A stretch of DNA of 64,000 nt from Sphingomonadales bacterium (GTDB lineage Bacteria; Pseudomonadota; Alphaproteobacteria; Sphingomonadales; Sphingomonadaceae). The notes beneath the pieces were generated by a model. The model had not been told where the DNA came from. It saw nothing but the letters and a program-made list of their open reading frames with translations, and did no database searches. This document shows positions 1 through 64,000 of the stretch, piece after piece; the first letter of the stretch is position 1, and the number at the start of each line of letters is the position of its first letter. Both the position numbers and the translations under genes were made by a program. Location: the NCBI GenBank assembly GCA_027491235.1, contig JAIXWO010000022.1, positions 780,102-844,101 of the forward strand. Direction: 5' to 3'.

Positions 1-153
1 CATCTCCGCATCGCCGACGCCAAGGTCCGCCTTGATGCGCGGGGCGAGGATGGCAAGGATATTGCGATCAAGCAGGCTCATCGCGTTGGTCAGCGCAATG
101 ATCAGCAGCGCGTACCAGGCCCCTTTGGCCGGAGCCGACATCCCCTTCCCCAT
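1..153 (-). CDS. MFS transporter, N-terminal fragment (cut by window edge)
   Basis: The 51 visible residues form the start of a major facilitator transporter: a short cytoplasmic lead, then a hydrophobic first helix (WYALLIIALTNAMSLLDRN) and the LAPRIKADLG stretch that follows helix 1 in this family. The ATG at 153 has AAGGACAAGAGG just upstream; a second ATG at 141 with GGGGAAGGGG before it is also possible. The gene lies 15 bp downstream of the ligW-like gene on the same strand, so it is probably the last or next member of that operon and would carry a related aromatic acid. The substrate cannot be read from this fragment. Confidence 0.8.
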   Translation of the reverse strand, partial: MGKGMSAPAKGAWYALLIIALTNAMSLLDRNILAILAPRIKADLGVGDAEM

Positions 154-168
154 CCTCTTGTCCTTATC

Positions 169-1224
169 TTAAAGTTTGAACCAGCGTTCCGCGTTAGTCT
201 GGAAAAACTTCTTCTTCTGGTCTGCCGAAATATCGAGGTTGTCCATCGCCCGCACTTCATCGGCGACATATTCATAGGGGTAATCCATCGCATACATCAC
301 GCGATCTTCCCCCATCACCTCAATCATCAGCTTGACCGCAGGCTCAAACGGCAGGCCCGAACAGGTGCCGAGGAAGTTGTTCCGCATATAATGGAACAGG
401 TCGTGCTTGAGCGGCTTCAATCGTTCGTAGCGGTTCGACCGCACACCGGCCTGATGCATATAGTTGGTCCGGAACAGCCAGTAAGGCAGCGCCTCACAGC
501 CATGGCCCGCAATGATCTGGAGATCGGGGTATCGATCAAAAAGACCCGTCGTGACAAGGCGAAGCAGGTGGTAACTCGTCTCCACCGCAAAACCGAACAC
601 GGCGCCATCCAAACCGGCATCTATCATGCCGCCCATCATTGAGTCGGGCAGCGTCGCCGGATGGATGTAAAGTGGCTGGCCGGTGTCCGCGAGCGCACGG
701 AAGATCGGATCAAAATGCGCCTCATCCAGATAATGGCCTTGAGTGTGGCTGTTGATCTGGACGCCCTTGAACCCCAGCTCATTAGCACCGCGCCGGATTT
801 CCGCGGCGGACCATTCCGGGTCCTGCGGGGCGACTGCTGTCATGCCGATATAGCGATCCGGATAAGATTGCACGGCATCGGCCAGATAGTCATTTGCGCG
901 GGAAGCAATCCCTTTGGCTTCTTCCACGTCGAGCATCGGCTGAACCCCGGGCGACGTCAGCGCGAGGATGGCTTTGTCGATGCCGGTTTCATCCATATGC
1001 GCAATGCGCTGCTCCCCAAGATTGAGCAGCCGGTCAATAATCTGGGTCGCGCGCTCTGACGGACTTTGGGCGTAAAAGCCCCAGAGCGAGACCATGCCCT
1101 TGTCCGCTGTTCCGTCCTTCACCATCCGCAGAAAGACGTCAATCTGCTCTCGCGTGGCAAAGGCCTCCTCCGTCGCGATCCGCAAATAGCCGCGGTCGCC
1201 GCCGGTTTTAAGTTCATGGGTCAT
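169..1224 (-). CDS. ligW: 5-carboxyvanillate decarboxylase (LigW type)
   Basis: Amidohydrolase-superfamily decarboxylase of 351 residues. In the known family LigW removes the carboxyl group of 5-carboxyvanillate to give vanillate, using Mn2+ and no oxygen. The protein can be laid without gaps on what I recall of SYK-6 LigW: E19 (TEEAF), H188 (YIHPAT) and D314 (AMDYPY) match the metal ligands, and R58, T90, H241 and R252 match active-site positions. The region after H241 reads GCEALPYW where I recall MGE in SYK-6. Start ATG at 1224 overlaps the stop of the flavoprotein gene by 4 bp, so the two are translationally coupled. A gamma-resorcylate or 2,3-dihydroxybenzoate decarboxylase is the main alternative but is less likely given the close match. 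Confidence 0.87.
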   Translation of the reverse strand: MTHELKTGGDRGYLRIATEEAFATREQIDVFLRMVKDGTADKGMVSLWGFYAQSPSERATQIIDRLLNLGEQRIAHMDETGIDKAILALTSPGVQPMLDVEEAKGIASRANDYLADAVQSYPDRYIGMTAVAPQDPEWSAAEIRRGANELGFKGVQINSHTQGHYLDEAHFDPIFRALADTGQPLYIHPATLPDSMMGGMIDAGLDGAVFGFAVETSYHLLRLVTTGLFDRYPDLQIIAGHGCEALPYWLFRTNYMHQAGVRSNRYERLKPLKHDLFHYMRNNFLGTCSGLPFEPAVKLMIEVMGEDRVMYAMDYPYEYVADEVRAMDNLDISADQKKKFFQTNAERWFKL

Positions 1225-2768
1225 TTGCGCATTTCCTTTGGCCAGATGCCTTGCTTGCCCGGTGAGAGGATGCCCGCAGGATCAACGGCATCCTTGATCA
1301 GCTCGGCAAAGCGGCGCTGGGCGTGGTTGTTAAAATCATATTGGTCGGCAACCAGATCCATGAAATCGATGTGGCTGCGATATTCGCCATAGCCTTGGGC
1401 CGCAGCAACAGGAATCATGTCTTTCACGGACTGATAGGCTCCTCGTGCCTGCGCTTCATCCTCGGTGTCGAAGACGACAAGCGCAACGTGGATCATTGCG
1501 CGCTTGGTCACGATGATGGCGGCCGAATAGTCCAATCCATCCTTGCTCAGCTGCGCGCGCGACAGATCCCGAATGGCGGTCCCATCTTTCGCTGAAATCG
1601 GCACAGCGCAGGAAAAGCCGATATGCCCGCCCTTCTCTCCGCCATACCAGCACGTCATCTGGTCAAGTGCCATGGACGGAATGCCTGCCTGCACCACGTG
1701 GTGGGGGTTTTCCATCACCGGCAGGTTACGGCCATCATATTTTTCGTAGCTGATCGCGCATCCCGGTATGTGCGCGAAGGCGGCGTCGACCTTCTTGCGG
1801 TTATGCTCGACCACCGGGTCGTCGCCATAAAGGGCAAAGCGCATCACCCAACGGCCGAAGCCGGGCGTCGCAGCGATCTTATCAATGACGGTATCGGGAA
1901 TGGCGTCGGTCCCCGTATACCAATGATCGCGCTGCCAAAACGCACTCGCCGCGCATACAGCATTGATGATCATGGGTTGGTTTGAAATCGTCCCATCAAT
2001 CATCAATGGGCGCAGCGCATCCAAAAACGATCCAAACTGATCTTCGCTGTCGAGCGTCAACCAGCCCGGCATATAGACTTCCGGCGCAGGCATGAGAGAG
2101 ACGCCCATCTTGGTCACAATGCCATAATTGGACTGGCTGAACAGTCCGTCAAAGGTCGGTCCACAGCCATGCGGATAGACATGCCACGCACGCGTGTTGG
2201 TCATGCCGCCCATGCCTGTGCGCAGGATATCCCCATTTGCGAGCACGATCTCCAAGCCGCAATGATTGCCGAAATGATCCCCCAGCGGCGTATATCCTGC
2301 GCCGTGATCTAATGCGTTACCAATGACGCTACCGCCGCCCAAATCCGGCACGGACATCCAGAGGTTCGATCCCGTCGCCCGAAGGTGATCGTAAAGATCG
2401 AAGAAGCGCACACCGGGCTCAACCACGGCAAGGCAGTTGTCTTCATCAACTTCGAGAACGCGGTTCATTCGCCGGAGCGAAAGGGCAAAACTTCCCGACA
2501 CACGCGGCGCTCCGCCGCCATATCCCTTGTTCCGGCCTTGGCTGCTCGTCCAAACGGGCGTGCGGTGTTCGTTCGCCACACGAAGGACGGCCTGCACTTC
2601 CTCTACGGTCGACGGCAAAAGGACAGCCCCTGGCTGATACCAGTCGCCGGGAGGTGCATAGGGATCTCCGTAATCCGCCATTGCAGCCGGATCTGTAAGA
2701 ACGTTGTCTTCGCCAAGAACGGACCGCATGGCCCTGATAGCAACGTCCATTCCACCGATGATCGTCAT
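1221..2768 (-). CDS. Vanillyl-alcohol-oxidase / p-cresol-methylhydroxylase type flavoprotein
   Basis: FAD enzyme of 515 residues in the 4-phenol oxidase family, which oxidises the side chain of 4-alkyl- or 4-hydroxymethyl phenols. Visible are the FAD-binding loop SSQGRNKGYGGGAPR near residues 75-90, the GNALDHGAGYTPLGDH segment, and the C-terminal signature DAVDPAGILSPGKQGIWP. A histidine in GEKGGHIGFS aligns, from memory, with the histidine that carries the covalent flavin in vanillyl alcohol oxidase. No cytochrome gene is next to it, unlike the paralogue at 20902-22479, so an O2-using oxidase is more likely than a flavocytochrome. ATG at 2768 has AAAGGACGGAG upstream. Neighbours (aldehyde dehydrogenase before, LigW after) suggest alcohol to aldehyde to acid chemistry. 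The exact substrate is unknown. Confidence 0.82.
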   Translation of the reverse strand: MTIIGGMDVAIRAMRSVLGEDNVLTDPAAMADYGDPYAPPGDWYQPGAVLLPSTVEEVQAVLRVANEHRTPVWTSSQGRNKGYGGGAPRVSGSFALSLRRMNRVLEVDEDNCLAVVEPGVRFFDLYDHLRATGSNLWMSVPDLGGGSVIGNALDHGAGYTPLGDHFGNHCGLEIVLANGDILRTGMGGMTNTRAWHVYPHGCGPTFDGLFSQSNYGIVTKMGVSLMPAPEVYMPGWLTLDSEDQFGSFLDALRPLMIDGTISNQPMIINAVCAASAFWQRDHWYTGTDAIPDTVIDKIAATPGFGRWVMRFALYGDDPVVEHNRKKVDAAFAHIPGCAISYEKYDGRNLPVMENPHHVVQAGIPSMALDQMTCWYGGEKGGHIGFSCAVPISAKDGTAIRDLSRAQLSKDGLDYSAAIIVTKRAMIHVALVVFDTEDEAQARGAYQSVKDMIPVAAAQGYGEYRSHIDFMDLVADQYDFNNHAQRRFAELIKDAVDPAGILSPGKQGIWPKEMRK

Positions 2769-2805
2769 AGTCGCTCCGTCCTTTCTCGCTCTGTCGTGAA
2801 CGTCC

Positions 2806-4236
2806 TCAGGCTTCGTGAACCGCCTTGGTCACAAGGCACGCATGCAGGCCTTCCGGGCCATCCTCATGGCCATGGCCGGACCATTTAACCCCGCCAAAGG
2901 GCGCATCCGCGCCGCCGATCATGTTCGTATTGATGCCCAACATCCCGGTCTCAATGTCCCGCGCCAGACGCATCCGGCGTTTAGGGTCGTTGGTCCAGGC
3001 ATACGCCGCCAGCCCATAAGGCAGGCGGTTGGCTTCGGCGATCATATCATCATCGCTGCCAAAGGGATTGAGAATGGCGACCGGGCCGAACGGCTCCTCG
3101 TTCATGATGTCGGCGTCCAGCGGCACTTCCGACAGCACCGTCGGCGCATAGAAGAAGCCCTGATTACCGATGCGCTCCCCGCCGGTGCCGAGCTTGCCGC
3201 CACGCGACACAACATCCCCGATCAAGCGCTCCATCGCATCCGGACGGCGCGGGTTGGCCATCGGTCCCATCTGGCTTTCAGGATCAAGCCCGTTGCCAAC
3301 CTTGATCGTCTTTGCACGTTCAATGAAACCATCGCGGAACCGGTCGAAAACATCTTCCTTCACAATGAAGCGCGTCGGCGAAACACAGACTTGACCCGCG
3401 TTTCGATACTTGCCGGGGGCCATGGTGTTGAGAACCGTGTCCACATCGACGTCATCAAACACCAGCACAGGCCCATGACCGCCCAGCTCCATCGTCGTCC
3501 TTTTCATGTCTTCGGCCGCCAGCTTTGCCAGATGCTTGCCGACAACAGTCGAACCAGTGAAGCTCAGCTTACGGATGATGGGCGATGCCAGCAAATGACG
3601 CGACACCTGATCCGGCACGCCGAACACGGCCTGCGCCACTTCCTTCGGCAGCCCTGCGTCCAGCAAGCACTGCAAGACGCCGAGCGCGGATGCAGGCGTC
3701 TCTTCTGCCGACTTCATGATGACCGAACAGCCCGCCGCAATTGGCGCGCCAAGCTTGCGGCCCGGATTGCCGAGCGGGAAGTTCCAGGGACTGAAGGCTG
3801 CGACCGGACCGACCGGTTCATAGATCACAGTCGAGCGCATCCCCGCCGGGCGGACGAGCTGCCGCCCGTAGATGCGCTGCGCTTCACCCGCGTAGAAGTT
3901 GAACAGGCCGACGTTCATCATCACTTCGATGCGCGCCTCGCCAAGGGTCTTGCCTTCTTCCAGCGTAGCAACGCGCGCCAAGTCTTCCTGACGCTCCAGC
4001 ATCAAGCGCGCGGCCCCCTGCAGGACGGCGGCACGCTGCTGCGGTGATGACTCCCGCCAGATGAGGAAGCCGCGCTGCGCCGCTTCCAGCGCCCGGTCGA
4101 GGTCTGCCGCATCGGCCAAAGGCAATTCACCCAGTGTCTCGCCGGTTGCCGGATTGACGACCTTGTGTGTTGCCCGATGACCAGCGGACACCCGCTCGCC
4201 ATCAATGATCATATAAAGTTCGGGATAGCTGCTCAC
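2806..4236 (-). CDS. NAD(P)-dependent aldehyde dehydrogenase
   Basis: Aldehyde dehydrogenase of 476 residues, near the length of succinate-semialdehyde and aromatic aldehyde dehydrogenases. It shows the FSPWNFPLGNPGRK cofactor segment, the general-base glutamate in TTMELGGHGP and the nucleophilic cysteine in NAGQVCVSPTRF, followed by EEPFGPVA. The chosen start is a GTG at 4236 that overlaps the TGA of the upstream NTF2-like gene (GTGA) with AAAAGG ahead of it; an internal ATG eight codons later has no ribosome site. Position in the operon between an NTF2-like protein and the flavoprotein suggests it oxidises an aromatic aldehyde made in the same pathway. It could serve as a vanillin-type dehydrogenase but sequence alone does not show this. 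Confidence 0.85.
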   Translation of the reverse strand: MSSYPELYMIIDGERVSAGHRATHKVVNPATGETLGELPLADAADLDRALEAAQRGFLIWRESSPQQRAAVLQGAARLMLERQEDLARVATLEEGKTLGEARIEVMMNVGLFNFYAGEAQRIYGRQLVRPAGMRSTVIYEPVGPVAAFSPWNFPLGNPGRKLGAPIAAGCSVIMKSAEETPASALGVLQCLLDAGLPKEVAQAVFGVPDQVSRHLLASPIIRKLSFTGSTVVGKHLAKLAAEDMKRTTMELGGHGPVLVFDDVDVDTVLNTMAPGKYRNAGQVCVSPTRFIVKEDVFDRFRDGFIERAKTIKVGNGLDPESQMGPMANPRRPDAMERLIGDVVSRGGKLGTGGERIGNQGFFYAPTVLSEVPLDADIMNEEPFGPVAILNPFGSDDDMIAEANRLPYGLAAYAWTNDPKRRMRLARDIETGMLGINTNMIGGADAPFGGVKWSGHGHEDGPEGLHACLVTKAVHEA

Positions 4237-4970
4237 TTTGCGGCCTTTTCGCGGTCAATGTCACCCTGCCAGCGTTCCGGCACGATTGGCGCGCCGGTCA
4301 CGGGATGCGCATTGTGGAATGGCACGACCTTGTGCGTCGGCCACAGCCAGACGCCGTCCTTCAGCACATCGGGGCCGGTCGGATCTTCCGGGATGGTCTT
4401 GTCGAGGAACGGCACATAGTTGGGACGCGTGTGCGCCCAGCCGGTTTCATAATCGGCATGCCATTGCGGGGCGTAATCGAGAATGTGGATGCGCCACACG
4501 CCGTCCACCTTCTTGTAGGTGTTCTCGTAGATACCGCCTTCCCACCACTGGCGGACGCCCTGCATCGGGTTGTCGCCGGTGTAATCCTTGTGGCGGCCCG
4601 CCTGCATCGTGCAGCGGAAACGCGCGAGTGCTGTCACGCCGTCGGGCTGGATATCCACCACATCCTGATGCTGCGGATGATCAAGCAGGAAGCCGTCGAT
4701 TGGACCGTTGTTGCCGTGGGTAAAGTTCTTCTGGAACCGCTCGATATAAAGGCGCGCAGCGCCTGCCTTGCCCTTATAGATTCCGCCGAAAAAGTGGACT
4801 TCGCAATCCTCCGTGAACAGGTCGACAACCTCGCGGTATAGGCATTTGTCGATCAGATAGCCGTAGAGGTGATGCAGTTTGCGCACGGACTGTTCGTCCT
4901 CGCAAATGGTCACGCGCTTGGTGAGCGCAGCCAGTTGCGCTTCGAGCGCTGCAATACGATCTTCAGTCAC
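4233..4970 (-). CDS. NTF2-like (SnoaL fold) protein, copy A of three
   Basis: A 245-residue NTF2-like protein with an N-terminal helical coil (AALEAQLAALTKRV) followed by the core motifs shared with the copies at 25855 and 33726: YGYLID, EVHFFGGIYKGKAG, GFLLDHPQHQ and EGGIYENTY with DGVWRI. Proteins of this fold are often cofactor-free lyases or isomerases; the sphingomonad diarylpropane formaldehyde lyase LdpA belongs to this superfamily as I recall. Start is set at the GTG at 4970 because AAGGAG lies seven bases upstream; longer readings would run into the end of the transporter gene. It is 22 bp after that gene and overlaps the aldehyde dehydrogenase start. The reaction is not known; lyase on an aromatic dimer is inference. 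Confidence 0.8.
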   Translation of the reverse strand: MTEDRIAALEAQLAALTKRVTICEDEQSVRKLHHLYGYLIDKCLYREVVDLFTEDCEVHFFGGIYKGKAGAARLYIERFQKNFTHGNNGPIDGFLLDHPQHQDVVDIQPDGVTALARFRCTMQAGRHKDYTGDNPMQGVRQWWEGGIYENTYKKVDGVWRIHILDYAPQWHADYETGWAHTRPNYVPFLDKTIPEDPTGPDVLKDGVWLWPTHKVVPFHNAHPVTGAPIVPERWQGDIDREKAAK

Positions 4971-4992
4971 AGGTTTCTCCTTGGAATACGTC

Positions 4993-6393
4993 TCAGGCCG
5001 CAGCCTGCTTTTCAAGTGCTTCGAGGCGTTCGACTTCCTCGCGATAGGGTTTGATGGCGCGGAACATCAGATAGGCGCCTAACGGCATGAGTGTGATCGC
5101 GGTCAGCAAGATGGCCTGCCCAAGATCCTGCGTCACAAAATCAGAAACGATACCGATGAACCAGCTGCCCATCGCGCCGAAGAAGGTGAACATAAACAGA
5201 TAGAAGGCCGTCACTTGCCCACGCATATCATTGGGCGCCACCCGCTGAATGGCGGCATTTTGCGGCACGGCCCCGGCAATCGCAAAGAACGCGCCGCAGC
5301 CGAACGCAATCGTCGACCAATAGGGATCGGGGATGAGCAATGCCGTGATGATAACGACTGTCGATCCGCAGTAACAGACGAACGCCGCGCGGACATTCGC
5401 GTCGCGATGTCGCTTCGCAAGCCATTCTACAAATATCCCGCCAACCAGCATGCCCGCCAGCGATGCCACGAGGGCCACACTGCCGATGAGATTCCCGATC
5501 TGGCTGGCGTCCCACCCAAATTCGCGCATCAGATAAGGCGTTCGCCAGAACATGATCCCGAAGGACTCAATGGCGCTGAGAGCGAGCGCACCGAACATGG
5601 GATAATAGACACGGCCACCGGCATGGATCGCCTTTGCCGCGTCGAAACCCATGAAGGTGATCATCTTGCGGCCCAAGCCAACGTCCGTTGGAATCTGGAC
5701 AGCAGATTGGTTCGGCGCAAGCCGCAGCGGTTCCTTCACGGTCAGGAACAGGAGCGACGCGATCAGCGTTGGCACCGACAGATAAATGAGCGCCAGCTGC
5801 CAGTTATAGATGGACAGACCCATGAAGGTCACCCCGTCCCAACCCGCCGAAGCCGTCACCAGCTGCCCGCCGATGATCGGCCCGAGCGTCGTCCCGCCGA
5901 TGAAGCCCAATTGCAGCAGGGCAAATGCACGCGTTAGAATGCGCGGCGGAAAAGCATCCGTCAGCAGCGAGTAGGAGGACGGCGCATGGGCTGATCCGCC
6001 CGCAGCCAGAAACACCCGCGACCCAACGAACTGCGTGAAATTCTGCGCAATCCCGCTGAGAGCAACGAGCACGCCCACAAATGCGGCGCTCGCGGAAAGG
6101 ACCAATTTGCGCGGATAAATATCGGCAAGCCGACCAAGCGGAATGCCAACGAAAAAATAGCAGATGATCGTCGCCGGCCCGGCCAGAAAGCCCAATTGCG
6201 TATCCGTCAGCTGAAAGTCGCGCTTGATGCTTTCCGCGAGCATCCCGAACACGACCTGATCGAGAAACGACATGAAAGTGGCCAGAATGATGACGGCCAG
6301 CGCCCAATAGGCGGCACCGGCGGATGGCCAGACGCGCGCCTCAACAACCGTATCAGTCTTCAGGTCGCCCGTCGCGCCGATCGGTCCCGCCAT
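4993..6393 (-). CDS. MFS transporter (aromatic compound uptake likely)
   Basis: Inner-membrane major facilitator of 466 residues with about twelve hydrophobic segments, the first at AYWALAVIILATFMSFLDQV and the signature GIPLGRLADIYPRK between helices 2 and 3. A long central loop (about residues 225-270) separates the halves. The ATG at 6393 is preferred because GAGGAGAG lies just upstream; an upstream TTG lacks a ribosome site. It leads a same-strand run with an NTF2-like protein, aldehyde dehydrogenase, flavoprotein and LigW, so it probably imports the substrate of that pathway. A known parallel is the MFS carrier DdvK that imports the biphenyl dimer 5,5'-dehydrodivanillate in Sphingobium SYK-6, but the substrate here cannot be read from sequence. 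Confidence 0.85.
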   Translation of the reverse strand: MAGPIGATGDLKTDTVVEARVWPSAGAAYWALAVIILATFMSFLDQVVFGMLAESIKRDFQLTDTQLGFLAGPATIICYFFVGIPLGRLADIYPRKLVLSASAAFVGVLVALSGIAQNFTQFVGSRVFLAAGGSAHAPSSYSLLTDAFPPRILTRAFALLQLGFIGGTTLGPIIGGQLVTASAGWDGVTFMGLSIYNWQLALIYLSVPTLIASLLFLTVKEPLRLAPNQSAVQIPTDVGLGRKMITFMGFDAAKAIHAGGRVYYPMFGALALSAIESFGIMFWRTPYLMREFGWDASQIGNLIGSVALVASLAGMLVGGIFVEWLAKRHRDANVRAAFVCYCGSTVVIITALLIPDPYWSTIAFGCGAFFAIAGAVPQNAAIQRVAPNDMRGQVTAFYLFMFTFFGAMGSWFIGIVSDFVTQDLGQAILLTAITLMPLGAYLMFRAIKPYREEVERLEALEKQAAA

Positions 6394-6458
6394 ACACGCT
6401 CTCCTCTGCAACCACTATCGGCGAGCGACGATTGACGTTCGCGCTTCCCTACCGCAAG

Positions 6459-6479
6459 ATTGTATGTATTAGATACAAT
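6459..6479. promoter_or_regulatory. Inverted repeat in divergent promoter (element B, copy 1)
   Basis: ATTGTAT and ATACAAT flank seven bases, a perfect 7-bp inverted repeat, in the gap between the divergent MFS (starts 6393) and SDR (starts 6584) genes. Its right part, TGTATTAGATACAA at 6465-6478, matches 11 of 14 bases of the element at the ligM/purU promoter. Likely a repressor operator; the protein that binds is unknown. Confidence 0.55.
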
Positions 6480-6583
6480 ATTGTTTAGTCGGTGCTGTCC
6501 AGCCCTTTTGTGGCGCAACCGCATCTGGCGCAAGAAAAACACCGGTCCGATACATGGACCCAGACGCGGAAGAGGATAGTCAC

Positions 6584-7492
6584 GTGCAGAACCTACCTGG
6601 CAAAACAGCGTTCATCACAGGCGGTGCCTCCGGCATTGGCCTCGGCATCGCAAAGGCGCTCCTCGGCGCGGGCATGAACGTCGTCGTTGCGGACATCCGC
6701 GACGACCATCTGGAGGAAGCGCAGGCCGAACTTGGCACGCCGGAGCGGGTGCTTGCCCTGAAACTCGACGTCACCAACCGCGCCGATTTCGCCGCGGCGG
6801 CCGACGCAACCGAAGACCGTTTCGGCAAGATCCATATCCTGTGCAACAACGCGGGGGTTGCGGTGGTTGGCCCGACCGAGCTGGCAAGCTTTGCCGATTG
6901 GGACTGGGTGATGGGCGTCAACGTCGGTGGCACCATCAACGGCGTCACGACCATGCTGCCGCGCATCCTTTCACACGGCGAAGGCGGGCACATCGTCAAC
7001 ACGGCGTCCATGTCGGGTATCGTCCCAGTGGGTGGCACGACAATCTATTCCACCGGCAAAGCCGCTGTTGTCACGATGATGGAATGCATGCGCCCGGAAC
7101 TCGAAGCGAAGGGCGTCATCTGCTCCGCCTTTTGCCCGGGGGCCGTGCAATCGAACATTGCCGAAGCGAGCAAGACCCGCCCTGCTGAACTCGCCGAAAC
7201 CGGCTATGCCGAAGCCGACAAGCGTCGGCAGAATGGCGGCAACTTCTTCCACCTGTATCACACCAAGGAACAGGTCGGCGAACGCGTGCTGGAGGGTATC
7301 CTCAACGATGAACTCTATATCCTGACCCATGCCGAATTTCTTGACGGCGTGACGGATCGGGCGAACGCAATGATCGCTTCGGTTCCAGCCAAGCTGCCGC
7401 AGAATGAAGAGTATAAGCAGACTTTCGCGATGCTGTTCAACAGCCCCATCTGGGCCGACGAAATCAAGCGGCAGAAGGCGTTGAAGGCATGA
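6584..7492 (+). CDS. SDR oxidoreductase, LigD/LigL-like subgroup
   Basis: Short-chain dehydrogenase of 302 residues. It has the cofactor loop TGGASGIGLGIA near the N-terminus, the NNAGVAV motif and the catalytic Ser-Tyr-Lys in SMSGIV and YSTGK. The long C-terminal extension with a HAEF element and its overall length match the group that includes the SYK-6 Calpha-dehydrogenases LigD, LigL and LigN, which oxidise the benzylic alcohol of beta-aryl-ether dimers with NAD+. Start is set at GTG 6584 because GGAAGAGGA precedes it; an ATG at 6554 has no ribosome site. It overlaps the next SDR by 4 bp. Assignment to dimer oxidation is by family resemblance only. Confidence 0.82.
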   Translation: MQNLPGKTAFITGGASGIGLGIAKALLGAGMNVVVADIRDDHLEEAQAELGTPERVLALKLDVTNRADFAAAADATEDRFGKIHILCNNAGVAVVGPTELASFADWDWVMGVNVGGTINGVTTMLPRILSHGEGGHIVNTASMSGIVPVGGTTIYSTGKAAVVTMMECMRPELEAKGVICSAFCPGAVQSNIAEASKTRPAELAETGYAEADKRRQNGGNFFHLYHTKEQVGERVLEGILNDELYILTHAEFLDGVTDRANAMIASVPAKLPQNEEYKQTFAMLFNSPIWADEIKRQKALKA

Positions 7493-8391
7493 TCGACTTC
7501 GCAGGACGCACCGCCTTCGTCACCGGGGGCGCCAACGGGATCGGCATTGGCCTTGTTCGTGCATTACTCGCGGAGGGCTGCAAGGTCGCCATTGCCGACA
7601 TCCGGCAAGATGCCATCGAAAAAGCCCTGAAAACGCTCGACAACCAGAGCGTCATGGGTGTGCAGGTCGATGTGTCTTCCCGCGACGCGATGGAGAAGGC
7701 CGCAGATGAGGTGGAATCCAAGTTCGGCCCGGTCAGCCTGTTGTTCAATAACGCTGGCATCAATCTTTTCCAAACCATTGAAGAGTCTAGTTATTCAGAT
7801 TGGGACTGGGTGATGGGCGTTAACCTGCACGGCCCGATCAATGGCGTGATGACCTTCGTCCCGCGCATGATTGCGGCGGGCAATGGCGGGTATATCGTCA
7901 ACACAGCGTCGATGGCCGGATGGCTCGCATCGGGTGCGCCGGGCATTTATAACACGACCAAGTTCGCCGTGCGTGGCATGTCCGAATCTCTGCGCTACAG
8001 CCTCGCGCCGCATGGCATCGGCGTGTCGATCCTCTGCCCCGGCCTTGTCAAATCGTATATCTACGCCAGCGACGATGTCCGCCCCAAGGAATTGCTCGAC
8101 GGCGCAAAGCCCGTCGATACCGCCAACGTACAACGCCTTGCTGAATTCCATGAATTCGGCATGGAGCCAGACGTCATTGCGGCCCGCGTTCTTGACGGCA
8201 TGCGCGAAAACCGGACCTATATCTTCTCGCACCCCGAGTTCAAGGATGAGGTCGCGGAGCTGTTTCAGGAATATCTTGCAGATTTCCGAGACTTGCCTGA
8301 AGATCCGGGCTTCGAAAAGCGGACCGGCTTCGAAAAATTCCGTCGGGATCGCTATTCGGAAGCCCGCGCTGCGGCGCGCAAGGCGACTTAG
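7489..8391 (+). CDS. SDR oxidoreductase, LigD/LigL-like subgroup
   Basis: Second SDR of 300 residues, similar to the one before it and to the SDR at 26618. TGGANGIGIG binds the nucleotide, NNAGIN follows, and SMAGWL with YNTTK hold the catalytic residues. The tail carries the same HPEFKDEV element seen in the LigD-type group. The ATG sits in an ATGA overlap with the previous stop, so both SDRs are made from one message. Two such enzymes side by side often differ in stereochemical preference, as LigD and LigL do, but that is a suggestion and not shown by sequence. Confidence 0.83.
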   Translation: MIDFAGRTAFVTGGANGIGIGLVRALLAEGCKVAIADIRQDAIEKALKTLDNQSVMGVQVDVSSRDAMEKAADEVESKFGPVSLLFNNAGINLFQTIEESSYSDWDWVMGVNLHGPINGVMTFVPRMIAAGNGGYIVNTASMAGWLASGAPGIYNTTKFAVRGMSESLRYSLAPHGIGVSILCPGLVKSYIYASDDVRPKELLDGAKPVDTANVQRLAEFHEFGMEPDVIAARVLDGMRENRTYIFSHPEFKDEVAELFQEYLADFRDLPEDPGFEKRTGFEKFRRDRYSEARAAARKAT

Positions 8392-8404
8392 AAGGAACAG
8401 ACGC

Positions 8405-8803
8405 ATGAAGGTCAATGCACTCGACCACGTCAACATCATCACGGCCGATCTGGACGGGACATGTGACTTTTATGCGGAACTATTGGACCTTAAACGCCGC
8501 GACGCCCCTCCTCCACTGACGCCGCAGACGGCGCAATGGATGTATGATGGCGCGGGCCGCCCGATCCTGCACATCAACAGCCTGGATTGCATCCGCACTT
8601 ATGAGCGCGACGTCGCCACGGGGCCAACCGGTTCCATCCACCATGTCGCGCTCAACTGTTCGGGCTATGATGACGTCATGGCGCGGCTCAACGCCCGCGA
8701 CATGGACCATCAGGTCAACCTCATTGAGGCGATTGGCCTGCGTCAGGTCTTCACCCAGGACCCCAATGGGGTTCTGCTGGAACTGAACTTCTTCGGGGAT
8801 TGA
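8405..8803 (+). CDS. VOC (glyoxalase/dioxygenase fold) protein
   Basis: A 132-residue single VOC module. Putative metal ligands are the histidine in LDHVNI, the histidine in IHHVAL and the glutamate in LLELNF, so it likely binds a divalent metal as two betaalphabetabetabeta repeats. The ATG follows AGAAGGAACAGACGC, 13 bp after the SDR stop, so it is the third gene of this operon. Members act as glyoxalases, epimerases, glutathione transferases or dioxygenases. It is too short for a typical two-domain extradiol enzyme. Function is not assigned. It converges with metF, with only 9 bp between the stops. Confidence 0.75.
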   Translation: MKVNALDHVNIITADLDGTCDFYAELLDLKRRDAPPPLTPQTAQWMYDGAGRPILHINSLDCIRTYERDVATGPTGSIHHVALNCSGYDDVMARLNARDMDHQVNLIEAIGLRQVFTQDPNGVLLELNFFGD

Positions 8804-8812
8804 AACTGCCCG

Positions 8813-9691
8813 TTAAATCCCGTGGCGGCGGTTATACTCGTTGATCCATTCCAGCGTCTTGGTCAGCCCGCCAAAGGGGTAGAAATGCAACCGCACGCGG
8901 CCATGTTCCTCGCCCAAACCATTGGCGAAGGCATCCACCAGCTTATCGGGTCCAGCCGTGCCCAACAGATTGGTGATGCTGACGCCATATTTCTTCATGA
9001 CCGAGGCAGAGGCCCCAACGCCACAGCGCGCAGCAAAGGCGAGCAAGCGCTTGATACCGGCAGGCCCTGGAATGCCAATGCGGACTGGGCATATGATGCC
9101 CCGCGCGCGGAGCTCCTTCAGCCAGACCAGAAACGCATCAGGATCAAATCCGAATTGCGTCACCACGAGCGGCGCCATGCCGCGGCTTTCGATCTCACGC
9201 ACCTTAGTTTGAAGGACGGCCCAACATTCCGCCTCTGACATGTTTGGATGGCCTTCGGGATGCCCGCCAATGCCGATGGCTTGAATGCCAGCGCGCTCGA
9301 ACGCGCCTGTCGCGATCAACGCCATGGTGTCAAAATACGGCCCCTGCGGCTCCGGCGGGTCACCCGCCACGATAAAGCAGCGGCGCACACCAGCCTTTTC
9401 AACGACGGCCTTCAAATAAGCTTCGAAATCATCTTCCGAGGTGATCCGGCGCGCGGAGAAGTGCGGCATCGGTTCAAAGCCCAATTCCCGCACAGCGATG
9501 GTCGCAGCCACACGGGCATCCACCTCTTCACCGGGAAGATAGGTCACCGCAATGGGTGTTTCAGCAGGAATAAGCCGCGCTGCGTCCCGCAACGACGCCT
9601 CATCCTTGGCCGTCATTTCTAGAGAGAAGCCGTCCGTTACGCCCGCCGGCGGCAGGTCCCAATTGGGATGGAGCAATGCGGAACTGGCCAT
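8813..9691 (-). CDS. metF: Methylenetetrahydrofolate reductase
   Basis: MetF-family flavoprotein of 292 residues with the FSLEMTAK opening, VAGDPPEPQGP, PEGHPN and VTQFGFD motifs typical of the TIM-barrel reductase. It is the gene after ligM on the same strand. In SYK-6 the same partnership is known: LigM moves the methoxyl methyl group to tetrahydrofolate, and MetF interconverts methyl- and methylene-tetrahydrofolate so the carrier is recycled. The start ATG at 9691 has GAGAGGCG upstream. The 76-bp gap after ligM holds a strong hairpin. Whether it also supplies methionine synthesis cannot be told from this window. Confidence 0.88.
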   Translation of the reverse strand: MASSALLHPNWDLPPAGVTDGFSLEMTAKDEASLRDAARLIPAETPIAVTYLPGEEVDARVAATIAVRELGFEPMPHFSARRITSEDDFEAYLKAVVEKAGVRRCFIVAGDPPEPQGPYFDTMALIATGAFERAGIQAIGIGGHPEGHPNMSEAECWAVLQTKVREIESRGMAPLVVTQFGFDPDAFLVWLKELRARGIICPVRIGIPGPAGIKRLLAFAARCGVGASASVMKKYGVSITNLLGTAGPDKLVDAFANGLGEEHGRVRLHFYPFGGLTKTLEWINEYNRRHGI

Positions 9692-9720
9692 GGGACGCCT
9701 CTCAAGAAGAAAATACGTGT

Positions 9721-9751
9721 CACCCGCGCGTCAGTTTTGACGTCGCGGGTG
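9721..9751. other. Strong hairpin between ligM and metF
   Basis: CACCCGCGCGTCA and its complement pair over 13 bp with one bulged base and a 4-base loop. On the ligM-metF message it is followed by a mixed TATTTTC run rather than a clean U tract, so it may act as a leaky terminator or an RNA processing or stabilising element that sets metF below ligM. Confidence 0.6.
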
Positions 9752-9767
9752 CACGTCAACAATTGGC

Positions 9768-11183
<1,416 letters not shown>

Positions 11184-11215
11184 TCAAAAAAACGATAGGC
11201 AGGGCATATCATTTT

Positions 11216-11230
11216 TTGTATGCAACACAA
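11216..11230. promoter_or_regulatory. Element B, copy 2, ligM/purU divergent promoter
   Basis: TTGTATGCAACACAA is an imperfect inverted repeat in the 87-bp gap between ligM and purU. Its reverse strand contains TGTGTTGCATAC, identical over 12 bases to the element upstream of the 16.3-kb aldehyde dehydrogenase. In SYK-6 ligM is repressed by the MarR-type regulator DesR; this could be an equivalent operator, which is inference. Confidence 0.55.
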
Positions 11231-11255
11231 ACAATAAATTCCCGGAGAGAAACAA

Positions 11256-12116
11256 ATGCTCGACCATCGCCATGTTCTGACACTTTCCTGCCCGGACCGC
11301 CCAGGCCTGGTCGCCGGGATGGCCCGTTTGCTCGCCGACAATGGCGGCAACATCATGGAATCTCAGCAATTTAATGACAAAGAGAGCGACCGATTTTTCA
11401 TGCGCGTCGTCTTTGAAATGGGCGAAGGAACGAGCATCGATGGTTTCCGCTCGGCCATTTCAGTCTATGCCTCAGACTGTGAAATGGACTGGCGGCTCCG
11501 CCCCGTGGGAGAATCACGCAAGGTTCTTTTGATGGTCTCCAAATTCGACCATTGCCTTGGCGATCTGCTCTACCGCGTGCGCATTGGCGAAATTCCGATG
11601 GAGGTGGTCGGCATCATCTGCAACCACCCGCGCGATGCACTCAAGATCTCACTGCTCGGCGACATCCCCTTCCATCATTTGCCAGTGACCAAGGACACCA
11701 AGCCGCAGCAGGAAGCGCAGATCAAGGAGATCGTGACGGCCACAGGTGCCGAGCTTGTCGTACTGGCCCGCTACATGCAGATTCTGTCGGATGATCTATC
11801 CGCTTTCCTCAGCGGCCGTTGCATCAACATCCACCACAGCTTCCTGCCCGGATTCAAAGGCGCCAAACCTTATCATCAGGCCCATGCCCGCGGCGTGAAG
11901 ATGATTGGGGCGACCGCGCATTATGTGACGGAAGATCTCGATGAAGGCCCAATCATTCATCAGGATGTGGAAGCCATCAGTCACGCAGATACGCCCGAAG
12001 ACCTCGTCCGCAAGGGCCGCGACATCGAACGTCGCGTGCTGGCACAGGCCGTGCACTGGCATTTGCAAGACCGCGTCTTCGTGAACGGCACGAAGACAGT
12101 GGTGTTCAAGGACTAA
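11256..12116 (+). CDS. purU: Formyltetrahydrofolate deformylase
   Basis: PurU of 286 residues: an N-terminal ACT-like domain ([16 protein letters not shown]) and a C-terminal formyltransferase-like hydrolase domain with [27 protein letters not shown] and the usual Asn-His-Asp catalytic set. It hydrolyses 10-formyltetrahydrofolate to formate and free tetrahydrofolate. ATG 11256 follows CCGGAGAG. Being transcribed divergently from ligM, it offers an outlet for the methyl groups LigM loads on the folate, releasing them as formate and restoring the acceptor. The coding order differs from the ligM-metF-ligH arrangement recalled for SYK-6, where formyltetrahydrofolate ligase does the last step. Confidence 0.92.
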
Positions 12117-12124
12117 GCGGAGTT

Positions 12125-12154
12125 GGGAGGGGATAAAGCCCCTCCCCGCTTTTT
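12125..12154 (+). terminator. Intrinsic terminator of purU
   Basis: GGGAGGGG and CCCCTCCC form an 8-bp stem around a 6-base loop, followed by CGCTTTTT. It ends at the stop codon of the converging GST gene. Confidence 0.8.
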
Positions 12155-12930
12155 CAGCGTACGTGCCCGGACCAAGTCCGCAGACCCGGCATTGTGCGGT
12201 CTTCGCTCTTCAAAGCTTCCGCTACCGCAGGACGCGCGGAGACCCGATCCCGCCACTCGACGAGCTTGGGGCAACGGGATGCGACCTCAAGATCCGGGAA
12301 CATACGCTCCACCATCGCCCCACAGTGGGAATAGAAATTGATATCAGCGAGCGTGTAGGTTTCGCCCGCTAGCCAGGCCGTTTCGCCCAGCTGCTTTTCA
12401 ATCTTGTCGAGCGCATATTCGATCTTGCTCGTCGCATTCGCCAGATCGGCCTCCGAGAAGCCAGACCGCGCCGTCATCCACTTCTTGCGCTGATCCGGCA
12501 GCGGAATGCGCGCCATCAGCTCATCGAACGTCCCGTCTTCAATATTCTGGGTCACGATCCGGATCATCCGGTGCCAACCATGCATCGACACATGGTTCAT
12601 CACGTGTTCGTCAACGAACTTGTTCCAATAACGCATCCGCGCAGCTCCCACCGGATCCCGGGGGCGCAGCGGCGCATCTTCTGGCTGGTCGTCCGGAAAG
12701 GCATCTTCCAGATATTCATTGATGACGGTCGTGTGGGTGATGATGACGCCGTCATGGTCGAGAACAGGCACCTGCCCTTCCGGATTGATGGCGGTGAACC
12801 ATTCTGAATGTTGTTCAAACTTATGAAGGTCCACGTAGACGCTCTCATAAGCGAGCCCCTTTTCCTTCAAAGGGATCATCGATTTGAGCGAATTGGCCAA
12901 CGGCTCTGCATGGTAGTATTTCAGGCCCAT
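12154..12930 (-). CDS. Glutathione S-transferase, LigF-like beta-etherase type
   Basis: GST of 258 residues, the same length as the SYK-6 beta-etherase LigF (257). N-terminal thioredoxin-fold domain has PLANSLKSMIPLKEKGLAYE, DLHKFEQHSEWFTAINPEGQ and VPVLDHDG, all close to my recollection of LigF; the C-terminal helical domain has YTLADINFYSH. LigF uses glutathione to break the beta-O-4 ether of Calpha-oxidised dimers. One oddity: the glutathione-binding Glu-Ser pair normally seen as TES before the domain boundary reads THT here. ATG 12930 follows GGGAGGAA; longer readings lack a ribosome site. It is the last gene after an SDR and an amidohydrolase. Beta-etherase activity is likely by family, stereochemistry unknown. 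Confidence 0.75.
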   Translation of the reverse strand: MGLKYYHAEPLANSLKSMIPLKEKGLAYESVYVDLHKFEQHSEWFTAINPEGQVPVLDHDGVIITHTTVINEYLEDAFPDDQPEDAPLRPRDPVGAARMRYWNKFVDEHVMNHVSMHGWHRMIRIVTQNIEDGTFDELMARIPLPDQRKKWMTARSGFSEADLANATSKIEYALDKIEKQLGETAWLAGETYTLADINFYSHCGAMVERMFPDLEVASRCPKLVEWRDRVSARPAVAEALKSEDRTMPGLRTWSGHVR

Positions 12931-12968
12931 ATGCTTCCTCCCATCGCCAACCATTCGGTTGGTCACGC

Positions 12969-13742
12969 TTATCGTACGGACAATGTGCCGAGAATGCCGC
13001 CGTCGACGGCCCAACCCTGACCTGTCACATGGCTGGCTGCATCAGAGAGAAGGAACGTCGCGACTTCCGCCGTTTCATCTGCGGTGCCAACCCGACCTTG
13101 CGGAACATTCCGTCCCATAAACGCCATGGCCGCAGGAATGTCATCGCCGCCGATATTGTGCAGCAAAGGTGTCTCAATGAGGCCGGGCAAGATGCAATTC
13201 ACCCGCACATTGGACGGAGCGACTTCAAGCGCCGCCGCCCGCGCCAAACCGAGCGCTGCATGCTTTGATGCGACATAACCGGGGTTGTTCGCCATGCCGC
13301 GTTCGCTCGCAAGGCTGCCCGTAATGACAATGGACCCACGCTTACGCGCGACCATGCCGGGCAAAACACGCTTCATCGCCCAGAACACGCTTGTCATGTT
13401 CGTGCGGATCACCGTGTCGAACATATCATCATCATAGTCAGAAAAGGGCGCAAAGCTGCCGCCCATACCGGCATTGGCAAACAAGCCTTCAATTGGCCCA
13501 AATGCGCCTTCTGCTGTATCAAACACAGACAAGAGAGCGAACTTGTCACCCACATCTGCCACGCCATAGGCCGCCGCACCGCCTTCAGACCGGATCTCGG
13601 CCACCGCCTCCTGAAGCGTGGCTTCGCTCCGCGCGATGAGCGAGACGCGCGCGCCGCGTCGGGCGAGCATCCGTGCGGTTGCCCGACCAATCCCCGTTGA
13701 CGCGCCGGTCACAAGAATGTGGCGGCCCTTAAACTCGGTCAT
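12969..13742 (-). CDS. SDR oxidoreductase
   Basis: Classical short-chain dehydrogenase of 257 residues. TGASTGIGRA binds NAD(P), ANAG sits in FANAGMGG, and the catalytic residues are in GSLASERG and YVASK; the C-terminus ends WAVDGGILGTLSVR. It belongs to the general FabG-like group rather than the long LigD type. ATG 13742 overlaps the stop of the amidohydrolase gene (ATGA), and the GST follows 38 bp later, so the three form one unit. Its likely role is oxidation or reduction of a side-chain alcohol or ketone of the same substrate; which one is not evident. Confidence 0.82.
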   Translation of the reverse strand: MTEFKGRHILVTGASTGIGRATARMLARRGARVSLIARSEATLQEAVAEIRSEGGAAAYGVADVGDKFALLSVFDTAEGAFGPIEGLFANAGMGGSFAPFSDYDDDMFDTVIRTNMTSVFWAMKRVLPGMVARKRGSIVITGSLASERGMANNPGYVASKHAALGLARAAALEVAPSNVRVNCILPGLIETPLLHNIGGDDIPAAMAFMGRNVPQGRVGTADETAEVATFLLSDAASHVTGQGWAVDGGILGTLSVR

Positions 13743-14611
13743 GAAAGACCGAGAAGCTTTGCCGCATTGTCCTTCATGATGCCCGGCAGAACTTCTTCCT
13801 TGAAGCCAACTTCGCGTGCGGCATCCAGCCACTTTTGCGGGTGGATCAGCGGGAAGTCAGACCCGAACAGCATCTTCTTGCGCAGCTGGGTGTTGGCGTA
13901 TTGGATGATCTGCGGTTGGAAGTATTTGGGGCTCCAGCCGCTGAGATCGATGAACACATTATCCTTGTGCAGCGCCATCGACAGGCTCTCATCCACCCAC
14001 GGCCATGACGGGTGAGCAAGGATGATCTTCATGTCGGGGAAGTCGACCGCGACATCATCCACCAGCATGGGCTGACCATATTTCAGATGCACGCCGCCGC
14101 CGCCGCGCATGCCCGTCCCCATGCCGGAATGGCCGGTGTGGAAGATGGCAGGCAGCTTATACTCGTTGATGACTTCGTAGATCGGGTAACCGACCTGCGC
14201 TGCCGGATCGAGGTTCTGCATGATGTGGTGGAACTTGAAACCCTTCACACCGTGGTTTTCGATCAGATCGCGCGCCTCGCGTGCGCCCATCTTGCCCTTG
14301 TGCGGATCGATGGAGGCGAACGGAATGCAGATGTCGTCATTCTTGTTGGCGATCTCGGCAATCTCGTAATTGCTGACCCGCTTGGCCCCGATGCCGCTTT
14401 CACAATCGACCGTAAACATGCAGAAAGCGATCTGCTGTTCACGATAGATCTCAATGATTTCTGGCATTTTAGGTCGTTCGCGTGGTGCCTTAAAATAGGC
14501 GCTCGCGGCGTCGAAAAACTTGCCCATGACCGGATCTTCAGGATCATGACAGGACACCTCGGCATGGACGTGAACGTCAATGGCTTTGATCTTAGACAGG
14601 TCGATGGGCAT
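13739..14611 (-). CDS. Amidohydrolase 2 family metal-dependent hydrolase or decarboxylase
   Basis: TIM-barrel amidohydrolase of 290 residues. Metal-site residues are visible: DVHVHAE after strand 1, FKFHH, FHTGHSG, ILAHPSWPW and FGSDFPLIHP. The family contains aromatic acid decarboxylases, hydratases such as LigJ and C-C or thioester hydrolases; one group hydrolyses 4-hydroxyphenyl-beta-ketoacyl-CoA in p-hydroxycinnamate breakdown. There is no CoA ligase beside it here, so that role is only a possibility. ATG 14611 has AAAGGAAG upstream. First gene of the amidohydrolase-SDR-GST set; 181 bp of repeat-rich DNA separate it from the upstream aldehyde dehydrogenase. Confidence 0.75.
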   Translation of the reverse strand: MPIDLSKIKAIDVHVHAEVSCHDPEDPVMGKFFDAASAYFKAPRERPKMPEIIEIYREQQIAFCMFTVDCESGIGAKRVSNYEIAEIANKNDDICIPFASIDPHKGKMGAREARDLIENHGVKGFKFHHIMQNLDPAAQVGYPIYEVINEYKLPAIFHTGHSGMGTGMRGGGGVHLKYGQPMLVDDVAVDFPDMKIILAHPSWPWVDESLSMALHKDNVFIDLSGWSPKYFQPQIIQYANTQLRKKMLFGSDFPLIHPQKWLDAAREVGFKEEVLPGIMKDNAAKLLGLS

Positions 14612-14710
14612 GCTTTTGCTTCCTTTTTTCACGCCCCTTGAGGGAGAGAATAAAATTGGCTTTGCGGCGTTGCCGCGCAGCAAGTCTTAGAGAGGGAGAG
14701 AGTGCGGATT

Positions 14711-14781
14711 TGCCCCCTCTCCCGCTGTGACTTGGCAACAGGTCGCCAAGTCGCGCGCCCTCCCCCTCACAGGGGGGAGGG
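14711..14781. repeat. Tandem-hairpin intergenic repeat, copy 1
   Basis: Two adjacent stem-loops: CCCTCCCCC with GGGGGAGGG, then GACTTGGC with GCCAAGTC (read on the minus strand). The same order of elements with much the same sequence is found at 41423-41492, so this is one repeat family. It fills most of the 181-bp gap between the amidohydrolase and aldehyde dehydrogenase genes and may weaken read-through. Confidence 0.7.
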
Positions 14782-14792
14782 AAACAATGAAA

Positions 14793-16304
14793 TTACAGCT
14801 GGATGATGACCGTCTTGGTTTCAAGATAGGCGTCAATACCCGCCTTACCCTGTTCGCGGCCGATGCCCGATTCCTTGTAGCCGCCGAAGGGCAGCGCGGT
14901 GTCGATCATCGCGTGGCAGTTGCCCCAGACAGTGCCGGATTTAATCTTGGCAGCCAGCTTGTGCATCGTGGCCACATCCTTGGTCCAGATGCCTGCACCC
15001 AAACCGAAGGCCGTATCATTGGCCGACTTGGCGACTTCATCCAGATCATCGAAGCGCTGGGCGACAACGACGGGACCGAAGATTTCTTCACGAACAACGC
15101 TCATCTGCGGGTTCACATCAACGAGGATGGTCGGGTTCACGAAATAGCCGTTGCCCGAGGGCGCATCGCCACCCATCGCAACCGAAGCGCCATCGCGCTT
15201 GCCAGCTTCGATGTAACCCATGACCTTGTCATGCTGTTCCTTGCTGATGATCGCGCCCATGTGCGCTTCCGGATCGAGAGAGGCACGCGGCGCCCAAAAA
15301 GGTGCGGTTTCCGCCATGCCTTCGACGACCTTGTCGAACACAGAACGGTGCGCATAGAGGCGTGAACCGGCGACGCAGACCTGACCTGCGTTGAAGAAGA
15401 TGGCACCTGCAACACCCGGCGCAGTCGCGGCGACATCAACGTCTGGCATCACGACGACCGGCGACTTGCCGCCCAGTTCGAGCGTGACGCGCTTCATTGT
15501 GTCGGTGGCGTTCTTATTGATGAGCTTGCCGATTTCGGTCGACCCGGTGAAGGCCACCTTGTCGACATCAGGATGCTTCACCATGCGGTCACCCGCCGTG
15601 TGGCCATTACCGGTGATGATGTTGAGCACGCCCGCCGGGAAGCCAGCTTCAGCGACCAGATCAGCCAGACGCAGCGCCGTCAGCGACGTTTGCTCGGCCG
15701 GCTTCAGCACAATCGTGCAGCCCGCAGCCAGAGCAGGCGCAATCTTCAGGCAGGCCATCAAGAGCGGGAAGTTCCAGGGAACGATCTGCGCGCAAACGCC
15801 CACCGGTTCCTTGACTGTGTAGCTGAACACGGTGCCTGCGGGCATCGTATATGGCGCGGTCGTTTCACCCCCAACCTTAGAGGCCCAGCCTGCCATGAAG
15901 CGGATCTGGCTGATCGCACCGGGGATGTCGACTGCACCGGCCATACCCTTGGGCTTGCCGTTGTCGATCGCTTCAAGTTCGGCGAACTCGTCCGCATGGG
16001 CCTCCAGAAGATCGGCCAAGCGGTGCATCGTGCGGTCACGAACCATCGGCGGGAGATTCGACCAGCGACCGTCATCAAACGCTGCACGGGCAGCAGCAAC
16101 AGCGCGATCCACATCCTTGTCCGACGCATCGACGATGCGGCTGACTTCCTTCCCGCAGGACGGATCCTCAACAGGGATTGTTGCGTCGTGAGAAGATGCG
16201 ACCCATTCATTATTAATGAAAAGGGCAGGCTTGCGGGAAAGCGCTTTCTTGGCGGCTTCGGAATAAGGGCGCTGCTCGCGCGAAATTGTGGTCATCTCGT
16301 TCAT
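14793..16304 (-). CDS. NAD-dependent aldehyde dehydrogenase
   Basis: Aldehyde dehydrogenase of 503 residues, close to the phenylacetaldehyde/betaine-aldehyde type. Cofactor segment VPWNFPLLM, glycine motif FTGSTEIG, general base in VTLELGGKSP, nucleophile in NAGQVCVAGSR, and EEIFGPVV with the C-terminal PFGGYKESGIGRE. ATG 16304 has AGGAGAG six bases ahead. It has its own upstream region with element B, shared with the ligM and MFS/SDR promoters, which hints at control together with vanillate metabolism. Oxidation of vanillin or a dimer aldehyde would fit. SYK-6 uses several aldehyde dehydrogenases for such steps, so the substrate cannot be fixed. Confidence 0.85.
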   Translation of the reverse strand: MNEMTTISREQRPYSEAAKKALSRKPALFINNEWVASSHDATIPVEDPSCGKEVSRIVDASDKDVDRAVAAARAAFDDGRWSNLPPMVRDRTMHRLADLLEAHADEFAELEAIDNGKPKGMAGAVDIPGAISQIRFMAGWASKVGGETTAPYTMPAGTVFSYTVKEPVGVCAQIVPWNFPLLMACLKIAPALAAGCTIVLKPAEQTSLTALRLADLVAEAGFPAGVLNIITGNGHTAGDRMVKHPDVDKVAFTGSTEIGKLINKNATDTMKRVTLELGGKSPVVVMPDVDVAATAPGVAGAIFFNAGQVCVAGSRLYAHRSVFDKVVEGMAETAPFWAPRASLDPEAHMGAIISKEQHDKVMGYIEAGKRDGASVAMGGDAPSGNGYFVNPTILVDVNPQMSVVREEIFGPVVVAQRFDDLDEVAKSANDTAFGLGAGIWTKDVATMHKLAAKIKSGTVWGNCHAMIDTALPFGGYKESGIGREQGKAGIDAYLETKTVIIQL

Positions 16305-16364
16305 CGAAACTCTCCTCGTCCTGCGAGCCGTCAGAGGCCCTTCATGAATCCAAACTTACGTCAG

Positions 16365-16385
16365 TTAGTGTGTGTTGCATACTAA
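16365..16385. promoter_or_regulatory. Element B, copy 3, upstream of aldehyde dehydrogenase
   Basis: TTAGT and ACTAA flank eleven bases; within lies TGTGTTGCATAC (16371-16382), the same 12-mer found on the minus strand at the ligM/purU promoter. It is 60 bp upstream of the aldehyde dehydrogenase ATG at 16304. Confidence 0.55.
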
Positions 16386-16395
16386 AAAGAAACAA

Positions 16396-18501
16396 TCACT
16401 CTTCCAAGTCCTTATCCTCATGCGCACGCTTTATGACATAGTGACGGATTGCATCGATCTCACTTGCCGACATCACATTGCTCCATCCGACCATGCCGTT
16501 GGCCTTCAATGCTCCATCGTGCACAATCTTCTGCCACCCATCAGCAGACGCCAACATGCCACTATGCCGAAGGTCAGGAATGATCGCCCCGCCAATGGCC
16601 GCATCACCGTGACAAACGCCACAATATCTGCCGTAGAGATAACCGCCACGGGCAATCACATCAGCCTTGGCCGTCTGCGGCGGCGGATCAAGCGGCATCT
16701 TGTTGAGCGGAGGTGGGGCCGGCAGCTTTGCTTTTCCTCCCAGTTTGAAGACGAGCAAACGACTAATGTTTCGCACTGGCCCAGACACGTCCGAAAGCGC
16801 ACCCGGCGCGAGCGCCCAAATGCCGCCCCACCCCGCGAGCACAGCGACATACTGATCGTTGCCGATCTTGTACGTGATGGGCGCCGCGACGATGCCCGTC
16901 TGCGCGGGGAAGGACCAGAGCTGTTTACCACTGTCCGACGCAAAGGCGGCAAAACTGCCGGTCGCATTCCCTTGGAACACAAGATTGCCGCCCGTTGCCA
17001 ACACGCCGCCATTCCAGGGTCCGTTATAGGGAACCCGCCAGCGTTCCGTCTGCGTGATCGGATCCCAAGCGATGAGCGCACCCTTGGTCGCGGCCTTGGC
17101 AGCATCGCGCGCCGCCTTGATGGCAGGCATGGCGCCTGCGCCTTGATCAAGCCCGATGTTGAAACCCTGCGCCTTCGGCTTCCAGTCTTTTTCCGGGAAA
17201 TAAGGGAAAGCTGCAATCTGCGCAGGGATGAACACCAACTTCTGCTTGGGATCAAACGCCATGGGATGCCAGCTGTGCGCGCCAACTGCACCCGGCATCC
17301 CGATGAACGGCTTGCCCGTCTTGTCGTACCGCGCTTCCGGGTTCTCGATGGGGCGGCCTGTCTTCGGATCAAGGCCCTTCGCCCAGTTCACCGGCACATA
17401 GTTTTTGCCAGAGATGAACGCGCCGCTGGTGCGGTCGATAACGTAGAAATAGCCATTCTTCGGCGCATGCATAAGAACTTTGCGCGTTTTTCCGCCAATT
17501 TCCAGATCCGCCAACATGATGTGCTGCGTCGCCGTGAAGTCCCAAGTTTCGCCCGGCGTTTCCTGGAAATGCCAGCGATACTCGCCCGTCTTCACATCGA
17601 TCGCAACGATCGACGACAGGTACAGATTGTCGCCACCACCCGGAGAGCGATAGGCCTGATTCCAGGGCGACCCATTGCCGACGCCGATGTACAGAAGCCC
17701 CAGATCAGGATCATAGGCCATCGCATCCCACACGGTGCCGCCACCGCCGATCTTCCAATACTCACCTTTCCAGGTGGCTTCGGCCTTTTTCAGGTGCGGC
17801 TGATCTTCATTTTCACCGGGCTTTCCGGGAACCGTGTAGAAACGCCAGACCTCATCGCCTGAGGCCGCGTCATAGGCCGTTACATAGCCACGCACGCCCA
17901 TTTCCGCGCCGCCATTGCCGATGATGACTTTGCCATCAACGACACGCGGAGCGCCCGTAATGGTATACGGCTTCGACTGATCGACGGTGACCTTGGACCA
18001 GATTTCCTTGCCTGTCGCCCGGTCGAGTGCGACGAGGCGACCATCCAGCGTCCCCAGATAGAGCCGATCACCCCAAGCAGCAACACCGCGGTTCACGACA
18101 TCGCAGCACGCCTTGACCGCTGTTTCGCCGGGAACCTTGGGATCGTACTCCCAAAGCAGCTTGCCTGAAACGGCGTCATAGGCTTTCACCTTGGACCATG
18201 CTGTTGAGATGTAGATCTTGCCATCGATGACCAGCGGCGTGGCTTCCTGCCCGCGCGACGTATCCAGATCGGCAAACCAGGCGAGGTTCAGGCCGGAGAC
18301 GTTTTCAGCATTGATGGCATTCAAAGGGCTGAAGCGTTGTTCGTCATAGGTGCGGCCATAGGACAACCATTCCGCGTCGTTCGACGCTGCGCTGACCAGC
18401 TTTTCAGCGTTGACGGCCCCCGGTTTGTCGAGGTCCATCGCAGGCTTGCACCCGACAACCAAAGCACCAATGGCAACAGCACAAATGAACTTCTTTTTCA
18501 T
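16396..18501 (-). CDS. PQQ-dependent quinohemoprotein alcohol dehydrogenase (lipoprotein)
   Basis: A 701-residue periplasmic quinohemoprotein. A lipoprotein signal ends at VVGC near residue 18. The eight-bladed propeller follows, with the vicinal-cysteine motif KACCDVVNRG, WDFTATQH, and repeated W-docking segments. A C-terminal cytochrome c domain carries CGVCH (YCGVCHGDA). Such type II enzymes oxidise alcohols with PQQ and Ca2+ and pass electrons through their own heme. ATG 18501 follows AGGAGGGCGTGG, 24 bp after the upstream GST gene, so it closes the flavocytochrome operon. An aromatic side-chain alcohol is the likely substrate. No pqq biosynthesis genes are in the window. Confidence 0.9.
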   Translation of the reverse strand: MKKKFICAVAIGALVVGCKPAMDLDKPGAVNAEKLVSAASNDAEWLSYGRTYDEQRFSPLNAINAENVSGLNLAWFADLDTSRGQEATPLVIDGKIYISTAWSKVKAYDAVSGKLLWEYDPKVPGETAVKACCDVVNRGVAAWGDRLYLGTLDGRLVALDRATGKEIWSKVTVDQSKPYTITGAPRVVDGKVIIGNGGAEMGVRGYVTAYDAASGDEVWRFYTVPGKPGENEDQPHLKKAEATWKGEYWKIGGGGTVWDAMAYDPDLGLLYIGVGNGSPWNQAYRSPGGGDNLYLSSIVAIDVKTGEYRWHFQETPGETWDFTATQHIMLADLEIGGKTRKVLMHAPKNGYFYVIDRTSGAFISGKNYVPVNWAKGLDPKTGRPIENPEARYDKTGKPFIGMPGAVGAHSWHPMAFDPKQKLVFIPAQIAAFPYFPEKDWKPKAQGFNIGLDQGAGAMPAIKAARDAAKAATKGALIAWDPITQTERWRVPYNGPWNGGVLATGGNLVFQGNATGSFAAFASDSGKQLWSFPAQTGIVAAPITYKIGNDQYVAVLAGWGGIWALAPGALSDVSGPVRNISRLLVFKLGGKAKLPAPPPLNKMPLDPPPQTAKADVIARGGYLYGRYCGVCHGDAAIGGAIIPDLRHSGMLASADGWQKIVHDGALKANGMVGWSNVMSASEIDAIRHYVIKRAHEDKDLEE

Positions 18502-18525
18502 CCACGCCCTCCTGATACGTTCCGC

Positions 18526-19302
18526 TTAACCCCAGCGATTGATTTCTGGCCCCGGCGCCCAGCACTCCTCCGGGTTCGTTACAGTCGCTCGTTTTAGCGC
18601 CGCTGTCATTCCCGGTCTAGCTGCCATGCGGGCCATCCAGCCTTGCAACGCCAGTTTCCCGGTGAACGCTTCCGGCACGAGTTCTGAACACAGCCACGGG
18701 TAAGTGACCAGATCAGCGATAGAGAAATCGCCCATCAGCCAATCTCGCCCATCCGCCAAGGCTGTGTCCGTCATTTCCGCAAGAGCGATGATTTTTGAAC
18801 GGCTGTCTGCGACCTGTTCGTCAGGGAACTTGCCTTGGCGAACGTCTGCCCAACGCGTGCGCAAATCATCACTCTTGATCGCGGCAGTGAGGGAAGCAAA
18901 ATTCGCTTCATCCATCGCGGCAAGCTTTGGATGCGCATAGCTTTGGCAATTCAGAAACGCCGCAGCAGGCGCACCGCGCTCCGTCACCCTCCGGCACCAC
19001 ATCAGCATTTCCCAATGCTTATACGCGTCTTTGGGTTGCAGGGTCCCCTGCCCCAGTTCATCAAAATATTGCGCGATGAAAACAGACTCGGTCATTGCCT
19101 CGCCATCGACGACAAGCACGGGGCCTTCACCCTCCACGCCCATGTCGAGCGCGACACTGTCTGTGATGTCAGGCAGCGTGTGGCGTTCTCCGGCAAGCAG
19201 ATTGATCGGCCGACATTCGACCTCGACACCGCTTTCAGCAAGCGCAGCGAGGACAGTCAGCGACGGACCTGCGGGTTCGCCATGATAAAGAATGGTGCTC
19301 AT
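18526..19302 (-). CDS. Glutathione S-transferase, second gene of an adjacent pair
   Basis: GST of 258 residues with an N-terminal thioredoxin-like domain (YHGEPAGPSLTVLAALAESG, EGPVLVVDG, and the glutathione-binding ES in MTESVFIAQYF) and an all-helical C-terminal domain with FSIADLVTYPWL. It is more distant from LigF than the GST at 12154. Its start lies one base after the stop of the preceding GST, so the two are translated together. A heterodimeric GST encoded by neighbouring genes, BaeA-BaeB, breaks beta(R)-aryl ethers in Novosphingobium aromaticivorans as I recall; this pair could be its counterpart. The sequences themselves could not be compared here. Confidence 0.75.
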   Translation of the reverse strand: MSTILYHGEPAGPSLTVLAALAESGVEVECRPINLLAGERHTLPDITDSVALDMGVEGEGPVLVVDGEAMTESVFIAQYFDELGQGTLQPKDAYKHWEMLMWCRRVTERGAPAAAFLNCQSYAHPKLAAMDEANFASLTAAIKSDDLRTRWADVRQGKFPDEQVADSRSKIIALAEMTDTALADGRDWLMGDFSIADLVTYPWLCSELVPEAFTGKLALQGWMARMAARPGMTAALKRATVTNPEECWAPGPEINRWG

Positions 19303-19303
19303 C

Positions 19304-20116
19304 TCAACGCACCCCGCTCGAAATGCCTTCGGACTCATCCCGGGGCGGAATGTAATCCTGCTCCAGAATTTCAACGCGGCTTGCCATCGGTGTGCGACCC
19401 AGTTTCCAACACTCACGCGTTGCCGGGCGGCGATAAATTGCCCGCAGCCACCGCATGATATTGGGCGTGAGATCATCATTGGCGAGATGGGGCTGCGACA
19501 ACGGCATGGCGTATGCGAGGTTGAAGCCATTCACATCAGCCAAGCTGTACGTGTCGCTCGCGAGCCATTCCCGCTTGCCGAGTTCTGCCTCAAGCATCCG
19601 AATGCCGACCGAAATACGGCGTCCGCTTTCCGCCATTTCCGCTTCGCTGAACAAGCCGAACACCGCCTTGCGCCAGGCCGTCTGGCGTTCGGGCAGCGGA
19701 ATGCGGCTGATCTGTTCCTCAATCTTTTCCTGCCCGTGCGCCTTCAGGGCGTTGGGGCCGACGAAGAACTTCCACCCGAACATTGAAAAGCTTGGCGCCA
19801 GCCACTGGTCCATGAACTTCATCCACCAGCGGATGCGCAGACGATCACGGGCACTTTCTGGCATCAAACTGGGGCCATCAAAGGCATCGTTCACATACTC
19901 CATAATCGCCGTGCTCTCGACGAGAACAAGGCTCCCATGGGTCATTGCCGGGATCGTCCCTTGCGGGTTGATTGCAAGATATTCAGGCTTGTGCTGATCG
20001 AAATTCAGCATGTCGATGTAGTGGCTATCAAAAGCGACACCCTTTTCCATCAATGCAAGCATGGGTTTGCCCGAATTTGCATTCGGTTCCCAATGATAAA
20101 GGGTCACTTCTGCCAT
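19304..20116 (-). CDS. Glutathione S-transferase, first gene of an adjacent pair
   Basis: GST of 270 residues related to LigF: YHWEPNANSGKPMLALMEKG, FDQHKPEYLAINPQGTIP, ES present in VLVESTAIMEYV, and a helical domain with YSLADVNGFNLAY. It is likely to use glutathione to break an ether bond of a lignin-type dimer, the known role of this clade. ATG 20116 follows AAAGG; the upstream Tat protein ends 22 bp before. The partner GST starts one base after this stop. Placement inside an operon of two redox enzymes (flavocytochrome and PQQ enzyme) suggests the ether substrate is first oxidised in the periplasm. Confidence 0.78.
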   Translation of the reverse strand: MAEVTLYHWEPNANSGKPMLALMEKGVAFDSHYIDMLNFDQHKPEYLAINPQGTIPAMTHGSLVLVESTAIMEYVNDAFDGPSLMPESARDRLRIRWWMKFMDQWLAPSFSMFGWKFFVGPNALKAHGQEKIEEQISRIPLPERQTAWRKAVFGLFSEAEMAESGRRISVGIRMLEAELGKREWLASDTYSLADVNGFNLAYAMPLSQPHLANDDLTPNIMRWLRAIYRRPATRECWKLGRTPMASRVEILEQDYIPPRDESEGISSGVR

Positions 20117-20138
20117 GTGGACATACCTTTGAAAGTGG

Positions 20139-20489
20139 TCAGGCCATTTCCCAATGGAAGGGCGCGTGCGGATCTCTCTGACGTTCGGCCTTAAGCCGCT
20201 TGCCCTGCGCTTCCAATTCGCCGCGGACGACGACGAGGTCGCTCCAGCGGGTCAAACCGACAACACGGCCCTTTGGTGCCCCAGCGCGCAGCGTCGCCCA
20301 AAAGGTCCGGTCTTCATGTGCCACATCGAGCTTGGCGCCACTCAAGCCCTGCGCAAAGGCAACGCTTTCTGGCAGACGACTGTCAAATACCACGAGCGCA
20401 GGGCCCTGCGCGGCCGCGGACGTCAACGTTGCAGCAGAGGCCGCGGTGATCACGCCCGTCTTGATCAAGGTTCGGCGATTGAGGTTCAT
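20139..20489 (-). CDS. Small exported protein with twin-arginine signal, unknown function
   Basis: A 116-residue protein starting MNLNRRTLIKTG, a twin-arginine type signal, with hydrophobic residues and an AAAQ cleavage site near residue 28. The mature part of about 88 residues begins GPALVVFDSRLPES and shows no motif I recognise. The ATG overlaps the stop of the cytochrome gene (ATGA), so it is co-translated with the flavocytochrome subunits. It may be an accessory or assembly protein for that enzyme, since FAD-carrying folded complexes use the same export route; this is inference. Confidence 0.7.
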   Translation of the reverse strand: MNLNRRTLIKTGVITAASAATLTSAAAQGPALVVFDSRLPESVAFAQGLSGAKLDVAHEDRTFWATLRAGAPKGRVVGLTRWSDLVVVRGELEAQGKRLKAERQRDPHAPFHWEMA

Positions 20490-20905
20490 TTGTCTGCCTT
20501 TGTGAGATAGGCGGCGACGGCATCCAGCTCCGCATCGGTGATGTCGACGCGGGTCTGGCGCGGCATGGCCACCTTCCCCATCCGCACCACGGACTTGATG
20601 TAATCCGCCGTCAGGTCTTTGCGATTGGTCAACAGCCCATTTTCCGGGGGCTCTCCCATCATCATACGCTGTTTGGTGAGCAGGTTTGTCCCCATGCCGG
20701 CGGGCAAATGGCAATAGCCGCAGTGATTGGAATAGAGCTTCGCTCCATCTCCACCGGCTGCCAGCCTGTCTCCCGTCGGCGCTTCGGCACGCATCTGATA
20801 GGGCGGCAGTGGCGGTGGACCGCCCTTCGCAGCCTCAGGTGCCGGAGCGGATGTCTTGTTGCAGGCGGCGAGGAGCAGCGCGCCCAAAAGAACGAAGCGC
20901 TTCAT
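20486..20905 (-). CDS. Cytochrome c subunit of flavocytochrome, lipoprotein
   Basis: A 139-residue c-type cytochrome with a lipoprotein signal (LLLAAC), a proline-rich linker, one heme site CGYCH and a likely axial methionine in GKVAMPRQ. Size and position directly after the flavoprotein gene match the cytochrome subunit of p-cresol methylhydroxylase or eugenol hydroxylase, which takes electrons from the flavin. The ATG at 20905 overlaps the flavoprotein stop by 4 bp. Anchoring as a lipoprotein places it on the periplasmic side of a membrane. Confidence 0.85.
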   Translation of the reverse strand: MKRFVLLGALLLAACNKTSAPAPEAAKGGPPPLPPYQMRAEAPTGDRLAAGGDGAKLYSNHCGYCHLPAGMGTNLLTKQRMMMGEPPENGLLTNRKDLTADYIKSVVRMGKVAMPRQTRVDITDAELDAVAAYLTKADK

Positions 20906-22479
20906 GCCCGGCCCTCCTTTGACTGATCCCGGTAGACGCTGGGCCAAACGCCCTGTTTACCCGGCGCAATGATGCCATTGGGGTCGAGCGCGTCCTTTAC
21001 CTTTTCATTCATGCGGCGCTGCGCGTGATTGTTGAAATCAAACGTGTCAGCCACAGCATCCATCCAACCGAGGTGCGTGCGATATTCCGCATAACCCGCC
21101 TTGGCGCTTTCCGTGACGAGCGCGCTGAACAGTTTCTTCATGCCTTCAACCTGCTCTGGCTTGTCACGATCATACATCAACATGTTGATATTATTCGCAA
21201 ATCGTCCACCGATCGTGAAGCTTGCATAGAAATCAACATCATGTTCGGCGATGATTTTGCGGCTGCGCTTCAGCTGATCCATAACATGCTTCGAATTTGC
21301 CGGAACGACGGGTGAGAAGCCAAGGTGTGCGCTGCGCCCTCCGACCCAATCCCCCATCTGCAATGGCACCGCAGTCGGAACGCCGACCGTAAGATCATAA
21401 ATGTTGCGTTCTTCGCCCTGCCGCCACCACACTTCCTGTGGTGGCGTATCGAGATGCTTTTTGAAGGCCGCCTTCACGACTTCGGCCTTGGCCTTGTTGA
21501 CGTTCTCATCGCCGTAAAAGCGGATCTGGACCTTCCAATAACCAAGCTTGTGCTCCTTAAGGAGCTCCTTCACCCGCCATTCTGGAATGGCGGACGGCTT
21601 ATCCCAGAAATCCTTGCGCTGCCCGAGCAGCACGATCTTGCCCAGCCACGAGGGAATAAACACGTTTTGGTCGATCAAGCCCGCGATCTTCATCGGCGCG
21701 ATGATGTCCACAACCCATCCGATATCCTCCTCATTGGGAATGTCGAACGACAGTTCGAGCGAGGTTTCCGGCTCTGGCTGCAAGAATACGCCGGCCTTCG
21801 TCACGACGCCCATATTGGACTGGGTAAACATGTGCGTCCAATCCGGGCCGTAGCTCATCGGGAAAAGGTGTGACGCCTTGTTGTTCGCCATTCCTGCCAT
21901 CCCGGTGCGCATCATGTCGCCATCAGGCATGACCACCTCAAGCCCGCAAAGGTTGCGCGCATGCAGGCCGTAGGGCGTGTAGCCAATACCGTGGTCGAGC
22001 GCATTGCCGAGCACCGAGCCCCAGCCATTGCCGGGAACCGACATCCACAAGGGCGCCTTTTCGCGGGCCAAATGCTCATAAAGGTCGAAAAAGCCGACGC
22101 CGGGCTCAATCACACAATAGCCAAGCTCCGGATCAACCTCGAGAACCTTGTTCATGCGCCCAAGATCAAGCACGATTGAGCCTGCCATGCGGGGAGCAGC
22201 CTGCCCATAGCCCAAGTTCTTGCCACGGCTGACGGGCCAAAGCGGTGTCTTAAACTGGTTGGCGAGCCGGACGATGGCCTGCACCTCTTCGGCTGACCCC
22301 GGCGCGACGGCAGCGGAGGCTGGCCACAATGTTTCCGGGCCGGGCGCATAGATGTCTGCATAGGCGTCGCGGTCTTCGTCTGAGGAAAGAACCCATCCCT
22401 TGCCGACAACGCCTGCAAACGCCTTTAGTGCGGCATCAAACTGCATCGGCGATACGCGTGGGGGTAGCGTGAGTTTCAA
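20902..22479 (-). CDS. Flavoprotein subunit of p-cresol-methylhydroxylase-type flavocytochrome
   Basis: FAD protein of 525 residues, paralogue of the one at 1221-2768. FAD loop SRGKNLGYGQAAPRMAGS, GNALDHGIGYTPYGLH, and C-terminal ALDPNGIIAPGKQGVWPS are typical of the 4-phenol-oxidising family. GRSAHLGFSPVVP holds a histidine at the place of the covalent flavin histidine of vanillyl alcohol oxidase, as I recall. The family hydroxylates 4-alkylphenols at the benzylic carbon with water as oxygen source. The start is taken as TTG 22479, since GAGAGGAG lies upstream; the first ATG (22446) lacks a ribosome site. No signal peptide is seen. A 12-bp palindrome lies 21 bp upstream. Confidence 0.85.
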   Translation of the reverse strand: MKLTLPPRVSPMQFDAALKAFAGVVGKGWVLSSDEDRDAYADIYAPGPETLWPASAAVAPGSAEEVQAIVRLANQFKTPLWPVSRGKNLGYGQAAPRMAGSIVLDLGRMNKVLEVDPELGYCVIEPGVGFFDLYEHLAREKAPLWMSVPGNGWGSVLGNALDHGIGYTPYGLHARNLCGLEVVMPDGDMMRTGMAGMANNKASHLFPMSYGPDWTHMFTQSNMGVVTKAGVFLQPEPETSLELSFDIPNEEDIGWVVDIIAPMKIAGLIDQNVFIPSWLGKIVLLGQRKDFWDKPSAIPEWRVKELLKEHKLGYWKVQIRFYGDENVNKAKAEVVKAAFKKHLDTPPQEVWWRQGEERNIYDLTVGVPTAVPLQMGDWVGGRSAHLGFSPVVPANSKHVMDQLKRSRKIIAEHDVDFYASFTIGGRFANNINMLMYDRDKPEQVEGMKKLFSALVTESAKAGYAEYRTHLGWMDAVADTFDFNNHAQRRMNEKVKDALDPNGIIAPGKQGVWPSVYRDQSKEGRA

Positions 22480-22500
22480 CGCCGGGCTCCTCTCATTTTA

Positions 22501-22512
22501 TAACAATTGTTA
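22501..22512. promoter_or_regulatory. MarR-type operator candidate (element A, copy 1)
   Basis: Perfect 12-bp palindrome TAACAATTGTTA, 21 bp upstream of the flavoprotein start. Identical to the copy at 30605 and close to those at 25230, 26582 and 38626. A MarR gene lies at 25362. Confidence 0.7.
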
Positions 22513-22564
22513 GCTATGCTTCTGACGGGTCAGACCCCTTCGGTCAAGGCTATCAGAGGCTGGA

Positions 22565-22599
22565 AAAGAAAAAAGGGGGCAGTCTTTCGACCACCCCCC
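22565..22599 (-). terminator. Intrinsic terminator of the TonB receptor gene
   Basis: On the minus strand a 10-bp stem (five G-C pairs, then TGGTC with GACTG) closes a GAAA tetraloop and is followed by six T. It lies 29 bp beyond the receptor stop codon. Confidence 0.85.
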
Positions 22600-22627
22600 A
22601 TTTCCAATTTTTTGGTCGCCTAGAAGC

Positions 22628-25183
22628 TTAGAAGTTCTTCTTGAGCGTGACCGCCCATTCACGCGGACGACCTGGGTTACCCAACACGCTGCCAGCCAGC
22701 GTGGAAAGGTCGAACTTCGACGGGAAGTAGTATTTGTCGAACAGGTTGGTGACTTCCAACGACACATTCAGATCGCTCGCTGCATTCTTCCATGTCAGAC
22801 GGGCGTTGGCGATTGTATAGCCTGGCACCTGTCCGAAGATTTCCGATGCGCTTCCAGCGGCCGGACGCAACACGTTGCCCGGCAGACGGTTCTGGCGGTT
22901 GACGTCGATGCGCGGCGTCAGCGTTCCAGTATCTCCAAGATCGGCTTCATACTGGGCGCCAACGTTCCACTGCCAACCCTGAGCAGGGTCGTTCAGAGCC
23001 GCGATCACTGTCGGATCGCTGGAGCAAACGCCCGCAGGGAGCGCAGAGCCAACCACCTGTGGGTCAACGCACTTGTAGGTGTACTTCAGATAAGAAGCCG
23101 AAGCATCAAGAGTGAAGCCCGCTGTTGGCTTAAAGAAGGCTTCAATTTCGATACCCTTTTGGGTTGCGTCACCGGCATTTTGCGGCAGAGCACAAGGGCC
23201 AGGGCCACCGAACTGCGGGCAGCTCAGCAAGGTGAGCTGAGCATCTTTCAGCTCGTTATAGAAACCCGTCACATTGAGGCGCAATTTGCGGTCAAACAGA
23301 TCCGTCTTGATGCCCAATTCGTAGGTGGTCACCGTTTCCGGGTCGAAGGAGCGCGCCTGATCAGCGTTGAACGGACGCGGATTGGCACCACCTGCCTTAT
23401 AACCGGTCGACGTTGTGGCGTAGACCAGAACTTCTGGCGAAATGCGGTAGTCAGCGGTCAAACGATAGTCCCAACGGCTACCGCGGAAGCTGGCGGTCCG
23501 TCCGGTAAGCGCTGTGACAATGTCCGCCGTCCCGGGCGCACCAAAGCGGTTCAACGTGTCCGGACCGCTATAGCCGGCACCATAAGCTCCACCGACACCA
23601 TCGACGAACGGGTTCACCGTCCGGCCGTCAAGGTTGTAGCGGAAGTAGGTGTAGTCCTTAGAGTCCTTCGTGTAGCGGAAGCCACCCGTGAAGGTGAGCG
23701 CATCCGTCGCTTCAAAGATTGCGGTACCAAAGACCGCTTTGGACTTGGTGCGGACAGGATCGTTACCGATGAACTGCAGCGGGAAGATCGGGCAGGTTGG
23801 CGTGTTCAGGCCACCGATTGCCGCACAAACGGCACCCGGCAGACCAGCCGAGACATAGCGGATATCCTGCAGCGTGTAGTACGTGGTCTTTTCATCCGAG
23901 TAATAGCCGCCAAGCGTAACCTGCAGCTGATCTGTGACCTGCGCGTTCAGGCGGACTTCCTGGCTCCAGAACCAGTGATCCAGCTTGTTGATGCCGATCT
24001 GCGTCCGGGCAGGCGACAAATCACCATCGGCTGTGAAGCTGTTCTTCCAGGCACGATAGGCTGTGATCGACTGAACATTAATGTCGTCACTGATCTTGTA
24101 GTTGACGTTGCCCGACAGGCCCCACCCTTCATATTCATTCTTCTGGTCACCGGTCACAGTTCCGAGCGGCAGACCGTTCAGGGGCGGAATAAGGCCAGCG
24201 ACAAAACCGCCACCAGACTGAGTTAGCGATGCGTAGTTACAGAAACGGCCGCACAGGAAACGGTTGTCAAACGGGGTTCCGTTGGTCGTGAACGTGTTCG
24301 GGTTTGCGTTGCCGCCATTCAGAAGGACTTCAGCACCGTTGTTCCGGCTGTCCTTGCTGTAATCAGCCGCAACGTTGATATCGAGCGCGTCATTCGGGTT
24401 GAACCGGAAGTTCGCTTTCAGCGCCTTATAACCGACATCGCCCTGCTTATAGAGGTTGCAGTTCGCCGCTCCGGCAACTGCAGGCACGCCGCTGGTCGGC
24501 ACGGCGCAGCCATAATCAATGACATCAACATATCCGCCCTGATCAGAAAACGTTCCGGACAGACGACCGAGTAGCGTGTCGGTCAGTTTAAAGTCGGCAC
24601 TCGCACGCAGGTTGATTCGGTTGCGGCTGCCATAAGTCGCCGACACATATCCGCCCTCACCCGTCAGTGGACGAGAGATGAACTTGATGGCGCCACCTTC
24701 AGAGTTACGCCCAGTCAGCGTCCCCTGCGGGCCACGCAGCACTTCGACGCGCTCAACATCGAGAAGGTCAAAGTTAGCACCCGTCAGACGGGGATAGTAG
24801 ACATCGTCAATGTACAGGCCGACACCGGGCTCAAGCGCCGGGTTGAAGTCGCCTTGGCCAAGGCCACGGATGCTTGCCGAAATGGAGTTACCGAAAGCCA
24901 CCGCGGCAGGACGCAACACGACACTCGGTGCGGCCTTCGTCACATCGGCAAGGTTGTTGGCACTGCGCGATTCAATCAACTTGGCATCAATCGCGGTGAT
25001 TGCGAGCGGCGTATCCTGCAGTTTCTGTTCGCGGAACTGGGCTGTGACGACAATCTCGCCATCATCTGTCGCCGTTTCAGCAGCTTGCTGGGCGAACGCT
25101 GGGGTTGCCAGAAGCGCAGCAACCGACGTCGATAACGTCAGAAATGTGCGCAGCGCGGAATCGTTACGGGAAGTCATAGCCAT
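22628..25183 (-). CDS. TonB-dependent outer-membrane receptor
   Basis: Receptor of 851 residues. Signal peptide ends at TPAFAQ, a TonB-box-like EIVVTA follows, then the plug domain with VEVLRGPQGTLTGRNSEGGA, then a long beta-barrel ending in the aromatic residue of LKKNF. It would carry a bulky aromatic compound across the outer membrane using TonB energy, as sphingomonad lignin-dimer receptors do; the ligand is not evident. ATG 25183 has AGGAGAGGA upstream; an ATG two codons later is possible. It is divergent from the MarR gene, and an element A palindrome lies 47 bp upstream. A strong terminator ends the unit, so it is probably transcribed alone. Confidence 0.92.
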   Translation of the reverse strand: MAMTSRNDSALRTFLTLSTSVAALLATPAFAQQAAETATDDGEIVVTAQFREQKLQDTPLAITAIDAKLIESRSANNLADVTKAAPSVVLRPAAVAFGNSISASIRGLGQGDFNPALEPGVGLYIDDVYYPRLTGANFDLLDVERVEVLRGPQGTLTGRNSEGGAIKFISRPLTGEGGYVSATYGSRNRINLRASADFKLTDTLLGRLSGTFSDQGGYVDVIDYGCAVPTSGVPAVAGAANCNLYKQGDVGYKALKANFRFNPNDALDINVAADYSKDSRNNGAEVLLNGGNANPNTFTTNGTPFDNRFLCGRFCNYASLTQSGGGFVAGLIPPLNGLPLGTVTGDQKNEYEGWGLSGNVNYKISDDINVQSITAYRAWKNSFTADGDLSPARTQIGINKLDHWFWSQEVRLNAQVTDQLQVTLGGYYSDEKTTYYTLQDIRYVSAGLPGAVCAAIGGLNTPTCPIFPLQFIGNDPVRTKSKAVFGTAIFEATDALTFTGGFRYTKDSKDYTYFRYNLDGRTVNPFVDGVGGAYGAGYSGPDTLNRFGAPGTADIVTALTGRTASFRGSRWDYRLTADYRISPEVLVYATTSTGYKAGGANPRPFNADQARSFDPETVTTYELGIKTDLFDRKLRLNVTGFYNELKDAQLTLLSCPQFGGPGPCALPQNAGDATQKGIEIEAFFKPTAGFTLDASASYLKYTYKCVDPQVVGSALPAGVCSSDPTVIAALNDPAQGWQWNVGAQYEADLGDTGTLTPRIDVNRQNRLPGNVLRPAAGSASEIFGQVPGYTIANARLTWKNAASDLNVSLEVTNLFDKYYFPSKFDLSTLAGSVLGNPGRPREWAVTLKKNF

Positions 25184-25229
25184 TCTCAGTCCTCTCCTGC
25201 TTGGGGCGCCGAACTGGATCCGGTCACCG

Positions 25230-25241
25230 TAACTATTGTTA
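25230..25241. promoter_or_regulatory. MarR-type operator candidate (element A, copy 2)
   Basis: TAACTATTGTTA, one base off the perfect palindrome, in the 178-bp gap between the TonB receptor and the MarR gene. It could control both. Confidence 0.6.
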
Positions 25242-25361
25242 GTGATACATACAGTTTCGCAATGCAAGGGGTAAAATGGGTCCAACCTAGTGCAGAAAAT
25301 TTTATTGCTAACCGTGGCAAATTGGCATCAAGGCCGCTAGGCGCCCGACAACGGAGGGGTC

Positions 25362-25826
25362 ATGGCCACACAACAACCCGAAAACAGTGATGTCGCGCTG
25401 CTCATATCAATGCTGCGTTTTGCGACGCTAATTAACAGCCCGATGCGCGACGGAGTGGCTTTGCCGGTTGGGGTCTCCCCCAATGAACTGAAGATCATCA
25501 TCGCCCTTGGCGGCGAAGGGGAACGTGCCGGCCACGAGCTTGCTGAACTCATGGGCATGATCCCCATGAACGTCAGCCGAGCCCTTGCGTCTCTTTCTGA
25601 ACGTGGTTGGGTCGAAGAAGTAATCGACAGTTCCAACAGGCGACGCAAACCTCATCGGCTCAGCGCAGAAGGCTGGCGCGCCTATCGCGAGATGGGTCCG
25701 CGCATGGAAGATGTCGCAACCTTCCTGTTCAGCACGCTGGAACCCAATGAACGCGCGGGTATGTCTGCGGTTCTCGACAAACTCTATGATCAGGTGATGG
25801 GCTGGCACCACCGCGCTGGCCACTAA
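25362..25826 (+). CDS. MarR-family transcriptional regulator
   Basis: Winged-helix regulator of 154 residues. The DNA-binding region runs from about residue 45 to 110: LKIIIALGGEGERAGHELAELMGM, recognition helix around MNVSRALASLSERGW, and the wing VEEVIDSSNRRRKPHRLS. The dimer helices lie at both ends. ATG 25362 follows ACGGAGGGG. MarR proteins repress by binding short palindromes and let go on binding small phenolic ligands. Five copies of TAACAATTGTTA or variants precede nearby operons, so this is the natural candidate for their regulator. Binding is inferred from proximity only. Confidence 0.88.
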   Translation: MATQQPENSDVALLISMLRFATLINSPMRDGVALPVGVSPNELKIIIALGGEGERAGHELAELMGMIPMNVSRALASLSERGWVEEVIDSSNRRRKPHRLSAEGWRAYREMGPRMEDVATFLFSTLEPNERAGMSAVLDKLYDQVMGWHHRAGH

Positions 25827-25854
25827 GCCAACGCGCAGCGCCTTCTGCGACTTC

Positions 25855-26547
25855 TTAGCCCTGCTGCCCAGCGATCACGGCACCAAAGCGTGGATGGGCA
25901 AAGTGCATCGGCACATCATGGCGGTGCGGCCAGGTCTGCCGAATTTCATCGCTGCGGATGGTGTCCGGGCCAATCGGGTTGGCGGGGAAACACTCGGTGA
26001 GCGGCTGAAGGTGGGCAGTCGTCTTTGACCAACCGGCTTCGTAATCACCCTGCCACTGCATCATGTAATCCAGCCGCTTGATCTTCCACACGCCATCTTC
26101 CCGTACATAGTCATTTTCATAGATGCCTGCTTCCATGAACTGGAGTGGCAGGCCTTCAGGCTTGAACTCGCGGCTCTCATGGCTCCCGCCAAACAACATG
26201 CCCCGGAAGCGCCCCTTGGCGGTCTGCCGGTCTGGCGCGACGGTGATGATGTCCTGCATCTGGAAATGGTCGAGCAGAAAACCATAGGCCGGGCCTTCCT
26301 CGCCGGGTGCGAGGAACAGGCTCTTGAACCAAGTACCATAAAGGCGGCGGGCGCCTTCGCGGCCCTTATAGACCCCAGAGAGGAAGATGACCTCACCGTC
26401 CTCTGCAAAAAGCTCCGCCACGTCATCCGCGCGATTGAAATCGATATAATAGCCATAGGCCCAGTGGAGGCGGCGGATCGCGTTGATATCTTCCAGTTCG
26501 CCCACGCGGTTTTCCAACGCGGCCAGTCTCGAATTGACGTCGGACAT
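25855..26547 (-). CDS. NTF2-like (SnoaL fold) protein, copy B of three
   Basis: A 230-residue protein with the same layout as the copies at 4233 and 33726: N-terminal coil (SRLAALENRVGELEDI), then RRLHWAYGYYID, EVIFLSGVYKGREGARRLY, GFLLDHFQMQ and EAGIYENDY with DGVWKIKRLDY. The fold makes a deep cone-shaped pocket and often does acid-base chemistry without cofactor. It is divergent from an SDR-aldehyde dehydrogenase pair, with a palindrome between them. ATG 26547 follows GAGGAGAG. A formaldehyde lyase or related carbon-carbon lyase on a dimer is a reasonable guess by comparison with LdpA, but the active-site residues could not be aligned here. Confidence 0.8.
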   Translation of the reverse strand: MSDVNSRLAALENRVGELEDINAIRRLHWAYGYYIDFNRADDVAELFAEDGEVIFLSGVYKGREGARRLYGTWFKSLFLAPGEEGPAYGFLLDHFQMQDIITVAPDRQTAKGRFRGMLFGGSHESREFKPEGLPLQFMEAGIYENDYVREDGVWKIKRLDYMMQWQGDYEAGWSKTTAHLQPLTECFPANPIGPDTIRSDEIRQTWPHRHDVPMHFAHPRFGAVIAGQQG

Positions 26548-26581
26548 CCTGATCTCTCCTCTTTTGATTTGTATGCTTTGC

Positions 26582-26593
26582 TAACGAATGTTA
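26582..26593. promoter_or_regulatory. MarR-type operator candidate (element A, copy 3)
   Basis: TAACGAATGTTA, with intact TAAC and GTTA arms, lies in the 70-bp gap between the divergent NTF2-like (26547) and SDR (26618) genes. An adjacent TTGTATGC resembles part of element B. Confidence 0.5.
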
Positions 26594-26617
26594 CAAAGCA
26601 AGGCGAGAGGATTTTGC

Positions 26618-27520
26618 ATGAACTGGCAGGGCAAGACCGCCTTCATCACCGGCGGCGTATCAGGGATCGGCTTTGGCATCGCCCGCGCGTTTGCCGAAGC
26701 GGGCATGGACCTGATCCTGAGTTACCGGAATGAAGCCTACCGCGCCGATGCCGAAGCATGGTTTGTTCAAAATGAGCGCCCCCTCCCCCGTTTCGTGAAG
26801 CTCGATGTAACCGACCGTGCAGGCTTTGCAGCCGCCGCCGCAGAAGCAGGCAAGGTCCATGTGCTCGTCAACAATGCCGGTGTGAGCGTCTTTGGACCGA
26901 CCGATGAAGCAAGTTACGCGGACCATGACTGGATCATGGGCGTCAATTATGGCGGCGTGGTCAACGGCCTTGTGTCCTTCCTGCCCGGCATGAAGGCGCA
27001 TGGTGACGGCGGCCATGTCGTCAATGTCGCTTCGATGGCGGCCTATCTCTCCGGCCCGCAGGCGGGCATCTACACAGCGAGCAAGTTTGCTGTGCGTGGC
27101 CTAACGGAGTCGCTGCGTTACAACCTCGCGCCTCATGGCATTGGCGTGTCCCTCATGTGCCCCGGCCTCACCAAAACTAATGCTTGGGACTCGGCCCTGA
27201 AGCGTCCCGATGACTTTGCCGACACTGGCTTCAAACCAGCCGACAAGGAAGAGCTGGAGCAATTCGGCACGGCGTTCGATCTGGGGATGGACCCGCTGGA
27301 AGTGGGCCGCAAAACACTTGCCGGGATGACCGAGAACCGGGGGCTCATCCTGACGCACCCTGAGTTCGCAGAGGACTTTGAAGAGATTTACCGCACGTCG
27401 CTTGAGGCCCTTCCCAAGGAGCCTGTGCCGGAGGGACGTCTTCATATCGAAAAGCTGCGCCGTGACGCCAACCGCGCCGCAGCAGAAGGCAAAATGATCA
27501 ACCTTGGCGACCTGACCTGA
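26618..27520 (+). CDS. SDR oxidoreductase, LigD/LigL-like subgroup
   Basis: SDR of 300 residues resembling the two at 6584 and 7489. TGGVSGIGFGIA binds cofactor, NNAGVSV follows, catalytic residues are in SMAAYL and YTASK, and the tail has HPEFAEDF. This long-tail group includes the NAD+ enzymes that oxidise the benzylic alcohol of lignin dimers. ATG 26618 has GAGAGG upstream; a longer reading would run over the palindrome. The aldehyde dehydrogenase follows 13 bp later, so an alcohol or ketone and an aldehyde of one substrate are probably handled together. Confidence 0.83.
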   Translation: MNWQGKTAFITGGVSGIGFGIARAFAEAGMDLILSYRNEAYRADAEAWFVQNERPLPRFVKLDVTDRAGFAAAAAEAGKVHVLVNNAGVSVFGPTDEASYADHDWIMGVNYGGVVNGLVSFLPGMKAHGDGGHVVNVASMAAYLSGPQAGIYTASKFAVRGLTESLRYNLAPHGIGVSLMCPGLTKTNAWDSALKRPDDFADTGFKPADKEELEQFGTAFDLGMDPLEVGRKTLAGMTENRGLILTHPEFAEDFEEIYRTSLEALPKEPVPEGRLHIEKLRRDANRAAAEGKMINLGDLT

Positions 27521-27533
27521 GGAGAATGAAACT

Positions 27534-29003
27534 ATGACCCCGACCGGCGTAAATGTGGCCCATCCTGACAAGGTGTATATTGGCGGACAATGGCGCGAGG
27601 CCCATTCCGGCCGTTCCATCGAGATTGTCTCGCCCAATACCGAGCAGGTCGTGGCTGTCGTCGCGGAAGCCGATGAGGCAGATATGGACGCCGCCGTTGC
27701 CGCTGCACGCGATGCCTTTGACCATGGCCCATGGGTCGCACTCAGACCTGCCGAGCGCATCAGCTATCTCAAGCGGATGGCAGACCATCTGCGCGCGCGG
27801 GAAAGCGAAATCGCCAAGGCATGGACGGCCCAGATGGGTGGTCTCGCCAGCTTTGCCGGTCCGATGACGGGCGGATCGACGATGACGTTCGACAACATCA
27901 TCGCGATGGCCGAAAAATTCTCGTTCGTTGAACAACGCCCGACCATCGGTGCCGCTGTGGGCCTCGTCGCCTATGAACCCGTCGGCGTGGTTGCTGCCAT
28001 TGCCCCTTGGAACGGACCTTATGGCATCATGCTCAACAAGGTCGCCTATGCGCTCGCATCGGGCTGCACCGTCATCATGAAGCCCTCCCCTGAAACGCCG
28101 CTGGAAGCTTATATCATCGCCGAAGCTGCCGAGGCAGCTGGTGTGCCCGCCGGCGTCGTCAACCTTGTCTGCGGCCACCGCGAGGCGAGCGACCATCTCG
28201 TCTGCAATCACGGCGTTGATAAAGTCAGCTTCACGGGTTCAACGGTCGCCGGCAAACGCATCGCCAGCGTCTGTGGAGAACGGATCGCCCGCTGCACGCT
28301 CGAACTGGGCGGCAAGTCTGCGGCCATCATCGCTGATGACTTCCCGATCGAGGCAGCCGCTGGCCTGCTGACCGGCACGATCACGATGATGAGTGGACAG
28401 GTTTGCGCCATGCTCTCGCGCGTCATCGTCCCACGTAAACGGCATGATGAACTCGCCAGTGCCATTTCTGCGGAAATGAAAAAGGTCGTTGTCGGCTATT
28501 CGGACGATCCGACAACGCAACTTGGCCCGGTCGCCATGAAGCGCCAGTTGGAGCGCATCGAAATGTACATTGAAGAAGGCAAGAAGACCGCCGACCTCAT
28601 CACCGGTGGCGGTCGCCCGGCGCATCTCAATCGCGGCTACTTCATTGAACCGACCCTCTTCGCCAATGTGAAGAATGACAGCCGCATCGCGCAGGAAGAG
28701 ATCTTTGGCCCAGTGCTCAGCCTCATCCCTTGTGACGACGAGGAGGACGCCATCCGGATCGCCAACGACTCCAACTACGGCCTCAATGGCTCGGTCCTCA
28801 CCAATGACCATGAGCGGGCCTATCGTATCGCCCGCCGCGTCCGCACCGGCGGCTTTGGTCAGAACGGCCTGCGCATGGACTTTGGCCTGCCTTTTGGCGG
28901 GTTCAAGCAATCCGGCGTCGGTCGCGAGGGCGGGCTGGAAGGCATGATGAGTTATCTGGAGCTCAAAACCATCCTGCTCGACGGCCAGCCCGCCGCGCTA
29001 TAG
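27534..29003 (+). CDS. NAD-dependent aldehyde dehydrogenase
   Basis: Aldehyde dehydrogenase of 489 residues with APWNGPYGIMLNK in the cofactor region, FTGSTVAG, general base in LELGGKSAAI and nucleophile in SGQVCAMLSR, then EEIFGPVL and the C-terminal PFGGFKQSGVGRE. ATG 27534 is preceded by TGAGGAGAATG. It is co-transcribed with the SDR before it. The stop is the TAG at 29001-29003, which abuts the TAG of the opposing SDR gene within the palindrome CTATAG. Likely substrate is an aromatic or dimer aldehyde. Confidence 0.86.
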   Translation: MTPTGVNVAHPDKVYIGGQWREAHSGRSIEIVSPNTEQVVAVVAEADEADMDAAVAAARDAFDHGPWVALRPAERISYLKRMADHLRARESEIAKAWTAQMGGLASFAGPMTGGSTMTFDNIIAMAEKFSFVEQRPTIGAAVGLVAYEPVGVVAAIAPWNGPYGIMLNKVAYALASGCTVIMKPSPETPLEAYIIAEAAEAAGVPAGVVNLVCGHREASDHLVCNHGVDKVSFTGSTVAGKRIASVCGERIARCTLELGGKSAAIIADDFPIEAAAGLLTGTITMMSGQVCAMLSRVIVPRKRHDELASAISAEMKKVVVGYSDDPTTQLGPVAMKRQLERIEMYIEEGKKTADLITGGGRPAHLNRGYFIEPTLFANVKNDSRIAQEEIFGPVLSLIPCDDEEDAIRIANDSNYGLNGSVLTNDHERAYRIARRVRTGGFGQNGLRMDFGLPFGGFKQSGVGREGGLEGMMSYLELKTILLDGQPAAL

Positions 29004-29738
29004 CTCGATACAACCGCCATCGACGTAAAGGTCGACGCCGTTAATGAAGCTCGCTTCATCACTGGCGAGGAACAGGGCCGCGCGGGCAATCTCTTCGGAG
29101 GTGCCCATGCGGCCCATAGGCACCACGCCGGAAAGCAAATCGCGCATCGCCTGAATTTCTTCTGCCGACGCATCGCGCTTGAAGATTTCAGTATCCGTCG
29201 GGCCGGGACTGACCATGTTGACGCGAATGCGACGGGGCAAAAGCTCCTTGCCGACAATCCGTGCAACGGCCCGCAGGCCTGCCTTGGCCGCGGCATAAGC
29301 GACGTTGCCGGGGACGGCTGCGACTGACCCAATAGAGCCGGTCACCACCATGCTGCCCCCATCGCGCATCAGCGGAGCGGCCGCCTGAATCGCGAAAAAG
29401 GCGCCCTTTAGATTGACAGCATGGATGCCATCCCAAAAGTCTTCGGTGACATCAGGCACCATGGCAAAGCCGCCTATTCCTGCATTGACGAACAGCACGT
29501 CGATGCCGCCGAGATGATCTGCCGCCGCGGCAATGGCGTCACGGCTTTCGGTCAGCACACCCATGTCCGCGCGAATTGCATGCGCCCCTGTTTGGGCCGC
29601 GATGTCGCCGAGTGTCGCCTCGTTCCGACCGGTGATCACGAGCCGCGCGCCTTCATTGGCAAAAAGCTGCGCGGCGGCCGCACCAATCCCGGCGTTGCCG
29701 CCAAGGATCAGCACGGCTTTGCCCTCAAAACGACGCAT
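28998..29738 (-). CDS. SDR oxidoreductase
   Basis: Classical SDR of 246 residues. Cofactor loop LGGNAGIGAAAAQLF, VNAG in FVNAGIGG, catalytic residues in GSIGSV and YAAAK, and C-terminal VDGGCIEL. It belongs to the ordinary FabG-like group rather than the LigD group. ATG 29738 overlaps the stop of the small SnoaL-like gene upstream by one base, so three minus-strand genes (30585 to 28998) form one operon with the palindrome at 30605 ahead of it. Substrate unknown. Confidence 0.84.
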   Translation of the reverse strand: MRRFEGKAVLILGGNAGIGAAAAQLFANEGARLVITGRNEATLGDIAAQTGAHAIRADMGVLTESRDAIAAAADHLGGIDVLFVNAGIGGFAMVPDVTEDFWDGIHAVNLKGAFFAIQAAAPLMRDGGSMVVTGSIGSVAAVPGNVAYAAAKAGLRAVARIVGKELLPRRIRVNMVSPGPTDTEIFKRDASAEEIQAMRDLLSGVVPMGRMGTSEEIARAALFLASDEASFINGVDLYVDGGCIEL

Positions 29739-30184
29739 CAGAACATGCCGTTTTCATTGGCCGATTTTTCAGGGACGGGCTGGACAACATCCCAATGCTC
29801 GACAACCTTGCAGCCTTCGACGCGCACGATATCGACAACGGCGATACCCCGGTCGTCTGGCGCAAATTTGCCATGTGAATGCACCGCAACCAGATCACCG
29901 TCCGCGATGATCCGCTTGATGGCGTAGCTGATATGCGGATTGGATTTCATAAAAGGCTCTAGAAATGCAATCGCCGCATCCCGCCCGGTCGCTGCCATCG
30001 GATTGTGCTGAATGTAGCCGGGAACAACCCATTTTTCGAACGCAGCGCGCGGTTCCTTATCGATATAAAGCTGGGTCATGAACTTCGTCACGACCTCTTT
30101 GGGCTTCAGTCGGCATTTCGCTGCTTCTGCAGGCATAGAGGACAGCGCAAAAAGGCTGGCGGCAATCAACGCATAACGACGCAT
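29738..30184 (-). CDS. Exported small SnoaL-like protein
   Basis: A 148-residue protein with a signal peptide (MRRYALIAASLFALSSMPAEA) and a SnoaL-like domain: VPGYIQHNP, GRDAAIAFLEPF, RIIADGDLVAVHSH, VDIVRVEGCKVVEHWDVVQ. It is a paralogue of the next gene upstream, which has no signal; both end in a N-x-M-F tail. ATG 30184 follows AAAGGAGA. The fold is used by small isomerases, cyclases and hydratases. Being exported, it would act in the periplasm, where the PQQ and flavocytochrome dehydrogenases also work. Function unknown. Confidence 0.78.
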   Translation of the reverse strand: MRRYALIAASLFALSSMPAEAAKCRLKPKEVVTKFMTQLYIDKEPRAAFEKWVVPGYIQHNPMAATGRDAAIAFLEPFMKSNPHISYAIKRIIADGDLVAVHSHGKFAPDDRGIAVVDIVRVEGCKVVEHWDVVQPVPEKSANENGMF

Positions 30185-30195
30185 AACTGTCTCCT

Positions 30196-30585
30196 TTAGA
30201 ACATGCTGTTGGGGTTGACGGGGTTTTCCTGGATCTCCTGAATGACATCCCAATGCTCGACGACCTTGCCGCCTGCGCAGCGGAAGATGTCGCAGACTGC
30301 AAGGCCGGGATCGCCAGGCCAACGGACGACGTGGACATGGGTTGTTACGTGGTCGCCATCGGCAAAAAGGCGGTGGATTGTCTGTTGGGCATCGGGCGAT
30401 TCCACCCTCACCATATCAAGCCAGGCCTTCAACGCATCTACGCCCGGTTCGGCAAGCGAGCTGTGCTGGATGTAGCCCGGCGAAATAAAGTCATCGACGC
30501 GCGCGCTGTCCATCGGGATCAGGACCTTCTCATACACATCGCGTACCAATTTGAGGTTCGCGGATTCTTCATCCGTATGGGCCAT
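30196..30585 (-). CDS. Cytoplasmic small SnoaL-like protein
   Basis: A 129-residue SnoaL-like protein: ISPGYIQHSS, HRLFADGDHVTTHVHVV, CDIFRCAGGKVVEHWDVIQ. It is a paralogue of the exported protein 11 bp downstream but has no signal peptide. The ATG at 30585 follows GAAGGGTGGAG and is preferred to a GTG two codons earlier that crowds the ribosome site. First gene of a three-gene operon (SnoaL, exported SnoaL, SDR) that starts 19 bp from a perfect element A palindrome. Function not recognised. Confidence 0.77.
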   Translation of the reverse strand: MAHTDEESANLKLVRDVYEKVLIPMDSARVDDFISPGYIQHSSLAEPGVDALKAWLDMVRVESPDAQQTIHRLFADGDHVTTHVHVVRWPGDPGLAVCDIFRCAGGKVVEHWDVIQEIQENPVNPNSMF

Positions 30586-30604
30586 CTCCACCCTTCCCCT
30601 ATTG

Positions 30605-30616
30605 TAACAATTGTTA
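30605..30616. promoter_or_regulatory. MarR-type operator candidate (element A, copy 4)
   Basis: Perfect palindrome TAACAATTGTTA in the 75-bp gap between divergent operons starting at 30585 (-) and 30661 (+). One bound protein could shut both. Confidence 0.7.
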
Positions 30617-30660
30617 TTACGTGTAACGATCAGGACAGAACATACAAGGCAGAGGATAGA

Positions 30661-31518
30661 ATGAATCGCGACGCACTTTATGCCGTGCTGGCCAATTATC
30701 TTGAGGCGCTAAATGCCGGAGATGCCTCGCGGGTCAATTGGGCCGCTTCCCCTCTGAATTCTGAGAATAATGTGATGTTGGAGGTCGGTGACGGGCTCTG
30801 GGGCACGATTCTTCGCGTCGGCGACTATCAGCTGAAATTCGCCGATACGGCGACCAATCAGGTCGGCTATTTCGGCACCGTTCATGAGGCTATTGAGGAA
30901 TCAGCGTTCACGTTGCGGCTCAAGGTCAATGATCAAGGACAAGTCTGCGAATCTGAGATGGTTGTCGTCCGCCAGTCTGACTCAGGCATCAAATTTGAGA
31001 ATTGCCGCTATTGGGACAAACCGATCCTGAATGCGGACGTGGAGGCCCCCGTCTCCCGCGCGGAAATGGTCAAGCTGTCTGACGGCTATTTCGATACGCT
31101 TCAACTGAACGACGGGACAATCCACACCAAGTTCCACCCGGACTGCAACCGCGTTGAAAACGGCGTCCAGACAACGCGCAATCCCGAATTTGCCAAGATC
31201 GTACCTGTCTCTGCCTTGGGCTGCGAAGAGCAGTTCCGCATGGGCAATTACCGCTATGATGACCGGCTCCGCGCGCGGCGCTTCCCTATGGTGGATGAGG
31301 AACGCGGCCTCGTGCTCGCTTTTGGCTTTATCGACCATAGCGGACGGCTGGATGAGTATCAGTTGACCGACGGGCGCACCGTCAAATCCCCGGTCCGCCG
31401 CCCGCACAGTTTCTACATTTCAGAACTGTTCAAGATCGACCATGGCATGATCTGTCAGATCGAAGCGAACTTCATTACCGTGCCGTACAACATGCCAAGC
31501 CCGTGGGATGCCCTGTGA
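30661..31518 (+). CDS. Uncharacterised two-lobed protein, probably NTF2-related
   Basis: A 285-residue protein without signal peptide or membrane segment. The N-terminal half (LANYLEALNAGDASRV, GDGLWGTI, VGYFGTVHE) and the C-terminal half (YFDTLQLNDG, HPDCNRVENG, FGFIDHSG) each look like an NTF2-type unit in which a helix pair is followed by a curved sheet. Conserved-looking charged residues (HPDC, R, E) could line a pocket. ATG 30661 follows AGAGGATAG. First gene of the plus-strand operon with PQQ enzyme, NTF2-like, CmcJ-like and DUF3237 genes; its stop overlaps the next start. I do not recognise a function. Confidence 0.7.
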   Translation: MNRDALYAVLANYLEALNAGDASRVNWAASPLNSENNVMLEVGDGLWGTILRVGDYQLKFADTATNQVGYFGTVHEAIEESAFTLRLKVNDQGQVCESEMVVVRQSDSGIKFENCRYWDKPILNADVEAPVSRAEMVKLSDGYFDTLQLNDGTIHTKFHPDCNRVENGVQTTRNPEFAKIVPVSALGCEEQFRMGNYRYDDRLRARRFPMVDEERGLVLAFGFIDHSGRLDEYQLTDGRTVKSPVRRPHSFYISELFKIDHGMICQIEANFITVPYNMPSPWDAL

Positions 31519-33704
31519 GAAACTTTGCTGCTGCCTTTGCCCTGATCCTGTCCGCCTGCGCGTCTGACCGCACACCTGATGCCCCTGCCCAGCAATCTTC
31601 AGCGGGGGATAACTGGACCAACCCCGGCGGGGACGCGGGCAAAACCCATTATTCCACGCTGACGGACATGAACCCGACCAATGTCGGCAAGCTCGGTCTG
31701 GCGTGGGAGGTGAACCTTGGCACCAACCGCGTGCTGGAGGCGACCCCAGTCGTGATCGACGGCGTAATGTACACATCGGGCGTGGCAGGGCGCGCCTATG
31801 CCTTTGACGCCGCGACCGGAAAGGAAATCTGGCGGTTCGAGCCCGAGGTCGACATGCAAGTGAACCGCACCGTCTGCTGCGACATGGCCAATCGCGGCGT
31901 CGCCGTTGCGCGCGGCAAGGTCTATGTCGCTACGCTCGATGCTCAGCTTTATGCGCTCGATGCAAAGACCGGCAAAGTCCTGTGGAAGGCCGATACCGTC
32001 GATGACAAGACGCGCGGCGTGAACTCCACCGGTGCGCCGGAAGTCGCGGGCAATGTCGTCGTCATCGGCAATGGCGGGGCGGAATATGATACGCGCGGCT
32101 ATGTCAGCGCGTTCGATCTCGACAGCGGCAAGCTGGTCTGGCGCTTCCATACCGTCCCCCGTGATCCGGCTCTTGGAGCGCAGGACCACCCCGATCTTGA
32201 AGAGGCTGTCAAAACCTGGGACCCCAAAAGCCGCTGGGATATTGGCGGTGGCGGCACCCCCTGGGATGCGATCAACTATGACCCCGAAACCGGCAATGTC
32301 ATTATCGGGACCGGCAATGGTGGCCCCTATCATACCATCAAGCGCAGCCCGAAAGGCGGCGACCAGCTCTATCTCGCAAGCCTCGTTGCGCTCGATGCAA
32401 AGACGGGCCGCAAGAAGTGGCATTACCAACAGACACCCGGCGATAACTGGGACTTCACCTCCACCCAGCCGATAATCCTGACGAACATGAAGATCGACGG
32501 CGCAGACCGTCCGGTCCTCATCCATGCGCCGAAAAATGGGTATCTCTACATTTTGGACCGGCGGGATGGAAAACTGCTTCGCGCCAACCCCATCGTGCGG
32601 GTCAATTGGGCGGATGGCATTGATGCGAAGACCGGGCGGCCACTTTTGCGGCCCGACCGCGCCGACTATGCGACATCGCCCAAGATCGTCTTCCCCGGCA
32701 CCACGGGGGCACGCAACTGGCATCCCGCGACCTATGATCCTCAAACGGGGCTCTATTACGCCTCGGTGCTCGATATGGGGAACCTCATCTATCAAACGCC
32801 CGGTGCCAAACCGATGCGCAAGAAGATGCTCAATGTGGATGCTGCCCTCGTCTTCACATCTGTTCTGAAAGATGCCCTGCCCGCTATGCCCCCGCCGGTT
32901 CAGGCGGCCGTGACATCGCTGCCCGAATGGCCCGAAGTGTTGAAGAACCCCGGCAAGGGCGAACTCCGCGCCATTGACCCGCTGACCGGCAAGACGAAAT
33001 GGGCGGTCCCCGCCGATGGCTGGCAGGACCGCGCGGGCACGCTCACAACCGCGGGTGGCCTTCTGTTCCACGGCAATATCGCAGGCCAGCTGCGTGTGTT
33101 CGACAAGGCGACCGGCAAGCTTTTGAAGAGTATCGACACCGGCTCTTCCATCCTTGCAGCCCCCATGACCTACCGGGTCAAAGGCGTGCAATATGTGGCG
33201 GTGATGGCGGCATGGGGCGGTGGCGGCTATGCCTATGTCCCGCCCTATTCCGCGGCCTATAAGCGCGGCAATCAGGGTCGGCTGCTTGTCTTCAAATTGG
33301 GTGGCAGCACCGTGCCTCTTCCGCCAGAGCTTCCCAAATTGGATGTCGCACCGGAACCTCCGGCCCAAGCCGCGGGCGTAACACCGGCCACCATTGCGCA
33401 GGGGCAGCAGCTGTTCTTTGCCAATTGTGTGATGTGCCATGCCAACCAGCACCGTTCCATTACACCTGATCTGCGGCGGATGCAGCCGGGAACGCATCAG
33501 GCGTTCAGCAAGATCGTGCTGGAAGGACTACTCCTCCAAAACGGCATGCCCCGCTGGGACGACGTTCTAAAGCCGCAAGAGGTGGCTGCCATCCATGCAT
33601 GGCTGATCGACGAACAGCGCAAAACAAGAGCGGATGAATTGGAAAAGCAAAAGCGCGGCATCCCACTGGACGCGCCGAGCCTCGCCATTTTGTCGAACTA
33701 CTGA
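31515..33704 (+). CDS. PQQ-dependent quinohemoprotein dehydrogenase (lipoprotein)
   Basis: Second quinohemoprotein of the window, 729 residues. A lipoprotein signal ends at LILSAC, followed by NWTNPGGDAGKTHYSTL opening the propeller, the vicinal cysteines in RTVCCDMANRG, WDFTSTQP, and a C-terminal cytochrome c domain with CVMCH. It would oxidise an alcohol in the periplasm with PQQ and pass electrons via its heme. The start is the GTG at 31515 that overlaps the upstream TGA and gives a clean signal peptide; a GTG at 31503 is less convincing. It is the second gene of the five-gene operon, so the alcohol probably belongs to that unknown pathway. Confidence 0.9.
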   Translation: MRNFAAAFALILSACASDRTPDAPAQQSSAGDNWTNPGGDAGKTHYSTLTDMNPTNVGKLGLAWEVNLGTNRVLEATPVVIDGVMYTSGVAGRAYAFDAATGKEIWRFEPEVDMQVNRTVCCDMANRGVAVARGKVYVATLDAQLYALDAKTGKVLWKADTVDDKTRGVNSTGAPEVAGNVVVIGNGGAEYDTRGYVSAFDLDSGKLVWRFHTVPRDPALGAQDHPDLEEAVKTWDPKSRWDIGGGGTPWDAINYDPETGNVIIGTGNGGPYHTIKRSPKGGDQLYLASLVALDAKTGRKKWHYQQTPGDNWDFTSTQPIILTNMKIDGADRPVLIHAPKNGYLYILDRRDGKLLRANPIVRVNWADGIDAKTGRPLLRPDRADYATSPKIVFPGTTGARNWHPATYDPQTGLYYASVLDMGNLIYQTPGAKPMRKKMLNVDAALVFTSVLKDALPAMPPPVQAAVTSLPEWPEVLKNPGKGELRAIDPLTGKTKWAVPADGWQDRAGTLTTAGGLLFHGNIAGQLRVFDKATGKLLKSIDTGSSILAAPMTYRVKGVQYVAVMAAWGGGGYAYVPPYSAAYKRGNQGRLLVFKLGGSTVPLPPELPKLDVAPEPPAQAAGVTPATIAQGQQLFFANCVMCHANQHRSITPDLRRMQPGTHQAFSKIVLEGLLLQNGMPRWDDVLKPQEVAAIHAWLIDEQRKTRADELEKQKRGIPLDAPSLAILSNY

Positions 33705-33725
33705 GAACCCTAAGGGAGAGAGCAC

Positions 33726-34436
33726 ATGACCGATATTGCGACCCTCGCCGCCCGCCTTGACAAGGTCGAGCATGAACTGGGCATCCAGCAGGACATTCAT
33801 CAGATCCGTCGCATCCAGTACACCTATGGCTATCTGATCGACAAATCGCAGTATAACGAAGTCGCCGACCTGTTCTCCGATGAAGGCGAAGTCTGGTTCC
33901 TCGGCGGCATCTACAAGAAAAAGGCCGGCGTCCGTCGTCTGTATATTGAGCGGTTCCAGACCAACTTCACCCAAGGTCATAATGGCCCGCGCTATGGCTG
34001 GCTGCTCGATCACCCGCAGATGCAGATGGTGATCGACGTCGCGCCAGACCGCAGCCATGCCAAGGTCCGCGGCCGCTCTATGATGCAAGCAGGTCTCCAT
34101 GAAACCGCCGAAGGTGCGCAGCGCGCCTGGTGGGAAGGCGGCATTTACGAAAACGAATATGTCCGCGAAGACGGCATCTGGAAGATCAAGGCGCTGCGCT
34201 ACTTCCCCTTCTGGCACGGCAGCTTTGAAGACGGATGGGCCAAAACACCGATCGATTACATCCCCATGTCCAAGACGTGCTTCCCGGAAGATCCGCTTGG
34301 CCCCGATGAATTGATTTCCCCCGCCCCGCGCCTGTGGCCCGCCACAGACACAATCGAATTCCACTATCCGCACCCGGTGACCGGCAAGCCCATCGTCGTG
34401 GACAATAGCCGCGCCCGGGAGGGGTTTCGTGACTGA
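33726..34436 (+). CDS. NTF2-like (SnoaL fold) protein, copy C of three
   Basis: A 236-residue protein with N-terminal coil (TLAARLDKVEHELGIQQDI), YGYLIDKSQ, EVWFLGGIYKKKAGVRRLY, GWLLDHPQMQ and EGGIYENEY with DGIWKIKALRY. It is nearest to copy A at 4233: both have RLYIERFQxNFTxG and HPVTGxPIV near the end. ATG 33726 follows AAGGGAGAG, 21 bp after the PQQ gene. It lies opposite the operon with a lignostilbene-dioxygenase-type enzyme, the step that follows formaldehyde loss by LdpA in diarylpropane breakdown, which makes a lyase role attractive. No catalytic proof from sequence. Confidence 0.8.
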   Translation: MTDIATLAARLDKVEHELGIQQDIHQIRRIQYTYGYLIDKSQYNEVADLFSDEGEVWFLGGIYKKKAGVRRLYIERFQTNFTQGHNGPRYGWLLDHPQMQMVIDVAPDRSHAKVRGRSMMQAGLHETAEGAQRAWWEGGIYENEYVREDGIWKIKALRYFPFWHGSFEDGWAKTPIDYIPMSKTCFPEDPLGPDELISPAPRLWPATDTIEFHYPHPVTGKPIVVDNSRAREGFRD

Positions 34437-35301
34437 TCTGCAGACACTCGACCGCGTGCCCGGTGTGGATGCAAAGATGGATTATCTCTTGCCCACATCC
34501 ACAATCAACCGTCGGTTCTGGGCGCCGGGTAAAGAGTATAATACCGGCGTCTATGAGACCTATGGCGTCCATATCCGCAATGCGCGGTTGGCACCGGAGC
34601 CGTTCACGCTCGACACGCATGGCTTTGCGATTGCCAGTTTTCCGACTGCCATCACTGACTGGGATACTGCTGCCGCCGGAGATTCGGACTATGCCGCCGA
34701 GGTCATCGAAATCGTCAAGCGGCTGACCGGTGCGGACACCGTGCTCACCATGTCGGGCCAGCTCCGGACGTCGGGAGCGACTGGCGAAAAGCTCCAGCCG
34801 CCCGCCGCCGAAGCGCATGTCGATTTCACGCCCGATTGCGCGGACCGCGTTGCGGCGCGCGTTTACGAAGGCAAGATGCCGGGTGGCCCTGGCTATGACC
34901 GCTACATCTGCTTCAGCCTCTGGCGTCCGCTGTCTCCACCACCACAGGATTGGCCGCTGGCGCTGTGCGATTTCCGCAGCGTGTCCGAACAGGAAGGCAC
35001 GCCCAACACCAAGGTCGATGTCGACGAAATCCCCGAAGGTGATGCGCTGTTCGCCGAAATCCCCGGCGAAGACCAAATGGCGGCGGCCAGCATCTTCACC
35101 TTCAATCCCGATCACCGCTGGTGGTATTTCCCGGACATGACCGATGATGAGGTCATCCTGATCAAGTTCCATGACAGCGACCACAGCCGCGCCTGGCGCG
35201 CGCTCCACACCGCCTTCCACGACACCAGCCGCCCGGACGCCAATGAACGCCATTCAATGGAGTTTCGCGGCGTCGCCTATTTCAGCAAGAAAGACGCCTG
35301 A
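34429..35301 (+). CDS. CmcJ/NvfI-like putative oxygenase or hydroxylase, copy 1
   Basis: A 290-residue protein of the CmcJ/NvfI/AsaB-like family. Shared features with the copy at 38653 are YGVHIRNAR with TLDTHGF, the AEAHVDFTPD segment (His-x-Asp), FSLWRPLSPPPQDWPLALCDFRSV, and FNPDHRWWYFPDM. His-x-Asp with a distal His (HRW) would fit an iron facial triad, a suggestion only. GTG 34429 overlaps the previous gene and has CGGGAGGGG five bases ahead, so that start is well supported. Known relatives act in fungal and streptomycete secondary metabolism; a role in aromatic breakdown is not described to my knowledge. Confidence 0.75.
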   Translation: MTDLQTLDRVPGVDAKMDYLLPTSTINRRFWAPGKEYNTGVYETYGVHIRNARLAPEPFTLDTHGFAIASFPTAITDWDTAAAGDSDYAAEVIEIVKRLTGADTVLTMSGQLRTSGATGEKLQPPAAEAHVDFTPDCADRVAARVYEGKMPGGPGYDRYICFSLWRPLSPPPQDWPLALCDFRSVSEQEGTPNTKVDVDEIPEGDALFAEIPGEDQMAAASIFTFNPDHRWWYFPDMTDDEVILIKFHDSDHSRAWRALHTAFHDTSRPDANERHSMEFRGVAYFSKKDA

Positions 35302-35795
35302 TGTATTCGACACTCGAAACACCGCATCTCGAATTCGCGTTCGAGTGTCGGCTGCAATTCACACGGGTCTATTCCATTCCCGATGTCCACAATGGCGGCT
35401 TCCGATCCGCCGTTCTCGTCGATCAGGGGACGTTTGAAGGCCCGCGCCTCGGGGGCAAGGCCGTCCCCAACTCAGGCGGGGACTATGCCCATTTCCGCGA
35501 CGACGACACGGCGGTGTTCGATGCGCGCTATCTGCTCGAGGTCGATGACGGCACGATCATCTACATGCAGAACAAGGGCTATCTGTGGGGCCGCAAGCCC
35601 GACGCGATGCAGCGGCTGCGCGCCTGGGCCTTCGAGGACGGACCTCCCGTCGCCCATGAAGACTATTATCTGCGTGCCCAACCGACCTTCGAAACGCCCA
35701 AGGGCAAGCATGACTGGATGACACGGCACGTCTTCATCGGTGTCGGGGAACGCCGCCCCGATGGGAATTTCGTCCGCTATTTCGCGCTGACTTAG
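35301..35795 (+). CDS. DUF3237 domain protein
   Basis: A 164-residue protein covered by one DUF3237-type domain: LEFAFECRLQFT, HNGGFRSAVLVDQGTFEGPRLGG, NSGGDYAHFRDDDTAVFDARYLLEVDDGTIIYMQNKGYLWG, ending HVFIGVGERRPDGNFVRYFAL. It is a likely beta-barrel protein without cofactor motif. From memory, the stereospecific decarboxylases PhcF and PhcG in phenylcoumaran-dimer catabolism of SYK-6 were reported as DUF3237 proteins; if right, this gene could do a similar decarboxylation. The ATG shares one base with the upstream stop (TGATG). Last gene of the operon, overlapping a converging gene by 4 bp. Confidence 0.78.
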   Translation: MYSTLETPHLEFAFECRLQFTRVYSIPDVHNGGFRSAVLVDQGTFEGPRLGGKAVPNSGGDYAHFRDDDTAVFDARYLLEVDDGTIIYMQNKGYLWGRKPDAMQRLRAWAFEDGPPVAHEDYYLRAQPTFETPKGKHDWMTRHVFIGVGERRPDGNFVRYFALT

Positions 35796-36205
35796 GTGCC
35801 CGACGGCTCGGGGGGCATCAGCGCGCATTCCGTCTGCACGATTTTGCCGGCCTTGGTTGTGTAAAAGATGAACTGCCGCATTTCGATGATCTGGCCTGCT
35901 TCCATGGGGTGGAAGGCACTGGCGCCGTTGGTATCGAGCGCGTCCTGCGTAAGATCTCGGATGGCCTCGATGCGGACGATAGCATCCACAGCCGTCAGCG
36001 TGTCACTCGCAGCAAAATTGAGGACCCGCACGCTCTCCTTCACATAGCTGTGCAGGAAGGTGTAAAAGCGGGTGAGGTCTTCGCGGCTCCGAATGGAGAC
36101 GCCGAAGAAATCCATCTTCATCGGTTCGGCATAGAAATCGGCGACGCCGTCATAATCCTTGCTGTTGAAGCAAGCGAGATACCGTTCATAGGCATCCCGG
36201 TTCAT
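35792..36205 (-). CDS. Small NTF2/SnoaL-like protein
   Basis: A 137-residue protein with the SnoaL pattern YERYLACFNSKDYDGVADFYAEPMKMDFFG, followed by SREDLTRFYTFLHSYV and the sheet IIEMRQFIFYTTKAGKIVQTECAL. Not closely related to copies A-C. ATG 36205 overlaps the stop of the NmrA-type reductase gene (ATGA). Last gene of the minus-strand operon that starts with the carotenoid oxygenase. Function unknown; could be an isomerase, hydratase or ligand-binding protein. Confidence 0.77.
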   Translation of the reverse strand: MNRDAYERYLACFNSKDYDGVADFYAEPMKMDFFGVSIRSREDLTRFYTFLHSYVKESVRVLNFAASDTLTAVDAIVRIEAIRDLTQDALDTNGASAFHPMEAGQIIEMRQFIFYTTKAGKIVQTECALMPPEPSGT

Positions 36206-37125
36206 TGGGCAGCGCTCCGGAGAAATTCCACATTCTCCTCAATCATCTGCCGCACAGAACGCGCCGGGCGTCCGGTTAGGCGCTCCACATCCTTCGTGCA
36301 GACCTCCAGAAACCCTTCCCGGATGGCCTGCCCAAACGTCACCATGTCATCGCTGTTCCAAGGGAGACCGCCCACCGTCTGGTCATCTACCGGACGGCGT
36401 GGAATGCCCATGGCGTCGAACATTGCATATTGCTGGTCATCATCGACGGAGACATAGCTGATCGGCTTGCCTGTCACCTCGGAGAGGATAACTGTCACCT
36501 CTTCAAAGGTCTGCAATTCAGGACCTGTGATGTTGTAGGTCTGACCCTCATGGCCATCACTCGTCATGACAGCGACGGCGGCAGCAACACAGTCATCGCG
36601 CCATACCATTGCCTCAAGGCCTGAGCCTGCGTTGCTAATCCATTGGCCGGACTGCATGACGCCGGGGCCAGCCATCAGGATCATCGCATCGGCATAATGC
36701 GCATCGCGTAGCATCGTCCAGGCCATGCCAGAGGCGCGGATGAGCTGCTCTGTCTCAATGTGGTCATGCCGCACTTCTGCCGGGTTTGCGGGATCATCAA
36801 TGCCGATGAAGCTGGTATAAGCGATGTGCTTCACACCCGCTTTTGCCGCCGCATCAATCGCCGCCTTGTGCTGAACAACGCGTGCACCCACCCGGGTGCC
36901 GGAAATGAGCAGCATCTTATCTGCCCCCGTTACCGCAGCGGCCAGCGTCTCTGGCTTGTCGAAGTCGCCGTAACGGACCTCGCACCCCTGCGCGACGCGA
37001 TCTGTCAGCTTAGCCGGCGTGCGCGTGATCAGGATCAAATCCTGTGCACGTCCCTTGGCGATCAGCGCGTCTGTAAAGGCGCGTCCATAGTTGCCCGACG
37101 CACCTGTGACGACAATCCGGGTCAT
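36202..37125 (-). CDS. NmrA/QOR2-type NAD(P)-binding reductase
   Basis: Atypical SDR of 307 residues in the NmrA/quinone-reductase-2 group. VTGASGNYGRAF is the nucleotide loop; YGDFDKPETLAAAVTGADKMLLISG and YTSFIGID follow, and the active tyrosine of classical SDRs is missing, as usual for the group. ATG 37125 overlaps the stop of the carotenoid oxygenase gene. Enzymes of this group reduce quinones or phenylcoumaran-type rings; plant phenylcoumaran benzylic ether reductases are distant relatives, which is worth noting here but not evidence of that activity. Confidence 0.82.
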   Translation of the reverse strand: MTRIVVTGASGNYGRAFTDALIAKGRAQDLILITRTPAKLTDRVAQGCEVRYGDFDKPETLAAAVTGADKMLLISGTRVGARVVQHKAAIDAAAKAGVKHIAYTSFIGIDDPANPAEVRHDHIETEQLIRASGMAWTMLRDAHYADAMILMAGPGVMQSGQWISNAGSGLEAMVWRDDCVAAAVAVMTSDGHEGQTYNITGPELQTFEEVTVILSEVTGKPISYVSVDDDQQYAMFDAMGIPRRPVDDQTVGGLPWNSDDMVTFGQAIREGFLEVCTKDVERLTGRPARSVRQMIEENVEFLRSAAQ

Positions 37126-38591
37126 GCGACGGCCTTTGCGAGTTGATCGCTGCTCACCCACCAGCCATGCACTTGTGGTCGCAGGCGCGTAGGGATCGCA
37201 ATCTTGGCGACAGGCCCGGCGCCTACATTCCCCGCGTCGACAATCCAGCAAGCATGGGTGAAGTCATCTGGCCCCGTCTGTGTATCGACGATCATCACCA
37301 GCCAGCCTTCATGGTCTTCGGTCTTGGACGGCACATGGACCGGCTCATTGAAGCTCATGCCCGGATCAAGCGCGAGGGCCTGAATGGAGGCACCGGTGAA
37401 GTCGAGCCGCATCAGCAAGTTGAACATCGCGCCGACAGGGCCACCCGCCACCGGAGGCCCACGCATTTCAGGGTTCATCGTCAGCATCCAGCCACGCGCA
37501 TAGGGCCGCCCCTGCTCCGCTGCCGGAATGACCGGGAAGTCACCCGGCGGGCCGACAATATTCTCTACCACGTCACCGGAGGGGGCCTTGGGATTAACCG
37601 TCCAGCGCGTCAGGGCACCTTTCACATCCCAAGGCGCGATGTGAATTCCAGAGGCTTCGCGGATGAAGGGAAAGGCGTTCACGTTCGACAGGCACTGGTC
37701 AAAGTGGATGTTGCCCTCCGCATCCTCAAACGCACCCATCATGTGGTAGCAGGACACACCCTTCCCGCCCTTGAACCACTTGATCTCTGACACATCGCCA
37801 TAGCGCGGCATGACGCCGAGCCAACTGTCGAGATCCATTTCATGGATCCAATGGTCGCCGCCTTCTTTCAGACGATCCAGACTGCAGGTCGTCGGGTAGA
37901 CCGGGAACAGCGCGTAATTCTCAGTGATGGTGAAGTCATGCATCATGGAGCAATAGGGCACGTCAAACCATTGTTCCGACGTCAGATTGCCGTCCTTATC
38001 CGCGATCATGTACGCAACCTTGGTCGAGGCCGGTCCATCCGCCTCATAGCCATAGAAGAACATTTCGCCCGTCACTGGATCGATGCGGACGTGCGCCGTC
38101 ACCGTTTCGGATTTCAGCTTTCCGCCAAAATCATAGGAACCAATTGTTTTCAGCGTTTGCGGATCAATCTGGTAAGGACGTCCATCCTCCTTCGTCATCA
38201 AAAGGCGGCCGGCGTGCCAAACGGGGGTCGTGTTGGCGACGGTGCGATCCACACCTGCCATATCCGCATCATCCGTGAAGGGATTGCGATACCGCCCAAA
38301 GCGCGTGCGATCCACCTCAACTTCTGCCTTGTGGCGCGCCGTCTGCACATAGCGGATCGACGTGCTGGCCTTCCCCCCTTGAAGGCGGACGGCGGAAATC
38401 ATCCCATCGCCGGACAAAACGTTGTCATCATCAAATTTGGGCGGAAAAGCAGGATCCGGAACCGCGCGGAAGAACACGCCGTCGACATCTGCGGGGATTT
38501 CACCCTCGACCACCAAATTATCGAGGTCATATTCCGCGCCAATTGGGCGATTGAGACCCATGAAATGGGGTGATTGGGGAAATGCGGCCAC
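37122..38591 (-). CDS. Carotenoid oxygenase family, lignostilbene dioxygenase type
   Basis: Iron oxygenase of 489 residues, near the 485 of lignostilbene dioxygenase LsdA. Four putative iron histidines lie in TAHVRID, MMHDFTI, CYHMMGAF and QVHGWWV. EPVHVPSKTEDHEGWL is also typical. The family cleaves the central double bond of 4-hydroxystilbenes, giving two aromatic aldehydes such as vanillin. The start is GTG 38591 with AGGAGAG seven bases upstream, and an element A palindrome lies 34 bp upstream. The substrate-contacting tyrosine and lysine known in LsdA should be checked by alignment. A true carotenoid cleavage role is less likely in this context. Confidence 0.85.
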   Translation of the reverse strand: MAAFPQSPHFMGLNRPIGAEYDLDNLVVEGEIPADVDGVFFRAVPDPAFPPKFDDDNVLSGDGMISAVRLQGGKASTSIRYVQTARHKAEVEVDRTRFGRYRNPFTDDADMAGVDRTVANTTPVWHAGRLLMTKEDGRPYQIDPQTLKTIGSYDFGGKLKSETVTAHVRIDPVTGEMFFYGYEADGPASTKVAYMIADKDGNLTSEQWFDVPYCSMMHDFTITENYALFPVYPTTCSLDRLKEGGDHWIHEMDLDSWLGVMPRYGDVSEIKWFKGGKGVSCYHMMGAFEDAEGNIHFDQCLSNVNAFPFIREASGIHIAPWDVKGALTRWTVNPKAPSGDVVENIVGPPGDFPVIPAAEQGRPYARGWMLTMNPEMRGPPVAGGPVGAMFNLLMRLDFTGASIQALALDPGMSFNEPVHVPSKTEDHEGWLVMIVDTQTGPDDFTHACWIVDAGNVGAGPVAKIAIPTRLRPQVHGWWVSSDQLAKAVA

Positions 38592-38625
38592 GGTACTCTC
38601 CTAAATCTTATCAGAGCACCTTCGA

Positions 38626-38637
38626 TAACATTTGTTA
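38626..38637. promoter_or_regulatory. MarR-type operator candidate (element A, copy 5)
   Basis: TAACATTTGTTA: arms TAACA and TGTTA around two bases, 34 bp upstream of the carotenoid oxygenase GTG. It separates that gene from the CmcJ-like gene upstream and may mark a promoter. Confidence 0.6.
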
Positions 38638-38652
38638 GAAAATCAAGTCTTC

Positions 38653-39441
38653 TCAATCGAACCAGAAGGCGATCGCCCGCATTTCGATGCTAGACCGCGG
38701 CGCGACGTCTGCCGGGACATCGGGATTGTCAAAGGCAACGTGCGGAATAGGGTTGCCAAACTGGCTGTCGCTTGTCTTAAAAATAAGCGCTTCATCGCGC
38801 GTCATGTTGGGGAACCAGTGCCAACGGTGTGCCGGATTATGCGCAACGATGTAGCTTTCAAACGACCATTCGGGCTTTTCCGGATCATCAAAAATCGCAT
38901 CAGCAATGATCAGATCCTCGGCAGCCACGCTGCGCGCATCACAGACGGCCAGCGGCACATCCTGCGGCGGGGCGGAAAAGGCGCGCCAGACGTTGTAATG
39001 GGCAAAGCGCCGCACCGATTTGCCCTCGGGCGCCCCGCCTTTGGCAAAGCCCGCTGCCGTTCCAGCGGTGATGTCGATATGCGCAAAGCGGGCCGGCATG
39101 GAATTGTTGAGCTGCCCCGCCAGCTTTGACTTCTCCCCAAAGCGCAAAATGCCGGGGCCGGTGCAGAACGCCGCGTCGGCGCCGGTATGCGCGAGTAGAA
39201 GGTCAACGATCTCCTGCCCGTGCACCGCGGCCACATCTGCGCGATCCTGAAAGTCCGCAACCTTGCTGACATGGGGTACGAGCTTGAACCCGGCCGCATC
39301 AAGATCAGTCGAGACCGCGCGCCCGTCGGTAATCTCCATCGGATGCCCATCAATGATGACCGTGTCGCGGCTGTGATCGTTCGCATAGTAACGCTGCCGG
39401 AAATCGGTGCGCGCTGCGTAGTTGATTACCGCTGTCGTCAT
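38653..39441 (-). CDS. CmcJ/NvfI-like putative oxygenase or hydroxylase, copy 2
   Basis: A 262-residue paralogue of the protein at 34429. Shared landmarks are DGHPMEITDGRAVSTDLDAAGF, ARFAHIDITAG (His-x-Asp), YNVWRAFSAPPQDVPLAVCDARSV and NPAHRWHWFPNMT. The distal His in HRW is kept, so any metal site would be the same as in copy 1. ATG 39441 follows AGGAGGCGCGACG. It lies between two aldo/keto reductases and the carotenoid oxygenase on the same strand. Two copies in converging operons suggest two similar steps, or two stereoisomers, of one pathway. Reaction unknown. Confidence 0.75.
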   Translation of the reverse strand: MTTAVINYAARTDFRQRYYANDHSRDTVIIDGHPMEITDGRAVSTDLDAAGFKLVPHVSKVADFQDRADVAAVHGQEIVDLLLAHTGADAAFCTGPGILRFGEKSKLAGQLNNSMPARFAHIDITAGTAAGFAKGGAPEGKSVRRFAHYNVWRAFSAPPQDVPLAVCDARSVAAEDLIIADAIFDDPEKPEWSFESYIVAHNPAHRWHWFPNMTRDEALIFKTSDSQFGNPIPHVAFDNPDVPADVAPRSSIEMRAIAFWFD

Positions 39442-39458
39442 CGTCGCGCCTCCTAAGC

Positions 39459-40454
39459 TCAGGCAAATTCCTCGGTATCGATCGTCCGCTGCATGGCCTC
39501 GGGATAGCGCGGCCCCGCAACTGTCTGTTGGTTGATCAACGCGTCCAGCGTTTCCAGCACCGTGCTGTCGGGCTGCCAGTCCCACCGCGCGATATTCTCT
39601 TCGAGATGCGGGATGGAAGCAGTGCCGGGGATCGTCACAACGTGATCGCCACGTGACAGCACCCAAGCAAGCGAGAGCTGTGCGGGCGTTACCCCCTGCG
39701 CTGCCGCAATGGATTTAAACGCCTCAATCAGCTTCAGATTGTGCGGCCAGTTGTCGGCGTTGAAGCGGGGTTGTCCGCGACGCAGATCATTGTCGACAAG
39801 GTCCGCTGGATTTTCGACCGCTGCGGCCAGCGCGCCACGGCCAACCGGCGAAAACGCCACAAAGGTCGTCCCGACATCCTTGCAGGCTTCCAGCACGGCG
39901 ATTTCGGGATTGCGCGTCCATAGCGAGTATTCCGTCTGCATCGCGGCAATGGGGTGAACCGCCGATGCTTTGCGGAGCGTCTCTGCCGACATTTCAGACA
40001 GACCAATGCTGCCGATCTTCCCTTCCTTGATCAGTTCAGCAAGCGTGCCGACCGAGTCTTCAATCGGCGTCTCGAAATCCCGGCGGTGCAGGTAGTAGAG
40101 ATCGATATGGTCGGTCTGGAGCAGGCGCAGGCTCTCGTCGCAGGCCTTGCGGATCGTCTCGGGCTTGCAGTCGATCCGGCGCTTCTCGCCATCGACGATG
40201 ATCCCTGTCTTGGACGCGAGGAAGAACTTGTCGCGATTGTCCTTGAGCGTCTTGCCGATCAGCGTCTCGTTATGGCCAAGGCCATAGATACGCGCGGTAT
40301 CGAGATGGTCATAACCAAGGTCCAGCGCGCGGTGGAGCAGCTTGGCCCCATCCTCGTCGGTCGGTGGCACGCCATAGGCCCAGGAGAGCGACATGCAGCC
40401 AAGGCCGACAGGATTGGTGGGCCGACCATTGATCGCGCGCTTTGTAATCGTCAT
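39459..40454 (-). CDS. Aldo/keto reductase
   Basis: Aldo/keto reductase of 331 residues. Catalytic Asp-Tyr in LDTARIYGLGHNE, lysine in LASKTGI, histidine in LYYLHRRDF, and the NADPH-binding C-terminal segment IPGTASIPHLEENI. Related to the YajO/general stress type. ATG 40454 follows GAAGGA. The next reductase lies 10 bp upstream on the same strand, so they are co-transcribed. It probably reduces an aromatic aldehyde or ketone; it may act as a detoxifying enzyme rather than a pathway step. Confidence 0.86.
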   Translation of the reverse strand: MTITKRAINGRPTNPVGLGCMSLSWAYGVPPTDEDGAKLLHRALDLGYDHLDTARIYGLGHNETLIGKTLKDNRDKFFLASKTGIIVDGEKRRIDCKPETIRKACDESLRLLQTDHIDLYYLHRRDFETPIEDSVGTLAELIKEGKIGSIGLSEMSAETLRKASAVHPIAAMQTEYSLWTRNPEIAVLEACKDVGTTFVAFSPVGRGALAAAVENPADLVDNDLRRGQPRFNADNWPHNLKLIEAFKSIAAAQGVTPAQLSLAWVLSRGDHVVTIPGTASIPHLEENIARWDWQPDSTVLETLDALINQQTVAGPRYPEAMQRTIDTEEFA

Positions 40455-40464
40455 GAAAAGTCCT

Positions 40465-41397
40465 TCAGCTGCGCGGCCGGGCCGCATTCAACAAGTCGAG
40501 GTGGTCTTGTGACAGAACCAGCGTGGCGCCTGCAACCAGATCCGCCACCTGCTCCACCCGCGAAGCGCTGGCGATAGGGGCCGCAATCCCCGGCTGCGCG
40601 TTGATCCACGCCAAGGCAATATGCGCGTGCTTGGCGCCAGTGTCGGCTGCCACCTTGTCCATTGCTGCGAGGATCGGCTGACCCTTGTCGAAATAGTCGC
40701 GGACACGATAGCCGCGCGGCCCCTGCTCAAGGTCCGCTGCAACGCGGTACTTGCCCGTCAGAAAGCCCGACGCGAGCCCGAAATAGGGGAAGGACGCGAT
40801 ACCGTCGGCCACGCACATGTCTTGCACCGCCCCTTCAAACTGGTCGCGGACGACAAGGTTATATTCGTTCTGGATCGCGACATAGGCCGCAACGCCCTGC
40901 GCCTTGGCCGCTGCCCGGGCCGATGCGAGCCGGTCCGCCGTGAAATTGGATGCACCAAGCGTGCGCACCTTGCCTGCCGTCACCAGCGCGCCAAAGCCTT
41001 GCGCGGCTTCGGCCTGATCCGTCGCGGTTTCGTCGCGGTGGGCGTAATAGAGATCGATATAGTCGGTCTGCAGACGCTTGAGCGAGCCCTCAACTGCTGC
41101 GGCCAGTTTCGCCGCCGCGAGATCGCCCGGCTTGCCGTACATGCCGGTCTTTGTGGCGATGTGCATGTCGGCCCGGTTGCCCCGCGCCGCCATCCATTTC
41201 CCGAGCACGGTTTCAGAATCGCCACCGACATGGCCGGGGATCCAATCCGAATAGCCTTCGGCGGTGTCGATCATCCGCCCGCCGGCCTCGTAAAAGGCGT
41301 CGAGGATCGCAAAGCTGGCATCAAGATCAGCGGTCCAGCCAAAGACGTTGCCGCCCAGAACGATGCGAAGGCCAACGGGCTCAATCAACGGCGGCAT
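40465..41397 (-). CDS. Aldo/keto reductase
   Basis: Aldo/keto reductase of 310 residues from another subgroup than its neighbour. Catalytic residues lie in MIDTAEGYSDW, IATKTGMY and YYAHRDE, and the cofactor segment is APIASASRVEQV. ATG 41397 follows GAGAGAGG; an upstream TTG is not supported. It is the first gene of a run on the minus strand (two reductases, then the CmcJ-like gene). A repeat with two hairpins separates it from ligC upstream, so it is likely cut off from the lig operon. Confidence 0.86.
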   Translation of the reverse strand: MPPLIEPVGLRIVLGGNVFGWTADLDASFAILDAFYEAGGRMIDTAEGYSDWIPGHVGGDSETVLGKWMAARGNRADMHIATKTGMYGKPGDLAAAKLAAAVEGSLKRLQTDYIDLYYAHRDETATDQAEAAQGFGALVTAGKVRTLGASNFTADRLASARAAAKAQGVAAYVAIQNEYNLVVRDQFEGAVQDMCVADGIASFPYFGLASGFLTGKYRVAADLEQGPRGYRVRDYFDKGQPILAAMDKVAADTGAKHAHIALAWINAQPGIAAPIASASRVEQVADLVAGATLVLSQDHLDLLNAARPRS

Positions 41398-41422
41398 AGC
41401 GATTCCTCTCTCCAATTCACGG

Positions 41423-41492
41423 CCCCTCCCGCCTGCGGGAGGGGAGCGAGACTTGGCTGATCTTGTGTCAGCCTAGTCGCAGCGGGGTGGGC
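41423..41492. repeat. Tandem-hairpin intergenic repeat, copy 2
   Basis: CCCCTCCC with GGGAGGGG, then GACTTGGC with an imperfect partner and a GCAGCGGGG tail. Same family and order as the copy at 14711-14781. It lies between ligC and the aldo/keto reductase gene and could act as a terminator for the lig message. Confidence 0.7.
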
Positions 41493-41501
41493 TTGTCAGT
41501 C

Positions 41502-43691
<2,190 letters not shown>

Positions 43692-43695
<4 letters not shown>

Positions 43696-44714
43696 AGACC
43701 CTTCTCCTTCAGCATTTTGTCGAGACGCGGGAACACGCGTCGGGCGTTGCCCTCAAAGATGGCGTGGCGTTCGGTGTCGGAAATGTCGAGCGCATCGACA
43801 TAACGCTTGGTGTCATCGAAATAATGGCCCGTCGTCGGGTCGATCCCGCGCACGGCGCCGACCATCTCAGAGCCGAACAGGATGTTCTTATTGTCGATCA
43901 CGTCGGCCAGCAGGTTGATGCCCGGCTGGTGATAGACGCAGGTATCGAAGAACACGTTGTTCATCACGTGCGTCGAGAGGTCGGGCTGCTTGAGCATGTC
44001 CGCCAGCCCGCGATACCGGCCCCAATGATAGGGCACAGCGCCGCCGCCATGCGGGATGATGAAGCGAAGGCTCGGGAAGTCCTTGAACAAATCGCCTTCG
44101 ATCAATTGCATGAAGGCAATGGTGTCCGCCGCAATGTAATAAGCCCCCGTCGCGTGGAGGCCCGGATTGCAGCTGCCAGACACGTGGATCATGGCCGGCA
44201 CGTCCAGCTCGACCATCTTTTCGTAAAACGGATACCAGAACCGATCTGTCAGCGGCGGGTGCTTGAAGTGGCCGCCGCCCGGATCGGGGTTAAGGTTGCA
44301 GCCGACAAAGCCCATGTCGACACAGCGCTCAAGCTCCACAATCGAGCCCTGCATGTCAGCGGCAGGGGACTGCGGCAACATGCACACCGGCACGAAGATG
44401 TCGGGATAGAGTTCGGCGCATCGCGCGATCAGATCGTTATTCACCTGCGCCCATTGCTTGGCGACGGTCTCATCCCCGACATGCGGCGCCATGGCGGAGG
44501 CACGAGGGGAAAAGATCGTGATGTCGGCACCCCGCTCCTTCAACAGGCGGATCTGGTTCTTCTCCAGCGTCTCGCGGATCTCGTCGTCGGAGATGGCGGG
44601 ATAGGCCGGTGCGGCCTCCCCAGCCTTGAACGCGGCCTTTTGCAGATCGCGCCAGTCATTATGCGCGGCAGGTGCCGTCGTATAATGGCCGTGACAGTCG
44701 ATGATGAGTGTCAT
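43692..44714 (-). CDS. ligJ: 4-oxalomesaconate hydratase
   Basis: Amidohydrolase-superfamily hydratase of 340 residues (SYK-6 LigJ 341). Metal-site landmarks: IDCHGHYT at the N-terminus, IHVSGSC, FIIPHGGGAVPYHWGRYRG and ILFGSEMVGAV. It adds water to 4-oxalomesaconate giving 4-carboxy-4-hydroxy-2-oxoadipate, the substrate of LigK. ATG 44714 has GAGGGGAAAG upstream. It overlaps the preceding gene by 4 bp, but that overlap is next to an inserted repeat (44731-44810). Confidence 0.93.
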
Positions 44715-45637
44715 GTAACTTTCCCCTCGATGTCATTCCCGCGAAAGCGGGAATCCATTGCATCCGTTCTCGAAGCGGCCCCATGGACCCCCGCTTTCGC
44801 GGGGGTGACAACGAGGGCCGATAACTTCGCCTGAAGCCCCTCTGGCGGCACAATGCCCTGCGACCCGATCTGCCGCTGCCGCGTGATCGTCCCGCGTGTC
44901 ATAAGCGGCTCGATGCCGAGCGCCTCGAGTGTCTTGGCGGACTCTTCCATCTCAGCTGCGCGGCGCACGCCGTGCACCATCATGCGGTCGAGCCGGTAGT
45001 CGGCGAGCGTTGGCCATTCCGCACCGAGCGAGCCGAGCACTTCATCCAGCACGCCCGCCCGGTCACAGGCAAGCACGCATTCGGCGGTCAGCGCTTCCAT
45101 GCCCTTGAAGATCACGGAGCGGAGCATCTTGATCGTGGAGGCGCGGCCAACTTCGGTGCCAACGACGCGGACCTTGGTGAACCCGACGTCGGACAGGAGC
45201 ATGGCCCCCTGTTCGGCATAAGGCCCTGAAACAAGCAATGGCACGGCCATCCGCGCGGGATCGACCGGGGCCATCACCGCGACATCGACATATCGCCCGC
45301 CTGCTGCATCAATCACCGCAGCCGCCGCCCGCTTCGTGTCCGGCGCAACCGAATTCATGTCGAAGAAGAAGGCGTCCTGCGCATAGGCCTCAGCCGCCGC
45401 CCGCGCCGCTGCCAGCGCCTGATCGGCAGTCACCACGCTGAACACGGCGTCAGCGCCCTGCACAGCGCTTGCCGAAGTTTCAGCCGCCGTCACCCCGGCT
45501 TCGTCATAACGCGCCAGCATCTCCGCGCGTGCCGCGCCATTGGTCTTCACGTCATAGGCGCGCGCCGACCAGTCCCCCGCACGGGCAAAGGTGCTTCCGG
45601 CCTCTCCAAAGCCGATCAGGGACAGGGTGGACGTCAT
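44711..45637 (-). CDS. NAD(P)-binding dehydrogenase-like protein (DUF1932 type) with repeat-derived tail
   Basis: A 308-residue protein of the 6-phosphogluconate/3-hydroxyisobutyrate dehydrogenase fold. IGFGEAGSTFA binds NAD(P); FDMNSVAPDTKRAAA and IKMLRSVIFKGMEAL (with the catalytic-type lysine) follow, and the DUF1932 part lies at about residues 190-260. The last 33 residues (from VVTPAKAGVHG on) are encoded by an intergenic repeat, so the natural stop has been replaced. ATG 45637 fits the family start; upstream ATGs at 45649 and 45676 are possible. First gene of the ligJABC operon. It is not a known step of the pathway; role unknown. Confidence 0.75.
   Translation of the reverse strand: MTSTLSLIGFGEAGSTFARAGDWSARAYDVKTNGAARAEMLARYDEAGVTAAETSASAVQGADAVFSVVTADQALAAARAAAEAYAQDAFFFDMNSVAPDTKRAAAAVIDAAGGRYVDVAVMAPVDPARMAVPLLVSGPYAEQGAMLLSDVGFTKVRVVGTEVGRASTIKMLRSVIFKGMEALTAECVLACDRAGVLDEVLGSLGAEWPTLADYRLDRMMVHGVRRAAEMEESAKTLEALGIEPLMTRGTITRQRQIGSQGIVPPEGLQAKLSALVVTPAKAGVHGAASRTDAMDSRFRGNDIEGKVT
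44731..44810. repeat. Double-hairpin repeat inside coding sequence
   Basis: TGTCATTCCCGC...GCGGGAATCC and GGACCCCCGC...GCGGGGGTGACA form two GC-rich hairpins that also mirror each other. This is a common intergenic repeat type in sphingomonads. Here it forms the 3' end of the DUF1932-type gene and stops 16 bp before the ligJ start. Confidence 0.8.
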
Positions 45638-45691
45638 GGACCAATCCATAGAACAGGCGCCCGCCTCCCCGCTCATCGGAAGCACGGAAAG

Positions 45692-45715
45692 GGTATAAGG
45701 AAAAGCGAATTATGA
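45692..45715. promoter_or_regulatory. Putative regulator site, ligJABC-side promoter
   Basis: GGTATAAG (45692-45699) and CGAATTATGA (45706-45715) lie 55-78 bp upstream of the DUF1932-type gene. The same words (as CTTATACC and CGATTATGG) occur in the ligR/ligK gap, so both may be bound by the LysR protein. Confidence 0.4.
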
Positions 45716-46870
45716 TGCCTGAGCGTGGAGCTCGTTGACGAAGGCCTGTTGCAGCAAAGTGGGCCGCCAATTGGCCCGCGTCGTCACGCCAATGTTGCGC
45801 ACAAGGCTGGCCGGCGCCGCATGCAGCTGCTCAAGCCAGCCCGCCTCCAGTTCCACCGAAACCTGATCGGGCGAGAGCAAGGTCAGGAAGTCGGACTTAG
45901 TCAATATCTCCCGGATGGTAATCACCGAGCCGCACTCAATGGGCACAACAGGCGGCTCTATGCCGCCGCTCCGGAACATGATTTCCCATTGCGCACGCAA
46001 TGGCGTGCCCGGCCCGGCCACGATCCAGGGATAATCGGCAAGATAAGGCAGAATCTGCCCATCCCGACTGTCTGCAATCTTGCGCACCAGCGGATGCCCT
46101 TTGCGGCCGATGATGACCGGGCGGTCGCGAAACAGCTGCACTTGGGCCAAATCCGGCCCCGAAACCGTATCCCGCAACGCCCCGATCATCAGATCAATTT
46201 CGCCATCACGCAGCGGCTCGACCAGTTCAAGATAAGAGCCTTCCACGATCGAGAGCGCCACCTCCGGATGTTTGGCGTAAAAGGCTGCCGCCGCCGCAGG
46301 AAGCAGGCGCGCGCGTGACAACGGCATGGCGCCTACGATGATCCGGCCGGTTTCCCGACCCTTCAGTCCTTCCAGTTCGGCGAGCCCGGCCTCCAGCTCG
46401 GCGCGGGCCAGACGGAAAGCACGCGTTGTCCGTCGCCCCGCATCGGTCAGGGCAACGCCCTTGCCCCGCCGTTCCAGCAAGGTCCGCTTGAGCGCCACCG
46501 ACAGATCGTTGATCGCGCGGTGCAGCGACGGCTGCGACAGGCCGGACACCGCACTTGCCCCGGCATAGCTGCCGGCATCGGCAAAGGCGATCAGCGCGCG
46601 GAGCTGCGCCATGGTGACACGCGGGCTGGCGATGTGCGCCAGCGCCCCTTCGATCCGTTCTGCCAGCGTACGGGCGGCGGGCAGCGGGTCCATCCCCTCC
46701 GGCGTGCGCTCAAACAACGGTTGGGCCAGCAACTGTTCCAGCCGCGCAATGCCCTGCGTGACGGCCGGTTGTGTCAGACTGACGGCGGCGGCGGCCCGGC
46801 TGACGCTACCGCGCGCGCAGATTTCTGCCGCGGCGCGCAGATGACGGAGGTTGAGTTGCCACAAGACCAT
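45710..46870 (-). CDS. ligR: LysR-type regulator of the lig genes, with two DNA-binding domains
   Basis: LysR-type protein of 386 residues, about 80 longer than usual. The extra length is explained by two helix-turn-helix domains in a row: residues about 6-65 (LRHLRAAAEICARGSVSRAA, SLTQPAVTQGIARLEQLL) and about 85-145 (LRALIAFADAGSYAGASA, LSQPSLHRAINDLSVALK). The co-inducer domain follows from GRIIVGAMPLSRARLLP on. LigR of SYK-6 activates ligK and ligJ operons with protocatechuate or gallate; the gene sits between exactly those two operons here. ATG 46870 has only a weak ribosome site. Identity as LigR is by position and family. Confidence 0.82.
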   Translation of the reverse strand: MVLWQLNLRHLRAAAEICARGSVSRAAAAVSLTQPAVTQGIARLEQLLAQPLFERTPEGMDPLPAARTLAERIEGALAHIASPRVTMAQLRALIAFADAGSYAGASAVSGLSQPSLHRAINDLSVALKRTLLERRGKGVALTDAGRRTTRAFRLARAELEAGLAELEGLKGRETGRIIVGAMPLSRARLLPAAAAAFYAKHPEVALSIVEGSYLELVEPLRDGEIDLMIGALRDTVSGPDLAQVQLFRDRPVIIGRKGHPLVRKIADSRDGQILPYLADYPWIVAGPGTPLRAQWEIMFRSGGIEPPVVPIECGSVITIREILTKSDFLTLLSPDQVSVELEAGWLEQLHAAPASLVRNIGVTTRANWRPTLLQQAFVNELHAQAS

Positions 46871-46890
46871 GATTGCCGTCTTAGCAAATT

Positions 46891-46920
46891 CTTATACCAG
46901 CTTGCCAGTTCCGATTATGG
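46891..46920. promoter_or_regulatory. Putative regulator site, ligR/ligK divergent promoter
   Basis: CTTATACC (46891-46898) and CGATTATGG (46912-46920) lie in the 101-bp gap between ligR and ligK. Both words recur, in other spacing, before the ligJABC-side operon. Confidence 0.4.
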
Positions 46921-46971
46921 TTTAGATGGGCATCCGCTAGCACGGTGAGAAACCAAACCAAGGAGTCCGTC

Positions 46972-47638
46972 ATGACCGGCATCGTCGTCCAGAATATCGA
47001 ACGCGCAGACCCGGCGGTCATCGCCGATCTGGAAAGCTGTGGCGTCTCCACCGTCCATGAAGCGCAGGGCCGCACCGGCCTGCTCGCAAGCTATATGCGC
47101 CCGATCTATGCCGGTGCGCGGATCGCCGGTTCCGCCGTCACCATCTCCGCCCCTCCCGGTGACAACTGGATGGTCCACGTGGCCATCGAGCAGCTGAAGG
47201 CAGGCGACATCCTCGTCATCGCGCCGACAAGCCCGTGCGAAGACGGTTATTTCGGCGATCTGCTCGCCACCTCGGCGCAGGCGCGCGGGTGCAAGGGGCT
47301 GATCATCAACGCCGGTATCCGCGATGTGCGCGACCTGACAGAGATGAACTTCCCCGTCTGGTCCAAGGCGGTGTTCGCGCAAGGGACGATCAAGGCGTCG
47401 CTCGGCTCGGTCAACGTGCCCGTGATCTGCGCGGCGGCGGCCATCAACCCCGGCGATGTGATTGTGGCCGATGATGACGGCGTTGTCGTCGTCCCGCGTG
47501 AAAAGGCCGCCGAAGTGGCCAAGGCCGCCAAGGCCCGAGAAGCAAATGAAGCCGACAAGCGCGCACGTCTGGGCGCGGGTGAGCTTGGCCTCGACATGTA
47601 CAAGATGCGCGAAAAGCTCGCCGAAATGGGCCTGAAAT

Positions 47639-47646
<8 letters not shown>
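46972..47646 (+). CDS. ligK: 4-carboxy-4-hydroxy-2-oxoadipate aldolase
   Basis: RraA-fold class II aldolase of 224 residues (SYK-6 LigK 228). [21 protein letters not shown] and [10 protein letters not shown] hold the magnesium and pyruvate-enolate residues (the Arg-Asp pair). It splits 4-carboxy-4-hydroxy-2-oxoadipate to pyruvate and oxaloacetate and can decarboxylate oxaloacetate. ATG 46972 follows AAGGAG at good spacing; a GTG at 46945 is not supported. Leads the operon ligK-ligU-ligI. Confidence 0.93.
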
Positions 47647-49587
<1,941 letters not shown>

Positions 49588-49612
49588 GCGCTCGGTGTTC
49601 AAATCCCTCTCG

Positions 49613-49690
49613 CCCTGAGCTTGTCGAAGGGCTGTCCTTGCTTTGGTCCGTCGGTGAACAGTGAAAATCAGTCCTTCGACAAGCTCAGGA
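49613..49690. repeat. Inverted intergenic repeat after ligI
   Basis: CCCTGAGCTTGTCGAAGGG (49613-49631) and TCCTTCGACAAGCTCAGGA (49672-49690) are inverted around 40 bases, a repeat unit widespread in sphingomonad genomes. It sits between converging ligI and the amidotransferase gene and could end both messages. Confidence 0.8.
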
Positions 49691-49707
49691 CCAACGGAAC
49701 TTTGCGT

Positions 49708-50553
49708 CTACCCCACTTCTCCCAGCACCTGCGTCTCAATCCAGGAAATAATCTCCCCGCGCCGGGTGCGATCATCCAGTACGTCGGCATCGATGCCAAG
49801 CTGCCAAGCCGCGCCCGCATCTCCGGGATGCGCGATCAACGTCCGCAGCTTTTCGCAATAGGCGTCAAGCTCGGCGCGATCCGCGAAGAAGTCGGGCCCA
49901 ACCATGTCATCGGCATAGAGCGAATAGACCGCAAGTACCTGCTGCAGATCATATTCCGGGTGATATTGCACGGCCCAGACCTGCGTCTTGCCGAGCGGAA
50001 TTACAGCGGCCTGAATCTCGCTGTGCGCGTTGGACGCCAGCAAGGTTGATCCTTCGGGCAGGCGCAGCACTTCGTCATAATGGATGCAGGGCGCATCAAA
50101 GACCGGCGGCTTGTGCACAAACATCGGGTGGCCCCTGCCAGCGTCTGTCGGCATGATCTTGCGCGCGAAACCGACTTCCTTGCCTTTGGGGTGGTATCGC
50201 ACTTCGCCACCGCCGGCCATCGCCGCGATCTGGAGCCCCCAGCAGCTACCGAACACGGGCAAGCCGGCCTCTGCGGCCTGTTTCAGCACCTCGATCTGGT
50301 TGGTGACGGCAAAGTCGGTGTCATAGGCATGGAGCGCGGAGCCCGACACGACGAAGCCGTCGTAATCGCTGAAATCACGCCCATCCGGGATCGCCCAATC
50401 GGGGTCGGCGGCGTTGACGACATCAATCGCGATCTCGGGGAAATGCCCCTTGATCGACAGCGCGTAAATTTCGCTGGAGGTGCGGATGCCAAGCGACTTC
50501 GCCCGGGCGCGACGCTCGGCAACATTGCCTTCCATGAGGAGCAGTCTGGTCAT
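49708..50553 (-). CDS. Class I glutamine amidotransferase-like protein
   Basis: GATase-1 protein of 281 residues. The nucleophile elbow VFGSCWGLQ and the catalytic His-Glu in VQYHPEYD complete the triad. It resembles GMP-synthase-like amidotransferases that act alone (gamma-glutamyl hydrolases of polyamine or amine conjugates) rather than a subunit of a known synthase. ATG 50553 is chosen for conservation of MTRLLLMEGN; its ribosome site is weak. It lies 39 bp after the TonB receptor gene on the same strand. Substrate unknown. Confidence 0.82.
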   Translation of the reverse strand: MTRLLLMEGNVAERRARAKSLGIRTSSEIYALSIKGHFPEIAIDVVNAADPDWAIPDGRDFSDYDGFVVSGSALHAYDTDFAVTNQIEVLKQAAEAGLPVFGSCWGLQIAAMAGGGEVRYHPKGKEVGFARKIMPTDAGRGHPMFVHKPPVFDAPCIHYDEVLRLPEGSTLLASNAHSEIQAAVIPLGKTQVWAVQYHPEYDLQQVLAVYSLYADDMVGPDFFADRAELDAYCEKLRTLIAHPGDAGAAWQLGIDADVLDDRTRRGEIISWIETQVLGEVG

Positions 50554-50592
50554 GCTGAAAGGCTTATCGCCCTCCGGCCTCAAGCGAAAGCC

Positions 50593-52782
50593 CTAGAAGC
50601 TGGTGCCGATCGTCACGCCATAGGTGCGCGGTGTGCCCCATTGCTTGTAATCGAAGCCAAAGCCCGACAGGTCGATACCTGCCGTCGTGTAGAACTTCTG
50701 GCCCAGATTGCGGCCCCAGAGGGAGACATTCCAGCGCCCGTCCGCCGACGTCCAGTCGAGGTGCGCGTTGAACAAGGCGTAGCCGCCCTGCTTCAGCCGC
50801 TCGACATTCATGATCTCAAAAAACTGGCTTGAGGCATAGCTGCCGCTGCCCGACAGGACGAGCTTGCCGCCGCCATTGTCCATAAGCTTCAGATCAATGC
50901 CGCCGGTCATGCTGAACGAGGGTGCTGTCGGCAGTTTTTTACCAGCAATGTTAATGCCGCTGATCACGCCGCGCTCAACCTTGGAATTGAGAAAGCCAAG
51001 GCCCGTTCGCAAAGTGAGCGCACTATTGGCTTCCCAGCTCAATTCCGCCTCTGCGCCGTAAATGCGGGATTCGGGAATGTTGATCAGGTTGGCTGCAGCC
51101 GTTGCCGGGTCAACGCTGATGAACTGCTGATTGTGATAATCATAATAAAAGCCCGCGAGGTTGAGCGTCGCCGACTTATCTGCAAACTGGCTCTTCAGGC
51201 CGATTTCATAGGCATTGATCGTTTCGGACCCCGCAGACCCTGCTTCAGCAGGTGCAAAAAACGCCTGCGCGTTGAACGAGGGAGAGCGGTAGCCGCGGCT
51301 GAACGTGGCATAGGCCAGCACATCATCCGACAGGCGATAGTCGAGACCTGCCTTACCGGAGAGGTTGCTGGTCGCGTAAGACAGGTTCGTCAGCGGAATG
51401 GGCGTGTCGACGACATCACCATTCAGCGCCGTCGCGACGGACGTCAGATCCGACTGACGCCCCGTGTCGCGCGTCCAGCGAAGCCCGGCACGCAGCGTCA
51501 GCGCATCGCCCGCCTCAAAGCTTGCGTCGCCATAGACTGCAAAGCTCTTTTTCTTCTGGTCGAAGCGGTTGGTGAAAACACAGCTTAAAGGAAGGGCGGC
51601 CGCGCAGTCTGCGCCGGTAATGCCCGGCACGCCATCACTGTCCGTGTCCGCGAAGATGTAGGTCGCGTTGGAATTGAACACCTTTTCATGGCTGAAATAA
51701 CCACCGAGGATGAAATTGGCCGGGCCGTCTAGATCTGACGTCAGGCGCAAATCCTGCGTCCATTGCGTCGCCTTGGCGTCATAGGACACTTCAAACACGC
51801 GCAGGTCCTGCCCGTCAGTGTCCTCAAACAGGAAAAGCTTACCCTTGTCGAAAGACGTGATGCTGGTCAGCGTCAGCGCGTCCGACAGGTCGATATTGCC
51901 GGTCAGCGACACCGCCGTCGTCCGCGCGGTGCGGCGCACATCGGCAAGGTTGGAGCGGATCTGATAGGTCGACAACCCGGCGCGATTTGCCGCAAGGGGT
52001 TCTGCATAAATGCCGTAGTTGCGCGGGTTCTGATAACTGTGGGCCACGCGCAGCACGAAACTGGCGCCATCCGTCGGTTCGACCAGAAGGCTGCCCCGCA
52101 CTGCGAATTCGCGAACAGAATTGAGATCGGGCTTACCGGGCGTCTGGTTGTCCAGCCAACCGTCGGCGCGCGTGAATGTGCCAGCGACCCGAACAGCAGC
52201 CTTGTCACCCAGCGGCGCGTTGACGGCGCCGTTCAGGTCGATGCGGTCATAATTGCCATAACCGACCGCAGCCGAACCGCTGAACTCGCCCAGCTTGGCG
52301 GTCTTGGTGATGATGTTGATCGCGCCGCCGGTTGTGTTCTTGCCATAGAGCGTCCCCTGCGGGCCGCGCAGAACCTCGATGCGATCAATGTCGAACATCG
52401 TCGCGCCGAGCAGCGCGAAGCTGCCCTTGTAAACCTCGTCATAATAGGTCGCGACGGGGCTCGACTGGTTGAGGCTGTAATCATACATCGACACGCCGCG
52501 CAGCGAGAAGATCGGCGTGTTATCCCCCACCGTCGTGTTCATCTGAAGGTTCGGCACGGTCTGTGCGATGTCTTCAGCTTGCGTCACATGGCTGGCCGCC
52601 AGACTTTCACCTGAAACGGTAGAAACGGCGATCGGCACATCTTGCAGGCGTTCCACGCGTTTGTTGGCGGTGACAACGATGTCGGTGGCCTCACCCCCAT
52701 CTTCGGCTAAGCTCGCGGACGGAAAGGCCGCACAAGCTGCGGCGACAGCGAAGACCGATGAACCGGCGAAACGAGTGATCAA
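50593..52782 (-). CDS. TonB-dependent outer-membrane receptor
   Basis: Receptor of 729 residues: signal peptide ending at PSASLAED, TonB-box-like DIVVTA, plug domain with IEVLRGPQGTLYGKNTTGGAIN, then a beta-barrel ending in a C-terminal phenylalanine (GVTIGTSF). Start is set at TTG 52782 because TTTGGAGG lies at proper spacing and it gives a clean signal peptide; a longer reading would add 16 poorly supported residues. Substrate not evident; proximity to the lig locus suggests an aromatic acid or dimer, but the gene is separated from it by a repeat. Confidence 0.9.
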   Translation of the reverse strand: MITRFAGSSVFAVAAACAAFPSASLAEDGGEATDIVVTANKRVERLQDVPIAVSTVSGESLAASHVTQAEDIAQTVPNLQMNTTVGDNTPIFSLRGVSMYDYSLNQSSPVATYYDEVYKGSFALLGATMFDIDRIEVLRGPQGTLYGKNTTGGAINIITKTAKLGEFSGSAAVGYGNYDRIDLNGAVNAPLGDKAAVRVAGTFTRADGWLDNQTPGKPDLNSVREFAVRGSLLVEPTDGASFVLRVAHSYQNPRNYGIYAEPLAANRAGLSTYQIRSNLADVRRTARTTAVSLTGNIDLSDALTLTSITSFDKGKLFLFEDTDGQDLRVFEVSYDAKATQWTQDLRLTSDLDGPANFILGGYFSHEKVFNSNATYIFADTDSDGVPGITGADCAAALPLSCVFTNRFDQKKKSFAVYGDASFEAGDALTLRAGLRWTRDTGRQSDLTSVATALNGDVVDTPIPLTNLSYATSNLSGKAGLDYRLSDDVLAYATFSRGYRSPSFNAQAFFAPAEAGSAGSETINAYEIGLKSQFADKSATLNLAGFYYDYHNQQFISVDPATAAANLINIPESRIYGAEAELSWEANSALTLRTGLGFLNSKVERGVISGINIAGKKLPTAPSFSMTGGIDLKLMDNGGGKLVLSGSGSYASSQFFEIMNVERLKQGGYALFNAHLDWTSADGRWNVSLWGRNLGQKFYTTAGIDLSGFGFDYKQWGTPRTYGVTIGTSF

Positions 52783-52977
52783 GAACGTCCTCCAAATGTC
52801 GACGGTTGGCGCCGTCAAAGAGGCGCGCAACGGGAGCTTGCATGTGTCCTATCGCTGAAGAAAGGTTAACAAATCTTAACTGAAAGGACGAACATACCCT
52901 CTTGAACGGCCAGAACGTGCCAAAATGTAGAACTATCTACACCAGAGCGGTCAATCTTCACGTCAATTCGGAGACAA
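52783..52977. promoter_or_regulatory. Gap between TonB receptor and glpK; junction of accessory and core DNA
   Basis: This 195-bp stretch carries the promoter of the TonB receptor. TAACAAATCTTA at 52867-52878 matches element A at 10 of 12 bases but has lost the palindrome. No terminator of glpK is clear. To the left are catabolic genes, to the right housekeeping genes. Confidence 0.35.
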
Positions 52978-54456
52978 TCAAGGATCGAGGCCGAGAAGCG
53001 CCCGGTCCATAGCCCCTGCCCAACCGGCAAGTCGCGACGCCCGTACGGGCTCTGCGAGCGCGGGATCAAACCGTTCAACAGTGCCACGCATGACAGCAGC
53101 CTCCTCCAGCCCGCGATGCAAGCCTGACCCGACGGCTGCGAGCATCGCGGCACCCAATGCCGTCGTTTCGACAAAGGCCGGACGTTCCACAGGGAGATCA
53201 AGCACATTGGCAAGATCCTGCACCATCCAGTTGTTTGCGGCCATCCCGCCATCCACGCGCAGTTCGGACCAATGGGCCCCATCCGCCGCAAAAGCGGTCA
53301 AAAGATCGTGCGTCTGATAGGCCATAGCCTCCAGCGCCGCACGGGCGACATGGGCCTTTTCGGTCGCAAAGCTCAAACCGTCGATCAGGCCACGCGCAGC
53401 CGGGGACCAATGGGGTGCGCCCAAGCCAGATAAGGCGGGCACGACGTATACACCCCCCGTATCGGAGACACTGCGGGCAAGGGCTTCTGTTTCCTCCGCA
53501 GAGGACAGCAGGCCCAAACCGTCGCGCAGCCATTTGACGAGGCTTCCCGCGACAAAGACAGAGCCTTCGAGGGCATAGGTGCGTTGCCCGCCCAGCTGCC
53601 ACAAGACGGTCGACAGCAACCGGTTACGCGACGTGGGAACGACGTTGCCCGTATTCGTCAACACAAAGGCGCCTGTACCGTATGTCGCCTTTGTCTGGCC
53701 CACCGCAAAACAGCCCTGCCCGATGGTAGCGGCCTGTTGGTCCCCTGCGACCCCAGTAATCGCAATGGCACCACCGAAATGCTCCGGCAGGCAGGAAGCA
53801 ATGGGGCCGGCGCAATCGACGATTTCTGCAAGGAGTGATTTCGGTACGCCGAAAATGTCGAGCAACCCGTCATCCCAAGCGCCGCTCCCCAAAGACATAA
53901 GCGAGGTGCGCGCCGCATTGGTCGCATCACTGACATGCAAGCCGCCGCTCAGGCGGAAGATGAGGTAGCTTTCGATAGTTCCGACCGCGAGATTGGTGCC
54001 CGCGTCCGCCAATTGCGGCCAGTTTTTCAAAGCCCAGTTGATTTTGCTGGCCGAAAAATAGGGATCGAGCAGCAGGCCCGCTTTGGCCTGCACTTGGGGC
54101 TCCAGCCCATCTTCCTTCAGCGCGGCACACATATCGGCCGTGCGGCGGTCCTGCCAGACGATGGCCGGGGCGAGCGGCTCCCCCGTGCGCTTGTCCCAGA
54201 ACACGATGGTTTCGCGCTGGTTGGTAATGCCGATGGCCGCGATGGCCTCCGCGCCACCCGCGCTGGCCACCATTTCCTGCGCGCAGGCCAGCGTCTTGGT
54301 CCAGATTTCCGCGGCATCATGTTCGACAAGGCCGGGCGCCGGGTAGTGCTGCGTGAGCGGCGCCTGTGCCGACCCAAGGCACGTTCCGTCCGGCGCAAAT
54401 AGCATGGCGCGCGTCGATGTTGTGCCTTCGTCGATAACCAGAATCCGGTCGCCCAT
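52978..54456 (-). CDS. glpK: Glycerol kinase
   Basis: FGGY kinase of 492 residues. IDEGTTSTRAMLF is the phosphate-binding start, NQRETIVFWDKRTGEPLAPAIVWQDRR the glycerol site, and VAGDQQAATIGQGCF the ATPase core. It makes glycerol 3-phosphate from glycerol and ATP. No glpF or glpD neighbours are present. ATG 54456 is preceded by a GGGATGGGATG stretch. Ordinary housekeeping gene. Confidence 0.94.
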   Translation of the reverse strand: MGDRILVIDEGTTSTRAMLFAPDGTCLGSAQAPLTQHYPAPGLVEHDAAEIWTKTLACAQEMVASAGGAEAIAAIGITNQRETIVFWDKRTGEPLAPAIVWQDRRTADMCAALKEDGLEPQVQAKAGLLLDPYFSASKINWALKNWPQLADAGTNLAVGTIESYLIFRLSGGLHVSDATNAARTSLMSLGSGAWDDGLLDIFGVPKSLLAEIVDCAGPIASCLPEHFGGAIAITGVAGDQQAATIGQGCFAVGQTKATYGTGAFVLTNTGNVVPTSRNRLLSTVLWQLGGQRTYALEGSVFVAGSLVKWLRDGLGLLSSAEETEALARSVSDTGGVYVVPALSGLGAPHWSPAARGLIDGLSFATEKAHVARAALEAMAYQTHDLLTAFAADGAHWSELRVDGGMAANNWMVQDLANVLDLPVERPAFVETTALGAAMLAAVGSGLHRGLEEAAVMRGTVERFDPALAEPVRASRLAGWAGAMDRALLGLDP

Positions 54457-54534
54457 GTCATCCCATCCCCAATGTTTTTCTAGCGAGCATGGCTAATGGA
54501 TCGTCTGCTCCAGTGCAATTCCGGACGTCCAACG

Positions 54535-54560
54535 AAAAAGGGCGCGCCAACGGCACGCCC
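54535..54560 (-). terminator. Intrinsic terminator of ndk
   Basis: GGGCGTGCC and GGCGCGCCC pair over nine positions with a 3-base loop, then five T on the minus strand, 24 bp after the ndk stop. Confidence 0.85.
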
Positions 54561-54584
54561 CTTCGTTCACTCAGGAGAGCGAAA

Positions 54585-55007
54585 TTAGCCGACGATTTCT
54601 TCAGGCTTGAAGAAGTAAGCGATTTCAATCGCTGCGTTCTCGTCCGAATCTGACCCATGCACCGAGTTCGCTTCGATGGACTCGGCCAGTTCCTTGCGGA
54701 TCGTGCCGGCATCGGCGTTCTCAGGGTTGGTGGCGCCCATGATGTCACGGTTACGCTGCACGGCGTTTTCGCCTTCCAGAACCTGCACGACGACAGGACC
54801 AGAGATCATGAATGAAACCAAGTCATTGAAAAACGGGCGTTCGCTGTGAACAGCATAAAAGCCCTCAGCCTGAGCCTTAGTCATCTGGATACGCTTTGAA
54901 GCCACGACGCGAAGGCCTGCGTCTTCCAGCATCTTAGTGACAGCGCCGGTCAGGTTGCGGCGGGTGGCATCGGGCTTGATGATCGAAAAGGTGCGATTGG
55001 CGGCCAT
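54585..55007 (-). CDS. ndk: Nucleoside diphosphate kinase
   Basis: The 140-residue kinase starts [18 protein letters not shown] and has the active-site histidine in [11 protein letters not shown] and [11 protein letters not shown]. It balances nucleoside triphosphate pools. ATG 55007 matches the family start. Follows holC on the same strand and ends at a clear terminator. Confidence 0.97.
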
Positions 55008-55094
55008 GGCTGGTCGTCTCCATTTAAAAGAAAGGGATAGCTGAATGGCGGCGCCTCTAGCTGTTGCGCCTGCCCGCTGCAAGGGCGTTTCGGC

Positions 55095-55517
55095 TTAAGG
55101 ACCTTCGATCCAACGCCCTTCGTCAGTCTGTTTCCAATATCGCCGCTCAAAAGCTTCGGTGTTGATGGCCCGCCAGGCAGAGCGGGCATTGTCCAGCGTG
55201 TCCGCATCGAAGAAATAGAAAATGCGTGCGGTGTCGGCCGCCGGTTCCCGCCAGACGCCATCGACATAGGCCAGATTGGCATAGGTGGCGGGCCGCTCTT
55301 TCGGGCAGGTGAGCAGCACCGGTTGCGCCCCTTCCCGCCCATGCGGCAGGAAGCTGTCCGGCCGATACGCCCACAGGGCACGGTCCAGCCGATCCAGAAA
55401 TTCAGGATCATCCGCCAGAATCTCTAGCCTATGCCCGCCCGCCAGAACGCGCTCTGCAATTGCGGGCAGCGCGCGGTCCAGAGGAGTGCGGGTCAAATAG
55501 TAGAAATCAGCCTTCAA
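55095..55517 (-). CDS. holC: DNA polymerase III chi subunit
   Basis: A 140-residue chi subunit: ADFYYLTRTPLDRALPAIAERVLAGGHR, LWAYRPDSFLPHG and FYFFDADTLDNAR are family features. It links the clamp loader to single-strand binding protein. No ATG fits the family start; a TTG at 55517, overlapping the end of pepA, does. Overlap implies co-translation with pepA, the usual neighbour. Confidence 0.85.
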   Translation of the reverse strand: MKADFYYLTRTPLDRALPAIAERVLAGGHRLEILADDPEFLDRLDRALWAYRPDSFLPHGREGAQPVLLTCPKERPATYANLAYVDGVWREPAADTARIFYFFDADTLDNARSAWRAINTEAFERRYWKQTDEGRWIEGP

Positions 55518-56976
55518 AATTGTCCGCCACGAACCGGTCGAGCAGACGCACACCAAAGCCGGTTGCGCCCTTATCCCAAACGGCGCCGGGCTTGGAGGCC
55601 CAGACCATGCCGGCAATATCAAGATGCGCCCATTTCACGCCGTCATTGACGAAACGCTGCAGGAACTGTGCCGCCGTGATTGATCCGCCTTCGCGTGGCC
55701 CTACATTCTTGATGTCGGCAATCGGGCTGTCGATCAGCTTGTCATAGGCTGCACTCAGCGGGAAGCGCCACAAGGGGTCACTCGCTGCCTTACCGGCCGA
55801 TGTCAGCTTTTCTGCAAGGCCATCATCGTTGGTGAAAAGCCCGGCATATTCGTGACCAAGCGAGATGATGATCGCGCCCGTCAGCGTGGCAAGATCAACC
55901 ATATAGTCCGGGCTATATTTCTTTTGGACCCAGGTCATTGCGTCACACAGAACGAGGCGGCCTTCGGCGTCGGTGTTGATGACCTCAATGGTCTGGCCCG
56001 ACATCGACGTCACGACATCGCCCGGCCGCTGCGCATTGCCATCGGGCATATTTTCAACCAGCCCGCATATCCCGACGACGTGCGCCTTTGACTTGCGGGA
56101 TGCGAGCGTGAGCATAGCACCCGCCACCGCACCAGCGCCGCCCATATCCCACTTCATGTCTTCCATACCGCCCGGCGGCTTCAGGGAGATACCACCCGTG
56201 TCAAACGTCACGCCCTTGCCGACGAGCACAACCGGCTTGGCCTGCGCGCCCGCAGACCCATCCCACTTCATGACAAGCAGCTTGGGTTCACGAACCGAGC
56301 CCTGCGCCACACCAAGCAACGCACCCATGCCGGCCGCCGCCATTTCGTCACGGCCCAGCACTTCAATCTCAATGCCGAAGTCCTTGAGGCGCGCGCAGCG
56401 CTCTACGAAGGTTGCCGGATAGATGATGTTGGCAGGCTCGGTCACGAGTTCACGGGTCAGGGAAACCCCCTCGACGATGGCTGACTGATGCGCCCATGCG
56501 CCTTCAATGCCCTCGGGCGCGCCGACGATGATGACTTCGGCCAAGGTGGGCTTCTGCTTTTCAGGCAGCTTGGTGCGGTAGGTGTCATAGCGCCAGCCGC
56601 GCAGCACAGCCCCGGCCGCAAGGCGCGCTACAGCCTTCGCCGAAGGCTTGATCGCAAGACCTGCCAGATCAACGGCAACCTGCGTTTCACCCGACGTCAG
56701 CAGGCGCGCTGAAATGGCGGCGCCTGCCTTTTCAAAATCCTCTTCACTGGACTGGCCGACACCGACAAGAAGAAGGCGCTGTGCGCCGCTTGCATGCGCG
56801 ACATGATGCTCCGACACCGCACCCGCTTCCCCTTCAAAGCGGCTCGCCGCAGCGGCAGCACGGATGAGCGTGGCATCGCCGGGGACGGCTGTTTCAGCGA
56901 GCGCATCCTTGGGCACAAGCACCACAACACAGTGCGAACCTTCTGGAAGGGCCGCGGCGAAACGAACTTTGATCAT
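55507..56976 (-). CDS. pepA: Leucyl aminopeptidase
   Basis: M17 aminopeptidase of 489 residues. VGKGVTFDTGG and NTDAEGRLVLCDA hold the two-metal site and catalytic residues. It removes N-terminal residues in peptide turnover and in some bacteria binds DNA. ATG 56976 has TCAGGA upstream. Divergent from lptD; leads pepA-holC-ndk. Confidence 0.95.
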   Translation of the reverse strand: MIKVRFAAALPEGSHCVVVLVPKDALAETAVPGDATLIRAAAAASRFEGEAGAVSEHHVAHASGAQRLLLVGVGQSSEEDFEKAGAAISARLLTSGETQVAVDLAGLAIKPSAKAVARLAAGAVLRGWRYDTYRTKLPEKQKPTLAEVIIVGAPEGIEGAWAHQSAIVEGVSLTRELVTEPANIIYPATFVERCARLKDFGIEIEVLGRDEMAAAGMGALLGVAQGSVREPKLLVMKWDGSAGAQAKPVVLVGKGVTFDTGGISLKPPGGMEDMKWDMGGAGAVAGAMLTLASRKSKAHVVGICGLVENMPDGNAQRPGDVVTSMSGQTIEVINTDAEGRLVLCDAMTWVQKKYSPDYMVDLATLTGAIIISLGHEYAGLFTNDDGLAEKLTSAGKAASDPLWRFPLSAAYDKLIDSPIADIKNVGPREGGSITAAQFLQRFVNDGVKWAHLDIAGMVWASKPGAVWDKGATGFGVRLLDRFVADNFEG

Positions 56977-57130
56977 ATCGGGTCCTGACAATTTTTAGTC
57001 GTTTGAATCGATTCGGGATGTCGTTTGTTAGCGACACGGAAAGGGGCCGCATAGCGGCACACCTGCGAGGTGATTGCAGGATGTTAAGGACAATGCGATA
57101 GGCGCGATTGGAATCGGAAGACAGCCACAC
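56977..57130. promoter_or_regulatory. Divergent promoter region pepA/lptD
   Basis: A 154-bp gap holding a small hairpin (TGTCG with CGACA near 57020). No conserved operator was recognised. Confidence 0.35.
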
Positions 57131-59329
57131 GTGAAATTTGCCCGAAAACTGTTGCTTGCCGTCGCTGCTGCGAAGCTGACCGCTGTGGTGCCCGCCGTCG
57201 CGCAGACCGCTGTTGCAGATCCTGCTGACCAAGTTGAAATCAACTTCGCGGCCGATCAACTCGATTATGATGAGAATGCAGACATCGTAACGGCCAATGG
57301 CGATGTTCGCATGACCCGCGATGGCAACCGCGTGCGGGCCGACCGGATTATCTGGAACCGGAAAACCGGCGCCGTCCGGGCGGAGGGCAACGTGATTGTG
57401 CGCGGGGCCGAGGGTGATCTGGCCTATGGTGACAGTGTTGAACTCAAAGATACGCTGCGCGATGGCGTTGTTGAAAACCTGCTGATCGTCCTAAATGACG
57501 GCGGCCGCCTCGCCGCAAATAGCGGGGCCCGCAAAGATGGTGTGTCGACACTGGAGCGCGCCGTTTACTCGCCTTGCCGCGTGGTGAACGATGAAGGCTG
57601 TCCCAAAGAGCCGATCTGGAAAATCACAGCGCTGCGCGTGACCCATGACCCGGTAAAAAATCGCATCAGCTACAAAAATGCGCGTCTGGAACTCCTTGGC
57701 GTCCCGATGCTCGCCTTACCCGCTTTGTCCCATCCGGCAGATGACCGCGGCGGGACGGGCTTCCTGATCCCCAATATCCAATATACCAAAAATAACGGGC
57801 TGGAAGTCGCAACACCGTTCTACATCCTGTTCGGTTCCAACCGGGATTTGACGCTGACGCCGCACATCTTTTCTGATGTCGCGCCTCTCTTGCAGGCCGA
57901 TTACCGGCATTTGACAAGCAAGGGCGCCTACCAGATCAGCGGCTATGGAACCTATGGGAGACGCCTCAGCACGAGCAACCCGGCGCTCCCTGCCTTTCAG
58001 GACTTTCGCGGCTATCTGGAAGGCAGCGGACGATTTCAGCTGAACCACCGTTGGAGCCTGAGCGGGTCGGCCCGCGTTGCAAGCGACAGGACGTTCCTGC
58101 GCCGCTACGACATTTCCCGAGATGACCGGCTGCGCTCTACCGTTGATCTGGAGCGGATGACCCGCTCAAGCTATTTGTCCATCCAGGGTTGGGCTTTCCA
58201 AACGCTGCGCACAGGTGAGCTCCAAGGGCAGTTTCCAGTGGCGTTGCCGGTGATTGACTGGCGCAAACGCCTGACCGATCCGTTGGCGGGCGGGCAGGTA
58301 GAACTGCAATTGAACAGCCTGTCGCTGGTCCGGTCTGCCGGGCAAGACACCCAGCGCGCCTTTGCCGGGGCCCGGTGGGATCTTCGCCGCATCGTTTCCG
58401 GCGGGCAGGAAGTGAAACTGACGGCCTATGGCCGCGCCGATGCCTATCACACCGACGACATATTGAGCACTGTAACCCCAGATTATCGCGGCCAGCAGGG
58501 ATGGACGGGCCGCGCCATTGGCGCCGTTGCCGCCGAAGTTCGCTGGCCGCTTGTCGGTGCCCTGTTTGGCGGGCAGCAAAGGCTTACGCCGCGCTTTCAA
58601 GTCGTCGGCACACCTCGCACGGCAAATCTCAAGGTTCCCAATGAAGACGCACGGGCCGTTGATCTGGAAGACAGCAACCTGTTCGCGCTGAACCGGTTCG
58701 CTGGCTATGATCGCTGGGAAGACAGTTCCCGCGTGACCTATGGTGTGGACTGGGCATGGGACGCACCTGGCCTGAGGGTCGATGCCAATGTCGGCCAAAG
58801 CTATCGCCTGACATCCAGGCTGACGCCCTTCCCTGACGGCACCGGTCTATATGGACGCACGTCGGACATTGTTGGGCGAACCAATGTCCGCTTTAAAAAT
58901 TACATCAGTTTCACGCACCGCTATCGGCTCGACAAAGACAGCCTCGCCATCCGTCGCAACGAGATCGACGCAACCGTGGGCAACACAAAGACCTATGCCT
59001 CGATCGGTTATCTCCGCCTGAACCGGAACATTGGGCCGCAGCTTGAAGATTTGAGAGATCGTGAAGAAGTTCGCCTTGGCGGCCGCCTGCAGTTTGCGCG
59101 CTATTGGTCCCTCTTTGGATCCACCATCATCGATATGACCGGCCGACGTGAAGATCCCGCGTCGCTGGCGGACGGCTATGAACCGGTCCGTCATCGAATT
59201 GGCCTGACATATGAAGATGATTGCCTGACATTCGGCTTCACTTGGCGGCGTGATTACGACGCCCAGGGGGATGCTTTGCGGGGCAACACCTTCCAATTGC
59301 GGCTATCCTTCCGCAATCTTGGCCGCTAG
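57131..59329 (+). CDS. lptD: LPS-assembly protein LptD
   Basis: Outer-membrane protein of about 732 residues. Signal peptide (KFARKLLLAVAAAKLTAVVPAVAQ), N-terminal OstA/LptA-like jellyroll (FAADQLDYDENADIVTANGDVRM), then a large barrel ending FRNLGR. It inserts lipopolysaccharide in the outer leaflet with LptE. GTG 57131 gives the best signal peptide; a TTG at 57074 would lengthen it without need. Followed by surA, pdxA and rsmA, the classical order. Confidence 0.92.
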   Translation: MKFARKLLLAVAAAKLTAVVPAVAQTAVADPADQVEINFAADQLDYDENADIVTANGDVRMTRDGNRVRADRIIWNRKTGAVRAEGNVIVRGAEGDLAYGDSVELKDTLRDGVVENLLIVLNDGGRLAANSGARKDGVSTLERAVYSPCRVVNDEGCPKEPIWKITALRVTHDPVKNRISYKNARLELLGVPMLALPALSHPADDRGGTGFLIPNIQYTKNNGLEVATPFYILFGSNRDLTLTPHIFSDVAPLLQADYRHLTSKGAYQISGYGTYGRRLSTSNPALPAFQDFRGYLEGSGRFQLNHRWSLSGSARVASDRTFLRRYDISRDDRLRSTVDLERMTRSSYLSIQGWAFQTLRTGELQGQFPVALPVIDWRKRLTDPLAGGQVELQLNSLSLVRSAGQDTQRAFAGARWDLRRIVSGGQEVKLTAYGRADAYHTDDILSTVTPDYRGQQGWTGRAIGAVAAEVRWPLVGALFGGQQRLTPRFQVVGTPRTANLKVPNEDARAVDLEDSNLFALNRFAGYDRWEDSSRVTYGVDWAWDAPGLRVDANVGQSYRLTSRLTPFPDGTGLYGRTSDIVGRTNVRFKNYISFTHRYRLDKDSLAIRRNEIDATVGNTKTYASIGYLRLNRNIGPQLEDLRDREEVRLGGRLQFARYWSLFGSTIIDMTGRREDPASLADGYEPVRHRIGLTYEDDCLTFGFTWRRDYDAQGDALRGNTFQLRLSFRNLGR

Positions 59330-59380
59330 AGAAACCAACACTTGCTAAGGTTGCGTTCAGCACCCGATAGGCATTGGGGC

Positions 59381-59398
59381 CACGCCAAGTTTGGCGTG
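59381..59398. other. Hairpin in lptD-surA gap
   Basis: CACGCCA and TGGCGTG pair over 7 bp around AGTT, 18 bp upstream of the surA ATG. No U run, so probably not a terminator. Confidence 0.4.
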
Positions 59399-59416
59399 TG
59401 AGGGATTAGGACGAGA

Positions 59417-60760
59417 ATGACGTACACGTATCGCAAGATTTTGGCCGCCACTCTTCTGGCGGGTTCGGCGAGTGCAGCGTTGCTGGCGCAAACCGTTTCG
59501 GATGAAGCCACCGCCCCCAGTGTCAGCCTCAATCTGCCCGCGACGATCAACACGATCGGCAAGTTCGACCCGCAGGTCCGCAAGGCGACAGCCATCGTCA
59601 ATGGCGATGTCATTACCGGTACCGATGTCGACCAGCGGCTTGCCCTCGTCATTCTCGCAAACAGCGGTCGCGTTTCAGATGAAGAGCGGGAACGCCTCCG
59701 GGTGCAGGTCCTCCGCAATCTGATCGATGAATCACTGCAGATTCAGGAAGCCAAGGCCAACGAAATCTCGATCAGCCGAGAAGAAGTGAACCAGAGCTTT
59801 GCCCGTGTTGCCGCCAACTTCAAACGCTCGGTTGACGGCTTCAATCAGTATCTGCGTGAGCAGGGATCGTCTGACCGCACCATGAAGCGCCAGATTGAAG
59901 GCGAACTCGCCTGGAGCCGCCTGCTGCGCCGCAAGGTTGAGCCATTCGTCAACGTCAGCGACGAAGAGGTGAAGCAGATTGCCGACCGCCTGACCGCTTC
60001 CAAGGGCACATCCGAATATCGCGTGGGGGAAATCTACCTGTCTGCCACGCCGGAAAATGCGCAGGAAGTTTTCAACAACGGACGTCGCATCATTGAACAG
60101 ATCCGTCAGGGCGGATCGTTCCAAGCCTATGCCCGCCAGTTTTCAGAAGCCTCAACGGCGGCCGTGGGCGGCGACCTTGGCTGGATCCGTCCCGCTCAAT
60201 TGCCCGACTCGCTGGCGCAGGCTGTGCAGGAAATCCAGATCGGCCAGATTGCTGGACCCATTGAAGTGCCCGGCGGCTTTTCAATCCTCTATTTGACCGA
60301 CAGCCGAAAGGTCCTCGTCGCCAACCCGCGCGATGCTGTCCTGAGCCTGCGTCAGATCACCATCAATTTCCCGGCGACGGACACGGACGCACAGATCAAG
60401 ACCAAGGCTGAAGCCTTTGGCAAGGCGGCACAAGCCATGCAGGGCTGCGGTGGTGCCGATGTGTTGGCAAAGACATTCAACGCCGATATCGTCGACAATG
60501 ACCAGATCCGCGTGCGGGACCTCCCACCAGCCCTACAGGACATTCTGCTCGGACTTCAGGTCGGCCAAGTAACGCCGCCCTTCGGATCGCGCGCCGATGG
60601 CGTGCGCGTTTTGGCCTTGTGTGGTCGGGATGACCCGCAAACGACAGATGGTCCCTCACCGGACGCGATTGAAAACCAGTTGCGCGATGAACGCATCAAC
60701 CGTCGTGCGCAAATCTATCTGCGCGATCTGCGCCGCGATGCCATCATCGATTATCGCTGA
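59417..60760 (+). CDS. surA: Periplasmic chaperone/peptidyl-prolyl isomerase SurA
   Basis: A 447-residue exported protein with signal peptide, SurA N-terminal domain (VNGDVITGTDVDQRLALVI) and a parvulin domain at about residues 195-300 (VGEIYLSATPENAQEV, GGDLGWIRPAQLP). It helps outer-membrane proteins such as LptD fold. ATG 59417 follows TTAGGACGAGA. Co-directional with lptD and pdxA. Confidence 0.93.
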   Translation: MTYTYRKILAATLLAGSASAALLAQTVSDEATAPSVSLNLPATINTIGKFDPQVRKATAIVNGDVITGTDVDQRLALVILANSGRVSDEERERLRVQVLRNLIDESLQIQEAKANEISISREEVNQSFARVAANFKRSVDGFNQYLREQGSSDRTMKRQIEGELAWSRLLRRKVEPFVNVSDEEVKQIADRLTASKGTSEYRVGEIYLSATPENAQEVFNNGRRIIEQIRQGGSFQAYARQFSEASTAAVGGDLGWIRPAQLPDSLAQAVQEIQIGQIAGPIEVPGGFSILYLTDSRKVLVANPRDAVLSLRQITINFPATDTDAQIKTKAEAFGKAAQAMQGCGGADVLAKTFNADIVDNDQIRVRDLPPALQDILLGLQVGQVTPPFGSRADGVRVLALCGRDDPQTTDGPSPDAIENQLRDERINRRAQIYLRDLRRDAIIDYR

Positions 60761-60771
60761 TTATCCGCATT

Positions 60772-61764
60772 ATGGAGCCACTGGCCGTCACATTGGGGGA
60801 CCCGGCCGGGATCGGGCCTGAGATTGTCGGCAAGGCTTGGGCTGGACGCAAGGCCCACGATTTACCCTGCTTTTTCGCGGTGGGTGATGAACGTGCGCTC
60901 CGCAATGTCTGGTCCGGCCCGATCAAGCTGATCTCCACCCCATCAGAGGCGCGCGCCGCCTTTGACGATGCCCTGCCGCTCATCAACGTGCATGACGGCG
61001 GCGATACTGTGCCGGGATCCCCGACACTGGAAGGAGCGCGCTGTGCACTCGACACATTGGGGCTGGCCATCGGCATTGCGCAATCCGGACAGGCCGCAGC
61101 GCTCGTCACAGGCCCCGTCTCCAAAAAGAAATTGCAGGAAGTGGGCTTCACCCATCCGGGGCAAACCGAATTTATTGCCGAGCGTTGCGGCGTCTCCGCT
61201 TCGAACGCCGCGATGATGCTTGCCGGGCCCGGCTTGCGGGTCATCCCTATCACCATCCACATCGCGCTGGCCGAAGTGCCAACTGCTTTAACGACGGAGC
61301 TGATTGTCAGCCGTGGACGTGTTGCCGCCAAAGGCCTCACCAAGGATTTTGGTATTGAAGCGCCGCGCATCGCCGTGGCGGGGCTAAATCCCCATGCCGG
61401 CGAACAAGGCTCTATGGGCGATGAGGAAGCGACCATCATCATGCCTGCCATAGAACAACTGCGCGCAGATGGGCTTGATGTTGTGGGCCCCATCGCCCCA
61501 GACGCGCTCTTCACGCCCCATATGCGTGAGAGATATGATCTGGCGCTCTGCATGTACCATGATCAGGCGTTGATCCCTTTAAAGGCTCTGTGCTTCGATG
61601 AGGGTGTCAACATGACGTTGGGCCTGCCCATTATCCGCACCTCACCCGATCACGGCACCGCCTATGACATTGCAGGCAAGGACATGGCCCATCCCGGCGC
61701 GATGATCGCCGCCATCCGCATGGCAGCGCTGGCCGCATCCCATCGCCCCAGCAAGGTCGCGTGA
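60772..61764 (+). CDS. pdxA: 4-hydroxythreonine-4-phosphate dehydrogenase
   Basis: A 330-residue PdxA. Metal-binding histidines are in FTHPGQTEF, MYHDQALIPLK and SPDHGTAYDIAGK; GDPAGIGPEIVGKAW opens the protein. It oxidises 4-phosphohydroxy-threonine for vitamin B6 synthesis. Eleven bases after surA, overlapping rsmA by 4 bp. Confidence 0.96.
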   Translation: MEPLAVTLGDPAGIGPEIVGKAWAGRKAHDLPCFFAVGDERALRNVWSGPIKLISTPSEARAAFDDALPLINVHDGGDTVPGSPTLEGARCALDTLGLAIGIAQSGQAAALVTGPVSKKKLQEVGFTHPGQTEFIAERCGVSASNAAMMLAGPGLRVIPITIHIALAEVPTALTTELIVSRGRVAAKGLTKDFGIEAPRIAVAGLNPHAGEQGSMGDEEATIIMPAIEQLRADGLDVVGPIAPDALFTPHMRERYDLALCMYHDQALIPLKALCFDEGVNMTLGLPIIRTSPDHGTAYDIAGKDMAHPGAMIAAIRMAALAASHRPSKVA

Positions 61765-62606
61765 CTCCCAAGCTTCCGCCTCTACGTGACGTCATCGCAC
61801 GCCACGGCCTCGCGGCGAGCAAAGCGCTCGGCCAAAACTTCCTGCTCGATGGCCAGTTGCTGGATCGGATCGCCGCTGTCCCCGGTGATCTGACGGGAGA
61901 GACCGTCTATGAAGTCGGCCCCGGCCCCGGCGGCCTGACACGTGCGCTACTCAAGGCTGGCGCGAAAGTCGTCGCGGTGGAGCGGGATCGCCGTTGCCTT
62001 CCGGCACTGGAGGAACTCTCGCAGGCCTTTCCGGGCATGCTGACGGTGCGGGAAGACGATGCGCTTGCCATTGCCCTGCCTGATGTCCTGCCAGATGGCG
62101 GCCATATCGCCTCAAACCTCCCCTATAATGTCGGCACAGCTTTGCTCGTGCAGTGGCTTACAGGCGAGGATTGGCCACCGCGTTGGAAGAGCCTGACGCT
62201 GATGTTTCAGCGGGAAGTAGCGGATCGGATCGTGGCGGAGCCCGGCAGTTCTGCTTATGGCCGTCTGTCGATCCTCACCCAGTGGCGGACGACGGCACGC
62301 ATGGCGATGCCCGTGCACAGATCCGCCTTTACGCCGCCACCCAAGGTGATGTCGGCCGTGGTGCATATCACCCCTAAGGAGGCGCCAGAGGGCGTTTCCC
62401 CCAAGGCCATGGAGCAACTGACTGCAGCGGCCTTTGGGCAACGCCGCAAAATGCTGCGACAAAGCCTTAAGGGCCTGCCGGGCGCACTTGATTGTCTGGA
62501 GATGTGCGGCATTGCGAGTGACCGCCGCGCTGAAACGGTATCCGTCGATGAATTCGTCGAACTGGGCCGCGCGTTTAGTCTGCTTTCTTCTCGTCCGCAG
62601 CGCTAA
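61761..62606 (+). CDS. rsmA: 16S rRNA (adenine-1518/1519-N6) dimethyltransferase
   Basis: KsgA-type methyltransferase of 281 residues: GQNFLLDGQLLDRI, SAM loop EVGPGPGGLT and the NLPYNVGT catalytic motif. Start is a GTG inside the pdxA stop (GTGA). Its end overlaps the converging TPR gene by 32 bp. Confidence 0.96.
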   Translation: MTPKLPPLRDVIARHGLAASKALGQNFLLDGQLLDRIAAVPGDLTGETVYEVGPGPGGLTRALLKAGAKVVAVERDRRCLPALEELSQAFPGMLTVREDDALAIALPDVLPDGGHIASNLPYNVGTALLVQWLTGEDWPPRWKSLTLMFQREVADRIVAEPGSSAYGRLSILTQWRTTARMAMPVHRSAFTPPPKVMSAVVHITPKEAPEGVSPKAMEQLTAAAFGQRRKMLRQSLKGLPGALDCLEMCGIASDRRAETVSVDEFVELGRAFSLLSSRPQR

Positions 62607-63105
62607 CCGACGGCGTGGGCGCAACCGCCTGCGCCGACACGATGGCTTGGGTTGACCCCTTTTCAATCGCACTGGCAAGACGTGTCTGTTCCGGGCACGC
62701 ATTCATGCAGATCTTCTGGATACGCGCTAGATTTTCCTTCGCGCGCGTCACGGCGCCCTTTTGGACGAGCGCTTCACCCTGACCGGCAAGCGCGATAATG
62801 TCGTTGGGCTCGATCAACAGCGCTTCCCGATAGAGACGGATGGCCTTACCCGGCAGACCCTGCTTGCGCGCAACAGAAGCGAGTTCAACATAGGCCGCCC
62901 GGTTGCGCGGATCGACAGCGAGTGCTGTTTCCAGCGAGTCATTCGCCTGTTCCAAACGACCCGCCGCTGCATCGGTTATGGCCGCCTTCGTGAGCGACAT
63001 CGACAATGGATTGATCTGGTCATCCGCAATGCGTTTACCAAAGCTCACGGAGGAGACAGTCGCGAGCGCGAGGGACAATGCTACAGCCGGTGCGACAAAA
63101 CGCAT
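62575..63105 (-). CDS. Exported TPR-repeat protein
   Basis: A 176-residue protein with a signal peptide (MRFVAPAVALSLALATVSSVSFG) and two to three TPR-like helix pairs (GRLEQANDSLETALAVDPRN, GLPGKAIRLYREALLIEPND, ALVQKGAVTRAKENL). The C-terminal tail is low in complexity. ATG 63105 follows GGAGAAG. It probably binds a periplasmic partner; none is known. Confidence 0.85.
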   Translation of the reverse strand: MRFVAPAVALSLALATVSSVSFGKRIADDQINPLSMSLTKAAITDAAAGRLEQANDSLETALAVDPRNRAAYVELASVARKQGLPGKAIRLYREALLIEPNDIIALAGQGEALVQKGAVTRAKENLARIQKICMNACPEQTRLASAIEKGSTQAIVSAQAVAPTPSVSAADEKKAD

Positions 63106-63137
63106 AATCTTCTCCAAGGCGTCAGTTGCTCTCATGG

Positions 63138-64000
63138 CTAGCAACTTCTTGCCAGCCGTGCGACAAAAAATCCATCGGTCGCATCGTGGAACGGCGTTAA
63201 CAGGCGGCCTGCACCAGATGGTCGCCCCGTATCTGGCAAAATGCCTTCGGCGCGGAAGCAGGTATGGCGCTGCATAAACGCTTCAATCTGTTCTGCCCCT
63301 TCGCGCTCAAAGAGCGAGCAGACGGCGTAGACGATCACCCCGCCCGGCTTCACAAGATGCGCCGCAATATCCAGAACCTGCCGTTGCAATGCCTCCGTCC
63401 GCGCAAGGCGTTCGGGCGTCAACCGCCAGCGCAGTTCGGGATTGCGACGCCAGGTCCCGCTGCCAGAACAAGGCGCATCGACCAGCACAATATCGGCCTG
63501 CGACCGAAGGTCTTCGAGCGCCTCCATTTCGCGCGCCGGATTGAGCAAGCGGAGTTCGACCTCAGCCCCGGCGCGTTCTGCACGCTTTGGCAATTGCTGG
63601 AGGCGTGTCCGATCCGTATCACAGGCAATGAGCCGCCCTGCCCCCGCCATATCCGCGGCGAGGGCCAGCGTTTTCCCTCCAGCACCGGCGCACAAGTCGA
63701 CCACGATTGCGGCGCCTGCCGCTTGGGCCGCCAGAGAGATCAACTGGCTGCCCGCATCCTGCACTTCAATTAGACCAGACTGATAGGCGTCATCCGCCTC
63801 CACATCGACCGGTGAAGCAAGACGGAAGCCTTGTGATGTGTGCGCAATGGGCACAGCATCAGGATAGAGCTTCAGAACATCGTCGCGCGTCGTCTTCAGC
63901 GCATTGGCCCGCAAATCCAGCGGCGCGCGCTCCAGCAACGCATTGAGTTCTGCACCGTCGATCAACGGCACAAACGCATCCCGCATCCAGGGGGCAACAG
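63138..64000 (-). CDS. rsmB: RsmB/NOP-family rRNA cytosine-C5 methyltransferase, N-terminus outside window
   Basis: The visible 287 residues cover the end of the N-terminal domain and the whole SAM domain: DLCAGAGGKTLALAADM, VDAPCSGSGTWRRNPELRW with the catalytic cysteine, YAVCSLFEREGAEQ with the second one. It methylates 16S rRNA (C967 in E. coli). Reading frame stays open to the window edge, so the start lies beyond 64000. The TPR gene follows on the same strand. Confidence 0.9.
   Translation of the reverse strand, partial: VAPWMRDAFVPLIDGAELNALLERAPLDLRANALKTTRDDVLKLYPDAVPIAHTSQGFRLASPVDVEADDAYQSGLIEVQDAGSQLISLAAQAAGAAIVVDLCAGAGGKTLALAADMAGAGRLIACDTDRTRLQQLPKRAERAGAEVELRLLNPAREMEALEDLRSQADIVLVDAPCSGSGTWRRNPELRWRLTPERLARTEALQRQVLDIAAHLVKPGGVIVYAVCSLFEREGAEQIEAFMQRHTCFRAEGILPDTGRPSGAGRLLTPFHDATDGFFVARLARSC

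Follow-up and report, generated by a model that had tools for sequence, protein, structure and literature searches.

A repeated palindrome and a MarR-family gene mark a predicted regulon for lignin-dimer breakdown in a Sphingomonadales bacterium

The window, a stretch of 64,000 nucleotides from a Sphingomonadales genome, carries enzyme and receptor genes, a gene for a MarR-family regulator and five copies of a 12-bp palindrome (Table 1). The cluster enzymes resemble those described in the literature for the breakdown of beta-1 and beta-beta lignin dimers. The flavoprotein matches structures of eugenol oxidase, VAO and p-cresol methylhydroxylase with E-values of 1e-90 to 1e-122, and the LdpA-like protein matches PDB entries 8abt-8abw, which we take to be LdpA, with E-values of 1e-101 to 1e-107. 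The labels PinX, PinW, PinV and PinZ denote family and gene order. The dioxygenase gene and the PinZ-like gene overlap in the letters ATGA, which contain the stop codon of the former and the ATG of the latter; comparative counts used a PinZ-like start at 37110. A terminator-like hairpin (22599-22574) follows the TonB receptor gene. The 285-aa protein has no match in Pfam, NCBIfam or the PDB, and in 11 of 33 regions, the window included, its gene is the first one after a site; a structure predicted from its single sequence was discarded as unusable (pLDDT 35). Protocatechuate 4,5-cleavage genes adjoin the cluster.

Table 1. Genes and predicted operators of the cluster, in window coordinates; bracketed distances run from site to start codon.
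Feature	Coordinates	Strand	Evidence and remarks
PQQ-dependent alcohol dehydrogenase with cytochrome domain	16396..18501	-	TIGR03075, 650 bits (cut-off 480); operon membership uncertain
Two glutathione S-transferase genes	18526..20116	-	PF02798; operon membership uncertain
Cytochrome c, PinV-like	20486..20947	-	PF13442; ORF overlaps flavoprotein gene
VAO/PCMH-type flavoprotein, PinW-like	20902..22479	-	PF01565
Operator 1 (predicted)	22501..22512	none	TAACAATTGTTA; upstream of flavocytochrome operon (22 bp); half-sites conserved in G228, G050, G185, G319, G195
TonB-dependent receptor, candidate dimer importer	22628..25183	-	PF00593, PF07715, matched in longer reading 22628-25285
Operator 2 (predicted)	25230..25241	none	TAACTATTGTTA; between TonB receptor (47 bp) and marR (121 bp)
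MarR-family regulator, 154 aa	25362..25826	+	PF12802, 31.2 bits (cut-off 27); PF01047, 26.8 bits (24.6)
LdpA-like gamma-formaldehyde lyase (NTF2/SnoaL_4)	25855..26547	-	PF13577; PDB 8abt, E 8e-107
Operator 3 (predicted)	26582..26593	none	TAACGAATGTTA; common to divergent LdpA-like (35 bp) and SDR-ALDH (25 bp) units; half-sites conserved in G228, G050, G185, G002, one mismatch in G319
Short-chain dehydrogenase	26618..27520	+	PF00106
Aldehyde dehydrogenase	27534..29003	+	PF00171
SnoaL, SnoaL-like and SDR genes, one unit	28998..30585	-	PF07366, PF12680, PF13561
Operator 4 (predicted)	30605..30616	none	TAACAATTGTTA; common to divergent SnoaL-SDR (20 bp) and 285-aa/PQQ/CmcJ/DUF3237 (45 bp) units; half-sites conserved in G228, G050, G185, G002
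285-aa conserved protein	30661..31518	+	no family match
PQQ-dependent alcohol dehydrogenase with cytochrome domain	31503..33704	+	TIGR03075, 530 bits (cut-off 480)
SnoaL_4 protein	33726..34436	+	PF13577
CmcJ/NvfI-family oxidoreductase	34429..35301	+	NF041278, 252 bits (cut-off 80)
DUF3237 protein, domain of PinX decarboxylase	35301..35795	+	PF11578
SnoaL_2 protein	35792..36205	-	PF12680
NmrA-type reductase, PinZ-like	36202..37125	-	PF13460, PF05368, matched in longer reading 36202-37251
Lignostilbene alpha,beta-dioxygenase, NOV2/LsdA type	37122..38591	-	NF053780 (equivalog), 868 bits (cut-off 650)
Operator 5 (predicted)	38626..38637	none	TAACATTTGTTA; upstream of dioxygenase-PinZ unit (35 bp)

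A preliminary description of this DNA had listed five 12-mers, and all were recovered: two perfect copies (22501 and 30605), two with one mismatch (25230 and 38626) and one with two (26582). The half-sites TAAC and GTTA are intact in all five, variation being confined to the centre. Its spacing of 19-50 bp upstream of gene starts held for the other flanking units (20-47 bp), but not for MarR, whose start lies 121 bp away. Autoregulation of marR through Operator 2 is probable; many, though not all, MarR-family regulators have an operator ahead of their own gene. Likewise, of the 'some 20 genes' placed under one signal, 18 are well positioned; the proposed flavocytochrome/GST/PQQ operon does begin after a site, but a gap of 369 bp (20486 to 20116) leaves the link to three further genes, the two glutathione S-transferases and the PQQ dehydrogenase, uncertain.

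The window contains seven matches with up to two mismatches, against 0.53 expected from shuffles. One of them, at 52867, falls 37 bp upstream of the earliest start available to a second TonB receptor ORF (50593-52830); it was rejected as a regulon site, being present in the near-identical G228 and absent from the equivalent promoter of G050. The other additional two-mismatch match is at 56986. A promoter scan found no sigma-70 consensus promoter overlapping any site, so overlap of site and promoter is judged from distance only. The nearest promoter-like match (25328-25299, minus strand) lies 57 bp beyond the site at 25230, and promoter and terminator matches were no more numerous than in shuffles.

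The frequency of the motif elsewhere in the genome had been named beforehand as the point on which the proposed regulon could fall, and it left the proposal standing. Sequences within one mismatch of TAACAATTGTTA occur at four places in the 3.39-Mb genome, all four within the 16-kb cluster, and TAACN4GTTA occurs at six, five of them in the cluster, where about 21 would be expected genome-wide from base composition alone (clustering of sites in the span, P about 2.6e-9). The same half-sites spaced by 2, 3, 5 or 6 nucleotides occur at 16 places, none of them in the cluster. The sixth TAACN4GTTA (C26:14060, centre TGCC) is surrounded by ORFs of at most 140 aa, one of which (81 aa) starts about 70 bp away; no homologue of a cluster gene was found within the 3.1 kb examined. 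At two mismatches, 24 places were found in the genome versus 41 for the reversed control; such matches therefore carry no meaning by themselves, and those elsewhere in the genome were not retained as regulon members.

We extended the analysis to relatives. Among 397 family genomes, the MarR was found in 46 and the cluster's dioxygenase in 46, with both in 44. Regions came from 23 of the 46 genomes with MarR, including all 16 with the best scores (down to G034), four of which (G380, G075, G111 and G270) also contributed a second MarR copy; that of G117, which has a site 1.8 kb away, was left out. Seven of the other 30 genomes (G014, G103, G144, G147, G165, G316 and G396) were added after a site had been seen near MarR; a count of 67/206 depends partly on this choice, while 42/107 and 13/15, given below, are independent of it. 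Across 30 fetched regions, a homologue of a cluster gene follows 71 of the 75 sites, compared with 12.1% of random positions; this figure describes site placement, and the window itself and two plasmids are part of it. It leaves out three G265 regions that had been selected for having a site and belong to the 33-region set. In the 16 best-scoring genomes, 42 of 107 genome-wide sites fall inside the MarR regions that were fetched, where about 1.3 would be expected, with no enrichment in G265, G117 or G034 and little in G361 (P 0.09). G228 and G000 are nearly identical (MarR 98%), and G228 is probably one genome with L017; the rows are therefore not independent, and the P values ignore kinship.

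The association extends to individual genes. The 300 bp ahead of the dioxygenase gene contain TAACN4GTTA in 21 of 25 MarR-linked copies versus one of five unlinked ones; the four linked copies lacking it count against the model. No upstream site was found for the dioxygenase paralogue of the same genome (C16), nor any site in 41 kb of a N. capsulatum plasmid record (H7) bearing a different dioxygenase cluster.

The MarR protein scores above the curated cut-off for a winged-helix domain in both profiles and, at E<=1e-12, matches only itself in its own genome. At the loci of distant homologues (33-39% identity), TAACN4GTTA adjoins 13 of 15 genes, 25-242 bp upstream of marR. Two MarR clades (support 100/99) can be told apart by the residues opening the presumed recognition helix (MN versus MS) and by the inner base of the operator half-sites (A 50, G 10, T 6 versus G 63, A 21). 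A site of the Operator 2 type lies within 300 bp upstream of marR at 11 of 15 clade-1 loci (three exact, eight with one mismatch), the background for either form being 4.8% of 300-bp windows. That this site is imperfect in eight of those 11 loci and missing from four of 15 tells against the model. Of the two MarR regions of G380, one contains TAACAATTGTTA and the other two copies of TAACGATCGTTA and a single TAACGTTCGTTA.

Taken together, confinement of the motif, its link to one MarR lineage in many genera, its recurrence before the same operons and the clade-specific inner base support a reading to which we assign a probability of roughly four in five: that the palindrome marks a switch by which a MarR repressor controls a gene set for the breakdown of two-ring wood or lignan compounds. 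The MarR protein would bind TAACNNNNGTTA, here with A/T-rich centres, as a dimer at five places. Two of the operators are each flanked by divergent units, and another separates the receptor gene from marR, so that five sites could close eight units, marR included, comprising 18 to 21 genes. The encoded functions would be uptake and side-chain cleavage of two-ring lignin or lignan units by the TonB receptor, the PinVW-like flavocytochrome, PinZ-like reductase, DUF3237 protein, LdpA-like lyase, NOV2/LsdA-type dioxygenase and dehydrogenases, with vanillin-type monomers passing to the neighbouring protocatechuate 4,5-cleavage genes. A dimer, or a stilbene or diene intermediate, may bind MarR and free the operators, its own included. 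The sequences themselves show the sites, their confinement and their association in the family with MarR and these operons; binding, repression and ligand release are inferred. The phenolic-dimer signal proposed earlier fits the enzymes encoded; ligand identity, deduced from gene content, is the least certain step.

That the palindromes are repeats or chance AT-rich sequence with no regulatory role is scarcely credible: the low two-mismatch count (24, with 41 for the reversed control) would suit it, but not the confinement within the genome, the placement before gene starts or the conservation of the operators inside promoter sequence that has otherwise diverged among relatives. Twelve control palindromes did worse, with 20 of 53 occurrences together near gene starts, although some also favour promoters (ACATN4ATGT, 8/10), a point against the model. 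A regulator encoded elsewhere might instead bind TAACN4GTTA, the MarR gene merely adjoining. Seven of the 30 regions chosen by MarR do lack an exact site (G117, whose region covers 4.8 kb only, G265, the clade-1 regions of G075 and G270, G034, G111b and PP1Y), with one-mismatch sites present in the first four. We consider this explanation quite improbable, given that the site accompanies the MarR lineage in many genera, lies just upstream of distant marR genes and changes its inner base between the two clades. In the scan of cluster genes (16396-45685), no protein other than MarR matched a DNA-binding domain; a PcaQ-like LysR gene (45710-46870) lies outside the range of the sites.

It is also unlikely that MarR, once bound to the sites, works as an activator or in concert with the PcaQ-like LysR instead of as a repressor. 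Some MarR proteins do activate, and the promoter positions considered here are scan predictions. Against this, the sites stand 20-47 bp from start codons, and a short distance upstream of the start codon is a usual place for repressor operators; the sphingomonad regulators DesR, DdvR and Saro_0803, as portrayed in the available text on each, all repress.

Beyond repression by MarR at this locus, the two clades raise a more tentative possibility, which we hold to be somewhat less than even: that a family-wide pair of paralogous MarR regulators splits control of parallel lignin-dimer clusters, the inner base pair discriminating between them, with clade 1 sensing an uncharged lignan, or the stilbene-type product formed from it, and opening a dedicated TonB importer. 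Both regulators would read TAACN4GTTA, the Asn form with mostly A.T and the Ser form with mostly G.C, and such discrimination would let both work in one cell. Contrary to a dedicated importer, published work suggests passive entry.

The pathways for beta-1 and beta-beta dimers are known enzyme by enzyme, and the literature examined (main text of open-licence papers) names no regulator for the genes concerned. Having an operator, a candidate for its regulator and a set of genes predicted to respond together would help in finding missing steps (the 285-aa protein and the CmcJ, SnoaL and PQQ genes), an importer and a biosensor component for lignans. The palindrome can also be used for searching: it marks the same operons in other genera.

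Among described systems, the pin cluster of Novosphingobium rhizosphaerae LY (PMC12607616, PMC12997858) shares, by family, a dioxygenase gene translationally coupled to the PinZ reductase gene, a flavoprotein with cytochrome c (the PinVW pair, whose genes overlap here) and a DUF3237 protein; PinX has this domain and is described as resembling PhcG/PhcF (PMC12607616). Here the TonB receptor carries a site, whereas the putative transporters of LY are given as lacking a fitness effect. The available text of these two papers names no regulator for the pin genes, and the word MarR is absent from it. An LdpA-like lyase and a NOV2-type dioxygenase, both in the predicted regulon, recall the ldpA/lsdA (NOV2) beta-1 pathway of N. 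aromaticivorans (PMC11323797, PMC12997858), whose accessible text likewise does not mention MarR.

Three sphingomonad MarR regulators offer parallels in their accessible descriptions. In N. aromaticivorans, the MarR-like Saro_0803 is encoded beside the stilbene dioxygenase gene nov1, and its binding is weakened by the stilbene resveratrol (PMC10046596); its reported inverted repeat is GCAATA...TATTGC at one promoter, in contrast to TAACN4GTTA at five places over 16 kb here. DdvR of Sphingobium SYK-6, a repressor, governs a TonB-dependent importer and lignin-dimer catabolic genes (ddvT-ligXa), as proposed here, but its substrate is the 5-5 dimer DDVA and the enzymes differ (PMC6874591). DesR of the same strain differs in its operators (IR-B GTTTGTGTCACATAC, IR-M GTTTGTGTAACATAC and IR-R GTATGCTACGCTTAC) and in its ligands, the monomers vanillate and syringate; like the regulator predicted here, it is a MarR repressor with several target promoters and control over its own gene (PMC6888825).

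The five palindromic 12-mers of the cluster lie where the preliminary description had placed them, with TAAC and GTTA intact in all five (see table). When the genome of the window (3,391,886 bases, 29 contigs) was scanned with the 12-mer, four places with at most one mismatch were found, all within the cluster. TAACN4GTTA occurs at six places genome-wide, five of them in the cluster, against ∼21 expected in the genome from base composition alone; given six sites, the probability that at least four of the five others fall within the same 16 kb is ∼2.6 × 10−9. The motif is thus not common elsewhere. Half-site spacings of 2, 3, 5 and 6 gave 16 places genome-wide, none in the cluster. Since up to two mismatches gave 24 places in the genome, below the 41 of a reversed control, the signal resides in the strict form.

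Putative operators and other features (positions in the window unless a contig is named)
Feature	Position	Description
Site	22501	22 bp before VAO/PCMH-type flavoprotein gene, which overlaps cytochrome c ORF
Site	25230	47 bp before TonB-dependent receptor gene; 121 bp before marR
Site	26582	Between LdpA-like gene (35 bp) and SDR-ALDH unit (25 bp)
Site	30605	Between SnoaL-SnoaL-SDR unit (20 bp) and 285-aa protein/PQQ dehydrogenase/SnoaL_4/CmcJ/DUF3237 unit (45 bp)
Site	38626	35 bp before unit of lignostilbene dioxygenase, NmrA-type reductase and SnoaL_2 protein
marR	25362-25826 (+)	154 aa
TonB receptor	22628-25183	
Terminator-like hairpin	22599-22574	Behind TonB receptor gene
285-aa protein	30661-31518	
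MTHFR-type/GcvT-type pair	8813-11183	In tandem
FAD oxidase, ALDH, SnoaL_4, MFS genes	1221-6411	One run
LysR gene	45710-46870	
Second lignostilbene dioxygenase	G000:C16:188505-189965	Same genome, other contig; 60% identity

Sites had been proposed 19–50 bp before gene starts, governing some 20 genes. The distances are 20–47 bp, except at marR, and 18 genes, counting marR, are well placed in the candidate regulon; two GST genes and a PQQ dehydrogenase gene after the cytochrome gene are possible extra members, despite a preceding 369-bp gap that leaves their link to the flavocytochrome uncertain. The dioxygenase stop codon is overlapped by the ATG of the NmrA-type reductase gene. Matches such as the terminator-like hairpin are no commoner than in shuffled sequences. 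The TonB receptor has 62% identity to its counterpart in a related genome (G228) where other cluster genes reach 88–99%, and is a fast-changing surface protein within a conserved cluster. The 285-aa protein, with 51–99% identity and many invariant residues in 15 other loci, had no match in Pfam, NCBIfam or PDB.

The candidate regulator carries MarR domains above Pfam cut-offs and has no second relative in its own genome at E 1e-12. In a class-wide sample of 385 genomes, matches at E 1e-15 were confined to three, its own and two others of the same family. Among 397 family genomes, MarR homologues (E 1e-12) occur in 46 and the dioxygenase (E 1e-150 or better) in 46, of which 44 also have MarR (hypergeometric P 1.5e-53, kinship ignored).

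The sites, their placement and their linkage to MarR are conserved in relatives, where the same operons lie downstream. The 16 genomes with the best scores hold 107 sites genome-wide, 42 of which fall inside extracted MarR regions (∼1.3 expected), and for all 23 genomes with such regions, seven of them picked after sites had been seen, the figures are 67 of 206 (1.9 expected); all five sites of G050 are so placed, and none in G265, G117 and G034. Across 33 regions, the gene behind a site was the dioxygenase (20), the flavoprotein (12), marR (11), the 285-aa protein (11), a small SnoaL protein (10) or a reductase like PinZ of the Novosphingobium rhizosphaerae LY pinoresinol pathway (9). Three regions had been picked for having a site; in the 30 left after their removal, 71 of the 75 sites lay at most 260 bp upstream of a cluster-gene homologue (random positions, 12.1%); twelve control palindromes gave 20 of 53 in the same test, ACATN4ATGT alone giving 8 of 10. 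The exact site was absent in seven of the 30 regions (G117, with 4.8 kb examined, G265, the clade-1 regions of G075 and G270, G034, G111b and PP1Y), the first four of which have one-mismatch sites. In the 15 most distant of the best-scoring 30 loci (L034–L048; MarR identity 33–39%; 3.4 kb each, one 2.0 kb), 13 carry TAACN4GTTA, each 25–242 bp upstream of marR. Plasmids of Sphingobium sp. V4 and Novosphingobium sp. RL4 have sites around a MarR of 36–37% identity; around that of the Novosphingobium sp. PP1Y plasmid (32%) there are none.

Among 30 dioxygenase copies taken as loci, of 53 listed, TAACN4GTTA lies at most 300 bp upstream in 21 of 25 copies within 30 kb of MarR versus one of five others (Fisher 0.011). 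The copy of the MarR-less G076 is without the site; that of G371 (genome 87% complete) has a one-mismatch site. The second dioxygenase of the window's own genome, adjoining a PinZ-like reductase (30%), has no TAAC...GTTA site, whether exact or one base off, in the 7 kb examined. In G265 (loci L081, L082 and L083), TAACN4GTTA lies upstream of two more dioxygenase-like genes (37–38%) on two contigs and, on a third, of a flavoprotein and TonB receptor; in that genome the regulon is possibly larger and dispersed.

A tree of 35 MarR proteins, with long branches flagged, splits them into clades of 15 and 20 (support 100/99). The presumed recognition helix, located through alignment with known MarR proteins and from general features of the family, starts with MN in 14 of 15 clade-1 proteins (MG in G025) and MS in 19 of 20 clade-2 proteins (MN in G034). 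The inner position of the site is A in 50 of 66 half-sites in clade-1 regions and G in 63 of 84 in clade-2 regions (Fisher 2.8e-12 for A versus G, not a true probability, as rows are related and palindromes counted twice). G380, which has both clades, carries TAACAATTGTTA in one region, whereas its other region has TAACGATCGTTA twice and TAACGTTCGTTA once. This split into two paralogues is interesting. Before marR, the site is exact in three of 15 clade-1 loci, has one mismatch in eight and is absent in four (matches of this quality occur in 4.8% of random 300-bp windows); a deliberately weak operator there would be in keeping with autoregulation.

Elsewhere in the window, motif searches gave no match at the MTHFR-type protein and GcvT-type aminomethyltransferase pair, which we take to be of a kind known from vanillate O-demethylation, or at the 1221-6411 run, which resembles a second dimer cluster. 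The LysR protein fits the PcaQ model best at residues 84–384, below cut-off, and other LysR models at residues 7–81, possibly reflecting two DNA-binding domains in tandem.

We infer that, with no inducer, a MarR dimer would sit on the five operators and block transcription. The two between divergent units would each shut two promoters, and that between the TonB receptor and marR may do likewise. A phenolic dimer, perhaps imported via the TonB receptor, or its product would bind MarR and cause release. According to PMC12997858, no transporter has so far been implicated for these dimers, and PMC12607616 has pinoresinol possibly entering by diffusion; both statements weaken the case that the receptor is needed, but not the case that it is controlled.

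The SnoaL_4 protein adjoining marR matches PDB 8abt-8abw (E 1e-101 to 1e-107), titled only 'SnoaL-like', which we take to be LdpA. The dioxygenase passes the NCBI NOV2 equivalog (868 bits, cut-off 650). LsdA (alias NOV2) cleaves the stilbene made by LdpA (PMC11323797); in N. rhizosphaerae LY, the dioxygenase gene pinU is translationally coupled with pinZ, and a DUF3237 domain is present in PinX (PMC12607616); PinVW belongs to the cresol dehydrogenase family and is a flavocytochrome (PMC12997858). All these protein kinds are also in the cluster, each unit headed by a putative operator, in keeping with the earlier proposal of a phenolic-dimer signal. These shared enzyme kinds point to a two-ring unit of lignin or lignan origin, β-β or β-1, as the most likely substrate. 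TAACAATTGTTA, TAACGATCGTTA and TAACNNNNGTTA are absent from the main texts of the open-licence literature searched, and among the papers listed there for MarR together with lignostilbene or pinoresinol, none yielded a regulator for the genes of the cluster. Sphingomonad MarR repressors already known include Saro_0803 (stilbene genes), DdvR (5-5 dimer) and DesR (monomer), the operators reported for Saro_0803 and DesR being unlike TAACN4GTTA. The proposed MarR regulon is well supported as a further case of sphingomonad MarR control, a kind already known.
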